From contig NZ_CP080382.1 in assembly GCF_019443425.1 (NCBI RefSeq), positions 1,302,001 through 1,366,000 on the forward strand: a stretch of 64,000 bases of DNA. The letters are read 5' to 3'. This stretch comes from Arthrobacter sp. PAMC25284. GTDB lineage: Bacteria > Actinomycetota > Actinomycetes > Actinomycetales > Micrococcaceae. Position numbers and translations under genes: made by a program. Under the pieces are notes generated by a model. The model was not told the origin of the DNA and searched no databases. It saw only the letters and a list, made by a program, of their open reading frames with translations. Of this stretch, positions 1 to 64,000 are shown in pieces (the stretch's first letter is position 1; each line of letters begins with the position of its first letter).

Positions 1-409
1 GGTCAATTTTCCAGGGCAGGGCCGATCCGCCGCCGCGCCGCGTCACCTTGGGGACAGGGCAGCCGAAGTTCAGGTCGATGTGATCCGCCCGGTCTTCCTC
101 GACGAGCATCCGCACGGCCGCACCCACCGTGACCGGATCCACGCCGTAGAGCTGAACCGAACGGACCTTTTCATCGTCGTCGTGCGAAATGATGCGCAGC
201 GATTCCGGGGTGCGTTCCACCAGCGCGCGGGAGGTAACCATCTCCGCGACGTAGAGTCCGCCGCCATACTCGCGGCAGAGCCGGCGGAAGGCGGAGTTGG
301 TGATACCCGCCATCGGAGCCAGGATCACGGGGGTATCCACCGTGATGGGGCCCAGCTTCAGGGGCGGGAGTTCCAGCTTCGGGGCGGGAGGCGTTGCTAC
401 GACAGTCAC
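1..409 (-). CDS. dusB: tRNA-dihydrouridine synthase DusB, 5' part (runs off the window)
   Basis: FMN-dependent enzyme that reduces uridine to dihydrouridine in tRNA. The minus-strand frame gives about 136 residues of the N-terminal TIM-barrel half. Visible landmarks are the family start block PVILAPMAGITN, then FRRLCREYGGGLYVAEM, and at the window edge DLNFGCPVPKV, which is the FMN-binding segment ahead of the catalytic-loop Cys. A GTG at 409 is the chosen start because it opens the frame ahead of the conserved ITVDTPVILAPM; the first in-frame ATG lies inside the conserved core and cannot be the start. The C-terminal part lies outside the window. Assignment to the DusB group is from memory of actinobacterial homologues. 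Confidence 0.85.
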   Translation of the reverse strand, partial: MTVVATPPAPKLELPPLKLGPITVDTPVILAPMAGITNSAFRRLCREYGGGLYVAEMVTSRALVERTPESLRIISHDDDEKVRSVQLYGVDPVTVGAAVRMLVEEDRADHIDLNFGCPVPKVTRRGGGSALPWKID

Positions 410-456
410 CTGTCCATTGTCTCAAAGCCGGGCAAATCGGTGGGGATCGGCGCCGG

Positions 457-783
457 CTATGTGGACAGCGGGCCTTCAGCCGCGGATGGCGGCCCCGGCG
501 GCCCCGCGAGTCCCCGGTTCCAATTCCGTCCCGCCGGACGGTTCGCCGCCGCGGCCGGCGTCCGGTTCCGTCGCTCCGCTGCCGGTCCGGTCCGTGGACA
601 TCGCGGCGGCATCGGCCTGCCCGGAGCCGACCCGGACAGGCCGCATGGCTGAGACGGTCCGGCCGCTTTGACCACAACCACCGCCATCAGCGTCGTCACG
701 GGAACAGCCAGGACGAGTCCCATGGAATCGGCCCGGGTGAATGTCCAGGTGAGCGTGAGGCTCCCCTCAGCAGTCAACCCCAT
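457..783 (-). CDS. possible small single-pass membrane protein, doubtful
   Basis: A minus-strand frame of about 108 residues, starting at an ATG preceded by AAGG, contains one convincing hydrophobic segment (GLVLAVPVTTLMAVVVV, roughly residues 21-37) followed by a Pro/Arg/Ala-rich tail. It lies just upstream of dusB on the same strand. I recognise no family. The tail composition is what random GC-rich DNA would encode, so this may be noncoding. Nothing else is seen between 410 and 868. Confidence 0.3.
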   Translation of the reverse strand: MGLTAEGSLTLTWTFTRADSMGLVLAVPVTTLMAVVVVKAAGPSQPCGLSGSAPGRPMPPRCPRTGPAAERRNRTPAAAANRPAGRNWNRGLAGPPGPPSAAEGPLST

Positions 784-868
784 GGGAGAAACCTTGCGGC
801 GTGCTGGGGGAACGATCAGCACGAACCGGATCCGCCGCGCCGGGGCGTTGGGCCGGGGCGTTGGGCCT

Positions 869-2245
869 TTAGGCAGGGGTGATGTTCTGGTTGATGTGGA
901 AGAGATTCTGCGGGTCGTACTTGGCTTTGACGGTCTTCAGCCGGTCATAGTTGGGCCCGTAATTCTCTGCAACCCGGGACTGGTCGTCACCATCCATAAA
1001 GTTGATGTAGCCGCCGGGCGCCGAATAGGGGCGCAGGGCCGCCGCATACTCCTTCACCCAGGCGGTGTTCGCTGCATTGTCCGCCGGGTCCTCCCAGAGA
1101 CCCGCGATGACCGGGGCGAAGTTCACGTTCCGGTTGGCGAACGCCGTGTCGGTCGCGCCGACCCGCTGCACCGCCCCGTCGATGGGGTAGATGTGGACAG
1201 CGGTTTGCACGCTGGGGATCGTTGACCCGTAACGGATGTGCGCGTCGATGGCGCCGTCATTGAGCTCCTCAAGGAAGTCGGCCTTCCAGTATCCCTGCAA
1301 CCCCTTGTGGACCAGTTCGTCGAAGGCCATGTTCAGCGCCGGGTAGGGCATCGGCCCCACCATGGAACCGGCCACCGGAGCCGCGTCCAGGAACGGTTGC
1401 CAGCGGGCAGCGCCCTCGGCCGGGTCTCCGGTCCACATTCCGACGACGACACACACCGGCTTGCCATGGAATTCCTCCGGCAGGAATGGCACTGGCGGCC
1501 CCTGGGCAAATCCAAGGAACGCCCCCAACTCCTCGGGCGCCGACGCCAAATGGTCCCGGTAGAACTTCGCTGCCATTTCCGCATGCTCGAGGGCGTAGAC
1601 CACGATGCCGGCGTGGACCATGTCCACCGGATGGAGCCGGAACTCCAGCGAGGTGACGACGCCGAAGTTTCCGCCGCCGCCTTGCAGGGCCCAAAAAAGG
1701 TCTTCATTTTCGCTGCTGCTGACCGTGAGGAACTTACCTTCCGCGGTGACGACGTCGGCCGAGATCAGGTTGTCGCAGCTGAGTCCGTACTTCCGGCTCA
1801 GATAGCCGATACCGCCACCAAGGGTCAGCCCTGCGACCCCGGTGGTGCCGATGATGCCACCTGTGGTCGCCATCCCGAAGGCGTGCGTCGCGTGGTTAAA
1901 GTCCGCCCACGTAGCCCCGGCCTCGGCCCGCGCGGTCCGGGGTCCCGGATCAACCCGGACGCCCCGGGTATTTCCGAAGTCGATCACCAGCGCGTCGTCC
2001 CAGGTGCCGAAGCCCGGCGCACTGTGGCCCCCACCGCGAACGGCCAGGTCGATCGAGTGGTCCCGCGCGAAATTGACACAGGCGATGACATCGGCAGGCT
2101 GGGACACGTGCACCACGGCCGCAGGCCTCTTATCAATCATTCCGTTGTGCACGGCCCGCGCGGCGTCGTACTCTTCGTCGCCTGGGGTGATGACGTGTCC
2201 CCGGACCTGCTCCCGCAGGTCATCCAGGGCAATGGTTGCGCTCAT
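869..2245 (-). CDS. FAD-binding oxidoreductase, berberine-bridge/GOOX type with bicovalent flavin
   Basis: A 458-residue PCMH-type flavoprotein. The N-terminal FAD domain has RGGGHSAPG with His74, and GLSCDNL follows with Cys157. These are the two positions that carry 8-alpha-histidyl and 6-S-cysteinyl FAD links in berberine bridge enzyme-like oxidases, so bicovalent flavin is expected. The C-terminal BBE segment ends with RLKTVKAKYDPQNLFHINQNI, the usual family ending. Such enzymes oxidise sugars, alcohols or phenolic compounds with O2; the substrate cannot be told here. Start: the ATG at 2245 begins MSATIALDD; an ATG two codons upstream (2251) is equally possible, and the further upstream frame looks non-coding. 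It is transcribed divergently from the hydrolase at 2601. Confidence 0.85.
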   Translation of the reverse strand: MSATIALDDLREQVRGHVITPGDEEYDAARAVHNGMIDKRPAAVVHVSQPADVIACVNFARDHSIDLAVRGGGHSAPGFGTWDDALVIDFGNTRGVRVDPGPRTARAEAGATWADFNHATHAFGMATTGGIIGTTGVAGLTLGGGIGYLSRKYGLSCDNLISADVVTAEGKFLTVSSSENEDLFWALQGGGGNFGVVTSLEFRLHPVDMVHAGIVVYALEHAEMAAKFYRDHLASAPEELGAFLGFAQGPPVPFLPEEFHGKPVCVVVGMWTGDPAEGAARWQPFLDAAPVAGSMVGPMPYPALNMAFDELVHKGLQGYWKADFLEELNDGAIDAHIRYGSTIPSVQTAVHIYPIDGAVQRVGATDTAFANRNVNFAPVIAGLWEDPADNAANTAWVKEYAAALRPYSAPGGYINFMDGDDQSRVAENYGPNYDRLKTVKAKYDPQNLFHINQNITPA

Positions 2246-2600
2246 GATCATTACCGCCGTAGTTCCGTGAGACCACGGACCGGACGATGGACTTCGGCTC
2301 CCAGCGCGCAAACGACCGGCGGATACCCTCTCAGGCCTACTCCAGGCTTTCGGACCCCGTCAAGGGCACTCCGGCGCACCCGGCAACGGGCTGCGGCGGG
2401 CTGCACCGGGTTGCTGCGGCGGGCTTAGGCGGGAAGAGCGCGGGCGTCCTCCCGCCCATCGCGGACCGGCGCGGCTCCGAATGCTTGTTGGAAGCCCGGG
2501 AATCCCGAGCCTCTGTCAGCGGTTGCAGCAGATACCTGAATTACCGGCTGCGGAACCCTAGGGTGGGTAATTGACGGATGAGGATACGGAGGACACTGGC
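2246..2600. other. intergenic region between divergent genes
   Basis: No gene seen. It must hold the promoters of the flavoprotein (minus) and the hydrolase (plus). Two symmetrical elements are visible: a GGCGGGA/TCCCGCC stem at 2428-2456 and a perfect 10-bp palindrome ACCCTAGGGT at 2555-2564, 37 bases before the hydrolase start, well placed for an operator. Confidence 0.4.
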
Positions 2601-3359
2601 GTGGCCAAGGAGATAAAAGACGACCGCGAGCCCGCTGTGGGCGGGCCGGGCCCCGATGCCCGGGCCGTGCTCAGCATCGCCGAAGCCAAGGGACAAACCC
2701 GCGGTGTGGCCCTCGTGCTCCACGGCGGACAGGCGAACAGTTACGATACGGTCAGCCGCCTGCGTCTGAGCCCGGTCCGCATGGTGCCTTTTGCCCGGGC
2801 CTTGCACGGCCAGGGCGGACCGCACGGCCTCGCCGTCTGGACGCTCCGGTACCGGTACCGGGGATGGAACGGCGAGGATATGTCCCCTGTCCACGATGCC
2901 CGCTGGGCGCTGGCCCACATTGCCCGTGAACACCCCGGCGTGCCCGTCTACATCCTCGGCCACTCCATGGGTGGCCTTACGGCGCTGTGCGTCGCGGATG
3001 ATCCCCAGGTGCACAGCGTGGTTGCCCTGGCTCCGTGGCTCAACGCGGAAACCCCGGTGGACCGGGTCGCCGGGCGCCGGATCCTGATCGTCCACGGCAC
3101 CGCCGACCGCTGGACCAGCCCGGAGAATTCCCTGGCATACGCCCGCCGCGCCGGCGGCGTGGCCGACACCGTGGACTATGTGGCGCTGACTAGTGCCGGA
3201 CACTTCATGCTGCGGCGTCTGGCCCTCTGGAACTCGCTGTCCACCGGGTTCATCCTGGATGCGTTCGGCAACCACACCGGGACCCTCGCCCTGGCCGGCC
3301 ATGCCGAACTTCGCAAGGTTCTGCCCGAAGCCGGCGCGGCCCTCCCGCTGGTGCTCTGA
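2601..3359 (+). CDS. alpha/beta hydrolase
   Basis: A 252-residue serine hydrolase of the alpha/beta fold. The nucleophile elbow is GHSMGG (Ser about residue 122), with Asp in HGTADRW (about 169) and His in SAGHFML (about 201) completing the triad; an oxyanion-type HGG follows the first strand. The substrate is unknown; monoacylglycerol-lipase-like or a general esterase is possible. The start is set by the Shine-Dalgarno: GGAGG at 2589-2593 sits 7 bases before GTG 2601, whereas the upstream TTG at 2571 has none. The next gene begins 73 bases downstream on the same strand and likely shares the transcript. Confidence 0.8.
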   Translation: MAKEIKDDREPAVGGPGPDARAVLSIAEAKGQTRGVALVLHGGQANSYDTVSRLRLSPVRMVPFARALHGQGGPHGLAVWTLRYRYRGWNGEDMSPVHDARWALAHIAREHPGVPVYILGHSMGGLTALCVADDPQVHSVVALAPWLNAETPVDRVAGRRILIVHGTADRWTSPENSLAYARRAGGVADTVDYVALTSAGHFMLRRLALWNSLSTGFILDAFGNHTGTLALAGHAELRKVLPEAGAALPLVL

Positions 3360-3432
3360 TGCTGCGCCGCGGCCATCCGGACCAGGCGCCCTCGCATGTC
3401 CTCCTGCCCCGCCCCGCTGATTGGAGCACCTG

Positions 3433-4230
3433 ATGCCACAGTTCCCGCTTGAGGCCTTCCTCGCCAGTTTGCCCTGGGTGGCGGCGGGCATCGTCGTCTT
3501 GCTCGCCGTGACCTTCGCCGTCGCCGTGCGAAAAAAGCACCACTCGGTGATAGACACCGTCTGGGGTCTGGGATTTGTGGTGGCTGCCGCTGTGTCCTGG
3601 CTGCTGTCCGCCGGTCACGGCGACGACGGCAGGCGGCTGCTGCTGATGGCCCTCGTGGCCGTTTGGGGCATCCGGCTGGCGGTCCATATCGGCATCCGGG
3701 CGCACGGCAAGGATGAGGACCCGCGCTATGTCAAGATGTTGTCCTCGGCACCGGGCTCGCGGGACGTCTACGCGCTGCGGAAGGTGTACCTGCCGCAGGG
3801 CCTGCTGATGTTCTTTATTTCCCTGACGGTGCAGGTCGGGATGTTCGGCACCGCCGGGCTCGGCTGGCTGGCCGTGCTGGGCGGACTCGTCTGGCTGCTG
3901 GGCCTCGTCTTCGAAACCGTCGGCGACCGGCAACTGGAACAGTTCAAAGCCGATCCCGCCAATAAGGGCACCGTCCTGAACACCGGCCTCTGGCGCTATA
4001 CGCGCCATCCCAACTACTTCGGCGATGCCGCCGTGTGGACCGGACTGTTCCTCGTCGCCGCCGACTCATGGCCCGGCGTCCTGACCGTGCTGTCCCCCGC
4101 GGTGATGATCTGGCTGCTGGCACGCGGCAGCGGCAAACCATTGACGGAAAAAGCCATGTCCAGCCGGCCCGGCTACAAGGAATACGTGGAGTCCACCTCC
4201 GGGTTCATTCCGTGGCCGCCGCGCCGATGA
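3433..4230 (+). CDS. DUF1295 membrane protein (steroid 5-alpha-reductase-like)
   Basis: A 265-residue integral membrane protein with about six hydrophobic segments, beginning with SLPWVAAGIVVLLAVTFAVAV. The C-terminal block YTRHPNYFGDAAVWTGLF plus SRPGYKEYVESTSGFIPWPPR is the hallmark of DUF1295 and the related isoprenylcysteine methyltransferase and sterol reductase group; it binds the cofactor in characterised relatives. The reaction in bacteria is unknown. The ATG at 3433 is preferred over the TTG at 3421 because GGAG lies 6-7 bases upstream. It sits between a hydrolase and a PlsC-type acyltransferase, so a lipid-related role is a reasonable guess only. Confidence 0.85.
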   Translation: MPQFPLEAFLASLPWVAAGIVVLLAVTFAVAVRKKHHSVIDTVWGLGFVVAAAVSWLLSAGHGDDGRRLLLMALVAVWGIRLAVHIGIRAHGKDEDPRYVKMLSSAPGSRDVYALRKVYLPQGLLMFFISLTVQVGMFGTAGLGWLAVLGGLVWLLGLVFETVGDRQLEQFKADPANKGTVLNTGLWRYTRHPNYFGDAAVWTGLFLVAADSWPGVLTVLSPAVMIWLLARGSGKPLTEKAMSSRPGYKEYVESTSGFIPWPPRR

Positions 4231-4314
4231 CGGTAGCGACGGCTCTAACAGTCCCCGCGGCACCCGCAGTCCGGGGAGGCCGCCGGGGCCCTCAACAGAC
4301 CAGCAGGAGGCGCC

Positions 4315-5184
4315 ATGACCCGGCGGTCGCGGCCTGACGACCGCGTTTACCGGTTCCTCACCCGCACCGGCCTGTTATTGCGCCGGCTCTTCGGCATCCG
4401 GGTGATTGTCACCGGCCGCGAGCATCTGCCTGCGGCCGGGCCGCTTAACGGTGCGTCCCGCCGGGCAGTCCCGGGAACCGGCGCGGTCATCGCCATCACC
4501 CATTTCGGCTACCTCGACTTCGCCTTCGCCGAGATGCTGTTGTGGAGGACCAGTCGCGCCCAGCTACGGTTCCTGATCCACCAAGGCGCGGCCGACCACT
4601 GGCTGGCCAGACCCGTGGTCAGCGCTGCCGGCCACGTGATTGTGCCGCACGGCGACCGGAGCGGCACCTACGACGCCGCCGTCGCGAAGCTTCGTGCGGG
4701 CGAGTACATCGGCATCCTGCCCGAAGCCGGCGTCAGCCGCAGCTTCCGGGTCCGGGAATGCCGGACCGGGGCCGTCCGGATGGCGGCCGAAGCCGGCGTG
4801 CCGATCATTCCGGTCTCTGTCTGGGGCGCGCACCGGCTTCTGACCCGGCACCACGGGTTCTCCCCGTTCCGCGCCTGGCGCGCGCCGGTCCGAATTCATG
4901 TCGGCGAACCCCTGCTGCCGGAGCAGCTCCCGGGGAACGGGGCCGGCCCATTCCCGGACCGGTCCGGGGCCATACACGCAGCCACGGACCGCCTCCGGGC
5001 GGTCCTCCAGTCCGGGATCGATACGGCGACGGCGGATTTCCCGCTGCGTCCGGGGTCCGGCTCCTGGTGGATGCCCGCGCACCTCGGAGGTGGCGCGCCC
5101 AGCGAGACGGAGCGACAGCAAATGGAGGAAGCTGAGGGCCCGCGCCGGGCCCGCGGCGGCCGCATCAGGCACAGCACTCCTTAG
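4315..5184 (+). CDS. PlsC-family 1-acyl-glycerol-3-phosphate acyltransferase
   Basis: A 289-residue protein with the PlsC domain. The HX4D catalytic motif is HFGYLD (His63, Asp68), the second block is GTYDAAVAKLRAGEYIGILPEAG (the EGTR-type region, here PEAGVSRSF), and VPIIPVSVWG is block IV. These enzymes move an acyl chain from acyl-CoA or acyl-ACP to the sn-2 position of lysophosphatidate or a similar acceptor at the membrane. The C-terminal 60 residues are low complexity. AGGAGG lies 6 bases before the ATG, an excellent ribosome site. It ends convergently with the GNAT gene, with a strong hairpin between. Confidence 0.85.
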   Translation: MTRRSRPDDRVYRFLTRTGLLLRRLFGIRVIVTGREHLPAAGPLNGASRRAVPGTGAVIAITHFGYLDFAFAEMLLWRTSRAQLRFLIHQGAADHWLARPVVSAAGHVIVPHGDRSGTYDAAVAKLRAGEYIGILPEAGVSRSFRVRECRTGAVRMAAEAGVPIIPVSVWGAHRLLTRHHGFSPFRAWRAPVRIHVGEPLLPEQLPGNGAGPFPDRSGAIHAATDRLRAVLQSGIDTATADFPLRPGSGSWWMPAHLGGGAPSETERQQMEEAEGPRRARGGRIRHSTP

Positions 5185-5203
5185 GGCAAGCCGGGAAACC
5201 AAC

Positions 5204-5256
5204 TGACCCGCAGCGGTTGTCCCGTCCCCCGGGGGACCGGACACCGCTGCGGGTCA
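5204..5256. terminator. bidirectional terminator between convergent genes
   Basis: Arms TGACCCGCAGCGGT (5204-5217) and ACCGCTGCGGGTCA (5243-5256) pair perfectly, and the loop holds a second palindrome GTCCCCCGGGGGAC (5225-5238). It lies between the plus-strand acyltransferase and the minus-strand GNAT gene. There is no strong U tract. Confidence 0.75.
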
Positions 5257-5286
5257 GCCTGCAATAGCGTCTGTGCACGAACCTCG

Positions 5287-6279
5287 TCAGTCGGAAACGA
5301 CCAGGGTTTCGCTCCCCTGCACCCGTGCTTTGCCGCTGTCCAGCAGCGGCTCGACAACGGTGCGCAATGCAGTCATGGAATCGTCCAGTTCCAGCAGCAC
5401 CGGGTGCTGGAACGCAATCAACGCCAGCAGGTCCCGGATGGCAGCCTCGGCCCCGGCCCCGCTGAGCTGCGGTTCGTGGCCGAGGAACACCTCGGTCGGT
5501 CCGTCGGCGGCCGCACCCTCGGACGGGTCCTGACCGTGAATCCTCTGCGCATAGCTGATGGCGAACGCCTCCAGCCTGCCCTTCCGGCTCGCCGGCACAC
5601 CCTGGCCGAACGCGGAGGCCTTCGGCGCCCGCACCACGATCGCGCCGTGGGCTCCGCTCAGGTCGTCCAGGAACAACCGCTGCACCATAGCGATGCTGAG
5701 GTCGCCGGGCTGGTCCCAGCCGTGGACGGCGCTGTAATAGCGCCCGACGACGTCGCTCAATTCGACCGAGCCGGTCGCGAGATCCTCTACCTGTTCGGCA
5801 GCAGCGGCCTCGGAACCGTCACCGAAGACCGGCAACTTGAGCGCGGCCGGCTCGACGGCGACGAGCCGGGAGCGCTGGATCGGGGCCAGTCCGGCCGCCT
5901 CGGCGAAGGCGGCGCCGGGGGTGCCGGGTTCGACCTTGCAGCGCAGCCGGGTGACTCCCGACGGCGATTGGGAGGCTTCGTGCCGGAGCAGGCTCAGCAG
6001 TGTGGATCCGACGCCCGTGCGGCGGTGGTCGCGGGCGACCTCGATGTAGGCCCAGAGCCGTTCCGGGTGCAGGGCGGCCTCGTGGACCACGGCCGCCGCC
6101 ACGGGGATGGCGACGCCGTCGACGACGTCTTCGGCCACGATGCACCGACGCCACGGGGCGTTTGCCGAAGGCGCCAAGGTGCCACGGAACTGTCCGGCCT
6201 GGACCGTTTCAGGCCCGCCCCAGATTTCCAGCAGCGCGAGGTCATCGCCCTCGCGCCAGGCGCGGTATTCGATGGCCAT
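5287..6279 (-). CDS. GNAT family N-acetyltransferase
   Basis: A 330-residue protein. The N-terminal half carries the GNAT fold, with the acetyl-CoA pyrophosphate loop in DHRRTGVGSTLLSLL (about residues 84-98). The C-terminal half has no second clear Q/RxxGxG/A loop, so it is probably a degenerate second domain, as in MshD-like tandem GNATs. The substrate is unknown. It begins 2 bases after the glyS stop on the same strand, so it is almost certainly the second gene of a glyS operon. Confidence 0.75.
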   Translation of the reverse strand: MAIEYRAWREGDDLALLEIWGGPETVQAGQFRGTLAPSANAPWRRCIVAEDVVDGVAIPVAAAVVHEAALHPERLWAYIEVARDHRRTGVGSTLLSLLRHEASQSPSGVTRLRCKVEPGTPGAAFAEAAGLAPIQRSRLVAVEPAALKLPVFGDGSEAAAAEQVEDLATGSVELSDVVGRYYSAVHGWDQPGDLSIAMVQRLFLDDLSGAHGAIVVRAPKASAFGQGVPASRKGRLEAFAISYAQRIHGQDPSEGAAADGPTEVFLGHEPQLSGAGAEAAIRDLLALIAFQHPVLLELDDSMTALRTVVEPLLDSGKARVQGSETLVVSD

Positions 6280-6281
6280 GC

Positions 6282-7667
<1,386 letters not shown>

Positions 7668-7801
7668 GGGTGACTCCATTTTCTCCAGGGCCGCTGGGTG
7701 CGGTCCGCGGTTTGAGCCCCGGGGGCTCCGGCTGGATGCCGGACGGGGCGGGATAAATCAGGTGGAACGAAGGAACAGTACGTGCACGGCAGCACCGCCG
7801 G

Positions 7802-7871
7802 CACGGCGGACTGCACAGACACGGCGGACTGCACAGACACGGCGGACTGCACAGCCACGGCGGACTGCACG
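7802..7871. repeat. 18-bp tandem repeat, about four copies
   Basis: The unit CACGGCGGACTGCACAGA occurs at 7802-7819, 7820-7837, 7838-7855 (last base C) and partly at 7856-7871. It lies 134-204 bases upstream of the glyS start, in the 287-base gap between glyS and the DUF606 transporter. Near identity of the copies implies recent slippage expansion. No other gene is visible in the gap. Confidence 0.85.
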
Positions 7872-7954
7872 AAGCGGTGCCGGGCTCGTAGCGCTGAGGT
7901 TGCCTGCAGGAAGCTGCGCCTCTTAGCCTACCGGCCCGCTGCCATTTCGGACCG

Positions 7955-8935
7955 CTACCTTTTCAGGGTGCCCCGCGGCCAGGGCAGCGTGGCCAGGATG
8001 ATGGCGATGAGCGTCAGGAACGTGCCCAGGACCGTAGGCAACGCCACGACGGATCCGGGGACGGGCAGCAGCAGGTCCAGCCCAAGGGATCCAAGGAGTT
8101 GGCCGGCGATCATGCCGAGTCCGGTGACCAGGACCCCCAGGCTGCGGACCAGCAGCGCCCCGACGCCGATGAAGATGCAGCCCAAGGGACCACCCAGGTA
8201 ATACCACCATTGGTCCGGCAGTGCGTTGCCGGGACCGGCGACGGCGAGCTTGATCAACCACGAGACCCCCAACACCACGAACCCGGCGATGAAGTTGACC
8301 AGGGTCGTGGCGATCGGGGTGCCGTAGTGAACCGTGGCCGTGCCGTTCATGGCCTGTTGGAAACTGACCAGCAGCCCGGCCGCGACAGGCACCAGCAAGA
8401 TGATCAGGAGTGGCCCGATGCCGGTTCCGCCGCCACCGGTCGGTCCGGCCAGGCGCGGGGATACAGCCCAGAGGACGGAGGCGATGGTCAGGAGGCTGCC
8501 GAGTACGCGGATGCCGGTGACGGACTTCTTGCCCGCGGGCCCGATGCCCATCCGGTCCACCAGCAATCCGCTGACCGTCTGTCCGGTGACTGTAGCGACG
8601 GTGAACAGTGCGACGCCCAGGGCGCCTACCGTGAATGACTGGGCGAAAACGAAAAAAGCTCCGATGCCGCCCGCCATCGCATAGTACGGCGGGAACCGGC
8701 GTTGCCGCAGCGCCGGCAGGATCCAGACCAGCCCTGCCCGGCCCCGCGGCAGGATGAGTGAGACGGCGACCATTACGATGAGTCCGATCGTGAAACTGAC
8801 CACGGCCGCGGCTATCCCGTCGTCCAGAACGATTCCGAGGGCGCCGTTGATCCGTCCCTGGACAGGAATGAGCAGTCCGGCGGCCACGGCGAGCGGCAGG
8901 CCCAACAAAAGCGGCAATTGTGGTGTGGACGTCAT
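7955..8935 (-). CDS. DMT-superfamily transporter, DUF606/YdcZ type
   Basis: A 326-residue, about ten-helix membrane protein made of two homologous DUF606 halves. Each half begins with a long helix and an early QGRINGALG-like motif (first half PVQGRINGALG; second half SFQQAMNGTATVHYG), the signature of this family. The substrate is unknown. ATG 8935 (MTSTPQLP) is chosen; a GTG three codons earlier (8944) is possible. It is divergent from the S4-domain gene, whose start is only 33 bases away. Confidence 0.85.
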   Translation of the reverse strand: MTSTPQLPLLLGLPLAVAAGLLIPVQGRINGALGIVLDDGIAAAVVSFTIGLIVMVAVSLILPRGRAGLVWILPALRQRRFPPYYAMAGGIGAFFVFAQSFTVGALGVALFTVATVTGQTVSGLLVDRMGIGPAGKKSVTGIRVLGSLLTIASVLWAVSPRLAGPTGGGGTGIGPLLIILLVPVAAGLLVSFQQAMNGTATVHYGTPIATTLVNFIAGFVVLGVSWLIKLAVAGPGNALPDQWWYYLGGPLGCIFIGVGALLVRSLGVLVTGLGMIAGQLLGSLGLDLLLPVPGSVVALPTVLGTFLTLIAIILATLPWPRGTLKR

Positions 8936-8968
8936 TGCTGCCACTTTCTGTCAGGCATCATTGCTTGT

Positions 8969-9205
8969 ATGAGCAACCGGGAAATTGAAGACATTGCCAT
9001 TCGCGACGACATGATCCGGCTGGGCCAGCTGCTGAAACTGGCAAGCCTGGTCGAGGACGGCGTCGAAGCCGCGGAACTGATCAAGAATGGCCTCGTGAAG
9101 GTCAACGGCGAAATCGACGACCGGCGCGGCCGTCAGCTGCATCACGGGGACACGGTCAGCGTCAATGACCGGACCGTTCGGATCAGTACGCCCGCCGGCG
9201 ACTGA
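8969..9205 (+). CDS. small S4-domain RNA-binding protein
   Basis: A 78-residue protein consisting of one S4 RNA-binding domain: IRLGQLLKLASLVEDGVEAAELIKNGLVKVNGEIDDRRGRQLHHGDTV. It resembles the YaaA/RlbA group of stand-alone S4 proteins, which bind structured RNA. ATG 8969 opens the domain directly; the upstream in-frame extension overlaps the divergent transporter and is not conserved-looking. The gene ends 33 bases before the convergent esterase. Confidence 0.85.
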   Translation: MSNREIEDIAIRDDMIRLGQLLKLASLVEDGVEAAELIKNGLVKVNGEIDDRRGRQLHHGDTVSVNDRTVRISTPAGD

Positions 9206-9238
9206 CTCTGCGTCCTGGCCGCGCGGGCGGCACCATGG

Positions 9239-9895
9239 TCATTTCCGGCCGTTGAGCACCTCATGCGTCAGGAACTCCGAGACGTGGCCGATCTCCTGCT
9301 GGTTGATGCCGTGCCACATGCCGGCGTAGAGCACCTTGGTGAGCTTGACATGCCGGCGCACCCAGCCCATCGTGAACTCGATTTTGTCCTGCGTGATCAC
9401 CGGATCCTGCTGGTCCCGCCCCCAGAACATCGGCACGGTCCCGTCCAGTTGGGCGTCCCGGAAGCTCGTGTCCGGGCCGGCGTCGACAACAAACCCTGAG
9501 AGCCCGACGACGGCGGCGAAGTCCGCGGGCCGCTGGCGCAGCATCGTGGTGGCCATGGCCATGCCCATCGAGAATCCGAGCAGCGTCACCGAGGGGTGGT
9601 TGGCCTTCACTGAGTCCAGCCAGTCCAGCACGTACGATGACGCATCCATCACGGCGTCGAGGGTGTAGTCGATGGAGGCCGTCAGCGGGAACCAGGTGAA
9701 GCCGGGACCCGTGGCGATGGGCGCGCGCACGGCGGCGACAACAAAGTCCGCGGGCAACAGTTCGGCCAGACTGAAAAGATCCTGTTCGTTGGCGCCGTGG
9801 CCGTGCAGCAGGATCAGCAGTGGTTTACCGGCGCGGTCCGCCTCGGACTTGGACCACAGGACGACGGGTGCAGGGAAGGCATCAGCAGGCATCAT
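9239..9895 (-). CDS. phospholipase/carboxylesterase-type alpha/beta hydrolase
   Basis: A 218-residue cytosolic esterase. HGHGANEQDL supplies the oxyanion loop, GFSMG holds the nucleophile, DQQDPVI the acid and AGMWHGIN the base. This is the Abhydrolase_2 (carboxylesterase, acyl-protein thioesterase-like) pattern. ATG 9895 starts MMPADAFP; an upstream in-frame start would read into the divergent promoter. The natural substrate is not predictable. Confidence 0.8.
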   Translation of the reverse strand: MMPADAFPAPVVLWSKSEADRAGKPLLILLHGHGANEQDLFSLAELLPADFVVAAVRAPIATGPGFTWFPLTASIDYTLDAVMDASSYVLDWLDSVKANHPSVTLLGFSMGMAMATTMLRQRPADFAAVVGLSGFVVDAGPDTSFRDAQLDGTVPMFWGRDQQDPVITQDKIEFTMGWVRRHVKLTKVLYAGMWHGINQQEIGHVSEFLTHEVLNGRK

Positions 9896-9910
9896 GGTTC
9901 CATTCTTACA

Positions 9911-9926
9911 GTTACCGAACAGTAAC
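9911..9926. promoter_or_regulatory. candidate operator GTTAC-N6-GTAAC
   Basis: An inverted repeat with 5-base arms lies in the short gap between the divergent esterase (start 9895) and SGNH hydrolase (start 9966). The position suits control of both, but 5-base arms arise by chance often. Confidence 0.3.
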
Positions 9927-9965
9927 AACCTACGGGTGGCGCCGCTTCGCGGGAACGGTCAGGAT

Positions 9966-10841
9966 GTGAGGGTGAGCGAAACCGGAGCCTTGAGGAAAAC
10001 GCCGGTCGGCGTCGGCATCCACCCGTGGACGCGCTATGTGGCCATGGGCGATTCGTTCACCGAGGGAATCGGTGACCCCGAACCGGCAAGTCCGGGAGGC
10101 CACCGCGGCTGGGCGGACCGGGTCGCCGAGGAGTTGAGCCGTGGCCACAGCGACTTCGCCTACGCCAACCTTGCCGTCCGTGGCCGGTTGCTGCAGCAGA
10201 TTGTCGACCAGCAAATGGCGCACTGCCTCTCCTTACGGCCGGACCTCATCTCGCTCTCAGCGGGCGGCAATGACCTGATCCGCCCCGGCGGCGATCCCGA
10301 TGTATTGGCCGAGAAGCTGGATTCAGTAGTCCAGATCCTGAGCCTGGGCGGTGCCACGGTGGTCTTGTTCAACGGTCCGGATTCGGGGGCTTCGGTGCTT
10401 GGCCGGATCCGGAGCAAGATTGCGATCTACAACGAGAACCTTCGTACCGTCGCGGCCCGGCACGATGCTGTGATCGCGGACATGTGGTCCCTGCGCCAGC
10501 TCCGTGATCCGCAGATGTGGGACGCCGACCGGCTGCACTTTTCACCCCTCGGCCATCACACCATCGCTGCAATGGTGCTGGATGCGCTCAATGTCGAGCA
10601 CAGCCTGGAGCCGCTCTCCCCCAAGCCCCTGCCACAGGCCGGCTGGCGGGAGGCCCGCTCCGGCGATCTGGTGTGGGCCAGGGAGTACTTTGTGCCGTGG
10701 GTGGTCCGCCGGTTGCGGCACCAGTCATTGGGCGACGGCGTCACGGCCAAGCGGCCCTCGCCGGGCCCGGTCTTCGGTCCCGGGGTGCCGTTGGGGTCCG
10801 GCGAGGGCCCGCCCGGCACCGACGAGCCCGCACGCTTGTGA
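9966..10841 (+). CDS. SGNH/GDSL hydrolase
   Basis: A 291-residue esterase/lipase of the SGNH superfamily. Block I is AMGDSFTEG (nucleophile Ser), block III is SAGGNDLIRPGG (oxyanion Asn) and block V is DADRLHFSPLGH (Asp and His). No signal peptide is evident, so it is probably cytoplasmic. GTG 9966 is chosen, with AGGAT directly before it; GTG 9972 is an alternative two codons later. The C-terminal 50 residues are Pro/Gly-rich and poorly defined. A SHOCT-domain membrane gene follows after 43 bases on the same strand. Confidence 0.85.
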   Translation: MRVSETGALRKTPVGVGIHPWTRYVAMGDSFTEGIGDPEPASPGGHRGWADRVAEELSRGHSDFAYANLAVRGRLLQQIVDQQMAHCLSLRPDLISLSAGGNDLIRPGGDPDVLAEKLDSVVQILSLGGATVVLFNGPDSGASVLGRIRSKIAIYNENLRTVAARHDAVIADMWSLRQLRDPQMWDADRLHFSPLGHHTIAAMVLDALNVEHSLEPLSPKPLPQAGWREARSGDLVWAREYFVPWVVRRLRHQSLGDGVTAKRPSPGPVFGPGVPLGSGEGPPGTDEPARL

Positions 10842-10884
10842 CCCGGTGCCATACTGGAAGGACACTCCTGAGAGGTGCAGTACC

Positions 10885-11457
10885 GTGAGCAATCTGTTCT
10901 TATGGATCATCATTTTATCCTTCCTGGTCCCGATGGCGCTGCGGATGTACCGGAGATCCGTGCAGCGCCGGAACCAGGACCAGGGCCTGAACAGCGGCTA
11001 TCCGGGTCAGCCGGACGGGCGGGCCCCGGGTGCGTTCGGACCATTCCCGGGCCAGTATCCAGGCCGGCCAAATACCCAGCCGCGGGATGGCTACACCCAG
11101 CAGGACTATTTCAGTGGCGGGTTCCGGCCGCCCTACCCGGGCCAGCCGGTGCCGCCCCTGCCCCAGCCCCACCCGGAGCAGGGCTACCCCGGACAGGGCT
11201 ACCCCGGGCAGGCCTATCCGGGCCAGCCGATCCCGGACGCGGCCCCCTACCAGGACAGCCCCGGATATACGAAGAATCCGCCGTCCTCCCAGCAGCCGCC
11301 GACCGGCGGCCCCGGCGCCCCGGCCCCGGCGGCCTCCCCGTCAACCCCACAGGGGTTCCGGGCGCGCAAGCTCGCGGAACTCGACCGGCGCTACAGCGAC
11401 GGCGAACTTGCCATGGAGGAATACATGGCCCTGCGTGCCGAAATCATGAAGGGCTGA
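10885..11457 (+). CDS. membrane-anchored SHOCT-domain protein with Pro/Gly/Tyr/Gln-rich linker
   Basis: A 190-residue protein in three parts: one N-terminal membrane helix (LFLWIIILSFLVPMAL), a disordered linker of roughly 120 residues containing repeated GYPGQ/AYPGQ units, and a C-terminal SHOCT helix hairpin (RKLAELDRRYSDGELAMEEYMALRAEIMK). SHOCT is a short oligomerisation domain common at the ends of actinobacterial membrane proteins. GTG 10885 is chosen, with AGAGG 9 bases upstream. It may be co-transcribed with the SGNH hydrolase. Function unknown. It is convergent with mmsA, whose stop is 8 bases away. Confidence 0.8.
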   Translation: MSNLFLWIIILSFLVPMALRMYRRSVQRRNQDQGLNSGYPGQPDGRAPGAFGPFPGQYPGRPNTQPRDGYTQQDYFSGGFRPPYPGQPVPPLPQPHPEQGYPGQGYPGQAYPGQPIPDAAPYQDSPGYTKNPPSSQQPPTGGPGAPAPAASPSTPQGFRARKLAELDRRYSDGELAMEEYMALRAEIMKG

Positions 11458-11464
11458 CCACCGA

Positions 11465-12949
11465 TCAGTTGACCTGCGGGAAACCAAGGTCGATCACTGA
11501 GGTGGAGGGATCGGGCCAGCGGGTGGTGACCACCTTGCCGCGGGTGTAGAAACGGATGCTTTCCGGGCCGTACATGTGGGTGTCGCCGAAGAGCGAGTTC
11601 TTCCACCCGCCGAAGCTGAAGGTGCCCACCGGGACCGGAATCGGGACATTGACACCCACCATGCCGACCTCGACGTCGAATTCGAACTGCCGGGCGGCAC
11701 CGCCGTCGCGGGTGAAGATGGCCACACCGTTGCCAAATTCGTTGTCGTTGACCAGCTGCACGGCGTCGCTGTAGCTTTCCACCCGCACCACGGACAGGAC
11801 CGGGCCGAAGATCTCATCGTCGTAGACCTTCATACCTGGCTTGACATGGTCAATCAGGCTGACGCCGATGAAGAAGCCGTTGGAATCGAACTCCTGCGTC
11901 CGGCCGTCCACCACGACAGTGGCGCCTTCGTCCGCAGCGCCGCCAACGTAGGAGGCGACCTTGTCGCGGTGCTCGGCGGTGATGAGCGGCCCCATCTGCG
12001 AGGCCGGGTCCGTGCCCGGGCCGATCTTCAGCTCGGCCATCCGGCTCGTGATCGCCGCAATGAGGTCATCGGCGATGTTACCCACCGCAACCAGCACGCT
12101 GACCGCCATGCAACGCTCTCCGGCGGAGCCGTAGGCGGCTGAAATGGCGGCGTCGGCGGCCATATCGAGGTCAGCGTCGGGCAGAACGACCATATGGTTC
12201 TTGGCCCCGCCGAGGGCCTGGACACGTTTGCCGTGGTCCGCGGCGCGGCGGTAGACGGACTGGGCGATCGGTGTGGAGCCGACGAAGCTGATTGCTTTGA
12301 CCTCCGGGTGTTCGAGGAGGACGTCCACGGCTTCCTTGTCTCCGTGCACCACATTGAGGACCCCTGCCGGCAGGCCGGCTTCCATAAAGAGCTGGGCGAT
12401 GAAGACGGCTGAGGACGGGTCCTTTTCGCTAGGCTTGAGCAATACCGTGTTACCGCACGCCAGCGCGCTGCCGATCATCCACAGCGGCACCATGGCAGGG
12501 AAATTGAACGGTGTGATGCAGGCAACGACACCGACGGGCTGGCGCACCGAGTGGACGTCGACGCCGCTGGCCACCTGTTCGGAGCGCTCCCCCTTGAGCG
12601 CCTGGGACAGCCCGGTGGCGAATTCGATGTTCTCCAGACCGCGGGTGATCTCGCCCTCGGCGTCGGAGAGGACCTTGCCGTGCTCGCTGGTCAGGATCGC
12701 TGCCAGCTCGGGGCGGCGCTGCAGGAGCAGTTCGCGGACGCGGAAGAAGATGTTGGTGCGTTTGGCCAGGCTCATCGCCCGCCAGCCGGGCAGGGCGGCG
12801 CGGGCGGCCGCGATGGCCTCCTCGACACGTGCCGCCGAAGCCAGCACCACTTCCTTTTCCTGCTCGCCGGTGGCCGGGTTGAAGACCGGGCCGAAGCGCT
12901 CGGCGTCGTGGATCAGTTCGCCGTTGATGACGTGTGGGATGCGTTCCAT
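11465..12949 (-). CDS. mmsA: methylmalonate-semialdehyde dehydrogenase (CoA-acylating)
   Basis: NAD- and CoA-dependent enzyme converting methylmalonate semialdehyde to propionyl-CoA (and malonate semialdehyde to acetyl-CoA) at the end of valine and inositol breakdown. It has 494 residues, the usual length. Family marks are ITPFNFPAMVPLWM, LKPSEKDPS, GSTPIAQ, the GAKNHMVVLPDADLD block and the catalytic Cys in AYGSAGERCMAVS. AAAGAGAT lies before the ATG. It follows mmsB... in reverse: mmsA is transcribed from 12949 and lies downstream of mmsB (47-base gap), so mmsB-mmsA form one minus-strand operon divergent from a LysR regulator. Confidence 0.93.
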   Translation of the reverse strand: MERIPHVINGELIHDAERFGPVFNPATGEQEKEVVLASAARVEEAIAAARAALPGWRAMSLAKRTNIFFRVRELLLQRRPELAAILTSEHGKVLSDAEGEITRGLENIEFATGLSQALKGERSEQVASGVDVHSVRQPVGVVACITPFNFPAMVPLWMIGSALACGNTVLLKPSEKDPSSAVFIAQLFMEAGLPAGVLNVVHGDKEAVDVLLEHPEVKAISFVGSTPIAQSVYRRAADHGKRVQALGGAKNHMVVLPDADLDMAADAAISAAYGSAGERCMAVSVLVAVGNIADDLIAAITSRMAELKIGPGTDPASQMGPLITAEHRDKVASYVGGAADEGATVVVDGRTQEFDSNGFFIGVSLIDHVKPGMKVYDDEIFGPVLSVVRVESYSDAVQLVNDNEFGNGVAIFTRDGGAARQFEFDVEVGMVGVNVPIPVPVGTFSFGGWKNSLFGDTHMYGPESIRFYTRGKVVTTRWPDPSTSVIDLGFPQVN

Positions 12950-12996
12950 GGGATCTCTTTCGTGAAGTGTGTCGTGAAGGCCGGTACTGCGGCGTG

Positions 12997-13899
12997 CTAG
13001 CGAGCGGCGTCGAGGGAACCGTCGACGAGCTTGACGATCATGGAGCAGTCCATGCCGGACTGGCCGGAGTCGATCAACCGCTGGAAGAGCTGCTGGACGT
13101 GCTCGCCGATTTCGAGCGGGGTGCCGGTGTCGCGGGCGGCGCTGATGGCCAACCCGATGTCCTTATTGGCCAGCTCGGTGGTGAACGTGGGCGCGAAGTC
13201 GTTGTTTGAGGCGGCGGTGGGCACAACGCCGGGCATCGGGTACCAGGTCCGCATGGCCCAGCTGTCCCCGGAGGAGACAGCTGCGATGTCCCAGAAGGTC
13301 TGCTTGTCCAGGCCCAGCCGGTCAGCCAAAACGGCCCCCTCGGCCGCCGCGGCCAGGCTGATGAAGAGCATGAGGTTGTTGCAGATCTTTGCGGCCTGGC
13401 CGGATGTTGCACCGCCGGTCGGGAAGATGTTGGCGGACATCGGCGTGATGTAAACGCTCGCATCGGCGACGGCTCCGGCCTCTCCGCCGACCATAAAGGT
13501 CAGGGTTCCGGCTTTCGCTCCGCTCATTCCGCCGGAGACGGGGGCATCAACAAAGCGGAAGCCTGCCTCCGCAGCGGCGTCGTGCAGGGCCTGGGCGGAG
13601 GCGATGTCTATCGTCGAGGAGTCGATGAGCAACGTGCTGGTGACGGCGTGGGCGAGTACGCCGTCCGGGCCGAGGTACACGGCGCGGGCGTGCTCACCCT
13701 TGGGCAGCATGGTGAAGACAGCATCCGCCCCCGCGACTGCCTCGGCGATACCGGCCGCGGGCTTGACACCCGCAGTTTCGGCGGCGGCAACGGCCTCGGG
13801 ATTGAGGTCGAACCCACGCACTTCGTGGCCGGCGGCTACCAGGTGTCCTGCCATGGACCCGCCCATGTTCCCCAGTCCGATCCAAGCGATTACTGCCAT
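12997..13899 (-). CDS. mmsB: 3-hydroxyisobutyrate dehydrogenase
   Basis: NAD-dependent beta-hydroxyacid dehydrogenase that oxidises 3-hydroxyisobutyrate to methylmalonate semialdehyde, the substrate of the adjacent MmsA. It has 300 residues. The N-terminal dinucleotide site is WIGLGNMGGSMAGHLV, the substrate loop is FVDAPVSGGMSGAKAGTL and the catalytic Lys lies in GQAAKICNNLML. AAAGGAG stands 8-9 bases before ATG 13899. It is the first gene of the pair mmsB-mmsA. The upstream gap to the LysR gene carries a symmetrical TGTGCAT site. Confidence 0.93.
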   Translation of the reverse strand: MAVIAWIGLGNMGGSMAGHLVAAGHEVRGFDLNPEAVAAAETAGVKPAAGIAEAVAGADAVFTMLPKGEHARAVYLGPDGVLAHAVTSTLLIDSSTIDIASAQALHDAAAEAGFRFVDAPVSGGMSGAKAGTLTFMVGGEAGAVADASVYITPMSANIFPTGGATSGQAAKICNNLMLFISLAAAAEGAVLADRLGLDKQTFWDIAAVSSGDSWAMRTWYPMPGVVPTAASNNDFAPTFTTELANKDIGLAISAARDTGTPLEIGEHVQQLFQRLIDSGQSGMDCSMIVKLVDGSLDAAR

Positions 13900-13960
13900 G
13901 ACGAAAGCTCCTTTGCTCGTGGTGTGCTGTGGCCTGTGTCAACCATCACACGCTGCTAGA

Positions 13961-13969
13961 GTGCATTCA
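13961..13969. promoter_or_regulatory. half-site GTGCATTCA of the LysR operator
   Basis: GTGCATTCA is the exact reverse complement of TGAATGCAC at 13998-14006 inside the main palindrome, and lies 29 bases away toward mmsB. Two spaced sites fit the usual recognition-site/activation-site pattern of LysR regulators. Confidence 0.5.
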
Positions 13970-13991
13970 AGGTAAAAAACCACAGACGGCG

Positions 13992-14007
13992 TGTGCATGA
14001 ATGCACA
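13992..14007. promoter_or_regulatory. perfect inverted repeat, probable LysR-family operator
   Basis: Arms TGTGCAT (13992-13998) and ATGCACA (14001-14007) with 2-base spacer GA. It lies 20 bases upstream of the LysR start and about 93 bases upstream of mmsB. A matching 7-2-7 site is found upstream of the MHS transporter at 16573-16588. Confidence 0.65.
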
Positions 14008-14026
14008 GATGTAGGAGCGGCACCAG

Positions 14027-14932
14027 ATGGACCTGAAGCGGCTACCGAGCCCGGATGACCTGCTGATCCTGCTGACGGTGGCCCGGCTGGGCCGGTTCAA
14101 CGCTGTCGCGGAAACTCTGGGCACGACCCACACCACCATTTCGCGGCGAATTCTGGCATTGGACAAACAACTCGGGGGCCGGACCCTCGAACGCATCCCG
14201 CACGGCTGGGAACTCACCGAACTCGGCAGCCAGGCGGTGGCCGCTGCCGAATCGATTGAGGGCACCCTTGGCCTCCTCGCCGGGCGGCTCAGCCACAGCG
14301 GCGACACGCTCTCCGGCGTCGTCCGGATCAGCACTCCCGACGGTTTTGGCGCCGAGTTCGTGGCCCCGGCCCTCGTGCGCCTGCAGCGTGCGCACCCCCT
14401 GCTCAACGTCGAACTGCTCAGCGACACCCGCAAGGTCAGCAGAAACCGGTCCGGGGTGGACCTGGAAGTGGTGGTCGGCAACCTCGAACCCGGCAACGCC
14501 CAGCCAATTTTTCTGAGCAACTATTTCCTGCGGCTGTACGCGAGCCCCTCGTACGCCAGGGATCACGGGCTTCCTGAGACCCTGGATGATGTCCGGCAGC
14601 ACGGCTTCGTCTCGTACGTGGAGTCCGCGCTCAAAGTGGAGGAACTGGGCCACCGGTCCACCCAGTTGCCGGTCCCCCGGTCCAGTTTCCAGGCGACGAG
14701 CATCTTCGCCCAGGTCGAGGCTGTGCGCCGCGGTGCCGGCATCGGACTGCTGCCGAACTTTATGGTGACACGCAGGACCGGGCTCCTGCCGGTACTGCCC
14801 CATGACTTCCAGCGCCAGCTCCCCATCTGGGCGGTGGCGCGTGCCGAATCGCTGCGCTCGGCCGCCGTCCAGGCCGTGCTCGCCTCGCTCCGCAGCGAAA
14901 TCCAGGACCGCGGGGAAGACCTCGGCGGTTAG
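14027..14932 (+). CDS. LysR-family transcriptional regulator (probably controls mmsBA)
   Basis: A 301-residue regulator. The N-terminal winged helix is LLILLTVARLGRFNAVAETLGTTHTTISRRILALDKQLGGRTL (about residues 12-54), followed by a LysR substrate domain ending in AVEAVRRGAGIGLLPNFMV. The effector is unknown; 3-hydroxyisobutyrate or a related acid is a guess from context. AGGAG lies 9 bases before the ATG. It is transcribed away from mmsB with a palindromic operator in the shared gap, so autoregulation and control of mmsBA are likely. A strong terminator follows. Confidence 0.9.
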   Translation: MDLKRLPSPDDLLILLTVARLGRFNAVAETLGTTHTTISRRILALDKQLGGRTLERIPHGWELTELGSQAVAAAESIEGTLGLLAGRLSHSGDTLSGVVRISTPDGFGAEFVAPALVRLQRAHPLLNVELLSDTRKVSRNRSGVDLEVVVGNLEPGNAQPIFLSNYFLRLYASPSYARDHGLPETLDDVRQHGFVSYVESALKVEELGHRSTQLPVPRSSFQATSIFAQVEAVRRGAGIGLLPNFMVTRRTGLLPVLPHDFQRQLPIWAVARAESLRSAAVQAVLASLRSEIQDRGEDLGG

Positions 14933-14951
14933 GGCGCGAGACTGCGGCAGA

Positions 14952-15000
14952 CGACAGCCGCCCCCGTCCGGATGGTCCGGGCGGGGGCGGCTGTCGTTTT
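14952..15000. terminator. strong rho-independent terminator after the LysR gene
   Basis: A long stem of about 20 bp pairs CGACAGCCGCCCCCG... with its complement ending at CTGTCG, with one mismatch/bulge and loop TGG, followed by TTTT on the plus strand. It can also serve the convergent transporter gene. Confidence 0.9.
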
Positions 15001-15050
15001 GGCGCTTATTGCGCAGCGTTATGTCCTTGCTGGTGGCAGGAAACGCGGCC

Positions 15051-16434
15051 TTATCGCTTGGCGGCTGCGAGCAGATCGGCGGTCCCGCGGGCGTCGGCTG
15101 CGTCGACGTCGTGCAGGGAAATCCCCTTGGTCTCCTTGAGGAAGTACACCGCAACCAGGGTCACGATGCACGCCCCGAGCAGGTACAGGGCTACCGGGAC
15201 GGAGGACTTGAACTGGCCCAGCAGGGATGCTGCGATGATCGGAGCCATCGAACCGGCAACGATCGAGGTCACCTGGTAGCCCAGGGAGACACCGGAGTAG
15301 CGCATACGGGTCGGGAACATCTCGGCCATGATCGAGGGCTGACCGGCGTACATGAGGGCGTGGAACATCAGGCCGATCGTAATCGCGGCAAGAATAATGA
15401 GGTCGTTCCCGGTGTCCATCATCGGGAAGGCGAAGAAGCCCCAGGTGCCGCCGAGAATCGCGCCGGCCGCGTAGACCGGTTTGCGTCCGAACGCGTCGGA
15501 GAGCCGGCCGACCAGCGGGACCGCGCAGAAGTGGATGAAGTGCGCCACGAGCAGGAGCAGCAGGATCCGTGAGGTGTCCGTCTGCACGATGACCTTGAGG
15601 TAGGTGATGGAGAACGTAACCACGAGGTAGTACAGGATGTTCTCCGCGAAGCGCAGGCCCCATGGCGGTGAAAACGCCCCGCGGGTAGCGGCGGAACACT
15701 TCGGCGACGCCGTACCCCTTCTTTTCCAGGGTCACTTCCTTCTGTGCTTCGAGGAAGATGGGGGCGTCGCTGACCTTGGTGCGGATGTAGTAGCCGACCA
15801 GAACGATGACGGCAGAGAGCCAGAAGGCAACCCGCCAGCCCCAGCCGAGGAATTCCGCGGGCGCCAGGGTGGAGGACAGGGTGAACAGGACGCCGGTGGC
15901 GAGCAGGTTGCCCAGCGGCACCGCGGACTGCGGCCAGCTGGACCAGAAGCCGCGGGACTTGCTCGGGCTGTGCTCGGCGACCAGAAGGACGGCGCCACCC
16001 CATTCGCCGCCGACAGCGAAGCCCTGGGCGAAGCGGAGGAAGACCAGCAGGGCCGGGGCCCAGTAGCCGATCTGGGCGAAGGTCGGCAGGCAGCCCATCA
16101 GGAAGGTGGAGACGCCGACGAGGATGATGCTCAACTGCAGCAGTTGTTTGCGGCCGAACTTATCGCCGAAGTGGCCGAAGACGATGCCGCCGATCGGGCG
16201 GGCCACGAAGCCGACGGCGTAGGTCAGGAACGCGGCGATGATGCCGTCCAGCTCCGTACCGGAATTGGGGAAGAAGACCTTGCCAAAGACCAGGGTGGCC
16301 GCGGAGGCGTACAGGAAGAATTCGTACCATTCAACGACGGTGCCGGCCATCGAGGCCGCTACTACCTTCTTTAGTCCGGAGGACTCCGGATCAGTCTGCG
16401 CGGGGCGCCTCGCGGCGGGATTACCAACACTCAT
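15051..16434 (-). pseudogene. MFS transporter, metabolite:H+ symporter type, frameshifted
   Basis: A twelve-helix transporter of the MHS family (citrate, proline/betaine or shikimate type). The first part has [31 protein letters not shown] and [17 protein letters not shown]; the second resumes as [18 protein letters not shown] with the [10 protein letters not shown] loop. The frame breaks at GGCCCC 15656-15661: on the coding strand ATGGGGCC should read ATGGGCC to join GVFTAMG to [11 protein letters not shown]. Removing one base gives 460 residues, a full-length family member. The start ATG 16434 has AGAGGAG 6 bases upstream. It lies downstream of metX, but an operator like that of the neighbouring LysR gene lies upstream, suggesting uptake of an mms-pathway substrate. 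The frameshift is probably a sequence error. Confidence 0.8.
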
Positions 16435-16572
16435 GGGAACTCCTCTGGCGTCTTCTTCGACACCGTTTGAACCAATGGACTCGGATGCGTGTGACATGGC
16501 GCACACGGCATCATTACCCATGAGTATGTCCGGCTCCAGCCCTGGTCTCAACGGCCATTAGCGCAGGGCGCA

Positions 16573-16588
16573 TCTGCAAATATGCACA
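16573..16588. promoter_or_regulatory. candidate second operator for the mms LysR regulator
   Basis: TCTGCAA, 2-base spacer AT, ATGCACA: the right arm is identical to the mms operator arm and the geometry (7-2-7) is the same; the left arm matches 5 of 7. It lies 139 bases upstream of the transporter start. Confidence 0.45.
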
Positions 16589-16600
16589 GACCAGCCGGGG

Positions 16601-17806
16601 CTAGCCGAAGAAGTGGCTGCGTAACTGCCCGCTGAGCTGGCCGATTTCGGTCAGGAATCCGTCGTGTCCGATGGGCGAGTCGATCATGTGCAGGACGGCG
16701 CCACCGGGCAGCGCCTCGGCCAGTTCCAGGGACTGGGCAGGGAAGTACAGCCGGTCGGACTCCACGGCTGCGATCAGGAACTTCGCTGTGGCCGCCGCCA
16801 GGGATGCGCTAAGGGCCCCGCGCCCCCGGCATACGTCGTGGCTCATCAGCGCTTCGGTGATGGCGATGTAGCTGTTGGCGTCGAAGCGCCGGACCAGCTT
16901 GCTCCCTTGGTGGTCCAGGTAGCTCTCCACCTGGTAGCGCCCCCGCCCGGCCACCGATCCGGCTTCCAGCGGAGCTTCGGCCCCCTGGGGATTCCGGCCG
17001 AACCGTCCGTCCAGTTCGGCGGCGGAGCGGTACGTGATGTGCGCGATCCTGCGCGCCAGGGCGAGGCCGGCTTCCGGCTGCGGACCGCCGTAGTAGTTCC
17101 CGCCGCGGAAATTGGGATCCTGCCGGATCGCCAGGGTCTGGGCCTGCGCAAAGGCGATCTGCTCGGCGGTGCTGCTCGCGCCGACTGAAATCACGGCGCA
17201 GTGCCGGACCCTTTCCGGGTAGGTAACGGCCCATTCGAGGGCACGTGCCCCGCCCAACGAACCGCCCAGGACAGCGTACCAACTCCCGATCCCCAGGGCG
17301 TCAGCGAGCCTGGCCTCGGCCGCGGTGGTGTCCCGCAGGGTGACCAGCGGGAACCGGGATCCCCAGGGCTGTCCGTCCGGCGCCGGCGTCGAGGGCCCCG
17401 TGGAGCCGTAGCAGCCGCCCAGGATGTTGATGGAGACCACGAAGTACCGGTCCGTATCCACGGGCGCACCGGGGCCGGCGAGTTCTTCCCACCAGCCGGG
17501 CTCCTCGCTGGCGCCGCGCGTGACGTGGGTGTCCCCGGTGAGGGCGTGTTCGATCAGCACGGCGTTGGAGCCGTCGGCGTTAAGGGTGCCCCATGTTTCG
17601 TAGCCGAGGACCACGTCCGGGAGCGTCACGCCGCATTCGAGGTCCAGGGCACCGATCCGGAGGTACTGGACGGTCCCGTCCGGCGCCCCGGCCGGGGGCG
17701 CAGGGTGAACGTCCGCGACCCGGGCCGGTGCGGACGCTGCGCATGTCCCGGCGTTGCGGGACGGTGTGGTTTCGGGGACACCACTGCGGGTGATGGAAAT
17801 CGTCAT
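16601..17806 (-). CDS. metX: homoserine O-acetyltransferase
   Basis: Moves an acetyl group from acetyl-CoA to homoserine, the first committed step of methionine synthesis. It has 401 residues. The alpha/beta-hydrolase-like core shows VLIEHALTGDTH, NILGGCYGSTGPST, the nucleophile elbow GGSLGG, YYGG in the substrate tunnel region, Asp in VESDRLY and His in SPIGHDGFL. ATG 17806 is preceded by GAGG at a good distance. A SAM-IV riboswitch fills the leader and ends about 15 bases from the start codon, so ligand-dependent blocking of translation is plausible. Its product is used by MetY, encoded just upstream on the same strand. Confidence 0.95.
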   Translation of the reverse strand: MTISITRSGVPETTPSRNAGTCAASAPARVADVHPAPPAGAPDGTVQYLRIGALDLECGVTLPDVVLGYETWGTLNADGSNAVLIEHALTGDTHVTRGASEEPGWWEELAGPGAPVDTDRYFVVSINILGGCYGSTGPSTPAPDGQPWGSRFPLVTLRDTTAAEARLADALGIGSWYAVLGGSLGGARALEWAVTYPERVRHCAVISVGASSTAEQIAFAQAQTLAIRQDPNFRGGNYYGGPQPEAGLALARRIAHITYRSAAELDGRFGRNPQGAEAPLEAGSVAGRGRYQVESYLDHQGSKLVRRFDANSYIAITEALMSHDVCRGRGALSASLAAATAKFLIAAVESDRLYFPAQSLELAEALPGGAVLHMIDSPIGHDGFLTEIGQLSGQLRSHFFG

Positions 17807-17821
17807 GTGCGGACCTCACTT

Positions 17822-17933
17822 AGCGCTTGCCCGCCGTCGACTGAACGGCAGGCCAGGTCCTCACCCGGGGCACCCCGCCGCTAAAGGAGGGTTGCCGGCC
17901 AGCAAGCCGGGGCTGTCACTGGCACTCATGACC
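17822..17933 (-). ncRNA. SAM-IV riboswitch in the metX leader
   Basis: On the minus strand the leader begins GGTCATGAGTGCCAG, continues with a CCCCGGCTTGCTGGCCGGCAACC block and a GGCGGGGTGCCCCGGGTGA block, then GGACCTGGCC, and ends with a hairpin and GGGCAAGCGC. This order matches the actinobacterial SAM-IV class as I remember it. It shares nearly all these blocks with the metY leader. A -10-like TACACT lies exactly 7 bases upstream of the first G. Confidence 0.88.
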
Positions 17934-17940
17934 TTTTATG

Positions 17941-17946
17941 AGTGTA
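17941..17946 (-). promoter_or_regulatory. -10 box TACACT of metX
   Basis: TACACT lies 7 bases before the riboswitch. The same hexamer at the same distance precedes the metY riboswitch, which supports transcription starting at the first base of the aptamer in both cases. Confidence 0.6.
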
Positions 17947-18011
17947 CGAAACAGGGCGGGGAAATGGCGAAGAATGTGACTTCCATATGACAGCCGGACC
18001 TGGCCGCAGGA

Positions 18012-18097
18012 ATTTCCCCATCTTTGAGGGCCGGTTCGGGCGGGCCGCCCCGAAACATCGGCGGGTGCCGGCGTCGTTGGCGCAAAGATGGGGAAAT
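18012..18097. repeat. long interrupted inverted repeat between metY and metX
   Basis: ATTTCCCCATCTTTG (18012-18026) and CAAAGATGGGGAAAT (18083-18097) are perfect 15-base complements separated by 56 bases, and the loop carries its own GC-rich partial palindrome around GGGCGGGCCGCCCC. It begins about 20 bases after the metY stop, so it may end the metY transcript; it has no U tract. Confidence 0.8.
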
Positions 18098-18116
18098 CCG
18101 GCGCAGGCCGGTAGCC

Positions 18117-19433
18117 CTACGCGGTCTTCGCTGCCCGGAATCCGGCGTCGAGATCAGAAAGGATGTCATCAATGTGTTCCAGTCCCACGGAGAGGCGCAC
18201 GAGTCCCGGGCTGACGCCGGCGATCTCCTGCTGTTCCGCGGTGAGCTGGCTGTGGGTGGTCGACGCCGGATGGATGACCAGCGAGCGCACGTCGCCGATG
18301 TTGGCAACATGGGAGTGCAGTTCGAGGGCATCGACGAAACTCTTGCCGGCCTCCGCTCCCCCGGCGATGGTGAAGCTGACCACGGCACCGGTTCCCTTCG
18401 GCCCGTACGTGCGGCCCCGCTCGTACCAGGGGCTGGACGGCAGTCCGGCGTAGGCGACGGAGTCCACGTCGTCCCTGGCTTCGAGCCATTCGGCAACACG
18501 GGTGGCGTTGGCTACGTGGCGTTCCATCCGCAGGCTCAGCGTCTCGATGCCCTGGGCAATAAGGAACGCATTAAACGGCGAGACCGCCGAGCCGAGGTCC
18601 CGGAGGAGCTGGACCCTGGCCTTGAGGATATAGGAAAGGTTGGCCCCGAGGGCGCCATCCTTGCCCAGGTCCCGGGCGTACACGATGCCGTTGTAGGTGG
18701 GGTCCGGGGTGTTGAAGCCGGGATACCGTTCCGGGTCCTTGCCGAAGTCGAAGTTGCCGGAATCCACGATCACGCCGGCGATCGCGGTGCCGTGGCCGCC
18801 GAGGTACTTCGTGGCGGAGTGGACCACAATGTCCGCTCCCCATTCGATTGGCCGGATGAGGAAGGGTGTTGACAGGGTGTTGTCGACGATCAGCGGCACC
18901 CCGGCCTCGTGGGCAACCTTCGAGATGCCCTCGAGGTCCAGCACGTCCTGGCGGGGGTTGGAGACCACCTCACCGAAGAACAGTTTGGTGTTCGGCCGGA
19001 CAGCCTGGCGCCACTGCTCGAGGTTGTCCGGATCGGCCACAAACGTAACGCTGATGCCGAACTTTTTCAGGGTGTGGGCGAACAGGTTGTACGTTCCGCC
19101 GTAAAGGCTGGGACTTGCCACGATGTGGTCTCCGGCTTCGGCCACGTTCAGGATGGCGAAGGTCTCGGCCGCCTGGCCAGAGCTCAACAGCAGGGCTCCG
19201 AGGCCGCCTTCGAGGCTGGCCACGCGCTGCTCCACCGCGTCCTGGGTGGGGTTGCCGATCCGGGTATAGATGGGCGCCAGTTCCGCGAGGGCGAAGCGGT
19301 TGGCGGCGCTTTCCGCGCTCGGGAAGACAAACGAAGTTGTCTGGTAAATCGGCAAGGCCCGCGCACCGGCGGTGGCGTCCGGCTCCTGGCCGGCATGGAT
19401 CTGGCGGGTTTCGAAGGACCAGGAATTGGTCAT
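18117..19433 (-). CDS. metY: O-acetylhomoserine aminocarboxypropyltransferase (sulfhydrylase)
   Basis: PLP enzyme that joins O-acetylhomoserine (from MetX) with sulfide to make homocysteine. It has 438 residues. Marks of the Cys/Met metabolism PLP family are FETRQIHAGQEPD at the start, YTRIGNPTQDAVEQRVASLEGG, and the PLP lysine in VHSATKYLGGHGTAIAG, with RLSVGLEHIDDILSDL at the end. The ATG at 19433 has AGGAG 7 bases upstream. The leader contains a SAM-IV riboswitch. The gene lies upstream of metX on the same strand, but each has its own riboswitch and promoter. Confidence 0.95.
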   Translation of the reverse strand: MTNSWSFETRQIHAGQEPDATAGARALPIYQTTSFVFPSAESAANRFALAELAPIYTRIGNPTQDAVEQRVASLEGGLGALLLSSGQAAETFAILNVAEAGDHIVASPSLYGGTYNLFAHTLKKFGISVTFVADPDNLEQWRQAVRPNTKLFFGEVVSNPRQDVLDLEGISKVAHEAGVPLIVDNTLSTPFLIRPIEWGADIVVHSATKYLGGHGTAIAGVIVDSGNFDFGKDPERYPGFNTPDPTYNGIVYARDLGKDGALGANLSYILKARVQLLRDLGSAVSPFNAFLIAQGIETLSLRMERHVANATRVAEWLEARDDVDSVAYAGLPSSPWYERGRTYGPKGTGAVVSFTIAGGAEAGKSFVDALELHSHVANIGDVRSLVIHPASTTHSQLTAEQQEIAGVSPGLVRLSVGLEHIDDILSDLDAGFRAAKTA

Positions 19434-19496
19434 TGTTGGCTCCTGACGGAATCGGGCACGGCCGTTCCGGGCCTCGATCCGGAACGGCACGGGCGC

Positions 19497-19607
19497 CGCG
19501 CTTGCCCTCCGGCGGTCGCCGGACAGCCAGGTCCTCACCCGGGGCACCCCACCGCGAGTGAGGGTTGCCGGCCAGCGAGCCGGGGCTGGATGCTGGCACT
19601 CATGACC
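19497..19607 (-). ncRNA. SAM-IV riboswitch in the metY leader
   Basis: The minus strand starts GGTCATGAGTGCCAG, then CCCCGGCTCGCTGGCCGGCAACC, GGTGGGGTGCCCCGGGTGA, GGACCTGGC, a GTCCGGCGAC/GCCGGA hairpin and GGGCAAGCGC. Block order and spacing match the metX copy. About 63 bases separate it from the metY start, so transcriptional or translational control are both possible. TACACT lies 7 bases upstream (19615-19620). Confidence 0.88.
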
Positions 19608-19614
19608 TGGCTTC

Positions 19615-19620
19615 AGTGTA
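19615..19620 (-). promoter_or_regulatory. -10 box TACACT of metY
   Basis: Same hexamer and same 7-base distance to the aptamer as in metX. A TTGGCG hexamer about 15 bases further upstream could be the -35. Confidence 0.6.
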
Positions 19621-19706
19621 AGTACAGTGCTGCGGCGCCAATAGCTTTGTGACGAACATGTCGCTGAGCTGGGCCTGGGCCGCTACTGAATGACATCCCA
19701 CCACGG

Positions 19707-19720
19707 TTAGGTACGCCTAA
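19707..19720. promoter_or_regulatory. candidate iron-box-like inverted repeat TTAGG-TACG-CCTAA
   Basis: Perfect 5-base arms with 4-base spacer, resembling the centre of a DtxR/IdeR iron box. It lies 43 bases upstream of the VOC gene start. The outer parts of the 19-base consensus are not conserved. Confidence 0.35.
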
Positions 19721-19762
19721 GCTGAGAGGCCCATCACAAAGTGCCAAGATGAAGGCATGCGC

Positions 19763-20395
19763 ATGGATCACGTTTCTTACGCCTGTGAACACGATGGCTT
19801 GGCAGCCACCACCGAACGTATTGCGTCTGCCCTCGGCGTTGAAGCCGTGAAGGGCGGAGTACACCCCCGCTTCGGGACCCGCAACATGATCATCCCGCTC
19901 GCGGGCCACAAGTACCTGGAAGTCGTTGAGGTACTGAACCACCCGGCGTCGGACAAGGCACCGTTTGGCCAGGCAGTGCGGGCACGCTCCGAAGCGGGCG
20001 GCGGCTGGATGGGCTGGTGTGTCGAGGTCGATGACCTCGCGCCCTTCGAGCAACGGCTGGGCCGTGCCGCGGTGAAGGGCAACCGCAAGTTCCCCGACGG
20101 CCGCGAGCTCGTCTGGAAGCAGATCGGCATCCTCGGCCTCATCGCCGACCCGCAGGTCCCGTACATGCTCAAATGGGACGGCGATCCGGATCTGCACCCG
20201 TCCAACGCCTATGCGAGCGAAGTCAAGATGTCCAGCCTCACCATTGCCGGCTCTGCGGAGCGCGTCACCGAATGGCTCGGCGAACCAGTGGAAAAACCCC
20301 TGGAAGACGTCGCCGTGGAATGGCTCGCCCCGCACGGTACCCCCGGAATCCTGTCCGTCACATTCGAGACGGCCTCGGGCGCCGTTACGATCTAA
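19763..20395 (+). CDS. VOC-family (glyoxalase-like) protein
   Basis: A 210-residue vicinal-oxygen-chelate protein of the Glyoxalase_3 style. It opens with MDHVSYACEHDGLAATTERIASALG, then GTRNMIIPLAGHKYLEVVEVL, and a degenerate second module from about residue 150. His3 and Glu in YLEVVEV are likely metal ligands. The reaction is unknown. ATG 19763 is preferred over ATG 19757 because GAAGG lies 7 bases before it but only 1 base before the first. It is divergent from metY. Confidence 0.82.
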   Translation: MDHVSYACEHDGLAATTERIASALGVEAVKGGVHPRFGTRNMIIPLAGHKYLEVVEVLNHPASDKAPFGQAVRARSEAGGGWMGWCVEVDDLAPFEQRLGRAAVKGNRKFPDGRELVWKQIGILGLIADPQVPYMLKWDGDPDLHPSNAYASEVKMSSLTIAGSAERVTEWLGEPVEKPLEDVAVEWLAPHGTPGILSVTFETASGAVTI

Positions 20396-20416
20396 GGCCC
20401 GGGCCCCCCATATTTC

Positions 20417-20463
20417 GGCTGCCATTCAGGGGTGCCAGAGTTGTCACCCCTGAACGGCGGCCG
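20417..20463. terminator. bidirectional terminator
   Basis: TTCAGGGGTG (20425-20434) pairs with CACCCCTGAA (20445-20454), extended by imperfect GGCTGCC/GGCGGCC pairs. It lies between the convergent VOC and CPBP genes; TTTG-TTT follows. Confidence 0.8.
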
Positions 20464-20485
20464 GACTTTGTTTAACCGGCTGTTT

Positions 20486-21255
20486 TCAGCCCAGCCCCAC
20501 GGCCTTGCCGAACAGGCTGAACCCCACAAATGCCACGGTATCCAACACCGCATGGGCGATCACGAGAGGCATCACCCGCTTGGTGCGGGTATAGATCAGC
20601 GCGAACACCACCCCCATCACGGCGTTGCCGATGAACGGCCCGAATCCCTGGTAAAGGTGGTAGCTGCCGCGCAGCACGGCACTGGCAGCAATGGCCACGG
20701 GTACGCTCCAACCGAATTTCCCCAGCCGGTCCAGCAGGTACCCCACCACGATCACTTCCTCCACGATGCCGTGGCGGACCGCGGACAGGATCAGGACCGG
20801 CACCGTCCACCAGTAGGCATCGAGCGCGCTGGGGATGATCGCCGTCGTAATGCCAAGCGCCCTGCCCGCGGCATAGAGGGCCCCAGGGACGGAATCCCGA
20901 TCACGGCAGCCAGACCCAGCCCCTGGCCGAGGTCTTTCCCCGGCCGGGCGAAGTTGAAGCCCAGTTTCCGGAAGGCCGAGGTGCCGCGGTCTCCGGCCGC
21001 ACGGTGTTCCGAGAGGAAATAGATCACCAGGACCACCGGGACGAGGGCAAAGACGATGTCCAGTAACTGGTATGTGAGATCGAAGTATTCGCGGCTGCTC
21101 TTCGAACGGTTCAGTGTGGAGGTCCCCTGGGCCAGTGGTGCCCTGGTCATCTTGTCGAGCAGCTGGACCACGGAATACACGGCAGACTGGCCCAGGGACA
21201 GCCCCAGGACGATCAGGACTTCGAGCCGCAGCCGGCGGCGGGAGGGAACCAACAT
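20486..21255 (-). pseudogene. CPBP-family intramembrane metalloprotease, frameshifted
   Basis: About 255 residues, with several membrane helices. The CPBP motifs are present after the break: HGIVEEVIVVGYLLDRL (first motif, the EE pair), RGSYHLYQGFGPFIGNAVMGVVFALIY (second) and PLVIAHAVLDTVAF (third). These prenyl-endopeptidase-like proteins cleave membrane substrates. The frame breaks at GGGCCCC 20878-20884. Reading coding-strand GGGGCCC as GGGCC (two bases fewer) gives IGIPSLGLYAAGRALG, matching the usual family run; one added base is the alternative. ATG 21255 has AGGAG only 1 base away, so TTG 21252 is a possible start. Probably intact in the living cell. Confidence 0.75.
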
Positions 21256-21313
21256 GCTCCTATCTTGCCCGGTGTTGCTGGCAGTCGCCTGCGGTTGCCT
21301 ATGCTTGGGGTTT

Positions 21314-21994
21314 ATGAGTGCGCCCGGGAAAATCATCATGATCCGGCACGGCCAGTCCGCTGCCAACGCCGACACCTCAATTTACAACCGCGTGCCGGAC
21401 TACCGGATCCCGCTGACCGCACTGGGGGTGGAGCAGGCAAGGGCCGCGGGCGAGGAGATCCGGCGCCAGTTGGACGGCCGGCAGGTCTGCGTTTATGTCT
21501 CCCCGTACCTTCGTGCTTACCAGACGCTCGAAGCGCTCAACCTGGGCCCGCTGGTCGAGCGGGTCATCGAGGAACCGCGGCTGCGGGAGCAGGACTGGGC
21601 CAACTTCCAGCTCGCCGGCGAGATCGAGGACCAGAAGGAGCTACGCAACGCTTACGGGCACTTCTTCTACCGCTTCCGCGAGGGCGAATCCGGCTCCGAT
21701 GTGTACGACCGGATCTCCTCCTTTATGGAGACCCTCTACCGGCACTGGTCCAAGCCCAGCTACGCACCGAATGCGCTGTTTGTGACGCACGGGCTGACCA
21801 TGCGGCTGTTCTGCATGCGCTGGTTCCACTGGTCTGTGGAGTATTTTGAGTCCCTCAACAACCCGGAAAACGCCGAAGTCCGGACACTGCTGCGGACGAC
21901 GGGCGGCAAATACGAGCTGGACAAGCCGTTTACCCAGTGGGAGCAGCGGCGCGTGGATGAGACGGTCCTGGACGCCCCGCCCATGTTCTTCTAG
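21314..21994 (+). CDS. histidine phosphatase family protein
   Basis: A 226-residue phosphoglycerate-mutase-like phosphatase. The catalytic RHG motif is IIMIRHGQSAANAD (phospho-acceptor His about 11), Arg and Glu follow in VSPYLRAYQTLEAL and EQDWANFQ, and the second catalytic His is in LFVTHGLTMRLF. It may act on small phosphate esters; the substrate is unknown. Start ATG 21314 opens directly before the conserved strand. Its stop overlaps that of the convergent hutI gene within CTAG. Confidence 0.88.
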   Translation: MSAPGKIIMIRHGQSAANADTSIYNRVPDYRIPLTALGVEQARAAGEEIRRQLDGRQVCVYVSPYLRAYQTLEALNLGPLVERVIEEPRLREQDWANFQLAGEIEDQKELRNAYGHFFYRFREGESGSDVYDRISSFMETLYRHWSKPSYAPNALFVTHGLTMRLFCMRWFHWSVEYFESLNNPENAEVRTLLRTTGGKYELDKPFTQWEQRRVDETVLDAPPMFF

Positions 21995-23229
21995 CGCACC
22001 CGCTGCGGGACGCCGGCCCGCCACACGGCGTGGGTCAGCGGGATGCCCGGCCGGTAGGCCAGATGGGTGGCCGACGGCGCATTCAACAGGTGCAGGTCGG
22101 CGCGGTGCCCGACGGCGATCGAGCCCACCGCGCGTTCGCCGTCGACGTCGTTCCCTCGCTCCCGTCCCAGCGCCAGGGCGCCGCCGTAGGTCGCGGCGCG
22201 CACCGCTTCCTGCACGCTGAGGCGCATCTGCAGCACGGCCGTGGTGACGCAGAACGCCATCGACGACGTATATGAGGTGCCCGGGTTGCAGTTGGAGGCC
22301 AGGGCAATCTGCACGCCGGCGTCGAGCAGTTCCCGTGCCGGGGCCAGCGGCTGCCGGGTGGACAAATCGCAGGCCGGCAGGCAGGTCGCCACAGTGCCTC
22401 GGGGTCCGCTTCCCGACGAACCTCCCGCAGCACCGTCGCCGGCATTCCAGCCGGACCAGCTGGCTGCGAGGGCCTCGACGTCGGCGGCGGCGAGGTAGTT
22501 CACGTGGTCGACACTTGCAGCACCGAACTCCACCGCGAGCCGTACCCCCGGCCCCTCGCCGAGCTGGTTGCCGTGGACACGGAGCCCCAGCCCGGCCTCC
22601 CGGCACGCCTGGAGCACCCTGCGGGACTGGTCCTCGCTGAAGGCACCCCGTTCGCAGAAGACATCGGCCCATTGCACGTAGGGCCGGACCGCGGCCAGCA
22701 TGGGACCGCAGACGAGGTCCGTGTATTCCCCGGCGTCCGCTCCAGCGGGCACCAGGTGCGCGCCGAGATAGGTGACCTCGTCCGCCACGGTGGACGCGAT
22801 CCGGGCGCTCCGGGCCTCGTTCTCCACGTCCAGGCCATAGCCGGTCTTGGTCTCCAGGTACGTGGTTCCTTGCGAGACGGCCTCCGCGACCCGTCCCAGG
22901 GCGAGCCGGGTGAGGTCGAAGTCACTAGTAGCTCTGGTGGCCCCGGTGGTCACGGCAATGCCGCCGGCGCTGTAGCTCTCCCCCGCCATCCTGGCCTCAA
23001 ACTCGGCGGTGCGGTCCCCGGCAAAAATCAAATGGGTATGCGAATCCACCCAGCCCGGCAGCACGGCCCGGCCCGCCGCATCCACCGCCTCATCCGCGGC
23101 CGGGGCCCCGGCCGCAGCGCCAATCCACGCGATCCGCTCGCCTTCGATCACCACTGCCGCGTCGCGGAGGACACGCTGCTCAGCGTCCTGGGTCATCAGC
23201 TCGGCGATGTTGGTGATGAGGGTACTCAT
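21991..23229 (-). CDS. hutI: imidazolonepropionase
   Basis: Third step of histidine degradation: hydrolyses 4-imidazolone-5-propanoate to N-formimino-L-glutamate. It has 412 residues, normal for the family. The metal-binding amidohydrolase pattern is DSHTHLIFAGDR, the substrate block is ETKTGYGLD, further ligands sit in RVHGNQLGEG and SVDHVNYL, and the ASNCNPGTSYTSS block is highly specific for HutI. The other hut genes are not in the window. It starts 11 bases after the DAO-family oxidase gene, so it is co-transcribed with it. Confidence 0.93.
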   Translation of the reverse strand: MSTLITNIAELMTQDAEQRVLRDAAVVIEGERIAWIGAAAGAPAADEAVDAAGRAVLPGWVDSHTHLIFAGDRTAEFEARMAGESYSAGGIAVTTGATRATSDFDLTRLALGRVAEAVSQGTTYLETKTGYGLDVENEARSARIASTVADEVTYLGAHLVPAGADAGEYTDLVCGPMLAAVRPYVQWADVFCERGAFSEDQSRRVLQACREAGLGLRVHGNQLGEGPGVRLAVEFGAASVDHVNYLAAADVEALAASWSGWNAGDGAAGGSSGSGPRGTVATCLPACDLSTRQPLAPARELLDAGVQIALASNCNPGTSYTSSMAFCVTTAVLQMRLSVQEAVRAATYGGALALGRERGNDVDGERAVGSIAVGHRADLHLLNAPSATHLAYRPGIPLTHAVWRAGVPQRVR

Positions 23230-23240
23230 GCGTCCATTCT

Positions 23241-24353
23241 TCAGCGCCGGATGGACCAGCGGGTGGCAGCCAGCGCCTCGATTGTCCGGGATTCCAGATC
23301 GTTGGTGCCGGCGGGTGTCGCGGCTCCACCTCCGGCGAGGATCAGTCCGGCGGCGAGCTCGGCGATTGCCGAGGATGTCTGGAAACCGTAGCCGCCCTGG
23401 CCCGCAAGCCAAAAGAACCCGGGGGCTTCGGCGTCGAATCCCACCACGGGGACGCCATCGGCGGCTTCGGTGCGCAGCCCGGTCCAGGCCTGGCGGATGC
23501 CCCGGATGCCGAGGCTGGTGATGCTGTTCAACCGGGTGATGAGCGCTTCGACGTCGCCCTCGCGGGGTTGTGCGTCTTCGGCGCCGCTGGGCACCGATTC
23601 CGACGGCGAAATCAGCACGTGCTGGCCGTCCGGCCGGAAGTAGAAGTTCCCTGTGGAGGCCACCATCGGGGTGCCGGTGCGGAGCGGGTGTTCGACGTCG
23701 ACGATTGCCGCAGTGCGCCGGTACGGCTGGAGCCCGAGTTTTTCAACGCCGCTGAGGACGGCCAGTTCGTCCGCCCAGGCGCCACCGGCGTTGACCACCA
23801 CTCCGGCCTGGAACGCTTCCGCGCCGGCGCCGATCTGCCAGCCGGTGCCCAGCCGCTGGACCGAGTGCACCCTGGCGCCGGTGAAGAATTCCACGCCCTC
23901 GGCCGCGGCGAACTCCCGGTGGTCATCCATCAGCAGCGGAGCGTTGCAGGCGTAGGATCCGGTGTCCAGCCCTGCCGCCTCAAACGAGTCCGGGTGCAGC
24001 GCGGGGCACAGCCTGAGCGCCTCGGTGTGGCTGATGCGGTGCATGTATCCGCTGGCCTCGCGGCTGACGCCGGCCTCGTCCCCGATCAGCATAAAGCTGC
24101 GCGGCGAGAGTACCGGTTCCGGACGCGTGCCCTCCTCCATCGCGATGAGTTCCAGGGTCCGCTCCGTGAGTTCTCGGACCACGGGCGGGCCGTAACTGGG
24201 GATCAGCTGCCGGGCGGAGCGCCCGGAGGTGTGGTAGGCCAGGGTCTGCTCGGCTTCGACCACGGCGACCCGGCAACGTCCGGCCAGGGCGGAGGCAAGG
24301 GACAGTCCGGCTATGCCGCCGCCCACAATGACGACATCGTAATTAGCTGACAT
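23241..24353 (-). CDS. DAO-family FAD-dependent oxidoreductase
   Basis: A 370-residue flavoprotein of the D-amino-acid oxidase/glycine oxidase/sarcosine oxidase family. The N-terminal Rossmann motif is DVVIVGGGIAGLSLASAL, and the C-terminal FAD signature is GFFWLAGQGGYGFQTSSAIAELAAGLI. It oxidises the C-N bond of an amino acid or N-methyl amino acid, passing electrons to O2 or a carrier. It sits between kbl and hutI; oxidation of glycine or a related amine would fit the threonine-to-glycine context but is not shown by the sequence. AAGGA lies 8 bases before ATG 24353. Confidence 0.85.
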   Translation of the reverse strand: MSANYDVVIVGGGIAGLSLASALAGRCRVAVVEAEQTLAYHTSGRSARQLIPSYGPPVVRELTERTLELIAMEEGTRPEPVLSPRSFMLIGDEAGVSREASGYMHRISHTEALRLCPALHPDSFEAAGLDTGSYACNAPLLMDDHREFAAAEGVEFFTGARVHSVQRLGTGWQIGAGAEAFQAGVVVNAGGAWADELAVLSGVEKLGLQPYRRTAAIVDVEHPLRTGTPMVASTGNFYFRPDGQHVLISPSESVPSGAEDAQPREGDVEALITRLNSITSLGIRGIRQAWTGLRTEAADGVPVVGFDAEAPGFFWLAGQGGYGFQTSSAIAELAAGLILAGGGAATPAGTNDLESRTIEALAATRWSIRR

Positions 24354-24430
24354 GACTCCATCCTTGCAGACCTCGGGAGCCGCGGCACGACTTCCGGGAC
24401 ATCAGTTGCCGGCCGGCGCATAGTGGTCGG

Positions 24431-25639
24431 TTAGGAGGCAACCGCCGCGCGGCTGTTGACGAAGGCGCGGACGCAGGCTTCGACGTCGTCGGCGCTGTGC
24501 GCGGCGGAGAGCTGGACGCGGATCCGGGCCGCTCCCTTCGGCACCACGGGATAGCTGAAGGCGGTGACGAACACGCCGTGCTGCAGCATCTGGTCGGCAA
24601 CCTTCGCAGCCAGGACTGCGTCGCCGAACATCACCGGGACAATCGCGTGTTCCCCGGGAAGCAGTTCGAAGCCTTCCTCCTCCATTCGTGTCCGGAACAG
24701 CGCGGCGTTGGCAAACAGTGCGCTGCGCAGTTCACCTGAGCCTTCGACGAGGTCCAGGGCCGTCAGCGTGGCGGCAACGATGGCCGGCGCCAGCGAGTTG
24801 GAGAACAGGTAGGGGCGGGCCTTCTGGCGCAGCATGGCCACAACCTCGCTCCGGCCGGAGACATAGCCGCCGGAGGCCCCGCCGAGGGCCTTGCCGAACG
24901 TGCCGGTGTAGATGTCCACGCGCTCAGAGACCCCGGCGTGCTCCGGAGTGCCCGCACCGGTTGCGCCCATAAAGCCCACGGCGTGGGAGTCGTCCACCAT
25001 CACCAGGGCGTCGTACTTGTCGGCGAGGTCGCAGATCGCCTCAAGCGGGGCGAGGAAGCCGTCCATGGAGAAGACGCCATCGGTGACGATGATCATGCGC
25101 CGGGCCGGGTTCTCCTGGGTGCTCGCCTCGATCAGTTTCGATTCGAGGTCCGCCATGTCCCGGTTGGCGTAGCGGAAGCGCTGCGCCTTGCAGAGCCGGA
25201 TGCCGTCGATAATCGAGGCGTGGTTCAGGGAGTCGGAAATGACGGCGTCTTCCGGACCGAAGAGCGACTCAAAAACACCGCCGTTGGCGTCAAAGCAGCT
25301 GGAGAACAAGATGGTGTCCTCGGTGCCAAGGAATTCTGAAACGCGGGCTTCCAGGGTCAGGTGCAGGTCCTGGGTGCCGCAGATGAAGCGGACACTGGCC
25401 ATGCCGAATCCGCGCTCGTCCATGGCTGTCTTGGCCGCGGCGATGATGTCCGGGTGGTCTGCCAGGCCGAGGTAGTTGTTGGCGCAGAAGTTCAACACCT
25501 CGGCGCTGCGCTGGCCGATCTGGCCGGCTTTGATGCGGTTGGCCTGGGGTGAATCAATGTGCCGCTCGGTTTTGAACAGCCCGGCAGCGCGGATCCCGTC
25601 CAGTTCCTGCTGCAGCTGGTCCTTGATGGCTGAATACAT
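24431..25639 (-). CDS. kbl: glycine C-acetyltransferase (2-amino-3-ketobutyrate CoA ligase)
   Basis: PLP enzyme that splits 2-amino-3-oxobutyrate with CoA into glycine and acetyl-CoA. It has 402 residues, typical length. Marks are [39 protein letters not shown] (PLP ring contacts), the PLP lysine in [14 protein letters not shown], and [11 protein letters not shown] at the end. AGGAG precedes ATG 25639. It follows tdh by 58 bases on the same strand; the two enzymes act in series. Confidence 0.95.
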
Positions 25640-25697
25640 GAGGTGCGCTCCTGGGTGGATTGACGTGGGGTGGGGAGTCGACGCGGGACGGACGGGC

Positions 25698-26745
25698 CTA
25701 GAAGCCGGTCCAGTCCAGGACCACTTTGCCGCCGGAACCGGCGCCGGCGATCTCGAAGCCCTTCTCCCAGTCCGCGGCGGGCAGGGTGTCGGTGACGACG
25801 GCGGAGATGTTGGCGCGAAGTACCGGGTTGGAAGACAGCATGGCGCTCATGGCGTACCAGGTCTCAAACATTTCGCGGCCATAGATGCCCTTCAGGGTCA
25901 GCATGTGAGTGACGACCTTGCCCCAGTCGATGTCGATGGACTGGCTGGGCAGTCCCAGCATTGCGATCCGGCCGCCGTGGTTCATGTTGTCGATCATCTC
26001 AGGCAGCGCCGTAGGGTGTCCCGACATTTCCATGCCGATGTCGAACCCTTCCCGCATGCCCAGCTCCCGCTGGGCCTCCCTGACCCGCATCTTCGAGACG
26101 TCGATCGCGAGATCGACGCCGAGCGTGCGGGCCAGTTCCAGCCGCGGCGCGGAGACGTCCGTGATGGCAATCTTGCGGGCGCCGGCGTGGCGGGCGACGG
26201 CGATGGCCATCAACCCGATCGGTCCGGCACCGGTGATCAGGACGTCCTCGCCGACGAGCGGGAAGCTGAGGGCGGTGTGGACGGCGTTACCGAAGGGGTC
26301 GAAGATGGCCCCCAGTTCCGGTGTGACGGACGGGTCGTGGTGGACCCAGACGTTGGTTTCCGGGATCACAACGTATTCGGCGAAGGCGCCGTCGCGCTGG
26401 ACACCGACACTGACGGTGTGAATGCACATCTGCCGGCGTCCGGCGCGGCAGTTGCGGCAGATCCCGCAGACGACGTGGCCTTCGCCGGAGACCCGGTCAC
26501 CGACTTTTACGTCCCGGACGTCCGCGCCGATCTCCACGACCTCGCCGTAGAACTCGTGGCCGGCGATCAGCGGGGCATTAATGATGCCCTGCGCCCACGC
26601 GTCCCAGGACTGGATGTGCAGGTCGGTGCCGCAGATGCCGGTGGTCATGACCCGGATTTTGACGTCCGAGGGTCCGGTTTCAGGCTCCGGGCGATCGGTC
26701 AGTTCGAATCCCGCGTGCGGGCCCTGCCTTGTAGAGAGCCTTCAT
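25698..26745 (-). pseudogene. tdh: L-threonine 3-dehydrogenase, frameshifted near the start
   Basis: Zn- and NAD-dependent alcohol-dehydrogenase-family enzyme making 2-amino-3-oxobutyrate from threonine. The intact part starts [17 protein letters not shown] (catalytic Zn Cys) and has [13 protein letters not shown], the structural-Zn cysteines in [15 protein letters not shown], and [18 protein letters not shown] for NAD. The true start is ATG 26745, reading MKALYKAGP, but the frame is lost at GGGCCC 26719-26724. Removing one base restores [23 protein letters not shown] and gives 348 residues, exactly the family size. It is upstream of kbl and divergent from a LysR gene. A sequence error is the likely cause. 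Confidence 0.88.
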
Positions 26746-26849
26746 TAGCTTCCTTACGGTGTTGTGACTATGGTGCCTGGATCAGGCGGGTGGGACGACT
26801 CACCCCATTAGACCCACTCAAAAGCGTTAGCACAACCGATATTTTCTCA

Positions 26850-26860
26850 ATCGACGATTT
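26850..26860. promoter_or_regulatory. candidate operator AATCG-A-CGATT
   Basis: A perfect 11-base palindrome in the 144-base gap between tdh and the divergent LysR gene, 30 bases before the LysR start. It lies in the AT-rich part of the gap, so a promoter there is likely. Confidence 0.4.
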
Positions 26861-26889
26861 AGATTTAGCTTGCGGATAGACTGTCCCGC

Positions 26890-27807
26890 ATGGAAATCCA
26901 TCAGCTCGAAATGCTCCGGGAACTCGGGGCGCTGGGCAGCGTCAAGGCCGTCGCGGAAACCCTGCTGGTCACTCCGTCGGCCGTATCCCAGCAACTGGCC
27001 GCCCTGCAAAGGACGGTCGAGGTTCCGCTGACCCGGAAGGAGGGCCGGAACCTGGTCCTGACCGGGGCCGGTCAGGCGCTGGCCGACGCCGGCGCCGGCG
27101 TCGTCAGTGCAATGGCCGATGCGAGGATGGCAATCGGTGCCTACCACGGCTCGCCCGTGGCTCCGGTGACCCTGAGCGGCTTCCACAGTGCGGGCCAGGC
27201 GCTGTTTGCCCCGCTCGCCCGGCTGCTGGACGGTCCGGACAAGCCGCGGATCCTGCTCTCCGACGAGGACGTGGCGCAACAGGACTTCCCGGCTCTGACG
27301 GCCCGGTATGACCTGGTGCTCGCGCACCGGATGGACCACAGCCCGCGCTGGCCGGAGGAACGCGTCGCGGTGATTCCGCTCGCACACGAACCGCTGGATG
27401 TGGCGCTGCCGGCCGGGCACCGGCTGGCCGGCCAGCCGGTGGTGGGCGCGGACGACGTCGCCGGCGAGCCATGGGTGACCAGCCACGCCGGGTACTCCCC
27501 CGCGGACGTGCTCACCGCCGTCGCCGCCGTCGCCAGCACGGAACTGAACATTGTCCACCGGATCAACGACTACTCCTCGGTGGCGGCGCTTGTGGCGGCC
27601 GGCACCGTGGTCGGACTGCTGCCGCGGTATACGGCCCGGCCGGTGCTGAGCCCGGGCATTGTGCTGCGGCCGCTGGAGGGCATCAGCACCCGGCGCCGGA
27701 TCGACCTCCTGGCCCGGCCGGAGAACCTTAAACGCAAATCGGTCATGATGGTCTGCGAAGCACTGCAGAACATCATGACCGAACTGGCGGACCAGCCCGC
27801 GGGGTGA
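26890..27807 (+). CDS. LysR-family transcriptional regulator (near tdh-kbl)
   Basis: A 305-residue LysR protein: N-terminal winged helix HQLEMLRELGALGSVKAVAETLLVTPSAVSQQLAALQ, then a type 2 periplasmic-binding-like effector domain with SSVAALVAAGTVVGLLPRY. It is transcribed away from tdh-kbl-oxidase-hutI and is probably their regulator or at least autoregulated. Effector unknown. ATG 26890 begins at the usual place, two residues before the first helix. It converges on gatB with 43 bases between stops; no clear terminator is seen there. Confidence 0.9.
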   Translation: MEIHQLEMLRELGALGSVKAVAETLLVTPSAVSQQLAALQRTVEVPLTRKEGRNLVLTGAGQALADAGAGVVSAMADARMAIGAYHGSPVAPVTLSGFHSAGQALFAPLARLLDGPDKPRILLSDEDVAQQDFPALTARYDLVLAHRMDHSPRWPEERVAVIPLAHEPLDVALPAGHRLAGQPVVGADDVAGEPWVTSHAGYSPADVLTAVAAVASTELNIVHRINDYSSVAALVAAGTVVGLLPRYTARPVLSPGIVLRPLEGISTRRRIDLLARPENLKRKSVMMVCEALQNIMTELADQPAG

Positions 27808-27850
27808 CCCGTGCGGGCCGAACCCGTGACGCCAGCCTTCGACGGCGGTG

Positions 27851-29358
27851 TTAACCCTCGACGCCGAGTCGCTCCAGGATGAGTTCGCGGACGCGCCCGG
27901 CATCGGCCTGCCCGCGGGTGGCCTTCATAACCCCGCCCACGATCGCGCCGACGGCCTGGACCTTGCCGCCGCGGATCTTGTCCGCGACGCCGGGCTGCGC
28001 GGCGAGGGCCGCGTCGATGGCTTCCAGCAGGGGGCCCCGTCGTCGGAGACCACGGCGAGGCCGCGCTTCTGGACGATCTCCTCCGGGGTTCCTTCGCCGG
28101 CGAGGACGCCGTCGAGGACTTCGACGGCCATCTTGTTGTTGATCTTGCCGGCCTCGACCATGGCGTTCAGTTCCACGATGGTGGCCGGCCTGACACCGAG
28201 CTGGCCCGGATCGACGTCGGCGTTCTTGGCCCGTCCGACAATCTCGCCCATCCACCACTTGCGGGCCACCGTGGCGGTGGCACCGGCGGCGATGGTCTCC
28301 TCGATCTCATCCATCACACCGGCGTTGACAACGTCCCGGAATTCGAGATCGGAGTAGCCCCAGTCGGCCTGCAGGCGCTTGCGGCGGGCAGCCGGCGGCT
28401 CGGGCAGCGTGGCCCGGAGCTCCTCGACCCACTCGCGGGACGCAACGATGGGGACGAGGTCCGGTTCCGGGAAGTAGCGGTAGTCGTCGGCATCGGACTT
28501 GGGCCGGCCCGACGTCGTGGTGCGGGTGTCCTCATGCCAGTGCCGGGTTTCCTGGACGATGGGCTCGCCGGCATCCAGGACGGCGGCGTGCCGCTGGATC
28601 TCGTAGCGGACGGCATGTTCGACGGCGCGCAGCGAGTTGACGTTCTTGGTCTCCGAGCGGATGCCGAAGCGTTCGCGGCCGTACGGGCGCAAGGAGACGT
28701 TGGCGTCGCAGCGGACGTTCCCGCGCTCCATCTTCGCGTCCGAGACCCCGAGGTTCTTGACGATCTCGCGGACCGCGGCCACGTAGGCCTTGGCGAGTTC
28801 CGGCGCGCGGGACCCGGCGCCCTGGATCGGCTTGGTGACGATCTCCACGAGCGGGACACCCGAGCGGTTGTAGTCCACGAGGGAATAGTCCGCACCCTGG
28901 ATCCGGCCTGCGGCGCCGCCCATGTGGGTGAGCTTGCCGGCATCCTCTTCCATGTGGGCGCGTTCGATCTCGACTCGGAACACGGTCCCGTCGGCAAGTT
29001 CGACGTCCAGGTAGCCATCGAACGCAATCGGCTCGTCGTACTGGGAGGTCTGGAAGTTCTTCGGGGTGTCCGGGTAGAAATAGTTCTTCCGGGCGAAGCG
29101 GCAGGTCTCGGCAATGGTGCAGTTCAACGCCAGGCCGATTTTGATCGAGGACTCGATCGCCTTCCTGTTCACCACCGGGAGCACGCCGGGCAGGCCCAGG
29201 TCCACCTCGTTGACGTTGGTGTTCGGCTCGTCACCAAAGACGTTCGGCGCGGAGGAGAACATTTTTGTCTTCGTGTTGAGCTCGACGTGAACCTCGAAAC
29301 CCAGGACGGGATCGTACTTCTCCATCGCCTCTTCGAAGCTGAGGGTTGCGTCAGTCAT
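27851..29358 (-). pseudogene. gatB: Asp-tRNA(Asn)/Glu-tRNA(Gln) amidotransferase subunit B, frameshifted
   Basis: Kinase/tRNA-binding subunit of GatCAB, which turns Glu-tRNA(Gln) into Gln-tRNA(Gln). About 501 residues once corrected. Marks are DPVLGFEVHVELNTKTKMFS, the DLGLPGVLPVVN block, DYNRSGVPLVEIVTKP and GRPKSDADDYRYFPEPDL, with the YqeY-like tail at the end ([21 protein letters not shown]). The frame breaks at GGGGGCCCC 28030-28038, near SDDG. Reading two bases fewer gives [14 protein letters not shown], collinear with homologues; one extra base is the alternative. ATG 29358 overlaps the gatA stop by one base. The gene is essential where no GlnRS exists, so the break is very probably a sequence error. 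Confidence 0.92.
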
Positions 29359-30939
29359 TAGTGGGAACCTCCGTGGCTCGAAACAGCCTCAGTCGAAACA
29401 GCGTCAGTTGGTGCGGATTCCGTCAGCGACGGCGCCTTGTCCAGCAGCGGGCCGCCCCACTGCGCCTCGAGCAGGGATTCCAGCACCGCACCGACCCGGT
29501 AGAGGCGGGCATCCTGGCGGGCCGGGGCCAGCAACTGGATGCCGACGGGAAGCCCGTCCTCGTCGGCCAGGCCGCCGGGCAGCGAGAGTCCGGGGACGCC
29601 GGCCATGTTGGCGGGGATGGTGGCGACGTCGTTGAGGTACATCGCGAGCGGGTCGTTGAGTTTCTCACCGAGCTTGAAGGCCGTGGTGGGGGCGGTCGGG
29701 GAGATCAGCACGTCGGCCTGTGCGAAGGCGGCCTCGAAGTCGCGCTGGATCAGGGTGCGCACCTTCTGGGCCGAGCCGTAGTAGGCGTCGTAGTACCCGG
29801 CGCTCAAGGCGTAGGTGCCCAGGATGATGCGCCGTTTGACCTCGTCGCCGAAGCCGGCGGCGCGGGTGGCGCCCATGACGCGTTCGATCGTGAGCGGGGC
29901 GTCCTTGGGAAGCACGCGCAGACCGAACCGGACGCCGTCGAACTTGGCGAGGTTGGACGAGGCCTCGGAGGGCATGATCAGGTAATAGGCGCCCAGGGCG
30001 TACTTGAAGTTGGGGCAGGAGACCTCAACGATCTCGGCGCCGGCGGCCTTGAGCAGTTCGAGCGACTCATTGAAGCGGTTCTCGACGCCGCGCTGGTAGC
30101 CCTCGCCGTGGAGTTCCTTGATGATGCCGATCTTCATGCCCTCGACGTTGCCGGTCCTGGCGGCGGCCACGAGGTCTTCCAGCGGATCCGGCAGCGAGGT
30201 GGAGTCGCGCGGATCGTGGCCGCCGATGACCTGGTGCAGCAGGGCCGAGTCGAGCACCGTGCGGGAGACCGGGCCGATCTGATCCAGCGAGGAGGCCATC
30301 GCGATGGCACCGTAGCGGGAAACCCCGCCGTACGTGGGCTTGACGCCGACCGTGCCGGTGACGGCGCCCGGCTGCCGGATCGAGCCGCCGGTGTCCGTGC
30401 CGAGCGCCAGCGGCGCTTCAAACGCCGCGACGGCGGCAGCGGACCCGCCGCCGGAGCCGCCCGGGATGCGCTCCAGGTCCCACGGGTTGTGGGTGGGGCC
30501 GTACGCGGAGTGCTCGGTCGAGGAGCCCATGGCGAATTCGTCAAGGTTGGTTTTGCCCAGGATGGGCATCTTCGCGGCGCGGAGCCGCTCGACCACGGTG
30601 GCGTCGTAGGGGCTGTGCCACCCCTCGAGGATCTTCGACCCTGCCGTGGTGGGCTGGCCGACGGTGACGATGAGGTCCTTGACGGCGATCGGTACGCCGG
30701 CGAGTTCGTGCAGTTCCGCGGCGGCGGCGCCTCCGGCGGCGCGGATGGCGTCCACCTCGGCGGCGACCGCGAGGGGCCTCGTCCGTGTTGACGTGGAGGA
30801 AGGCGTGGACCTTGCCGTCGACGGCGGCGATGCGGTCCAGGTAGGCCTGGGTGACCTCGACCGAGGTCACCTCCCCGGCGGCCAGTTTCCCGGCGAGCGC
30901 GGCGGCGGAGAGGCGGATCAATTCATTGCTGTCTGTCAT
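29358..30939 (-). pseudogene. gatA: amidotransferase subunit A, frameshifted near the start
   Basis: Amidase-signature subunit that releases ammonia from glutamine for GatCAB. The Ser-cisSer-Lys triad is visible: Lys in GVPIAVKDL, Ser in [15 protein letters not shown] and the nucleophile in [12 protein letters not shown]. The N-terminus starts at ATG 30939 ([19 protein letters not shown]) and runs to FLHVNTDEA, where the frame is lost at GGGGCC 30773-30778. Removing one base joins it to [16 protein letters not shown] and gives 526 residues, as expected. The stop TAA shares its A with the gatB ATG. It lies 4 bases after gatC. Almost certainly functional in vivo. Confidence 0.92.
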
Positions 30940-30943
30940 GTTC

Positions 30944-31240
30944 TTACGCCTCATCCAGGATTGCCGGTACCTTGAAACGGCCTTCGTACCCGTCGGGGGC
31001 ACCGCTGAGGGACTGCTCGGCCGTGAAGGTGTGTCCCACGACGTCTTCGCGGAACACGTTGGTCAGCGGGATCGGGTGGGAGGTTGCCGGGACGTCATCG
31101 CCCGCTGCCTCACTGACGGACTTAACCGAATCGACGATGACGGCGAGTTCGCCGGCCATCCTGTCCAGTTCTTCGTCGCTCATCTCGATGTGCGCAAGAT
31201 GCGCGAGGTGCGCGACGTCGTCGCGGTTGATCGCAGCCAT
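30944..31240 (-). CDS. gatC: amidotransferase subunit C
   Basis: A 98-residue linker subunit that stabilises GatA against GatB. The N-terminal block [23 protein letters not shown] and the C-terminal [11 protein letters not shown] are the family marks. ATG 31240 is chosen over the upstream TTG (31255) because GGGAG lies 5 bases before it and homologues begin there. First gene of the gatC-gatA-gatB operon. Confidence 0.93.
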
Positions 31241-31345
31241 GGATCTCCCCTGCAAAGTTAGGATATTTTCCGAACCAGTCTACGTGGGTTGAAGTGCTGT
31301 TACCTTCCGGCTGACTATGGTTGCGCGCCGGACGGCTGGACAACG

Positions 31346-31406
31346 AACGCGGGGTCTCTTCCCGCCCATGCCAGTGACCGCAAGGGACGTTAAGTGACCC
31401 CGCGTT
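31346..31406. repeat. inverted repeat with 39-base loop upstream of gatC
   Basis: AACGCGGGGTC (31346-31356) and GACCCCGCGTT (31396-31406) are perfect 11-base complements. They lie in the 196-base gap between gatC and the RidA gene. Either a terminator for the RidA transcript's end or a small structured RNA; no U tract is visible. Confidence 0.6.
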
Positions 31407-31436
31407 GCTGTGGCGGTGCCGGGGGTGCCGCTGGTG

Positions 31437-31820
31437 TTAGCTGGCGCTCTTCTGGGCGACGAGTTCGATCTCGACGAGCATCTTTGGGTCCAGGAACGGC
31501 AGAACGTGGACAAGGGAGAGCGTGGGGCGGATCTCGCCGAAAACTTCGCCATGGGCGCGGCCGGCGTCCTCCCACTTGCTGATGTCCGTCAGGTACAGCT
31601 TCGACTGGACAACGTCGGCAAAGCCGAAGCCCGCGTCGGCGAGCACGGCGCCGAGCTTGTTCAGAATGAAGCGTGTCTGGGTGTAGAAATCATTGCCCAC
31701 GATGCCGTCCTCGCCGCTCGCCGCCGTGGCGGAGATGTAGAGCGTGTTGTCCACCTGGACCGCGCGGGAATAGCCGAGGGTCTGTTCCCACGTGGAGCCG
31801 GTGCCGAAGGTTTTGCGCAT
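31437..31820 (-). CDS. RidA-family protein
   Basis: A 127-residue protein of the RidA/YjgF/UK114 family, whose best known members hydrolyse reactive enamine/imine intermediates of PLP enzymes. Family marks are YSRAVQVDNTLYISATAAS, QTRFILNKLGAVLADAGFGFADVVQSKLYLTDI and the C-terminal MLVEIELVA. The catalytic Arg of the RidA subgroup (usually in an RxxV near the end) is replaced in this PKMLVEIE context, so it belongs to another Rid subgroup and may not have the same activity. AAAGG precedes ATG 31820. Confidence 0.85.
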   Translation of the reverse strand: MRKTFGTGSTWEQTLGYSRAVQVDNTLYISATAASGEDGIVGNDFYTQTRFILNKLGAVLADAGFGFADVVQSKLYLTDISKWEDAGRAHGEVFGEIRPTLSLVHVLPFLDPKMLVEIELVAQKSAS

Positions 31821-31902
31821 GGTGGGCCTTTCTAGGGGGGCGTAGAGTCGGCACCACTTTAGGTCCGGTGTGCGCCTCGCCGGAAAAACCTGCGGCTTTG
31901 TG

Positions 31903-32424
31903 TCAGCCGGCGATATCTCCGGCCTCGCGGAAGGCGTTGGTCCGGGCGTGCTCGTGGGCACGGTCCAGGACGGCGATTTGTGCGAGGGCTTCCTCTGTGA
32001 GGGCCGCAAAAACCGCCGGGTCGAGGCCGAGCTCCGGCGCCAGGTCCTCCAAAGTCTGCCAGGCGCCGAGTTTGCCGAGGATGGCCGCACGCATCAGTTC
32101 GGTCTCCAGGACCATCGTCATTGGTGACCGGCTGACGATCCGTCCGTTCAGTTTGAGCCTGCCGAGGTGTTCCGCGATCCACGCCGCCGCCTGGCGGTGC
32201 GGCCGCTGCGGCACCCCGAGGTCGCGGATCAGGCGGCGGAGGAAGTGCCGTTCGCGGCGGATGTCCACACTGAGCCGCGCGATTTCCGCGGCGAACGGGG
32301 TGTCGGCGAAGGCCCGGGCCATGCGTCCGGTCCGGGCCACCCCCGCGGTGGATCCGGCCAAGTGGTCGGCAAGGTACAGGCCCAGGAGCTTGGCGTCGAT
32401 GGAGCTCGGAATGTGCGGTGCCAT
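31903..32424 (-). CDS. hypothetical helical protein
   Basis: A 173-residue, almost wholly alpha-helical protein without signal peptide or cysteines. It is rich in Arg, Leu and Ala, with long amphipathic stretches such as LLGLYLADHLAGSTAGVARTGRM and ETELMRAAILGKLGAWQTLEDLAPEL, like a small helical bundle. I do not recognise a named family, though similar proteins are common in Arthrobacter-type genomes from memory. ATG 32424 has GGGAG 5-6 bases upstream. It lies between RidA and a GNAT gene, all on the minus strand. Confidence 0.7.
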   Translation of the reverse strand: MAPHIPSSIDAKLLGLYLADHLAGSTAGVARTGRMARAFADTPFAAEIARLSVDIRRERHFLRRLIRDLGVPQRPHRQAAAWIAEHLGRLKLNGRIVSRSPMTMVLETELMRAAILGKLGAWQTLEDLAPELGLDPAVFAALTEEALAQIAVLDRAHEHARTNAFREAGDIAG

Positions 32425-32492
32425 GGAATCTCCCACTGTGGTCTGGTCGCGGCGACGGTTGAGCACACCCTACCGTCGCCGGAGCCCCTGTG

Positions 32493-32996
32493 TCAGAGGT
32501 CTTGGCGGTAGACCAGGAGCTTGATGTCCGTGTCCGGCACGAGCCAGTCACGCTCGGGGACCCGTTGGAAGCCGGTCTTCCGGTAGAGCCCGTGGGCGCT
32601 TTCCCAGGTCATGCCGGTGGTGAGGGCGACGCCGTGCACTCCCGGGAGCGCCTTGGCGTGCTCGATGATGGCCAGCACCATGGCCTTGCCGGCGCCGCTG
32701 CGCTGGACGGCCGGATCGACCACAAGCATCCGGAATTCCAGTTCGTCGCTGCGGGCGATGTCCGCGTACGGTTCCCCGGCGACGGCGAGCGTCACGGACC
32801 CCACAACCTGGCCATCGCGTTCCGCAACCCAGATCGTGGCCTTCGCGTGGCGGCCGGCGACATCCTGGATCTGCCGCATGTAGGGGTGGTCGGCGCTCTC
32901 AAAGTAGCCTGCGGCCAGGTAGGCGTCCCGGGTGATGCGCGCGATGGCGTCGTAGTCGGCGGGCACGGCGGGGCGGATCAGGATTTGCGAAGGCAC
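32493..32996 (-). CDS. GNAT family N-acetyltransferase
   Basis: A 167-residue single-domain GNAT. It opens ILIRPAVPADYDAIARITRDAY, has strand 4 EFRMLVVDPAVQRSGAGKAMVLAIIEHA with the QRSGAG acetyl-CoA loop, and ends with TWESAHGLYRKTGFQRVPE, where the Tyr is the usual general acid. Substrate unknown. GTG 32996 is taken as the start since it opens the fold; no ATG is available upstream in frame. Confidence 0.85.
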   Translation of the reverse strand: MPSQILIRPAVPADYDAIARITRDAYLAAGYFESADHPYMRQIQDVAGRHAKATIWVAERDGQVVGSVTLAVAGEPYADIARSDELEFRMLVVDPAVQRSGAGKAMVLAIIEHAKALPGVHGVALTTGMTWESAHGLYRKTGFQRVPERDWLVPDTDIKLLVYRQDL

Positions 32997-33174
32997 CTGT
33001 CCATGTTACGGGCGGCAGCTGCCGTGGGACCGCAAAAGGGCGGGTTCCGTGACTGAACTATCAGTCCCGGCAGGCTGGCCGCCGCCGCATCGTTTGCGCC
33101 CCGGAGGGCAGCTGCAGGCGTCGGCCGGCAGATGACGGATTAAGGCCGGCAGGCTGGTCTCAGCCGGCAGACTG

Positions 33175-36368
<3,194 letters not shown>

Positions 36369-36396
36369 TCAGGGTGGACAGGACAGGGCCAACCGG

Positions 36397-37176
36397 TCAA
36401 GCGTCCCCGGGCTGCGCGTCGATGACGATGGCGGTGACGTTGTCCCGCCCGCCGCTGCGCAAAGCGGCTTGGATCAGTTCGTCCACCGCCGCCTGCGGGT
36501 CCCCCTCTGCGGCGAGGATGGCGGCAATCGCGTCGTCCTCGAGTTCGCCCGTCAGCCCGTCGGAGCAGACCAGCATCCGGTCGCCCGGCGCGGCGGGGAG
36601 CAGCCAGAAATCGGCGGCGGCTTCGTCCCCGGCGCCGAGGGCCCGGGTCACGACGTTCCGGCGGGGATGAACGGCGGCCTGGGCCCGGGTGAGGTGTCCG
36701 GCGTCAACCATTTCCTGGACTGCGGAGTGGTCCACGCTGATCTGGGTGAGGACACCGGCGCTGAGCCGGTAAATCCGCGAGTCGCCGATATTCATGACGA
36801 GCCAGTTCGGCTGGCCCGAGCGTTCCACCACGACGAGCCCGGCGAGGGTTGTTCCGGCGCGGGACCCGGTGGCTTCGCGGATCCGAGCGTTTGCCGAGAG
36901 CAGGTATTGCTGCACGACGCCGGCGCTGGCCTTCCGGCCGCCGCCGGGGAGTTCGGCGATCTTGGCCAGCGTCCGAACGCAGATGGCGCTCGCCACCTCG
37001 CCCGCCTCGTGTCCGCCCATTCCGTCGGCGACCGCGAAGACGGGGTCCAGGGCGATCAGCGAGTCCTCGTTGTTTTCCCGGACCAGTCCAATGTCCGTGC
37101 CGAACCCCCAGCGCAGCCGCACACCCCGGGCGGCGCCGTGCGCTGCGGGGGGGACGGCGTCCGGCTCTGGGTTCAT
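36397..37176 (-). CDS. PP2C-family serine/threonine phosphatase
   Basis: A 259-residue cytosolic phosphatase. The metal-binding motifs are NNEDSLIA (first Asp), VFAVADGMGGHEAGE (DGMGG), VMNIGDSRIY, MLVCSDGLTGELEDDAI and SGGRDNVTAIVID. All core Asp residues are present, so it should be active. It resembles the soluble part of PstP-type phosphatases but has no membrane helix. It lies downstream of the adenylate cyclase gene with a 115-base gap, so a signalling link is possible. Confidence 0.9.
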   Translation of the reverse strand: MNPEPDAVPPAAHGAARGVRLRWGFGTDIGLVRENNEDSLIALDPVFAVADGMGGHEAGEVASAICVRTLAKIAELPGGGRKASAGVVQQYLLSANARIREATGSRAGTTLAGLVVVERSGQPNWLVMNIGDSRIYRLSAGVLTQISVDHSAVQEMVDAGHLTRAQAAVHPRRNVVTRALGAGDEAAADFWLLPAAPGDRMLVCSDGLTGELEDDAIAAILAAEGDPQAAVDELIQAALRSGGRDNVTAIVIDAQPGDA

Positions 37177-37291
37177 AACAGTCCTAGGTGAGGTTGCGCT
37201 GCAAAGATCGATCGCGGTCTTTCACCCGGCAGGGGTTGCAACCGCAGGTCCGACTATGGCACACAGGCGGGCGAACTGAGAAGCCTGCGGC

Positions 37292-38521
37292 TCAGTCCAG
37301 GACCAGGCCGTGGCCGCGGCCGCGCTGCAGTTGGACCGGATGGATCTCGCCGAAGCCACGGACGTCCTCGGCCGGGCGGGGCGAGAGCACGAACCTGTCG
37401 TCCTGGTCCAGCGCGGCCGCGGTCATCGAATCCACGAGCACCGCGCCCGGATCGGCCAACGCGGTCAGCCGTGCGGCGAGGTTCACGGTCGGCCCGTAGA
37501 TGTCGCCCAGCCGGGACAAGATCCGGCCCCAGACCATGGCCACCCGGGCCTGCGGCAGGATTTCGTCTTCGGTGAACGCCTGCGAAAGGGCGAGCGAAAT
37601 TTCGGCGCCGGCCGCCGGAGTCTCCGCGATGTAAAGGACTTCGTCGCCGACGGTTTTGACCAGCCGGCCGCCGCCAACCGAAATGATCTCGGCGCACTTG
37701 TTTTCGAAACGCTGCACCAGTTGGGCCAGTGTCTTTTCGTTCATCCGGCGGGACAGGCTGGTGTAGGAGACAAGGTCCGCGAAGCCGACGGCCCTGGCGA
37801 GTGGAAGCGGGGCGTCGTCCTCGTCTCCTTCGCGGCCCTCTTCGCTGGAGATGAGGCCTGCTTCGGCCCGGACGGCCAGCCGCTGGACCCCGGCATTGAG
37901 TTGGCGGCGCCACGAATAAAGCAGCATCTCCTCCAGGGCGTCCACGAGCGACGGCAATTCACTGACCAGACGTTTTCGGGCCACCGAGTCCGGCACTCCC
38001 TGCTGGTGGACCAGGTCCTCGACGAGCGCCTCGATCTGCCAGACGACCATTCTGTCCGTCATTTGACCGATGGCCCTGGTGACGGAGATAGCGGCCTCTT
38101 CGGTGAGTTCACCGGCGCGCACCAGGTTCACGATGCCCGCCAGTGCCGCCTGGTCGCGTTCGGTGAAGGCCACGTCGTCGTCGCCGAGGTTGGGGAAGCC
38201 GAGGGCGCGCCACAGTTTCCGCGCGGACAGGAGTGAAAGTCCGGCCCCGGCGGCTACCTCCCGGCGGCGCAGCGTGCGTTCCCCGCCCAGCAACCTCGTT
38301 TCGAGGGCCTTGGCGGCGAGCCGCTCCGCGGAGAGGGTACCGGTGGCCGGGGCCGCGTCCGCTGACGGGGAACTTGCACCGGCGGTGTTGGCGCCGGAGT
38401 CAGGAACCGTTTCGAGCACGGCCTCCTCGAGGGTGGCATTCTCGACGACAGCATGCGGCGTCTGCGCCGCCCCGTCATTCACGGGGCTGCGGATCTCCTG
38501 TTGGACATCCTCAGCGTTCAT
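37292..38521 (-). CDS. class III adenylate cyclase, Rv1264-like
   Basis: A 409-residue cytosolic cyclase. A disordered N-terminus (1-65) is followed by a helical regulatory domain (about 66-240) resembling the pH-sensing module of mycobacterial Rv1264, then the catalytic domain. Metal Asp249 is in GFADLVSYTSLSRRM and Asp293 in KTVGDEVLYI; Lys289 and Asp340 are 51 residues apart, as the adenine-specifying pair in Rv1264; Asn347 and Arg351 lie in GPTVNLAARLTALADPG. All catalytic residues are present, so cAMP synthesis is expected. ATG 38521 overlaps the stop of the PH-domain gene (ATGA), which fixes the start over the GTG at 38530. Confidence 0.9.
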   Translation of the reverse strand: MNAEDVQQEIRSPVNDGAAQTPHAVVENATLEEAVLETVPDSGANTAGASSPSADAAPATGTLSAERLAAKALETRLLGGERTLRRREVAAGAGLSLLSARKLWRALGFPNLGDDDVAFTERDQAALAGIVNLVRAGELTEEAAISVTRAIGQMTDRMVVWQIEALVEDLVHQQGVPDSVARKRLVSELPSLVDALEEMLLYSWRRQLNAGVQRLAVRAEAGLISSEEGREGDEDDAPLPLARAVGFADLVSYTSLSRRMNEKTLAQLVQRFENKCAEIISVGGGRLVKTVGDEVLYIAETPAAGAEISLALSQAFTEDEILPQARVAMVWGRILSRLGDIYGPTVNLAARLTALADPGAVLVDSMTAAALDQDDRFVLSPRPAEDVRGFGEIHPVQLQRGRGHGLVLD

Positions 38522-39111
38522 CTCATCCACCTTCTCTCGTCTCTCGCAGTCTGGCCTGGTTGGGGCATGCGCAGCATGGCATCGGCTCCGGCTGTCCCCC
38601 CGCGCGGAAGATCATTGATCGCGTCCTGCAGGAAGTTCCGGAAGGTGCCGATCTCCGGGATGTCCGGAACCACGGCCCGCAGAGGGTACCCGGTATCCAA
38701 GGATATATTCCCGGATCGAAATACGCGCTGGAGAAGTGTCTGCTCCACCTCGACATCATGGACTGCGGCCAACGAGACCTGCTGGTCCCGGCGTCTTAAC
38801 ATTCCGTAACGGGCAACTAATCGCTGGCTGGTCAGCGTGTAGTGCGTGCCGTGCCAGGCCAGAAACCTGGGCAGGCAGTAGCCGAGGATGACCCACACCA
38901 CCAACGCGGCGCAGCCCGCCAGCAGCCAGACATCCCATTCGCGGGTGATGAACGGGACGAGTTTCGCGGGGCCCCCCGTGTGGATCCAGGCGCTGGCATA
39001 TGCCCCGGCCGCGGCAAGCACAATGACAACCAGCGCCGGAACCATCAGGGTCCGGGGCTGTGGCCGGGTCACGACAATCACTTGCTCTCCCGGCAGGAGA
39101 TCTTTACGCAT
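38518..39111 (-). CDS. PH-domain (bPH2/YdbT-type) membrane protein
   Basis: A 197-residue protein: a short N-terminus (RKDLLPGEQVIVVTRPQPR), two membrane helices (LMVPALVVIVLAAAGAYASAW and VWLLAGCAALVVWVILGYCL), then a bacterial PH domain with YTLTSQRLVARYGMLRRRDQQVSLAAVHDVEVEQTLLQRVFRSGNI shown as separate blocks: LTSQRLVARYG, VSLAAVHDVEV and GNISLDTGYP. Function of such proteins is largely unknown. It overlaps birA by 8 bases at its start and the cyclase start by 4 bases at its end, so birA, this gene and the cyclase are translationally coupled. Confidence 0.85.
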   Translation of the reverse strand: MRKDLLPGEQVIVVTRPQPRTLMVPALVVIVLAAAGAYASAWIHTGGPAKLVPFITREWDVWLLAGCAALVVWVILGYCLPRFLAWHGTHYTLTSQRLVARYGMLRRRDQQVSLAAVHDVEVEQTLLQRVFRSGNISLDTGYPLRAVVPDIPEIGTFRNFLQDAINDLPRGGTAGADAMLRMPQPGQTARDERRWMR

Positions 39112-40012
39112 AACCGCTCTCGGCCCCGGGCGGAGTCCACGGGCGCAGGTGCACAACGTCCCCGGCCGTCACCACGTGCTCGTGCTCTGCGGAGTCGACC
39201 ACCAGCAGCGATCCGTAGTCATCGAGGCGCGTGGCGTGGCCGATAATTTCGTGGTCCCCGGGCAACTGGGCGCGGACCTGTTTGCCCAGGGTGGTCAGCG
39301 CGGCCTCAACGCGTTTGTGCAGCGGGCCGCCACCTGCCATCCCGGCGGCCGGATCGCCGTCGGCGTTGCAGAAGCTGCGGTACAGCGCGGCGAAGCGGGA
39401 AAGGTAGCTCTTGAGCAGCGCTGTCCGGTCCACTGTGGCGGGGTCCTCCAGCAACACGGACGTGGCCGTGGGCACCGGCAGCTCAGCCTCGGTGAGCGTG
39501 ACGTTCAACCCGGTGCCGAGGATTACCGGGGGTGCCGAGCCGTCGCCCATTGGCCCGAGTTGCGCCAGGATGCCGGCCACCTTCCGGCCGCGCACCAGGA
39601 CGTCATTGGGCCACTTGAGTTCGGCCGGGATAGCCGCCGTTTCCAGCAGGGCCTCGCGCAGGGCAAGCGCCGAGAGCAGCGACAGCCAGGAGTAGCTGTG
39701 CGTGGGCAGCGGGCGGCCTTCGGCGTTCACCGGCCGGAGCACTATCGAGACGGAAACGGAGCTGCGGGGAGGCGCTTCCCACCGGCGGTCCAGCCGGCCG
39801 CGGGCGGCGCTCTGGTGCTCGGCGGCCAGGACGGACAGATCGGGCCAGGCCCGGGGGTCCTCGGTGACGCCGCGGAGGAGGTCTGCGTTGGTGGACCCGG
39901 TGGAGTCCACCACGTCGATTTTTGGAATGCCGCAGGCGGACAGAAACGCCCCGTCGCTGAGGGCATTGCGGTCCAGCGGCGGACGGTCCGGGGTCTCCTG
40001 CACGGCTTCCAT
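39104..40012 (-). CDS. birA: biotin--[acetyl-CoA carboxylase] ligase
   Basis: Makes biotinyl-AMP and attaches biotin to the carrier lysine of acyl-CoA carboxylase. It has 302 residues, without the N-terminal winged helix of the E. coli repressor form, so it is a pure ligase. Marks are VDSTGSTNADLLRG, the adenylation loop SAARGRLDRRW, and ELKWPNDVLVRGRKVAGILAQ. Its substrate is encoded at 53527 in this window. It is first in a coupled series with the PH-domain and cyclase genes. Confidence 0.93.
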   Translation of the reverse strand: MEAVQETPDRPPLDRNALSDGAFLSACGIPKIDVVDSTGSTNADLLRGVTEDPRAWPDLSVLAAEHQSAARGRLDRRWEAPPRSSVSVSIVLRPVNAEGRPLPTHSYSWLSLLSALALREALLETAAIPAELKWPNDVLVRGRKVAGILAQLGPMGDGSAPPVILGTGLNVTLTEAELPVPTATSVLLEDPATVDRTALLKSYLSRFAALYRSFCNADGDPAAGMAGGGPLHKRVEAALTTLGKQVRAQLPGDHEIIGHATRLDDYGSLLVVDSAEHEHVVTAGDVVHLRPWTPPGAESGYA

Positions 40013-40085
40013 GCTTGAATCCTACCGAGTCAGCGCCCCTGCGGCTCCGGTCGAAGCGCCACGGGTGCGGTAATCCGCAGGAAAC

Positions 40086-40976
40086 TCAGAGGAATATGTC
40101 AGGGATGAGCCTGTCCTCCGGCGCGCCGAGGCTATAGGGGGTGAAGTCCGTGACACCGGCAGCAGCCAGGACCTGCTCGTCGGTGTAGAAGTTGCCGCTC
40201 CTGCGCCCGGAATCCGGCAGCGCATGGCCCCCGGTCAGGATGGCGTGGGCGGCGTCAGCCATGATCGCCGGGCGGCGGGCGCCGCGGGCAGCCTCGTCTC
40301 CGCCGGGCATGTTCCGGATAGCCGCGGTGTCGATCAGGGTGCGGGGCCAAAGCGAGTTGACCCGGACGCCGTCCGCCTGGAGCTCCTCGGCGAGTCCCAG
40401 GGTCGTCAGGCTCATCCCGTACTTGGCCATCGTGTAGGCCAGGTGCAGGCCGGCCCACTTGGGATCCAGGTTCAGGGGCGGCGAGAGCGTCAGGATCTGT
40501 CCGGCGCCGGAGGCCCGCAGGGCCGGCAGCGCCAGCTTGGAGAGCAGGAAGGTGCCGCGGACGTTAATGTCCTGCATCAGGTCGTAGCGTTTCATATCCA
40601 CCGCGGCCGTCGGGGACAGGTCGATCGCCGAGGCGTTGTTGATGACGATGTCGATCCCGCCGAACCGTTCGACGGCGGCGGCCACCGCGCCGGCGACATC
40701 CGCGTCGTTGCGCACATCGCCGACGACCGGGAGCGCGGACCCGCCGGCGTCCTGGATCTGTTCGGCCGCGGAATACACGGTGCCCTCAAGCGTGGCATGC
40801 GGCTGGCCGGTCTTGGCCAGCAGGACAATATTTGCCCCGTCCTGCGCGGCCCGGGTGGCGATCGCCAGGCCGATGCCGCGGCTGCCCCCGGATATCAGGA
40901 TAGTGCGGCCGTGAAGGGATCCGGCGGCCAGATACGGTGTTCCTGCGGCTGGCGAACCATCATTACTCGACGTCAT
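40086..40976 (-). CDS. short-chain dehydrogenase/reductase, HSDL2-like
   Basis: A 296-residue SDR. The cofactor motif is [23 protein letters not shown] follows, and the active-site YTMAKYG holds the Tyr-Lys pair. Its length, [23 protein letters not shown] insert and C-terminal extension match the hydroxysteroid-dehydrogenase-like 2 subgroup, which also acts on lipid-like substrates. It lies upstream of birA on the minus strand and divergent from the carboxylase beta gene. ATG 40976 is chosen over GTG 40982. Confidence 0.85.
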
Positions 40977-40999
40977 GCCCACACTCTAGCGGACTTATA

Positions 41000-41013
41000 T
41001 TACTCATGAGTAA
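41000..41013. promoter_or_regulatory. perfect 14-bp palindrome TTACTCATGAGTAA
   Basis: Fully symmetrical and AT-rich against the GC-rich background. It lies 24 bases upstream of the SDR start and 203 bases upstream of the carboxylase beta start, in their shared divergent promoter region. Typical shape of a TetR- or MarR-type operator. Confidence 0.65.
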
Positions 41014-41045
41014 CATGGTGTTTCCGGCGAGACTCACCCGGAAAG

Positions 41046-41062
41046 TTGTAGGTTACCTACAC
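41046..41062. promoter_or_regulatory. candidate operator TTGTAG-N5-CTACA upstream of carboxylase beta
   Basis: TTGTAG, five bases GTTAC, CTACAC; the inner core TGTAGGT-T-ACCTACA is a perfect 7-1-7 inverted repeat. The same TTGTAG-N5-CTACA pattern occurs at 53419-53435 before the carboxylase alpha gene. Confidence 0.6.
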
Positions 41063-41215
41063 CCATCTGCGCCTGTGGCGTCATTAGACTTGCCTGCAGG
41101 CCCTCCCCTTGTGTGGATTCCGACTAAACACGATCTAACCACCGCACGGCGCAGGGCCTTCGATCCACAGAACATTCAGCGCCCGATTTATCAGCAACAG
41201 AGCCGGAGACACTTG

Positions 41216-42799
41216 ATGAGCCACGATCTGACCACGACCGCGGGCAAGATTGCCGACTTCCGCGACCGCCAGGCCCGTGCTGAGCAGCCGTCCGGTCCGG
41301 AGGCAATTGACAAGCAGCATGCGCGCGGCAAGAACACGGCCCGCGAGCGCATCGATCTGCTGCTCGATGCCGGCTCCTTTGTGGAATTTGACGCGCTGGC
41401 CGTGCACCGCTCCACGGCGTTCGGGATGGACAAGAAAAAGCCGCTTGGCGACGGCCTGGTCTCCGGCTACGGCACTGTCGACGGCCGGCCGGTCGCCGTC
41501 TACAGCCAGGACTTCTCCGTGTACGGCGGCTCGTTGAGCCAGGTCAATGGCGAAAAGATCGTTAAGGTCCAGGAATTCGCACTGCGCACCGGTTGCCCCG
41601 TCGTCGGCATCCTCGACGGCGGCGGCGCACGGATTCAGGAGGGCGTGGCCTCGCTGGCGATGTTCGCGGACATTTTCCGCAACAACGTCCATGCCTCCGG
41701 CGTCGTCCCGCAGATCTCCCTCATCATGGGCCCCTCCGCCGGCGGCGCGGCCTACTCCCCCGCCCTGACGGACTATGTGGTGATGGTGGACAAGACCTCG
41801 CACATGTTCATCACCGGCCCGGACGTCATCAAGACGGTCACGGGCGAGGACGTCGATATGGAGACACTCGGCGGCGCCCGCCAGCATAACGCCACCACCG
41901 GTACGTCCACGTACCTTGCTTCCGACGAGACCGACGCGATCGAGTTCGTCCGTGAACTGCTGGACTTCCTGCCGTCCAATAACCTCTCCGAGGCCCCCGT
42001 GCTGGAGAACGAGCAGGAACTGGACCTGGACGAGGACGATCTCGCCCTCGATGAGCTCATTCCGGACTCGGCCAACCAGCCCTACGACATGCGCAAGGTC
42101 GTCGAACAGATCGTGGACGACGCCCACTTCCTGGAAATGCAGTCCCTCTACGCGCCGAACGTGATGATCGGCTACGGCCGGGTCGAGGGCCACACCGTGG
42201 GCATCGTCGCCAACCAGCCAATGCAGTTCGCCGGCACCCTTGACATTTCCGCCTCGGAGAAAGCGGCACGCTTCGTCCGGCACTGCGACGCATTCAACAT
42301 CCCGATCATCACCCTCGTGGATGTGCCCGGATTCCTGCCCGGCAAGGACCAGGAGTTCCAGGGCATTATCCGGCGCGGCGCCAAATTGCTCTATGCCTAC
42401 GCCGAGGCCACCGTGCCCAAGCTGACCGTGATCACCCGCAAAGCCTACGGCGGGGCCTACATCGTGATGGGCTCCAAGAAGCTCGGTGCAGACCTGAACC
42501 TGGCCTGGCCCACCGCGCAGATCGGCGTGATGGGCGCCCAGGGCGCGGTCAACATTCTGTACCGCCGCGAACTCGCCGCGGTCGCGGAGGCAGGCGGCGA
42601 CGTCGAGGCCAAGCGCGCCGATGTGATCCGCCAGTACGAGGAGGAACTCCTCAACCCGTACCAGGCCGCGCAGCTCGGCTATGTGGACGCCGTCATCGCC
42701 CCGTCCGAGACCCGGGCGCAGATCGTCAAGGGGCTGCGTGCACTGCGGGACAAGCGCGCGGCACTGCCCGCGAAGAAGCACGGGAACATCCCGCTGTGA
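41216..42799 (+). CDS. accD: acyl-CoA carboxylase beta subunit (carboxyltransferase)
   Basis: Transfers the carboxyl group from biotin to acetyl- or propionyl-CoA, making malonyl- or methylmalonyl-CoA. It has 527 residues, the fused carboxyltransferase form of actinobacteria. Marks are [18 protein letters not shown], the oxyanion glycines in [10 protein letters not shown] and [26 protein letters not shown], and [23 protein letters not shown]. The choice between acetyl- and propionyl-CoA cannot be made safely. ATG 41216 has GGAG about 8 bases upstream; the upstream in-frame sequence contains operators, not coding sequence. It overlaps the epsilon gene. Confidence 0.93.
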
Positions 42800-43038
42800 C
42801 GCCGGCGAACAACACCACCTCCCCGGCCGACGACGCGCCCGCCACAGCAGTGCTGTCCGTCGTCAAGGGGGACCCGACGCCGGAGGAGCTGGCGGCGCTG
42901 ACCGCCGTCGTGCTGTCCCTGGGACACGGCGGCAGCGGGACCCCGGAAAAGCGCGGAGTCCGGCACTGGATCCGGCGGCAGCAGCTGAGGCTGGCTCCCC
43001 GCCCGGGCCCGGATGCCTGGCGCCGCAGCCTCGGCTGA
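42796..43038 (+). CDS. accE: acyl-CoA carboxylase epsilon subunit
   Basis: An 80-residue regulatory subunit that holds alpha and beta together in actinobacterial carboxylases. The marks are [23 protein letters not shown] and the C-terminal W-RR segment around [13 protein letters not shown] 42796 overlaps the beta-subunit stop by four bases (GTGA), so the two are coupled. Confidence 0.88.
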
Positions 43039-43119
43039 ACCCTGTCGCGGCCCGCTCGGCCAGGCGGAACGCCCCTGGCGGTCCTTCCGCCGCGACCCCG
43101 CCGGGGCTAGTCTCGTCGG

Positions 43120-44820
43120 GTGACTATCAACACGACTGCCCCAGACAACACTGCCCCGGCGCGCCCGCACACGGCCATCGACGCTGTCGCCGACGCCTAC
43201 ACGGATACCCTCATCCGGCTCAATCCGAGCTTCGCCACCGAACTCGGACTGCCGGGCCACGAGACTGAGTATCCGGACTTCTCCCCCGCCGGCCTCGCAG
43301 GATTCGCGGACGCTGCGCGCGGGGCACTGGCCGCGCTTGAGGGACTGGAACCCGCGGACGACGTCGACGCGGTCACCCTCGATGCCATGCACGAGCGGCT
43401 GGGCCTGCAGCTGGAGTTCCAGGCCTCGGGCTGGGACGCCGCCGAACTGAACAACATCGAGTCGCCCGCTCAGCAGATCCGCGCCATTTTTGACCTCATG
43501 CCGACCGATACCGCAAAGCACTGGGAGCACATTGCCGGCCGCGCACACCATGTGGCGGGCGCGATCGACGGCTACATCGAATCGCTGCGCACGGCCAGGG
43601 AAGACGGCAAGGTCTCCGCCGCCCGCCAGGTCAGGATTGTGATCGAGCAGGCCACCAAACATGCCGCCGCGGACGGGTACTTCGCGAAACTCGCCGCGGA
43701 TGCCAGGACCGGCACGGGGGCATTGCCCGCCCCGGTACAGTCCGCGCTCGACGCCGGCACGGCCGACGCGCGCGTGGCGTACTCCCGGCTGGCCGGTTTC
43801 CTTGAGACCGAGTTGCTGCCCGCAGCCCCGGCGCGGGACGCGGTGGGCCGGGAACGCTATGCCCTCGCGTCCCGTGCCTTCCTGGGCGCCACCGTGGACC
43901 TGGAAGAGACCTATGCCTGGGGCGTGGAGGAACTTGACCGCATCATCGCCGAACAGGAAATGGTCGCCGCCCAGATCCGACCCGGCGCCACGGTGGAGGA
44001 AGCCAAGGAAATCCTCAACCAGGATCCCGCGCGGCAGCTCCAGGGCACTGCCGCCCTGCAGGCCTGGATGCAGGGGCTCTCGGACAAGGCGGTGGCCGAA
44101 CTGGCCGGCGTCCACTTCGAGATCCCGGACGTGATGAAAACCCTCGAATGCCGGATCGCCCCCACGGACGAAGGCGGTATCTGGTACACCGGGCCGTCAG
44201 AGGACTTCAGCAGGCCCGGCCGGATGTGGTGGTCCGTTCCAGCCGGCGAGGATACCTTCACCACGTGGGCCGAGACCACCACAGTGTTCCATGAAGGCGT
44301 TCCAGGCCATCACCTGCAGGTCGCCACGGCGACCTACCGCCGCGAGCTGCTCAACAAATGGCGCCGCAGTGTCTGTTGGACCTCCGGCCACGGTGAAGGC
44401 TGGGCGCTCTACGCCGAGAAGCTTATGCAGGAGCTGGGATACCTGAAGGATCCGGGCGATCACATGGGCATGCTGGACATGCAGCGGATGCGCGCGGCCC
44501 GCGTGGTGTTCGACATCGGCGTCCACCTGGAGCTTGCGGTTCCGGAGCGCTGGGGCTCGGGCGACTGGACGCCGGACAAGGGCTACGGTTTCCTGCAGCA
44601 GAATCTCGCCATCAGCGAAGGGCAGCTGAAGTTCGAGTTTGCCCGTTACCTGGGCTGGCCCGGCCAGGCGCCGTCGTACAAGGTGGGTCAGCGTCTCTGG
44701 GAGCAAATCCGGGCTGAGCTCGCCGCCCGCCCCGGCTTCGAGCTCAAGGAGTTCCACACCAGGGCCCTGAACATCGGTTCCGTGGGGCTGGACACGCTCA
44801 AGCGCGCGCTGCTGGGGTAG
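43120..44820 (+). CDS. DUF885-family metallopeptidase-like protein
   Basis: A 566-residue protein of the DUF885 group. The probable zinc motif is VFHEGVPGHHLQVATATYRR, followed by the CWTSGHGEGWALYAEKLMQELGY helix that supplies another ligand, and GYGFLQQNLAISEGQLKFEFARYLGWPGQAPSYKVG near the end (seen as blocks). Some members are peptidases, but the substrate here is unknown. No signal peptide. A GTG start at 43120 fits; there is only a weak ribosome site. A double hairpin element follows the stop. Confidence 0.87.
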   Translation: MTINTTAPDNTAPARPHTAIDAVADAYTDTLIRLNPSFATELGLPGHETEYPDFSPAGLAGFADAARGALAALEGLEPADDVDAVTLDAMHERLGLQLEFQASGWDAAELNNIESPAQQIRAIFDLMPTDTAKHWEHIAGRAHHVAGAIDGYIESLRTAREDGKVSAARQVRIVIEQATKHAAADGYFAKLAADARTGTGALPAPVQSALDAGTADARVAYSRLAGFLETELLPAAPARDAVGRERYALASRAFLGATVDLEETYAWGVEELDRIIAEQEMVAAQIRPGATVEEAKEILNQDPARQLQGTAALQAWMQGLSDKAVAELAGVHFEIPDVMKTLECRIAPTDEGGIWYTGPSEDFSRPGRMWWSVPAGEDTFTTWAETTTVFHEGVPGHHLQVATATYRRELLNKWRRSVCWTSGHGEGWALYAEKLMQELGYLKDPGDHMGMLDMQRMRAARVVFDIGVHLELAVPERWGSGDWTPDKGYGFLQQNLAISEGQLKFEFARYLGWPGQAPSYKVGQRLWEQIRAELAARPGFELKEFHTRALNIGSVGLDTLKRALLG

Positions 44821-44833
44821 GTGCCTGACCGCT

Positions 44834-44920
44834 CCCGGCCCGAAGGCCGGGCATCCGGCAGCGTGCGTCTAAGCGAGGAACGAGCGAGCACGCATAGGAT
44901 GTCCGGCCTTCGGGCCGGCC
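44834..44920. repeat. composite palindromic element (REP-like)
   Basis: Two near-complementary arms at 44834-44856 and 44897-44918, each itself a hairpin: CCGGCC-CGAA-GGCCGG and CCGGCC-TTCG-GGCCGG. Between them GCGTGC and GCACGC pair around GAGGAACGAGCG. The element lies 13 bases after the DUF885 stop and may serve as a terminator; its build also resembles a dispersed repetitive palindrome. The rest of the 259-base gap up to 45079 shows nothing clear. Confidence 0.75.
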
Positions 44921-45079
44921 GCACGAGACAATCGCCACACCGGGGGCTGGAATAACTTCACAAACGGGTAGTCTTCCGGCGGATTTGCCGGGATTAGCCG
45001 GCCGGTACGAACAAGATGCCCCGTAACATTACTCAACATCCGTTCGTCATGCTAGGAACTCCGGCTCTAGCGTGTTCCG

Positions 45080-46555
45080 GTGAGCACTCAGACAAGCACC
45101 CCCACCTCCGCAGGAACGCCCGGTTTCCAGCTGCCCAAATGGGCCGGCTCGTTCGGTTTCCAGATCATTGCCGCCCTGATCGTCGGCCTCGGCCTTGGCT
45201 TGCTGGCCAAGTACACCGGCAGCACCAAGGCCGAGCCCAATGCCCTCGGCGCCACGTTGCAGACCATCGGCTCTAGCTACGTCTCGCTGCTGCAGACCGC
45301 CGTGGTCCCGCTGATCTTCACCGCCGTCGTCAGTTCCATCTCCAACCTGCGTGCCGTCTCCAATGCCGCGCGGCTGGCCTGGAACACCCTGCTCTGGTTC
45401 GCAATCACGTCCCTGATCGCGGTGCTGATCGGCATCGGCCTGGGCGTCCTCCTGCAGCCCGGCGCCAACACCGGCATCCCGCAGGAGACCCAGTACGCCG
45501 GCAAATCCGGCAGCTGGTGGGCCTTCCTGACCGGCCTGTTCCCGAAGAACTTCCTGGGCCTGGGCGCCAGCACCAGCGTCACGGACGGCGTTGCCACCAC
45601 CGCGGTGAGCTTCAATGTGCTCCAGATCCTCGTAATTGCGATAGCCGTCGGCATCGCCGCGCTCAAGGTGGGCAAGGCCGCCGAGCCGTTCCTGACCCTC
45701 AATGCTTCCGCTCTCGCCGTCATCCAGAAAGTGCTCTGGTGGATCATCCGGATTGCCCCGCTGGGCACCGTTGGCCTGATCGGCAACGCCGTGGCCATTT
45801 ACGGCTGGGACACCATCGGTTCCCTCGGCAAGTTCACGGTGGCGATCTACACGGGCCTGGCACTCGTACTGTTTGTGGTCTACCCGGTCCTGATCCGCAG
45901 CCACGGCCTGTCCGTCCGGCAGTACTTCTCCGGCGTCTGGCCGGCCGTGCAGCTGGCGTTCGTATCCCGCTCCTCGGTGGGGACCCTGCCGCTGACGCAG
46001 CGCGTGACCGAACGCAGCCTCGGCGTCCCCCGCGCGTACGCGTCGTTCGCCGTGCCGCTGGGCGCGACCACTAAGATGGACGGCTGCGCCGCAATCTACC
46101 CGGCGGTCTCCGCGATCTTCGTCGCCCAGTTCTTTGGCATCCAGCTGGACGTCACCCAGTACGTCCTCATCGCGCTCGTCTCCGTGCTGGGATCCGCCGC
46201 AACGGCCGGCACGACGGGAGCCGTCGTGATGCTGACTCTGACGCTCTCCACCCTGGGGCTGCCGCTGGCCGGTGTCGGGCTGCTGCTGGCCATCGACCCG
46301 ATCCTCGACATGGGCCGCACCGCCGTCAACGTCGCCGGGCAGGCGCTCGTTCCGACCATCGTGGCCAAACGCCAGGGCATCCTGGACGAGTCGTTGTATA
46401 ACGCGCCGCGCACGGGCGATCCGTTCACCGACGACTCCGGTGAGACGGCCGCCGATGCGACAGCCGCCGATTCCGCCGGCAGCCCGCCGACCGCCCCTGA
46501 CGCGACCCGTGCGCCGGCCGTCGACGCCCGCGAACTGGCTGACGCGAAGGCCTGA
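45080..46555 (+). CDS. dicarboxylate/amino acid:cation symporter (DAACS family)
   Basis: A 491-residue transporter of the GltP/DctA family. Marks are LLQTAVVPLIFTAVVSSIS, the serine-rich hairpin FVSRSSVGTLPLT, the cation/substrate motif PLGATTKMDGCAAIYP (NMDGT-like) and DPILDMGRTAVNVAGQA. It brings in a C4-dicarboxylate, glutamate or similar acid with H+ or Na+; the exact substrate is unclear. The C-terminal 60 residues are a soluble Ala/Asp-rich tail. It starts at GTG 45080 and is followed by a strong terminator. Confidence 0.92.
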   Translation: MSTQTSTPTSAGTPGFQLPKWAGSFGFQIIAALIVGLGLGLLAKYTGSTKAEPNALGATLQTIGSSYVSLLQTAVVPLIFTAVVSSISNLRAVSNAARLAWNTLLWFAITSLIAVLIGIGLGVLLQPGANTGIPQETQYAGKSGSWWAFLTGLFPKNFLGLGASTSVTDGVATTAVSFNVLQILVIAIAVGIAALKVGKAAEPFLTLNASALAVIQKVLWWIIRIAPLGTVGLIGNAVAIYGWDTIGSLGKFTVAIYTGLALVLFVVYPVLIRSHGLSVRQYFSGVWPAVQLAFVSRSSVGTLPLTQRVTERSLGVPRAYASFAVPLGATTKMDGCAAIYPAVSAIFVAQFFGIQLDVTQYVLIALVSVLGSAATAGTTGAVVMLTLTLSTLGLPLAGVGLLLAIDPILDMGRTAVNVAGQALVPTIVAKRQGILDESLYNAPRTGDPFTDDSGETAADATAADSAGSPPTAPDATRAPAVDARELADAKA

Positions 46556-46579
46556 CCCTCCGCAGTCCAGTCCCGTGCT

Positions 46580-46622
46580 AACGACGGATTCCCCCGGTAC
46601 ACCCGGGGGAATCCGTCGTTGA
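46580..46622. terminator. strong bidirectional terminator
   Basis: AACGACGGATTCCCCCGG (46580-46597) pairs perfectly with CCGGGGGAATCCGTCGTT (46603-46620) around a 5-base loop TACAC. It lies between the symporter and the convergent secreted-protein gene. Confidence 0.92.
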
Positions 46623-46662
46623 CACGGCCGCATTGGGCGCCGCTGCTGCGGGTGCGGACTGC

Positions 46663-47223
46663 TTAGCGGCCGCCTCCGCCGATCACGCCCTGTTCGACGG
46701 CCTTGGTCACGGCATCAGCCTCGGCCTGCGTGAGCTTGCCATCGGTGACCGCGGTATCCAGCCTGGTCTTGAGTGCCGTGGCACGCTCCGACCGCTCCTC
46801 CGTTCGAAGCTCTTCGAGTGCCGCGGTGACCTTCGACTCATCGATCCCGAGCGTCCCGGCCACTGACTTGGCCATCGCGGACTCCATGGCGGTCCGGTCC
46901 GGCCTGGTGCCATCCGCCGGCGGGGTGGCCGGTTTGTTGGCGTCCCGGAACGCCTTCAACGCATCCGTAACCTTGCTTTCCTCGACTCCGAGCTTGGTCG
47001 CCAGTTCCGCGGCGCGTTCGCCGCCCTGCATTCCGCCGCGTCCGTGGCCGACGTGCTTGCCTTGGCCCCCGTCGGCAGCGGCGCCGTCAGAGCCGTCAAC
47101 CGACGCAGTTGAACTCGGGCTCGGGGCGGTGGCCGCGGAGGCCATCGAGCTAACGCCGAGTCCGGCGCCAAGGGCCAGCGCCCCGGCTGCAATGCCGAGC
47201 GTGAGTCTCTTCGTATGTGACAT
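46663..47223 (-). CDS. secreted protein with duplicated helical motif
   Basis: A 186-residue protein. A signal peptide is clear: KR, then LTLGIAAGALALGAGLG, and a probable cut after SMASAA. The mature part has a Gly/Asp/His-rich stretch (GGQGKHVGHGRGGMQGG), then two related helices, LGVEESKVTDALKAFR and LGIDESKVTAALEELR, and a third shorter unit LTQAEADAVTKAVEQG. The repeat resembles small helical modules in other actinobacterial exported proteins. Function unknown. The start ATG 47223 has GGAG upstream (AGGAGAAAAAC). The His-rich stretch could bind metal, which is a guess. Confidence 0.75.
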   Translation of the reverse strand: MSHTKRLTLGIAAGALALGAGLGVSSMASAATAPSPSSTASVDGSDGAAADGGQGKHVGHGRGGMQGGERAAELATKLGVEESKVTDALKAFRDANKPATPPADGTRPDRTAMESAMAKSVAGTLGIDESKVTAALEELRTEERSERATALKTRLDTAVTDGKLTQAEADAVTKAVEQGVIGGGGR

Positions 47224-47391
47224 GTTTTTCTCCTCTTTCGTCCGCGTGGATGCGACTGCTGGTGGTGATGTCTCGTTCCAAGACGTAACTCCAGTCTGCG
47301 GAGGCGGGTTCTGCGTGAGCTGTTCGGAACCTTTCATTGTGCTGTGAATGCTGTCCGGCCCCGGGCCGCGCTGAACCGGTAGGCTTCGGGC

Positions 47392-47781
47392 ATGCTGATC
47401 GTCACTTCGGACAACATCCCCGGCCACCGGATAGACGCCGTCTTCGGCGAAGTCATGGGCCTGACCGTCCGCGCCCGGCACATCGCCGCCCAGGTGATGG
47501 CAGGGTTCCGGTCCATCGGCGGCGGGGAACTGCCGGAGATGACCCGGGCCTTGTACGAAAGCCGGCAGCAGGTCATGGCCCGGATGGTCACCGAGGCGGA
47601 ACAGCGCGGTGCTAACGCCATTGTTGCCATGCGGTTCGACACCTCGGAGCTCGGACCGAACTGGACCGAGGTCTGTGCCTACGGGACGGCCGTTTTCGCC
47701 ATCCCGCTCGCCGCCGGTGAACCGGGCGCCACCGGCCAGTCCATCCGGCTCAGGGAGTCCGGCCAGGACCAGCCCCACTAA
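47392..47781 (+). CDS. UPF0145 (YbjQ-type) protein
   Basis: A 129-residue member of the UPF0145/YbjQ family, named as a heavy-metal-binding domain in some databases. The marks are VTSDNIPGHRIDAVFGEVMGLTVRARH, EMTRALYESRQQVMARMVTEAEQRGANAIVAMRFDTSE, and ending CAYGTAVFAIPL. These proteins form pentamers; function unknown. It is followed by a TetR gene with a clear symmetrical promoter region. Confidence 0.9.
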   Translation: MLIVTSDNIPGHRIDAVFGEVMGLTVRARHIAAQVMAGFRSIGGGELPEMTRALYESRQQVMARMVTEAEQRGANAIVAMRFDTSELGPNWTEVCAYGTAVFAIPLAAGEPGATGQSIRLRESGQDQPH

Positions 47782-47785
47782 GCTT

Positions 47786-47812
47786 GCGCATAGTGCAAAG
47801 ATGCACATAGTG
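47786..47812. promoter_or_regulatory. candidate TetR operator with repeated GCRCATAGTG
   Basis: GCGCATAGTG (47786-47795) and GCACATAGTG (47803-47812) are direct repeats 17 bases apart, and GTGCA (47793-47797) / TGCAC (47802-47806) form an inverted repeat in the middle. The site ends 7 bases before the TetR start, ideal for autorepression of TetR and the MMPL gene. Confidence 0.55.
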
Positions 47813-47819
47813 TAACTTC

Positions 47820-48530
47820 ATGCCGTTATCGATCTCCGACCCTGCGGAGCCTGTGCTCTCGCGCCGCGAACTCAATAAGGCAGCGACCCGCCAGGCCATC
47901 ACCGACGCGGCGCTCAGCCTGCTGCGCAGCAGCGGCCCCGGCAATTTCACTGTCGAGGACATCGCCGACGCCGCCGGGATCTCCCGGCGGACGTTCTTCA
48001 ACTACTTCAGCAGCACAGAGGCAGCCATAGCCTCGATAACGTTCGGCTTCCTGGACACGGCCCTCCGGCAGTTCCGGCGCCGGCCCGCCGGCGAACCCAT
48101 CATGGAATCGGCCCGGGCAGCGCTGGTGGAACTCGCCGACCCGATGACCGTCGCGCCCATGGCCGAGCTCCACAGCCTGGGCCAGGCCAATCCACAGCTC
48201 AGCCGCTCCGAACTGGAAGCCTGGGACCACTGCACCGAGCAGATTATCGAAGCCGCCCGCGAGCGCGTGCCGGGCGGCTCAGGCGCCGACGAACTGTATC
48301 TCCGTGCGCTGGCCGGGTCCGTGATTTCCTGCGGCAAAGCCGCCATGGACGTCTGGTTCGCCAGGTGCGGCGGCGACCTTAGCCCCGCGTCCCTCACCAC
48401 CCTCCGGCAGCTCCTCATCGATGCCATGACCCTGCTGGGCTCCGGCTTCGCCGGCCCGCAGCCCCGCACAACCGGCCCAACATCCGTACCTTCTGCCGCC
48501 GCTTCCACCCCGTCCCCAGATCGGAACTGA
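47820..48530 (+). CDS. TetR/AcrR-family regulator
   Basis: A 236-residue repressor. The N-terminal helix-turn-helix is KAATRQAITDAALSLL then GPGNFTVEDIADAAGISRRTFFNYFSSTEAAI. The ligand-binding domain is typical in length. The stop and the start of the MMPL gene are one base apart, so it almost surely represses that exporter and itself. The ATG lies just after the repeated upstream site. Confidence 0.9.
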   Translation: MPLSISDPAEPVLSRRELNKAATRQAITDAALSLLRSSGPGNFTVEDIADAAGISRRTFFNYFSSTEAAIASITFGFLDTALRQFRRRPAGEPIMESARAALVELADPMTVAPMAELHSLGQANPQLSRSELEAWDHCTEQIIEAARERVPGGSGADELYLRALAGSVISCGKAAMDVWFARCGGDLSPASLTTLRQLLIDAMTLLGSGFAGPQPRTTGPTSVPSAAASTPSPDRN

Positions 48531-48531
48531 C

Positions 48532-51072
48532 ATGGCACTTTTGCTCTACCGGCTCGGCAAGTACTCCTACCGGCACCGCTGGCTCGTCATCTCCCTCTGG
48601 CTTGCCGTGATGGTGGCTGTCGGCGGAGCCGCTGCGGCCTTCCACGGCACCATGTCCAATAACTTCCAGATCCCTGGCACCGAAACCCAGCAGGTCGCGG
48701 ACAAGCTCAAAAAGGAGCTCCCCGCCGCCTCCGGCGGATCGGCCGGGATCGTCTTCGAAGCCGGCGACGGGCCGTTCAGCCAGGCGGCGAAGGACGCGGT
48801 TTCCGCGGCCCTGACCAGGCTGGAGACCCTCCCCGATGTCCAGTCCACGGTGGATCCCTTCGCGACGCAGGCCCAACTGGAACAGGCCGCCGCAGAGCTC
48901 GCCGCCGGCGAACAGCAGGCCGCCGGCGGCAGGAAACAGCTGGAGCAGTCCGCCGCCGAACTCGCCGCCGGCAAAGCCCAGATCGCGGCCGCGGAACAGC
49001 AAATGGCCGCCGCCGGTATGCCGCCCGCCGCCATCGAGGCCCAATTGGGCCAGCAAAAGGCCGCGCTGGCCGCCGGACAGGAACAGCTCGACGCCGGCAC
49101 CAAGGACCTCGACGCCGGCGCGGCGCAGCTCGCCCTCGTCCAGCGCCAGCTCGACGCGTCCCAAGGCCTGCGGCTCGTCTCCGAAGATGGCACCGCCGCG
49201 ATAGCCCAGGTCCAGTTCAAGACCTCCATCAACGGCCTCGCCCCCGAGGTCCGCCAACAGGTCCAGGACATCGCCGGGGAAGTTTCCGCGGCCGGCGTGA
49301 CCGCCTATGCCAGCAAGGAAATCACCGAGGATATCTCCGAGCTGTTCGGCATCTCCGAAATCCTCGGCATCGCCATCGCCGCCCTGGTCCTGATCGTAAT
49401 GCTCGGCACCCTGATCGCGGCCGGCCTGCCCCTGCTGATGGCCCTCGTCGGCGTGGCGGTGGGCGTCGGCGGCACCTTCGCGCTCAGCGGCGCCGTGGAC
49501 ATGAGTTCCATCTCCCCGATGCTCGCCCTGATGCTGGGCCTCGCCGTCGGGATCGACTATTCACTCTTCATCGTCAACCGCCACCGCGGCCAGGTCCTGG
49601 CGGGCATGGACCCGGAGGAATCCGTCGCCCTCGCTACGGGAACCTCCGGCAACGCCGTCCTCTTCGCCGGCTTGACCGTCATCATTGCCCTCGCCGCACT
49701 GGTCATCCCCGGACTGCCCTTCCTGGCCGTGATGGGCCTCTCCGCCGCCGCTACGGTGGCGGTCGCCGTCGTCGTCGCCCTGACTTTGACCCCCGCGGTC
49801 CTGTCAGTCATCGGATCAAAACTCATCTCGAAGCGGGCGTGGGCGAAGGCTGCGAAGCACAATGCCCAGCCCGGCCACGAGAGCGAAGACCGGGCCAGGG
49901 ACGAACGCCGCAGCAGCCACGGCTGGGGCGGACTCGTCACCCGGCACCCGGTCGTGGCGCTGCTGGCGGGCGTGGCACTGCTGGGCATCATCGCCCTGCC
50001 GGCCGGCCAGTTGCGGCTCGCACTGCCCGACGGCGGCTCCGAGCCGGTCGATTCGCAGGCCTACAAGTCCTACGAAGTCACCGCCCGCAGCTTCGGTGAA
50101 GGCACCACGGGCCCGATCGTCGTCGTCGGGGACCTCCCCGCCGGGCTGACCGAGGCTGAGGCCCAGGCCAAGCAGTTGGACGTCGCCGATGCCCTGCGCA
50201 GCGTGGACAACGTCAGCGCAGCCGTCCCGGTCGCCCTCAGCACGGACCGCCGCACAGCGGTCTTCCAGGTCATCCCGGCGGAAGGCCCGGCCAGCGCCAG
50301 CACCGTCCAGGTGGTCTCCGATTTGCGTGGCAACAAGACCGAGATCGCGGATGCCACGGGGGTCAGCATCGGACTCACCGGCCAGACCGCCGGGAACGTG
50401 GACGTCTCGGCCAAGCTCGGCGACGCCCTTCCCCCGTACCTGGCGATCGTCGTCGGGCTCTCGCTGATCCTGTTGCTGCTGGTCTTCCGCTCGATCGTTG
50501 TACCGCTGCTGGCCACCGGCGGATTCCTGCTCTCCCTTGCCGCCGCCTTCGGCGCCGTCGTCGCTGTGTACCAGTGGGGCTGGCTCGGCGCCGTCTTCGA
50601 TGTCCCGAATCCGGGTGCTGTGCTCAGCTTCCTGCCCATCATCCTGATCGGGGTGCTGTTCGGCCTGGCCATGGACTACCAGGTCTTCATCGCCTCCGGC
50701 ATGCGGGAGTCCTACATGCACGGCGAGTCGGCCAAGCACGCGGTCCGCTCCGGCTTCAGCCACGCCGCGGCCGTGGTCGCCGCGGCCGCGATCATTATGG
50801 TCAGCGTGTTCGCCGGCTTCATCTTCTCGCACCTGACCATGGTCCGGCCGCTCGGGTTCGCGATGGCCTTCGGGGTGCTGGTGGATGCCTTTGTGGTCCG
50901 GATGACGATCGTCCCGGCCGTGATGTACTTGCTCGGCGAGAAGGCCTGGTGGCTGCCGCGCTGGCTTGACCGCATCCTGCCGGATGTGGACGTCGAGGGT
51001 GCGAAGCTCCGCACGACGGGCGCCGGCAGCGATGCGGCTAACGTGGAGCCGGTCGAGGCTGCGGCCCGGTAG
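48532..51072 (+). CDS. MMPL-family RND transporter
   Basis: An 846-residue exporter with twelve membrane segments. Helix 1 is YRHRWLVISLWLAVMVAVGGAAAAF; the first extracytoplasmic domain holds a long coiled-coil (about residues 103-205) of Ala/Gln/Leu repeats such as QLEQAAAELAAGEQQ. The MMPL marks are LMLGLAVGIDYSLFIVNRHR (GxxxDY in the middle of the membrane) and its C-terminal repeat FGLAMDYQVFIASGMRESY. It uses proton flow to export lipids, siderophores or drugs. Coupled to the TetR gene; substrate unknown. Confidence 0.92.
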   Translation: MALLLYRLGKYSYRHRWLVISLWLAVMVAVGGAAAAFHGTMSNNFQIPGTETQQVADKLKKELPAASGGSAGIVFEAGDGPFSQAAKDAVSAALTRLETLPDVQSTVDPFATQAQLEQAAAELAAGEQQAAGGRKQLEQSAAELAAGKAQIAAAEQQMAAAGMPPAAIEAQLGQQKAALAAGQEQLDAGTKDLDAGAAQLALVQRQLDASQGLRLVSEDGTAAIAQVQFKTSINGLAPEVRQQVQDIAGEVSAAGVTAYASKEITEDISELFGISEILGIAIAALVLIVMLGTLIAAGLPLLMALVGVAVGVGGTFALSGAVDMSSISPMLALMLGLAVGIDYSLFIVNRHRGQVLAGMDPEESVALATGTSGNAVLFAGLTVIIALAALVIPGLPFLAVMGLSAAATVAVAVVVALTLTPAVLSVIGSKLISKRAWAKAAKHNAQPGHESEDRARDERRSSHGWGGLVTRHPVVALLAGVALLGIIALPAGQLRLALPDGGSEPVDSQAYKSYEVTARSFGEGTTGPIVVVGDLPAGLTEAEAQAKQLDVADALRSVDNVSAAVPVALSTDRRTAVFQVIPAEGPASASTVQVVSDLRGNKTEIADATGVSIGLTGQTAGNVDVSAKLGDALPPYLAIVVGLSLILLLLVFRSIVVPLLATGGFLLSLAAAFGAVVAVYQWGWLGAVFDVPNPGAVLSFLPIILIGVLFGLAMDYQVFIASGMRESYMHGESAKHAVRSGFSHAAAVVAAAAIIMVSVFAGFIFSHLTMVRPLGFAMAFGVLVDAFVVRMTIVPAVMYLLGEKAWWLPRWLDRILPDVDVEGAKLRTTGAGSDAANVEPVEAAAR

Positions 51073-51086
51073 CAGCATTTCGTCCG

Positions 51087-51128
51087 CCAAAGCCGCCCCT
51101 GATCCTTGCGAAGGGCGGGCGGCTTTGG
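51087..51128 (+). terminator. terminator after the MMPL gene
   Basis: CCAAAGCCGCCC (51087-51098) pairs with GGGCGGCTTTGG (51117-51128). No U tract follows. It also faces the convergent GNAT gene. Confidence 0.7.
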
Positions 51129-51377
51129 TGAGCAGCACCGGGTCGGCGGTGGGCATTGGCGGGGCCACGCACACGGAGGGGCAGGAAGTGTCTTTCGGTT
51201 TGAAGTGAGAGGTGCCGGCGGACGCGGAGAGGACTTTGGCGTCGAGGCCCGCACAGGGTCCCAGTGGCAGACCCGTCGAAGGCCCGGGTTCTCCGCCGCA
51301 GCACAGCCCGCTGGTCGGACCGGCAGCTTATCCTCTTTGCGGTAGCGCACTTGCCCCAACGCGAAAAACCGGTAGTT
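51129..51377. other. intergenic region without recognised feature
   Basis: No credible gene, repeat or RNA found. Short minus-strand frames here lack coding character. Confidence 0.4.
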
Positions 51378-52082
51378 TCAAGGAGCCGACAGACTGACGA
51401 AGTACTCTTGCTGGACCGGCACACGGCCCAGCTTCTGGGCCGTGTGCAGCGAGGGCAAGTTCCCAGCGTGGATGTGGCCCCAAACGATGTCCGCCCCCGA
51501 GCGTTGACGGGCCAGGAACGTGGACTGGATCGCCGGAGCCAGGCCCTTGCCACGCAGACGTTCCGCCAGGAACATGTCCAGCATGCAGACCGCACGTCGG
51601 CCAAAGAGCGGTGCGATAGTCGCGGCGGCCAATCCCGCAAAGCCTTGATTGTCGCGCAGCGACATCAGCAGGCCCTGGTCCGCGGCTTCCTGGAGCCCCT
51701 TTTGGTCGGACTCCGAAACAAACGAGGCCAGCTCTGGGGTGTCGGACCGCCACGACTGATGTTCGTGCTGGTACCCGGCAAACACTTCAGTCGCTGCTTC
51801 CGGCCATGACGTCGTCAGAGTCCCGGTCAGCTCCCGCTCGTCAGCTCTCGCCGCTACGTCCATGCGTCCGGCCACGAGGGTTGCCCAGCGTTCGGCGGAG
51901 ACGATGTCGAGGCCGGGTTGCTCCCAGAATGTGAAGCCACGCACCCCAACGCCGCAGTAGGCGTCCGTCACTCGGGCGGCCAGCGCATCAACTGCCTCGG
52001 CGTTGAACCCGGCAGGAAGGTACTCCAGTGGCGGGGCAGCGAATGCGGCGAGTTGGTGGTCCGGCAGCCCAAAAGGATTCAT
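51378..52082 (-). CDS. GNAT-like acetyltransferase
   Basis: A 234-residue protein. The C-terminal half has GNAT character: FAGLAAATIAPLFGRRAVCMLDMFLAERLRGKGLAPAIQ has the RLRGKGLA acetyl-CoA loop, and VWGHIHAGNLPSLHTAQKLGR is the usual ending with Asn-x-x-Ser and a helix. The N-terminal half is not recognised. ATG 52082 (MNPFGLPDHQL) is chosen; the frame is open upstream to 52292, but that stretch has poor codon bias, overlaps the next gene and contains a likely promoter. Substrate unknown. Confidence 0.65.
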   Translation of the reverse strand: MNPFGLPDHQLAAFAAPPLEYLPAGFNAEAVDALAARVTDAYCGVGVRGFTFWEQPGLDIVSAERWATLVAGRMDVAARADERELTGTLTTSWPEAATEVFAGYQHEHQSWRSDTPELASFVSESDQKGLQEAADQGLLMSLRDNQGFAGLAAATIAPLFGRRAVCMLDMFLAERLRGKGLAPAIQSTFLARQRSGADIVWGHIHAGNLPSLHTAQKLGRVPVQQEYFVSLSAP

Positions 52083-52276
52083 GGAAACCAAAGCTATCGT
52101 GTGGGCCCGCGGCCTGAGTCGTACGGAACTATCCGCCACCCGTTGGTTAGCTCGGCCCGCTCGTTCACCGGCGGGGAAGGCGACCCCGCTGTCTGCCTGG
52201 ACCAGAGTTCTGTCCGTCATGACGAGCTCGATTTCGATCCCGCTGATCCCGCCGGGCCGCCCGGTAGTTCGTTCGG

Positions 52277-52646
52277 TCAGTGCATCGGCCATAAGCTGCC
52301 CGCGGCTCCTCGCATCGCCGGCGGGGCGGGCGGCGTCCGCGTGGCGGCGCGTCCGGTGACGGACCGCGGATCCCGCCGATAGGCGGCCGCCCTCGTCGCG
52401 GCGATGATGGCCCGGTCACCGGCGTTGCGCAAGGCGCCTGTGTCGGCTGCGAGCTCCTCGTCCACAGCGGCCCCGGTCCGCAGTTGCGAGGCGCGTCGTT
52501 TCCCGCATCAAGAGCGCGGCGCGCCATTCGTTGAGCTGGCCGGTATCCAGCGCCGGCCGGGGCCGGGAGGCGGCCACGATCCGGAGCAGGTCCGCGAGCG
52601 ACATGCCTGCCAATTGAACCACTTCGGACTTCTGATTGCCGTCCAT
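52277..52646 (-). pseudogene. hypothetical protein, frameshifted
   Basis: A small helical protein of about 122 residues after correction. ATG 52646 has AGGAGG 7 bases upstream, a strong ribosome site, and reads MDGNQKSEVVQLAGMSLADLLRIVAASRP. The frame then fails at GGCCCC 52469-52474. Removing one base joins RLATADR to AAVDEELAADTGALRNAGDRAI and runs to a stop at 52277. No family recognised. The break has the same G/C-run context as five others in the window. Confidence 0.55.
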
Positions 52647-52723
52647 GGAAAAGCCTCCTGAGCACCTCTGACTTCTATTGCCGAGCCATCTGCCGCTACG
52701 AGACGGTGAACTAGGCTGGTGCG

Positions 52724-53389
52724 GTGACCCGCCTTATTCTTGCCTCCCAGTCCCCCGCCCGCACCAAGCTGCTGACCGACGCCGGCATCGCCCACGAGAT
52801 CCTGGTCTCGGACGTGGATGAGGACGCCGTCCAGGCCCGCTACGGGGTGACCGACCCGCACGACACCGCCCTGCTGCTGGCCCGCGCCAAGGCCGAGGCC
52901 GTCGCCTCGCTGCCGGAGGCGGACGGAGCCCTGGTGATCGGCTGTGATTCGGTCTTCGAGTTCGACGGCGAGGCGCATGGCAAGCCGTACACGGCCGACG
53001 TCGCCCGGGAACGGATGCTGCGGATGAGCGGCAGCAAGGGGGTCCTGCACACGGGCCACTGGTTGATCGATTGCCGGGACACCGACAGGGACCCGGCCGG
53101 CGGGGCCGCCGGGTCCGGCGCGACGCTGGGGTCCGTCACCTCCGCCGAGGTGCATTTCACCGAGATGACGGAGGCGGAGATCGACGCCTACATCGCCACC
53201 GGCGAGCCGTTGCACTGCGCGGGCTCCTTTACCATCGACGGCTTCGGCGGGGCCTTCATCCACAAGGTCGACGGCGACCCCCACACCGTCGTCGGGCTCT
53301 CCATTTCAACCCTCCGCGGGCTGCTGAACCACGCCCACGTCGGCATCACCGAACTCTGGGACACCGGGACGGCCGTTCCCGCCGAATAG
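52724..53389 (+). CDS. maf: Maf-family nucleotide pyrophosphatase
   Basis: A 221-residue house-cleaning nucleotide phosphatase that hydrolyses noncanonical or canonical NTPs to NMPs. Marks are LILASQSPARTKLLTDAGI, the catalytic Glu/Asp region GALVIGCDSVFEF, GKPYTADVARERMLRMSG and the C-terminal YIATGEPLHCAGSFTIDGFGGAFI, which places it in the YhdE-like group (the expected AGGYGIQG is AGSFTIDG). GTG 52724 is the only start before the conserved strand. It lies upstream of the carboxylase alpha gene but 137 bases and an operator separate them. Confidence 0.9.
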   Translation: MTRLILASQSPARTKLLTDAGIAHEILVSDVDEDAVQARYGVTDPHDTALLLARAKAEAVASLPEADGALVIGCDSVFEFDGEAHGKPYTADVARERMLRMSGSKGVLHTGHWLIDCRDTDRDPAGGAAGSGATLGSVTSAEVHFTEMTEAEIDAYIATGEPLHCAGSFTIDGFGGAFIHKVDGDPHTVVGLSISTLRGLLNHAHVGITELWDTGTAVPAE

Positions 53390-53418
53390 CGGACCTTATG
53401 GGGCTATTTCGGGGCCCG

Positions 53419-53435
53419 TTGTAGCAACCCTACAA
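53419..53435. promoter_or_regulatory. candidate operator TTGTAG-N5-CTACAA upstream of carboxylase alpha
   Basis: TTGTAG (53419-53424), five bases, CTACAA (53430-53435): a perfect inverted repeat 92 bases before the start. It matches the site before the carboxylase beta gene at 41046-41062. Confidence 0.6.
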
Positions 53436-53526
53436 AGGCTGTGCCGTTTACCCGCGGATTCCGCAAGTAATATCAGCGGACCCCACAAAACCGCGCTAGG
53501 CTCCCAGAAGGAAAGAAGGAGACGCC

Positions 53527-55368
53527 TTGTCAGCAAAATCGGAGCAGTCCGCAAGTCCAGTGCCCCCGGCCACCGCCGGCGCCCGTCCGATGAGCAAGGT
53601 GCTGATCGCCAACCGCGGCGAAATCGCCGTGCGCATCATCCGCGCCGCCCGCGATGAAGGCCTCGCCTCCGTGGCCGTCTATGCGGACCCGGACAGGGAC
53701 GCGCTGCACGCCCGGCTGGCCGACGAGGCTTACGCACTCGGCGGCAATACCGCCGCGGAGTCCTACCTCGTGATGGACAAACTGATCGACGTGGCCCACC
53801 GCTCCGGGGCGGACGCCATCCACCCGGGCTACGGGTTCCTGGCGGAGAACGCCGAGTTCGCCGCCAAGGTCATCGACGCCGGCATTACCTGGATCGGCCC
53901 CTCCCCCGCGGCGATCTCCGCCCTCGGCGACAAGGTCCAGGCCCGCCACATCGCCGAAAAGGTCGGTGCTCCCCAGGTCCCCGGCACCGCCGACCCGGTG
54001 GAATCCGCCGAAGAAATACTTGCCTTCGTCGACCAGTTCGGTCTGCCGGTTGCCATCAAGGCGGCCTTCGGCGGCGGTGGCCGCGGCATCAAGGTTGCCC
54101 GCACCCGCGAGGAAATCCCCGAACTCTTCGAGTCGGCCGTGCGTGAGGCCGTCGCCGCCTTCGGCCGCGGCGAGTGTTTCATTGAGCGCTTCCTGGACGC
54201 CCCGCGCCACGTCGAGACCCAGTGCCTCGCCGACGCCCACGGCAACGTCGTGGTGGTCTCCACCCGTGACTGCTCGCTGCAGCGCCGCAACCAGAAGCTC
54301 GTCGAGGAGGCCCCGGCCCCGTTCCTCACCGATGATCAGAACCAGCGCCTTTACGACTCCTCCAAGGCCATCCTTAAGGAAGCCGGCTACCTCGGGGCCG
54401 GTACCTGCGAATTCCTCGTCGGGCAGGACGGCACCATTTCCTTCCTCGAGGTCAACACCCGGCTGCAGGTGGAACACTGCGTCTCCGAGGAGGTCACCGG
54501 AATCGACCTGGTCCGCGAACAGTTCCGGCTCGCCCGCGGCGAGGAACTCGGCTACGGCGATCCCGAGGTCCGCGGCCACTCGATTGAATTCCGGATCACC
54601 GGCGAAGACCCGGGGCGGAACTTTATGCCCGCACCGGGAACCATCACCGGACTGAAGAACCCGACCGGCCCCGGCGTCCGGATCGATTCCGGCGTGGAGC
54701 AGGGCGACGTGATCAGCGGAAACTTCGACTCCATGCTCTCCAAGCTGATCGTTACGGGCGCCACCCGGGCCCAGGCGCTGCAGCGGTCCCGCCGCGCGCT
54801 GGAGGAAATGGTGGTCGAGGGCATCCCGACCGTGATCCCGTTCGACCTCGCAGTGGTGACCAACCCTGACTTCGCCCCCGCCGAGGGGCCGTTCAAGGTC
54901 CACACCCGGTGGATTGAGACCGCTTTCGTCAACAACATTCCCGCCTGGACTCCGACCGGTGCCGGCGCCGAGGAGTACGACGCCGGCGAACGCCAGCGCG
55001 TCGTCGTCGAAGTCGGCGGCAAGCGCCTGGAAGTTGTACTGCCGGCGTCGCTGGGCGCAGGCACGGGCGGCACGGGCGCTGCCAAGCCGGCCAAGGCCAA
55101 AAAACGTGTCCGCAGCGGCGGCACGGCCGCCGCTGCCAGCGGCAACGCCCTGACCTCGCCCATGCAGGGCACCATCGTCAAAGTGGCCGTCATGGAGGGC
55201 GCCCTGGTCTCCGAAGGCGACCTCGTCGTGGTGCTCGAGGCCATGAAAATGGAACAGCCGCTGACCGCGCACCGCTCCGGCATCGTGATCGGGCTGGCCG
55301 CTGCCGCCGGCGAGACCGTCTCCGCCGGAGCCATCATCGCCCTGATTGAGGACAGCCCGGCGGAGTAG
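53527..55368 (+). CDS. accA: acyl-CoA carboxylase alpha subunit (biotin carboxylase plus BCCP)
   Basis: Carboxylates biotin with ATP and bicarbonate, and carries it. It has 613 residues. Biotin carboxylase domain: [21 protein letters not shown], the [23 protein letters not shown] region, ATP-grasp Gly loop [13 protein letters not shown], and [23 protein letters not shown] linker of Ala/Lys follows and then BCCP with biotin at Lys574 in EAMKMEQ. The TTG at 53527 is preferred: AAGGAG lies 6 bases before it. It pairs with the beta and epsilon subunits at 41216-43038 and BirA at 39104. Symbols accA3, accBC or pccA are used for such genes. Confidence 0.93.
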
Positions 55369-55432
55369 CCGCCGCGTGGCCGGCCCCGGCGCACCACTGG
55401 CGTGCCGGGGCCGGCCCATGCACACTGGGTCT

Positions 55433-56164
55433 GTGAAACCCTTCCTGCTCCTCGCCTCACGGGCCGAGGACGACGCCGCCGAGGACGAATACCACTCTTA
55501 CCTGCGTTACGGCGGACTCACCGCGGGACAGCTGCACCGTATCCGGATGGAAGCCGCTCCCCTGCCGGAACTGGATCTGGACGACTATTCCGGCGTGATC
55601 GTCGGCGGCAGTCCGTTCACCTCCAGCGACCCGGAAGAGGAAAAGAGCGCAGCCCAACACCGGGTGGAGCGCGAGCTTGCCGCGCTCCTGGACCGGATCG
55701 TGGCGGCTGACTTCCCTTTTTTGGGCGCCTGCTACGGGGTCGGGACACTGGGCCTGCACCAGGGCGCGGTCATCGACCGGACCTTTGGCGAAGGGCTCGG
55801 CGGGGTGACCATCAGGCTCACCGACGAGGGGCTCGCGGATCCCCTGCTCAAGGGCATGCCGGAGCACTTCACGGCCTTTGTCGGCCACAAGGAAGCCGTC
55901 CGGGTCCTGCCCGCCCACGCGGTGCTGCTGGCCGGCTCCCTGTCCTGTCCCGTGCAGATGTTCCGGATCCGGAACAACCTATACGCGACCCAGTTCCATC
56001 CGGAGCTCGACGTCGGCGGCCTTATCACCCGTATCGATATCTACCGCCATGCCGGGTATTTCCCGCCCGAATCAGCCGAAGAGCTGATGGCCGCCGCTGG
56101 ACTTGTCATCGTCACGGAGCCCATGACCATCCTGCGGAACTTTGTGGAGCGCTACGCCTCGTAG
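55433..56164 (+). CDS. class I glutamine amidotransferase domain protein
   Basis: A 243-residue GATase1-type protein. The nucleophile elbow is FPFLGACYGVGTLG (Cys), and the His-Glu pair is in TQFHPELD, so the triad is complete. It resembles GuaA-like stand-alone amidotransferases that serve unknown synthases or cleave gamma-glutamyl compounds. GTG 55433 (MKPFLLLASRAEDD) is chosen by comparison with remembered homologues; ATG 55418 is an alternative. A neat terminator follows at 56200. Confidence 0.85.
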   Translation: MKPFLLLASRAEDDAAEDEYHSYLRYGGLTAGQLHRIRMEAAPLPELDLDDYSGVIVGGSPFTSSDPEEEKSAAQHRVERELAALLDRIVAADFPFLGACYGVGTLGLHQGAVIDRTFGEGLGGVTIRLTDEGLADPLLKGMPEHFTAFVGHKEAVRVLPAHAVLLAGSLSCPVQMFRIRNNLYATQFHPELDVGGLITRIDIYRHAGYFPPESAEELMAAAGLVIVTEPMTILRNFVERYAS

Positions 56165-56199
56165 GCACCGCCGGGTAGGCGCCGCCGGATGCACGAAGA

Positions 56200-56228
56200 C
56201 CCGGTGTGTTAAGCGAACACACCGGGCC
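56200..56228. terminator. bidirectional terminator
   Basis: CCCGGTGTGTT (56200-56210) pairs with AACACACCGGG (56216-56226), 5-base loop. It lies between the amidotransferase and the convergent MHS transporter. Confidence 0.85.
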
Positions 56229-56283
56229 TCTCCGTTCAGCACACCGGCGTCAACTCGCCGGTTTCACTACAGGAACTGAGTCC

Positions 56284-57696
56284 TCAGGCGACGTTGTTCT
56301 CATAGTCCAGGTCGCGGGTTTCCTTGCTGACGAACAGGGCGATCAGCGTCAGCACGGACATGGCGGTGAGGTACACACCGACCAGCACGGGGCTGCCGTC
56401 GCCAATTTCCCAGAGCCAGACGGCGATGAACGGGGCTACGGCTGCGCCGAGAATGCTGGCGACGTTGTAGCTGACCGCGGAGCCGGTGTACCGGACGTTG
56501 GTCGGGAACAGCTCCGGCAGCAGCGCACCCATCGGACCAAAAGTCAGGCCCATCAGTGAGAAGCCGATCACCAGCAGGCCCATGGTGCCCACGAAGCCGC
56601 CGCTGAAGAGCGGGACAAACAGCAGGCCGAAGACGAAGATGCCGCCGGTGACAGTGAGCAGCATCTTGCGGCGGCCGTACTTCTCGGCCAGCGGCCCGGA
56701 GACCAGGGTGAAGATACCGAAGAACACCACGCCGGCGATCAGCATCCAGAGGAAGTCGTTGCGGCTGTAGCCCAGACCGGGCACAAACGCGGCCGCTGCC
56801 GCCTCGGACATCGGCTTCCCGGCCTTCTCGGCTGCGGCCCTGGCCGTATCCAGGCTGGAGGCCCGGGTGCCGTAGGTCAGCGTGAAGGTGGTCATCAGGT
56901 AGAAGAGCACGTAGGTGGCGAGCATGATGAAGGTGCCGAGGATCAGCGGGCGAAGGCTGGTCTTGAACACCCGGGCCAGCGGGAGCTTGGCGACCTCTTT
57001 GGATTCAAGCACCTTGGTGAACGCGGGCGTTTCGATGAGCTTGAGCCGGACGTACAGCCCAATGATCACCATCACGGCGCTGAGCAGGAACGGCACGCGC
57101 CAGCCCCACTCCATGAAGGCCGTCGGGGACAGCGCGTAGCTGAAGACCAGGAAGATGACGTTGGCGATGATGAAGCCAATCGGCGCCCCCAACTGCGGGA
57201 ACGTGCCGTAGATGGCGCGTTTGTTGGCCGGGGCGTTCTCTGTGGCCAACAGGGCCGCACCGCTCCACTCGCCGCCGAGCGCCAGGCCCTGGGCGAAGCG
57301 CATGACCACAAGCAGCGCCGGCGCCCAGAATTCCCAGCCCGGGACCAGCGCGGTCGGCAGGCAGCCGATGAGGAAGGTGGCAATTCCCATGGTCAGCAGC
57401 GACGCGACCAGGGTCCCCTTCCGGCCGAATTTGTCGCCGAAGTGGCCGAAAACAATAGAGCCGAGCGGACGCGCGATGAACGCCACGCCGAAGACTGCGA
57501 AGGAACTCAGCAGCTGGGTGGTCTCGTTCTGGCCTGGGAAGAACAGCTTGGGGAACACGAGCACGGCGGCCGTGGCATAGACGTAGAAGTCGTAGAACTC
57601 GACGGTGGTGCCGATCAGGCTGGCGACAATCACGCGGCCGCGCGAGTTCACCTGCTTGCCGGCCCCCTGCTGAGTCAGGGTGACATTTGAGGACAT
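56284..57696 (-). CDS. MFS transporter, metabolite:H+ symporter type
   Basis: A 470-residue transporter with twelve helices. Marks are [69 protein letters not shown] and a second-half PLAEKYGRRKMLL. MHS members import citrate, ketoglutarate, shikimate, betaine or aromatic acids; substrate unknown. It is a homologue of the broken transporter at 15051-16434. ATG 57696 begins before the family block. An exceptionally clear 10-bp inverted repeat lies about 120 bases upstream. Confidence 0.9.
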   Translation of the reverse strand: MSSNVTLTQQGAGKQVNSRGRVIVASLIGTTVEFYDFYVYATAAVLVFPKLFFPGQNETTQLLSSFAVFGVAFIARPLGSIVFGHFGDKFGRKGTLVASLLTMGIATFLIGCLPTALVPGWEFWAPALLVVMRFAQGLALGGEWSGAALLATENAPANKRAIYGTFPQLGAPIGFIIANVIFLVFSYALSPTAFMEWGWRVPFLLSAVMVIIGLYVRLKLIETPAFTKVLESKEVAKLPLARVFKTSLRPLILGTFIMLATYVLFYLMTTFTLTYGTRASSLDTARAAAEKAGKPMSEAAAAAFVPGLGYSRNDFLWMLIAGVVFFGIFTLVSGPLAEKYGRRKMLLTVTGGIFVFGLLFVPLFSGGFVGTMGLLVIGFSLMGLTFGPMGALLPELFPTNVRYTGSAVSYNVASILGAAVAPFIAVWLWEIGDGSPVLVGVYLTAMSVLTLIALFVSKETRDLDYENNVA

Positions 57697-57813
57697 AGAG
57701 AGACGCTTTCTTGAGGACCGGACGGGGTTTCTGCGCAGAAAACGCCATGGGCCGCCCGAAAAGAGGGATTTGGGTAGAGACCGATAATAGTTCCCGACCA
57801 TCCGGTCAGTTGA

Positions 57814-57838
57814 TGAATGTCCACCATTTGGACATTCA
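57814..57838. promoter_or_regulatory. 10-bp perfect inverted repeat, probable operator of the MHS transporter
   Basis: TGAATGTCCA (57814-57823) and TGGACATTCA (57829-57838) with 5-base spacer CCATT. It lies 118 bases upstream of the transporter start and 165 bases upstream of narK, in a 306-base gap with no other gene. Confidence 0.75.
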
Positions 57839-58002
57839 CGCATTGTCTCACGTGATGGACCTCACAGTTGACCTCACCGAACCCTCACGCCTCCGGATAG
57901 GCGCCGATAGGGAAACGTCACAGCCCGTTAACAAAGCGCGAGGGTTCCGGAAACGCAAGATCCCTACCGTGGAAGGACCACACCCCAAAGGAGGTCTCCC
58001 CC

Positions 58003-59403
58003 GTGACTGCCGAAAGCACCGCACCCGTCCGCGACACCCGCGCCGCCGACACCCTTACCCTTGAGCACCGGCCCGGCCGCTGGATCGCCAACTGGGATGC
58101 CGAGAACAAAGACCAGTGGGAGTCGGTGGGCCGTCCCATCGCCCGCCGGAACCTGAACTGGTCGATCTTCGCCGAGTTCCTGGGCTTCGTCGTCTGGCAG
58201 CTGTGGTCCATCGTGGTTGTCCAGCTGCCTGCAGCGGGCTTCACGTTCACCACCTCCGAAATCTTCTGGCTGATTTCCATGCCAAGCCTGGTCGGAGCCA
58301 CCCTCCGGATCCCCTACACCTTTATGGTCCCCCGCTTCGGCGGCCGCAACTGGACCATCGTCTCGGCCCTGCTGCTGCTCATTCCCGCCATCGGACTGGC
58401 CCTGTGCGTCTCCAACCCGGCCACCCCGTTCGGTGTGATGCTGCTGGTCGCGGCCCTCGCAGGCTTTGGCGGCGGCAACTTCGCCAGCTCGATGGCCAAC
58501 ATCACCTTCTTCTACCCGGCCCGGGAAAAGGGCTGGGCGCTGGGCCTGAACGCAGCGGGCGGAAACCTCGGTGCCGCCGTCGCGCAGCTCGCCGTTCCGA
58601 TCGCCATCACGCTCCTGGCTGCCGGCACCGTGAACCTGCCCGCCGCCGGGCTTATCTGGGTGCCGCTGATCCTGCTGGCGGCATTCGGTGCCTACAAGTA
58701 CATGGACAACCTCACCAGCGCCAAGGGCGATGTGGCCGGTTCGCTCGCCGCCCTGAAAGAACCGCACCTGTGGATCATGGCGCTGCTGTACATCGGCACC
58801 TTCGGCTCGTTCATCGGCTTCGCCGGGGTCTTCCCCAAGCTCATCAAGGACTACTTTCCGGAGTTCTCCTCGATCGGCGTCGGCACTGTGGCACTCTCGC
58901 TGGCCTTCCTCGGCCCGCTGGTCGGTTCCCTGGCCCGCCCCTACGGCGGACGCCTGGCGGACCGCCGGGGCGGCGCCCGGATGACGGTGGCAGCCTTCGC
59001 CGCCATGGCCGTCATCACGCTGACGATGGTCTGGACCCTGCCGCTGAAGAACTTCTGGCTCTTCCTGTTCCTGTTCATGCTCCTCTTCACCGCCAGCGGC
59101 TTCGGAAACGGCGCCACCTACCGGATGATTCCGGTCATCTTCGCCACCTCCAGCCGCGCCGCACGCTCCGGAGCCAGCACGGTGGCCACCCAGCGCCTCG
59201 CCTCCTCGGCACTCGGCCTCATCTCCGCCATCGGCGCCTACGGCGGCTTCGTCATCCCGCAGGTGCTAAACGCCTCCAACAGCGCCAGCGGCTCCTACAC
59301 CCCGGCCTTCTACGGCTTCGTCGGCGCCTACGTGCTGATGCTGGTCGTCTGCTGGGCCTGCTACATCCGCAACGCCAACCGCAACGGAAACGGACACGTC
59401 TAA
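58003..59403 (+). CDS. narK: nitrate/nitrite transporter, NarK/NNP family
   Basis: A 466-residue, twelve-helix MFS member. The nitrate-porter marks are NWSIFAEFLGFVVWQLWSIVVVQL in helix 1, the first signature FGGGNFASSMANITFFYPAREKGWALGLNAAGGNLGAA (in blocks), and the second near FGNGATYRMIPVIF. It imports nitrate or exports nitrite for the enzymes encoded next. GTG 58003 has AAAGGAGG 9-10 bases upstream, an unusually strong ribosome site. It is first in the operon; the nitrate reductase gene begins 1 base after its stop. Confidence 0.93.
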   Translation: MTAESTAPVRDTRAADTLTLEHRPGRWIANWDAENKDQWESVGRPIARRNLNWSIFAEFLGFVVWQLWSIVVVQLPAAGFTFTTSEIFWLISMPSLVGATLRIPYTFMVPRFGGRNWTIVSALLLLIPAIGLALCVSNPATPFGVMLLVAALAGFGGGNFASSMANITFFYPAREKGWALGLNAAGGNLGAAVAQLAVPIAITLLAAGTVNLPAAGLIWVPLILLAAFGAYKYMDNLTSAKGDVAGSLAALKEPHLWIMALLYIGTFGSFIGFAGVFPKLIKDYFPEFSSIGVGTVALSLAFLGPLVGSLARPYGGRLADRRGGARMTVAAFAAMAVITLTMVWTLPLKNFWLFLFLFMLLFTASGFGNGATYRMIPVIFATSSRAARSGASTVATQRLASSALGLISAIGAYGGFVIPQVLNASNSASGSYTPAFYGFVGAYVLMLVVCWACYIRNANRNGNGHV

Positions 59404-59404
59404 C

Positions 59405-61660
59405 ATGAGCCCCAGCGCCGCCACGCACTGCCCTTACTGCGCCCTGCAGTGCGCCATGACGCTGACCTCCCCGAAGGCTCTGACCCCGGCTGAAACGCCG
59501 GGGTCAGAGCCCGTGGTGGCCGCACCGGCAATACAGGTGCCCGCTGCGGACACGCTGACGCCGGCGGCCCCGCTGCTGGACGTCAGCGGGCGGGACTTCC
59601 CCACCAACCGCGGCGGCCTGTGCCGCAAGGGCTGGACGTCGGCGTCGCTGTTGAACCACCCGGGCCGCGTCATCGAACCTCTGCTCAAGGGCCCGGACGG
59701 CGTCCACCGGCCCATCAGCTGGGACGACGCCCTGGCGTTTGTCACCTCCGCCGTAAAGCAGACCCGTGCCCTGCACGGGGCGGACGCCGTCGGCGTATTC
59801 GGCGGCGGCGGACTGACCAATGAGAAGGCCTACCAGCTGGGCAAATTCGCCCGGCTGGCCCTGGGCACCTCACGGATCGACTACAACGGACGCTTCTGCA
59901 TGTCCTCCGCGGCCGCGGCCGGCATGCGCGCCTTCGGCCTGGACCGCGGACTGCCGTTCCCGTTGGCGGACCTCGACGCCGCCAGCACCATCCTGATGCT
60001 CGGCTCAAACGTCGCCGAGACCATGCCGCCCTTCGTTCAGCACCTCCAGGGCGCCCGCGACGCCGGCGGACTGATTGTGGTGGATCCCCGCCGCTCCGCC
60101 ACCGCGGCCTTCACGTCCGACGGCGGCGGCCTGCACTTGCAGCCGCTGCCGGGCACCGACCTCGCGCTCCTTCTCGGCCTCTCCCACGTGGTGATCCACG
60201 AAGGCCTGGCCGACGCGGGGTACATTGCGGCCCGCACTACCGGCTACGACTCCCTGGCCCGCAGCGTCGCCTCCTACTGGCCCGAACGGGTCCAGTCCCT
60301 CACCGGCGTTCCCGCCGGGCTGATCCGGGACACCGCCCGGCGGCTGGCAGACGGCGCCACCAAGGGCGGCAGCTACATCCTCACCGGCCGCGGCGTGGAA
60401 CAGCACGTGGACGGCACGGACACCGCCACCGCCGCCATTAACCTGAGCCTGCTGCTGGGTCTGCCGGGCTCGGCGCGCAGCGGCTACGGCACCCTCACCG
60501 GCCAGGGCAACGGCCAGGGCGGCCGCGAACACGGCCAGAAGGCCGACCAGCTCCCCGGCTACCGCAAGATCACCGATCCCGCGGCCCGCGCCCACATGGC
60601 CAAGGTCTGGGATGTTCCCGAATCCCTCATCCCCGGCCCCGGTGTCCCCGCCGTCGAGCTCCTGAAGTCCCTGGGACAGCCCGACGGCGTCCGCTGCCTT
60701 TTCGTGCACGGCGCCAACGTGGCGGTCTCCGCCCCGGACGCCAACGCCGTCATTGCAGGCCTGCGCAGCCTGGACTTCCTCGTGGTGTGCGATTTCTTCC
60801 TGTCCGAGACCGCCGTCGAAGCAGACCTGATCCTGCCGGTAACGCAGTGGGCCGAAGAGGAAGGCACACTGACCAACCTCGAAGGACGGGTGCTCCGCCG
60901 CCGCCACGCCCTCGCTCCCCCGCCCGGGGTCCGCAGCGAGCTGTGGATCATGGCCCGGCTGGCCGAGGCCCTGGATGCCCCGTCGACCTTCAGCGCGGAC
61001 CCGGAAACCGTCTTCGAGGAATTGCGCCTTGCCTCGGCCGGCGGCCTGGCCGACTACTCCGGGATCGACTACGCCATGCTGGACCGCGGCGACGCTGCCT
61101 ACTGGCCCTACCCCGCCGGCAGCGAAGGCACGCCCCGGCTGTTCCTCGACTCGTTCGCCCACGCGGACGGCCGCGCGGTGTTCACCGCCGTGACGCCCCG
61201 GCGTCGGGCTTCTCCCTCTTCTCCGGCGGCAGAACCGGCCCGCAGGAACCGCGGCGGCAAACCGATGACGCTCATCACCGGCCGGCTCCTGGAGCACTAC
61301 CAGTCCGGGGCGCAGACCCGCCGGGTGGCCGCCCTCGCCGAGGCCCAGCCGGAAGCCCGGCTGCAGCTCCATCCCGCAACGGCCGCCGCCCAGGGCATCG
61401 CCGACGGCGATCTCGTCTTGATCTCGAACGCGCGCGGCGAGGTTGCCTGCCGGGCCGCCCTGAGCACGGACATCCGCCCGGAGACAGTGTTCTTGCCCTT
61501 CCACTTCCCCGAGCTGGAGAGCGCCAACCGTCTCACCGAAGCGGCCACGGACCCCATCTCCGGGATGCCCGAGTTCAAATTCAGCACAGTGTGGATCCGC
61601 CCGGCCGCGGCCGTACGTGTCACTGGTTTTCCCGTCCTTCAAGCAGAGGAGTCCTCATGA
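59405..61660 (+). CDS. nasA: molybdopterin nitrate reductase, assimilatory type
   Basis: Reduces nitrate to nitrite using a bis-MGD molybdenum centre. It has 751 residues. The N-terminal 4Fe-4S cluster is bound by C9, C12, C16 and C73 (HCPYCALQC and GGLCRKG). The Mo ligand Cys is in [15 protein letters not shown]. Further marks are [37 protein letters not shown], and [16 protein letters not shown]. The C-terminal dinucleotide domain begins at [16 protein letters not shown]. No BFD or signal peptide, so it is cytoplasmic. The insert between C16 and C73 is longer than usual. It sits between narK and the flavoprotein, whose start overlaps its stop. Confidence 0.93.
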
Positions 61661-63258
61661 GCGAGCGGATTGTGGTGGTGGGTTTCGGACCCGTCGCCGC
61701 GAGGCTGATTGACGAACTGCTGCCGGCCGTACGCAAGGGCCTGGCCCGGCTGACGGTCATCGGAGAGGAGCCCGAGGCGGCCTACAACCGTGTCCTCGTG
61801 GCCGACCTCGGCGTCGGCCGCACCACGGAGGAGGCGCTGGCACTGGCGGACGCTGCCGCGCTGATCGCCGACGGCGTCGACGTCCGGCTGGGAGTACGCG
61901 TCCGCCGCGTGGACCGCGCCCGCCAGCGGCTCATCCTCACCGACGGCACCTCCCCCGGCTACGACCGGCTGGTCTTCGCCACCGGCTCCCGCCCGGTGAT
62001 CCCCAACCTGACAGGCCTGAACCCGGATCCGGCGGCCCCGGTGCTGCCCCCGGGCGTGACCGCCCTGCGGGATCTGCGCGATGCCGCGGTGCTGCGGAGC
62101 GCTGTCGCCGGCGGCAAGCGCGTGGTGGTCCTCGGCGGCGGCGTGCTGGGCCTGGAGACGGCGTTGGCCGCGGCCGAGGAAGGCGCCACGGTGACTGTGG
62201 TGCACAACGGACCGCACCCGCTGGGCCGGAACATCGACCGCGGCGGCGGGGCCGTGCTGGCCACGAGCCTGCGCAACTGTGGTGTGCGGATGGCCGGGAA
62301 CGCCCGGTCCACCGGCCTCGAACACAACGCCCCCGACGGCGGCTTCTCAGCGCTGCTCCTGGACGATGGGTCCGCGATCGACGGCGACCTGCTGGTGCTC
62401 TCCTGCGGTGTCCGCCCGCGGACGGAACTCGCCGAGGGCTGCGGACTCTCCACCGGTACCGGCATCCTGGTGGACCATAAGCTCCGGGCACACCATGAGC
62501 CGCACATCTTCGCGATCGGCGACTGCGCCGAGGTCCGCTGCCCCGATCCGGAATGCGCCGAGTGCCGCACCGCGCGCGGACCGTCCGGGCTGGTGGGTCC
62601 GGGGTGGCGGCAGGCCGAATGGCTGGCCGAGTATTTGATGCTGCTGGCTGCGGAGTCTAAAGCTGATGCCGGGCCGTCGTCGGACGCTGCGGCGGATGCT
62701 GCTGCGGGTGCCGACGCGCTGCCGCCGCTGGCACCGGAACAGCCGGGCGTTATAGTCCTCAAGGCCCGCGGCATGAACATGGCCGTGGCCGGGGACAACG
62801 GCGCGGAGCCGTGGGATGAAGAGGCGCTCGCCACCGGGGCGGTCAATGGACGGGCCCGGCTGCAGGTGGCCCAGTGGGCCGATCCGGAGCATGGCCGTTA
62901 CGTCAAGATGATCACCCGCGCCGGAGTCCTGGAGGGGCTTGTGGCGGTGGGGATGCCCCGCACCGCGGCCGAACTCGTGCAGCTCTTCGAACGCGGCGCC
63001 GAACTCCCGGCGGACCGTTCGCTCCTGCTGCGCCTCGACGGCCCGGACCAGGTGGCAGCCGCCGGCGCGGCCGACCCGGCACGGACCGTGTGCCGGTGCG
63101 CCGGCGTCAGCGGCACCGCGATTGCCTCTGCTGCAGCTGACGGGTGCGGCACCGTGTCCGAGGTCTCGGGCGCCACCCGCGCAGGCACGGGCTGCGGCGG
63201 CTGCCACGAGGACATTAGGGGGATCATCGAGGCCCACTTTCAAGGGGCCGTCGCTTAA
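61657..63258 (+). CDS. NirB-like FAD/NAD-dependent oxidoreductase with [2Fe-2S] domain
   Basis: A 533-residue electron carrier. FAD domain [20 protein letters not shown] domain [24 protein letters not shown], then [13 protein letters not shown] followed by a tight cluster CPDPECAEC, a Pro/Ala linker and a C-terminal BFD-like [2Fe-2S] domain with VCRCAGVSG and [11 protein letters not shown]. This is the first half of NirB without the siroheme/sulfite-reductase-like part, so it likely passes NADH electrons to the nitrate reductase next to it. ATG 61657 overlaps the reductase stop (ATGA). Siroheme nitrite reductase is not in the window. Confidence 0.88.
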
Positions 63259-63268
63259 CGGGTGAAGT

Positions 63269-63300
63269 GCGCTCAACGCGGGAAGGTCCGAGTTGAGCGC
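63269..63300 (+). terminator. probable terminator of the nitrate operon
   Basis: GCGCTCAAC (63269-63277) and GTTGAGCGC (63292-63300) pair with a 14-base loop, 11 bases after the stop. No U tract. Confidence 0.6.
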
Positions 63301-63344
63301 GATTAGCATGTCCAGGCTTTCTGTTTGCCGGAACCTCCCCTGCG

Positions 63345-63590
63345 ACTAAGTGGCCCGGCCGCACGCGTAACGCCAGACCAGCCGTTGCAGTGATAAGGCT
63401 TTCCCGCCAAAATTCGGTTGCCGGCGCTGCAGTCCCACCACGTTGCGGGCCTGGAAATGTGGTCGGAAGATCTCCTCCACGGTGAAGGCTCGCCCGCGGG
63501 TGCCGTCTCGCGACGCGAGGCAGTTCAGTATGGTGATCGTCCCTGCGACAGGGTCGGCACCGCTCAGGGCTCGCTGATTAGGGTGATTGC
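63345..63590 (-). pseudogene. possible coding remnant without a start codon
   Basis: A minus-strand frame ending at TAG 63345-63347 reads GADPVAGTITILNCLASRDGTRGRAFTVEEIFRPH and further LQRRQPNFGG, with protein-like character but no plausible start before an upstream stop. Family not recognised. It could be a decayed gene, or chance. The rest of the 454-base gap (63259-63712) holds only the two hairpins listed. Confidence 0.25.
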
Positions 63591-63600
63591 CCGCAGCGCG

Positions 63601-63640
63601 GGAAGCCCCCGTCCGTCAGGATGCCTGACGGGGGTTCCCG
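63601..63640. terminator. hairpin with terminator character
   Basis: GGAAGCCCCCGTC pairs with GACGGGGGTTCC, with inner CGTCAGG/CCTGACG, followed by CGTTCTTAT. It is upstream of the lipoprotein gene, not directly after a known gene. Confidence 0.6.
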
Positions 63641-63712
63641 TTCTTATAGTGCTGTGTGCTTTCTAAAGCATCGACACAGCCTCATCACAGCATCGATGGC
63701 TACCTTGAATCC

Positions 63713-64000
63713 ATGATTTCATCTCCTCCCCATGCACTTCGTCGCCCGTCCGCGGTTGCCGGCCTGCTTTCAGTCGTTGCCCTCTTCGCCTCTTCATGCT
63801 CCTCGCCCGGTACGACCACGGACGCCACGACAACCGAGGCCTCCGCGACCGCCACGCAATCCGCCGCGGCATCAACCGGCGTTGACCTGACGCTGTTCAA
63901 GGCCGGTGCAGTTGTTGGCGATCCGTCCACGGTGGACTGCACGCTGAGTGGAGGCGCCGAGACAACCTGCTACGAGATCACGATCTCCGGCTATCCCACG
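63713..64000 (+). CDS. lipoprotein with YHYH-type domain, 5' part (runs off the window)
   Basis: The first 96 residues are visible. A lipoprotein signal is clear: RRPSAVAGLLSVVALFASSC, with the lipobox ASSC, then a Ser/Thr/Ala linker. The mature part begins GVDLTLFKAGAVVGDPSTVDCTLSGGAETTCYEITISGYPT (in blocks VDCTLSGGAETTC and YEITISGYP), the start of a YHYH domain, an extracytoplasmic module of unknown function. ATG 63713 fits the signal peptide well. C-terminal part is outside the window. Confidence 0.8.
   Translation, partial: MISSPPHALRRPSAVAGLLSVVALFASSCSSPGTTTDATTTEASATATQSAAASTGVDLTLFKAGAVVGDPSTVDCTLSGGAETTCYEITISGYPT

Follow-up and report, generated by a model that had tools for sequence, protein, structure and literature searches.

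A probable imprint of chemical DNA marking at GGCC in the finished sequence of Arthrobacter sp. PAMC25284

The window analysed here, a stretch of 64,000 nucleotides of Arthrobacter sp. PAMC25284, contains six genes whose reading frame changes within a G/C run centred on GGCC, and a preliminary description of this DNA had attributed each change to one or two surplus bases. All six runs were found in the sequence at the coordinates below, the first five on the minus strand. The GGCCCC run of an MHS-type transporter gene (15656..15661) has one surplus base, as both relatives compared (G010 and G030) are shorter by one; the G010 counterpart of this gene matches TIGR00883 (metabolite/H+ symporter) with a score under the cut-off. 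Two surplus bases are present in the GGGCCCC run of a CPBP-type gene (20878..20884; 11 of 11 relatives shorter by two) and one in the tdh gene, where the GGGCCC run (26719..26724; 13 of 13 relatives shorter by one) is close to the 5′ end, a break that was detected via DNA alignment and missed by the protein-based caller. In gatB, whose G010 counterpart is GatB, the GGGGGCCCC run close to the 3′ end (28030..28038) carries two (18 of 18 relatives shorter by two), and in gatA, whose G010 counterpart is GatA, the GGGGCC run close to the 5′ end (30773..30778) carries one, with 16 of 17 relatives shorter by one and the exception, L022, in an untidy alignment. The sixth run, GGCCCC in a small hypothetical gene (52469..52474, strand given as "."), has one surplus base; it is the weakest of the six sites because its three relatives, all a net one base shorter, align at only 71–73% identity. 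Since relatives are one or two bases shorter at every one of these runs, we conclude that the PAMC25284 assembly carries surplus bases (+1 or +2), in agreement with the preliminary description.

That description had also reasoned that a shared GGCC core indicates a systematic error, and a frameshift survey of 439 kb bears this out. Relative to an Arthrobacter genome, 28 of 49 frame breaks in 438,936 nt of PAMC25284 were insertions of one or two bases in, or at most 6 nt from, a GGCC run; 18 of the 49 were complex events and left unclassed, and for simple breaks the proportion was 28 of 30. The GGCC-linked insertions are spread over 800 kb, and a caller that needs no relative genome gave an agreeing result. 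Run types were compared over 401,564 aligned coding bases, keeping the 58 of 1,043 frame-breaking gaps that were isolated and well aligned (985 were dropped). An isolated 1–2 nt insertion was found in 25 of 511 GGCC runs of at least 6 nt versus 2 of 1,020 CCGG runs of at least 6 nt (Fisher p = 1.4e-10), in 1 of 2,344 G/C homopolymers of at least 4 nt away from GGCC, and in 1 of 726 A/T homopolymers of at least 4 nt. Allowing a tolerance of 3 nt, the insertions number 28, 4, 2, and 2, respectively. The run-length spectra of whole stretches are nearly alike in PAMC25284, G010, and G030, as the affected share of runs is too small for that view. The long-read homopolymer errors that are ordinarily encountered likewise consist of indels of one or two bases in G/C runs that break genes. 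However, the PAMC25284 events are insertions at GGCC alone, with plain homopolymers and CCGG spared, and the rate at plain G/C homopolymers relative to that at GGCC runs does not fit ordinary homopolymer error.

The preliminary description had taken the pattern as an epigenetic hint of a HaeIII-like, GGCC-specific cytosine methyltransferase, with the methylated sites misread by nanopore. The GGCC specificity and the minority of sites affected are compatible with any modification of GGCC, but a search for a HaeIII-type enzyme returned no match to PF00145, and hence no C5-cytosine methyltransferase, in the PAMC25284 genome (one contig, 99.99% completeness), whereas 10 of 14 control genomes were positive. 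Two further families were searched, PF01555 and PF02384: DPPF is present in each of the two PF01555 enzymes and NPPF in the PF02384 enzyme of 929 aa. These are adenine-type motifs, and as GGCC contains no adenine, enzymes of that type do not fit. N4-cytosine methyltransferases have the cytosine-type motif SPPY/SPPF, which is absent from the two PF01555 proteins. In place of a cytosine methyltransferase the genome has a Dnd cluster of the GGCC type, and we consider misread cytosine methylation very unlikely. The hint thus holds as one of a GGCC-specific DNA modification, but a GGCC cytosine methyltransferase is not supported.

The phosphorothioation cluster, dndABCDE, is complete. DndC matches TIGR03183 at 695.6 bits (cut-off 290.4); by PADLOC, DndA scores 403 bits (SspA, 424), DndD 640 (a PbeC model, 677), and DndE 51, the last also matching the solved DndE structure 7x4e (E = 1.5e-5). 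DndB is split in two pieces (PADLOC 235 and 277), both with PF14072. The dndA gene is divergent from dndBCDE, a layout like that of S. lividans, and PbeA- and PbeC-like genes adjoin the cluster. The specificity loop of DndC, GYPAPRPKFRW, reads R132-P133-K134, consistent with the Arg-X-Lys/Arg rule for the GpsGCC type, and on this basis the Dnd enzymes of PAMC25284 are predicted to mark GGCC. According to the available part of a published account, the GGCC-modifying DndC of S. lividans has the loop residues R132-P133-K134, the pattern for GpsGCC (PMC12193691). The system of S. lividans 1326 (GpsGCC) therefore resembles that of PAMC25284 in its dndABCDE genes, its DndC loop, and the predicted GGCC target; the two differ in the PbeA-/PbeC-like neighbours of the cluster and in that the phosphorothioate (PT) of PAMC25284 is predicted from genes. 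They also differ in context, which in the accessible portion of another report is CGGCC or GGCCG in S. lividans (PMC6186775), while the PAMC25284 footprint is seen in longer G/C runs only.

Our preferred explanation, to which we assign a probability of about 0.87, is that PT at GGCC leads the long-read consensus to add bases in the adjoining G/C runs, and that the six breaks in the window are consensus errors. Native DNA bearing PT would perturb single-molecule sequencing, either by slowing the polymerase (PacBio) or by changing the pore signal (nanopore), and where the mark lies inside GGGCC, GGCCC, or a longer run, the consensus would be lengthened by one or two G or C bases and the gene would appear broken. 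For this we infer that the DNA really bears PT, that sequencing produced long single-molecule reads, and that the surplus bases are a physical effect of PT. PT has been described, in the available text of two papers, as altering the SMRT inter-pulse duration (PMC8569181) and as raising nanopore error near the PT site (PMC9069010). The second of these, on nanopore detection of PT in Salmonella, is similar to our case in that PT in native DNA disturbs long-read base calling at a consensus motif; as far as its available text goes, it deals with GAAC/GTTC, raw reads, and deletion controls (PMC9069010), whereas for PAMC25284 the motif is GGCC and is deduced from errors that persist in the finished assembly. 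Among the open-licence papers listed in our literature searches, none linked PT at GGCC to false frameshifts; that collection lacks bioRxiv preprints and the majority of subscription papers.

DndC was identified in 2 of 206 genomes of the genus, PAMC25284 included (about 1%). Arthrobacter StoSoilB13, which was chosen by DndC alone and has the same loop as PAMC25284, had GGCC-run insertions at 29 of 39 frame breaks (29 of 30 simple ones; 9 of the 39 were complex and left unclassed) in 236,238 nt. By our own linking of strain to project, StoSoilB13 seems to belong to work in which sequencing was done on PacBio Sequel II and Illumina HiSeq 2500, and such a platform in a matching genome does not support nanopore as the source of the errors. 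Conversely, in fifteen DndC-negative genomes of one to four contigs, none of 43 breaks (none of 23 simple ones) in 303,705 nt was a GGCC-run insertion, and in single relatives the counts were 1 of 21 and 0 of 6 (G010) and 0 of 10 and 0 of 11 (G030). Pooled, there were 57 such insertions in 675,174 nt of PAMC25284 and StoSoilB13 versus 1 in 978,846 nt of controls (Fisher p = 2e-21 per nt); the controls are not known to match these two genomes in platform, and a search for a platform-matched set found none. A plain weakness of the platform at junctions of G and C runs in GC-rich DNA, independent of modification and with Dnd present by coincidence, would account for the two positive genomes if they have a platform in common, as they might. 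It also draws on G029, a DndC-negative genome in which 8 of 12 single-base deletions lie in or near GGCC runs, indicating that such runs are error-prone in themselves. However, the G029 errors are deletions, the ordinary type of long-read homopolymer error, and not insertions as in PAMC25284; the fifteen DndC-negative genomes, G010, and G030 are free or nearly free of such insertions; junctions in CCGG, whose base composition is the same, are hardly affected; and DndC, for all its rarity in the genus, is present in both genomes with the signature. We therefore regard a weakness of this kind as unlikely.

Two explanations would make the insertions real. Programmed frameshifting, or a tRNA that reads four bases, would render them harmless, and most affected runs do begin at codon position 3 (19 of 28 in PAMC25284 and 19 of 29 in StoSoilB13). 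Among coding G/C runs of five bases in general, however, this phase has a frequency of 0.63 and 0.66, which matches the affected runs and is what random gain of a base by 5-base runs would give, and both +1 (25 and 25) and +2 (3 and 4) insertions occur in the two genomes. With a phase equal to the 5-mer background and no single shift size, this explanation was rejected as scarcely credible. Alternatively, G/C tracts might gain bases in the cell, for instance through damaged PT sites or weak indel repair, and true insertions would also yield relatives that agree on shorter runs. Yet the counterparts of the broken genes include GatA, GatB, a proline-tRNA ligase, and FolD- and UppS-type enzymes, which are usually essential. 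Moreover, G104, a Dnd-positive 130-contig draft with the same loop (platform not given), had no GGCC insertions in 49,632 nt against the G030 reference, where simple arithmetic predicts 3 at the PAMC25284 rate or 6 at the StoSoilB13 rate. Mutation in the cell is accordingly most improbable, and the broken genes of PAMC25284 are almost certainly errors of sequence reading.

Further Dnd-positive genomes were considered. Nonomuraea gerenzanensis (loop K-P-K; platform not given) had no signature (0 of 15 in 200 kb), which, like the S. lividans context noted above, counts against our preferred explanation. Massilia H6 (loop R-P-K) gave zero calls of any kind and so has no power, and for Rhizobium NXC14 the DndC loop alone was read. 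The bases flanking affected runs may reflect the context of the Dnd enzyme: against a background unmatched for codon phase, an outer A was avoided in StoSoilB13 (0.04 versus 0.32, p = 7.5e-7) and weakly so in PAMC25284 (0.15 versus 0.26, p = 0.03), and G was preferred as the third flank base in StoSoilB13 alone (p = 8e-5).

If misreading of PT is indeed the cause, a finished genome can contain a large number of spurious pseudogenes owing to one known modification, as 28 events per 439 kb scale to roughly 250 false breaks in 3.88 Mb. Claims of gene loss and essentiality in Dnd-positive long-read genomes would then have to be verified anew, and the presence and motif of a phosphorothioation system could be predicted from an assembly alone. 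On balance we favour, with some reserve, the broader view that PT at GGCC is a general and unrecognised cause of spurious frameshifts wherever bacteria with a GGCC-type Dnd system have long-read genomes, that finished public assemblies hold a readable partial map of PT sites, and that the unexplained GGCC errors of some P. aeruginosa isolates share this cause. As described in the available part of an outbreak-sequencing report, P. aeruginosa PA068 and PA188 show nanopore errors at GGCC for which no fitting methylation was found, with 1,716 of 70,459 and 1,646 of 83,098 GGCC sites, respectively, of low quality (PMC12345217). PT is a testable candidate cause of these errors. The small share of sites hit is common to these isolates and PAMC25284, but in the same portion of the report their errors are mostly G-to-A substitutions, at the second G of GGCC (PMC12345217), whereas those of PAMC25284 are insertions. 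Another P. aeruginosa plasmid, not from PA068 or PA188, encodes a GGCC-type DndC loop (R-N-R).

Substitutions of the P. aeruginosa kind were also counted in our genomes. GGCC G-to-A changes occurred at 56 of 1,442 sites in PAMC25284, 28 of 1,379 in G010, 29 of 1,462 in G030, and 33 of 688 in StoSoilB13, but a similar rise is seen in the control, C-to-T changes at the second position of CCGG (38 of 2,081 in PAMC25284, 21 of 2,119 in G010, and 20 of 2,053 in G030). At codon positions 1 and 2, GGCC substitutions numbered 12 of 1,952 in PAMC25284, 6 of 1,893 in G010, 5 of 2,043 in G030, and 1 of 946 in StoSoilB13.

The six G/C runs centred on GGCC are present in the window exactly as the preliminary description gave them, within a genome of one contig (3,883,676 bases). 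Its nearest named relatives are Arthrobacter and allied genera, and we therefore treat it as an environmental actinobacterium. In aligned relatives the run was one base shorter in tdh (13 of 13), gatA (16 of 17) and the MHS transporter gene (2 of 2), two bases shorter in the CPBP gene (11 of 11) and gatB (18 of 18), and a net one base shorter in the small hypothetical gene (3 of 3, at an identity of only 71–73%). We regard the six frame breaks as almost certainly sequence errors.

On a wider scale, we sampled 800 kb of the PAMC25284 genome, 800 kb of collinear sequence from the Arthrobacter relative G010 and 400 kb from a second relative, G030, and called frame changes (events) by comparing a relative's proteins with the genome. 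When G010 supplied the reference, 387 of the 557 proteins found a match (438,936 nt covered) and 49 events were called in PAMC25284. Twenty-two were single insertions of 1–2 bases inside a GGCC run and six more lay at most 6 nt away, 28 of the 49 in all; the remainder comprised 18 complex events, one long event, one deletion and one insertion elsewhere. An independent nucleotide census covered 401,564 aligned coding bases, in which 58 of 1,043 gaps qualified as isolated. Insertions made up 42 of these (29 in GGCC runs) and deletions 16, a single one of which, 4 nt long, touched GGCC. When the callers were united with a tolerance of 7 nt, 37 GGCC runs had a surplus in PAMC25284 and nine other simple insertion calls lay away from GGCC, with 27 rows (both references) complex or otherwise unclassed.

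For 20 of the 28 clean events, the proteins were submitted to family and domain scans. The intact G010 counterparts included GatA, GatB, proline-tRNA ligase, NirB, threonine ammonia-lyase, thymidine phosphorylase, a dehydrogenase E2-like protein (under family cut-offs) and, by domain, TruB, IPP transferase, THF dehydrogenase/cyclohydrolase and undecaprenyl diphosphate synthase. Because so many genes are broken, several of which we take to be usually essential, genuine loss is not credible.

The core shared by the errors is GGCC, as had been proposed: 25 of 511 GGCC runs of at least 6 bases carried an insertion, vs. 2 of 1,020 CCGG runs of that length affected, 1 of 2,344 G/C homopolymers of at least 4 bases away from GGCC and 1 of 726 A/T homopolymers of at least 4 bases. 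The order of the bases therefore matters, and composition and homopolymer length alone are an insufficient explanation.

A GGCC methyltransferase had been suggested as the cause. PF00145 had no matches across the PAMC25284 genome; two PF01555 enzymes carry DPPF and a 929-aa PF02384 enzyme carries NPPF, motifs that we take to be of the adenine type. The search with these three families thus gave no HaeIII-type enzyme, and the absence of PF00145 together with the DPPF/NPPF motifs makes cytosine methylation at GGCC unlikely. Of the proposed modification behind the errors, what is retained is the hint of a GGCC-specific DNA mark, here a predicted phosphorothioate (PT) based on the R-P-K loop of DndC, whereas the methyltransferase finds no support.

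The dnd cluster lies ~305 kb past the window's end, in a stretch (L100) spanning 1,662,001–1,682,000, with dndA at 7114–8289 (minus strand), dndB at 8327–9461 (plus strand, in two frames), dndC at 9458–10882, dndD at 10957–12981 and dndE at 12971–13324. DndC scored 695.6 bits (cut-off 290.4). PbeA-like (PADLOC E = 3.3e-253) and PbeC-like genes adjoin dnd outside the window, at about 1,659,869–1,664,728 (L099:17869–19998 and L100:1–2728), and therefore the genes, as judged by homology, appear to form a phosphorothioation defence island of the Dnd-Pbe type. The GGCC-run break recurs within the island itself: the two dndB frames join at a GGGCCC run and the split pbeC-like gene at a GGGCCCC run, and unbroken dndB genes were found elsewhere. 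Downstream of dndE, also outside the window, are a GmrSD_N-domain gene (L100:13418–15370) and a ResIII/DUF3427 type IV-like restriction gene (L100:15270–18581).

The DndC specificity loop, GYPAPRPKFRW from residue 127, contains R132-P133-K134, in common with the DndC of S. lividans. According to a 2025 study, Arg-X-Lys/Arg in this loop specifies GpsGCC and takes the form R132-P133-K134 in S. lividans; in its assay an R-P-K to T-R-S swap lost GGCC modification (PMC12193691). Of 206 genus genomes, 2 have DndC, as do 2 in a sample of 396 from the order; in a phylum sample of 396, 3 exceed the cut-off. PAMC25284 is counted each time.

A second DndC-positive Arthrobacter, StoSoilB13, was found by a DndC search of plasmid records and picked for DndC alone; its DndC is 67% identical to that of PAMC25284, with the same loop. 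In 400 kb of NZ_AP024648.1 (236,238 nt covered), 39 events comprised 26 insertions in GGCC runs, three near them, nine complex events and one insertion elsewhere. Against G030 there were 37: 25 insertions in GGCC runs and one near, one deletion in a run, eight complex, one long and one elsewhere. Although listed as a plasmid, this 1.35 Mb record is probably chromosomal, because the gatA/gatB region lies on it and parts of it match the relatives' chromosome. An Arthrobacter project on tobacco roots and Kameoka soil (NtRoot, StoSoil and NicSoil strains) used Illumina HiSeq 2500 and PacBio Sequel II (PMC8262997), and we infer that StoSoilB13 belongs to it, given its place in this naming series and the Kameoka origin that its record states.

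Fifteen genus genomes of 1–4 contigs served as controls, sampled as 20 stretches of 20 kb each with a coverage of 303,705 nt, their DndC-negative status being deduced from the DndC search of the whole genus (206). They gave 43 events (17 complex, three long), and none of the 23 simple events inserted bases in a GGCC run or near one. Within a single 20 kb stretch (L164), one control, G029, had lost one base at 12 places, mostly at G/C runs and eight times in or near GGCC runs; this assembly is uncorrected and its errors are of another type, but they recall how fragile GGCC runs are. As target, G010 had one insertion near GGCC in 21 events (PAMC25284 as reference) and none in six (G030 as reference), and G030 had GGCC insertions in 0 of 10 and 0 of 11 events. 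Pooled, there were 57 GGCC insertions in 675,174 nt of PAMC25284 and StoSoilB13 vs. one in 978,846 nt (Fisher p = 2e-21), on platforms that are possibly unmatched. G104, a Dnd-positive draft of 130 contigs with the PAMC25284 loop that was likely built from short reads, had no GGCC insertions in 49,632 nt (G030 as reference) or in 24,336 nt (G010 as reference), the latter with one complex event and, on the dnd contig, one insertion away from GGCC.

A relative-free caller placed a GGCC run of at least 6 bases near 38 of 81 frame switches in PAMC25284 (chance 3.5), 21 of 54 in StoSoilB13 (1.7), 2 of 43 in G010 (1.9), 0 of 25 in G030 (1.2) and 0 of 15 in Nonomuraea gerenzanensis (0.7), which is Dnd-positive with a K-P-K loop. 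CCGG showed a milder excess in PAMC25284 (13 of 81, chance 6.1) and StoSoilB13 (9 of 54, chance 2.9); it frequently adjoins GGCC. In PAMC25284, 19 of 28 affected runs began at codon position 3, and in StoSoilB13 19 of 29 did so. These shares match what 5-base runs show in the background (0.63 and 0.66) and not what 6-base runs show (0.30 and 0.35); 5-base runs therefore gained a base irrespective of reading frame.

We put the probability that predicted PT at GGCC causes the six window errors at roughly 0.87. Such a mark would slow the polymerase or alter the signal and, inside a run already hard to count, could lead the consensus to add a base. PT is reported to raise nanopore base-call error around its site (PMC9069010), to reach 471 ± 39 d(GpsG) per million nt in S. 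lividans (PMC6186775) and, from changed SMRT inter-pulse duration, to occupy about 4% of motif sites in Shewanella given a dnd cluster (PMC8569181); a run error rate of a few per cent is in line with such partial marking.

Nanopore R10.4.1 errors at GGCC are described in 2 of 10 P. aeruginosa isolates with no fitting methylation, and the authors leave them unexplained and allow a modification of unknown nature (PMC12345217); words beginning "phosphorothioat" are absent from that article. Those errors are mostly G-to-A substitutions, whereas those of PAMC25284 are insertions. The plasmid ppae01 (L147), from P. aeruginosa other than the two isolates, carries dndBCDE with the DndC loop GYPAPRNRFRW, in which R-N-R follows the GGCC pattern. 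The N. gerenzanensis loop (L188), GYPAPKPKFRW, is near that pattern and not identical to it, and GYPAPSRRFRW (S-R-R), in genome G848 (L141) and Rhizobium sp. NXC14 (L195), lies outside all three published loop classes.
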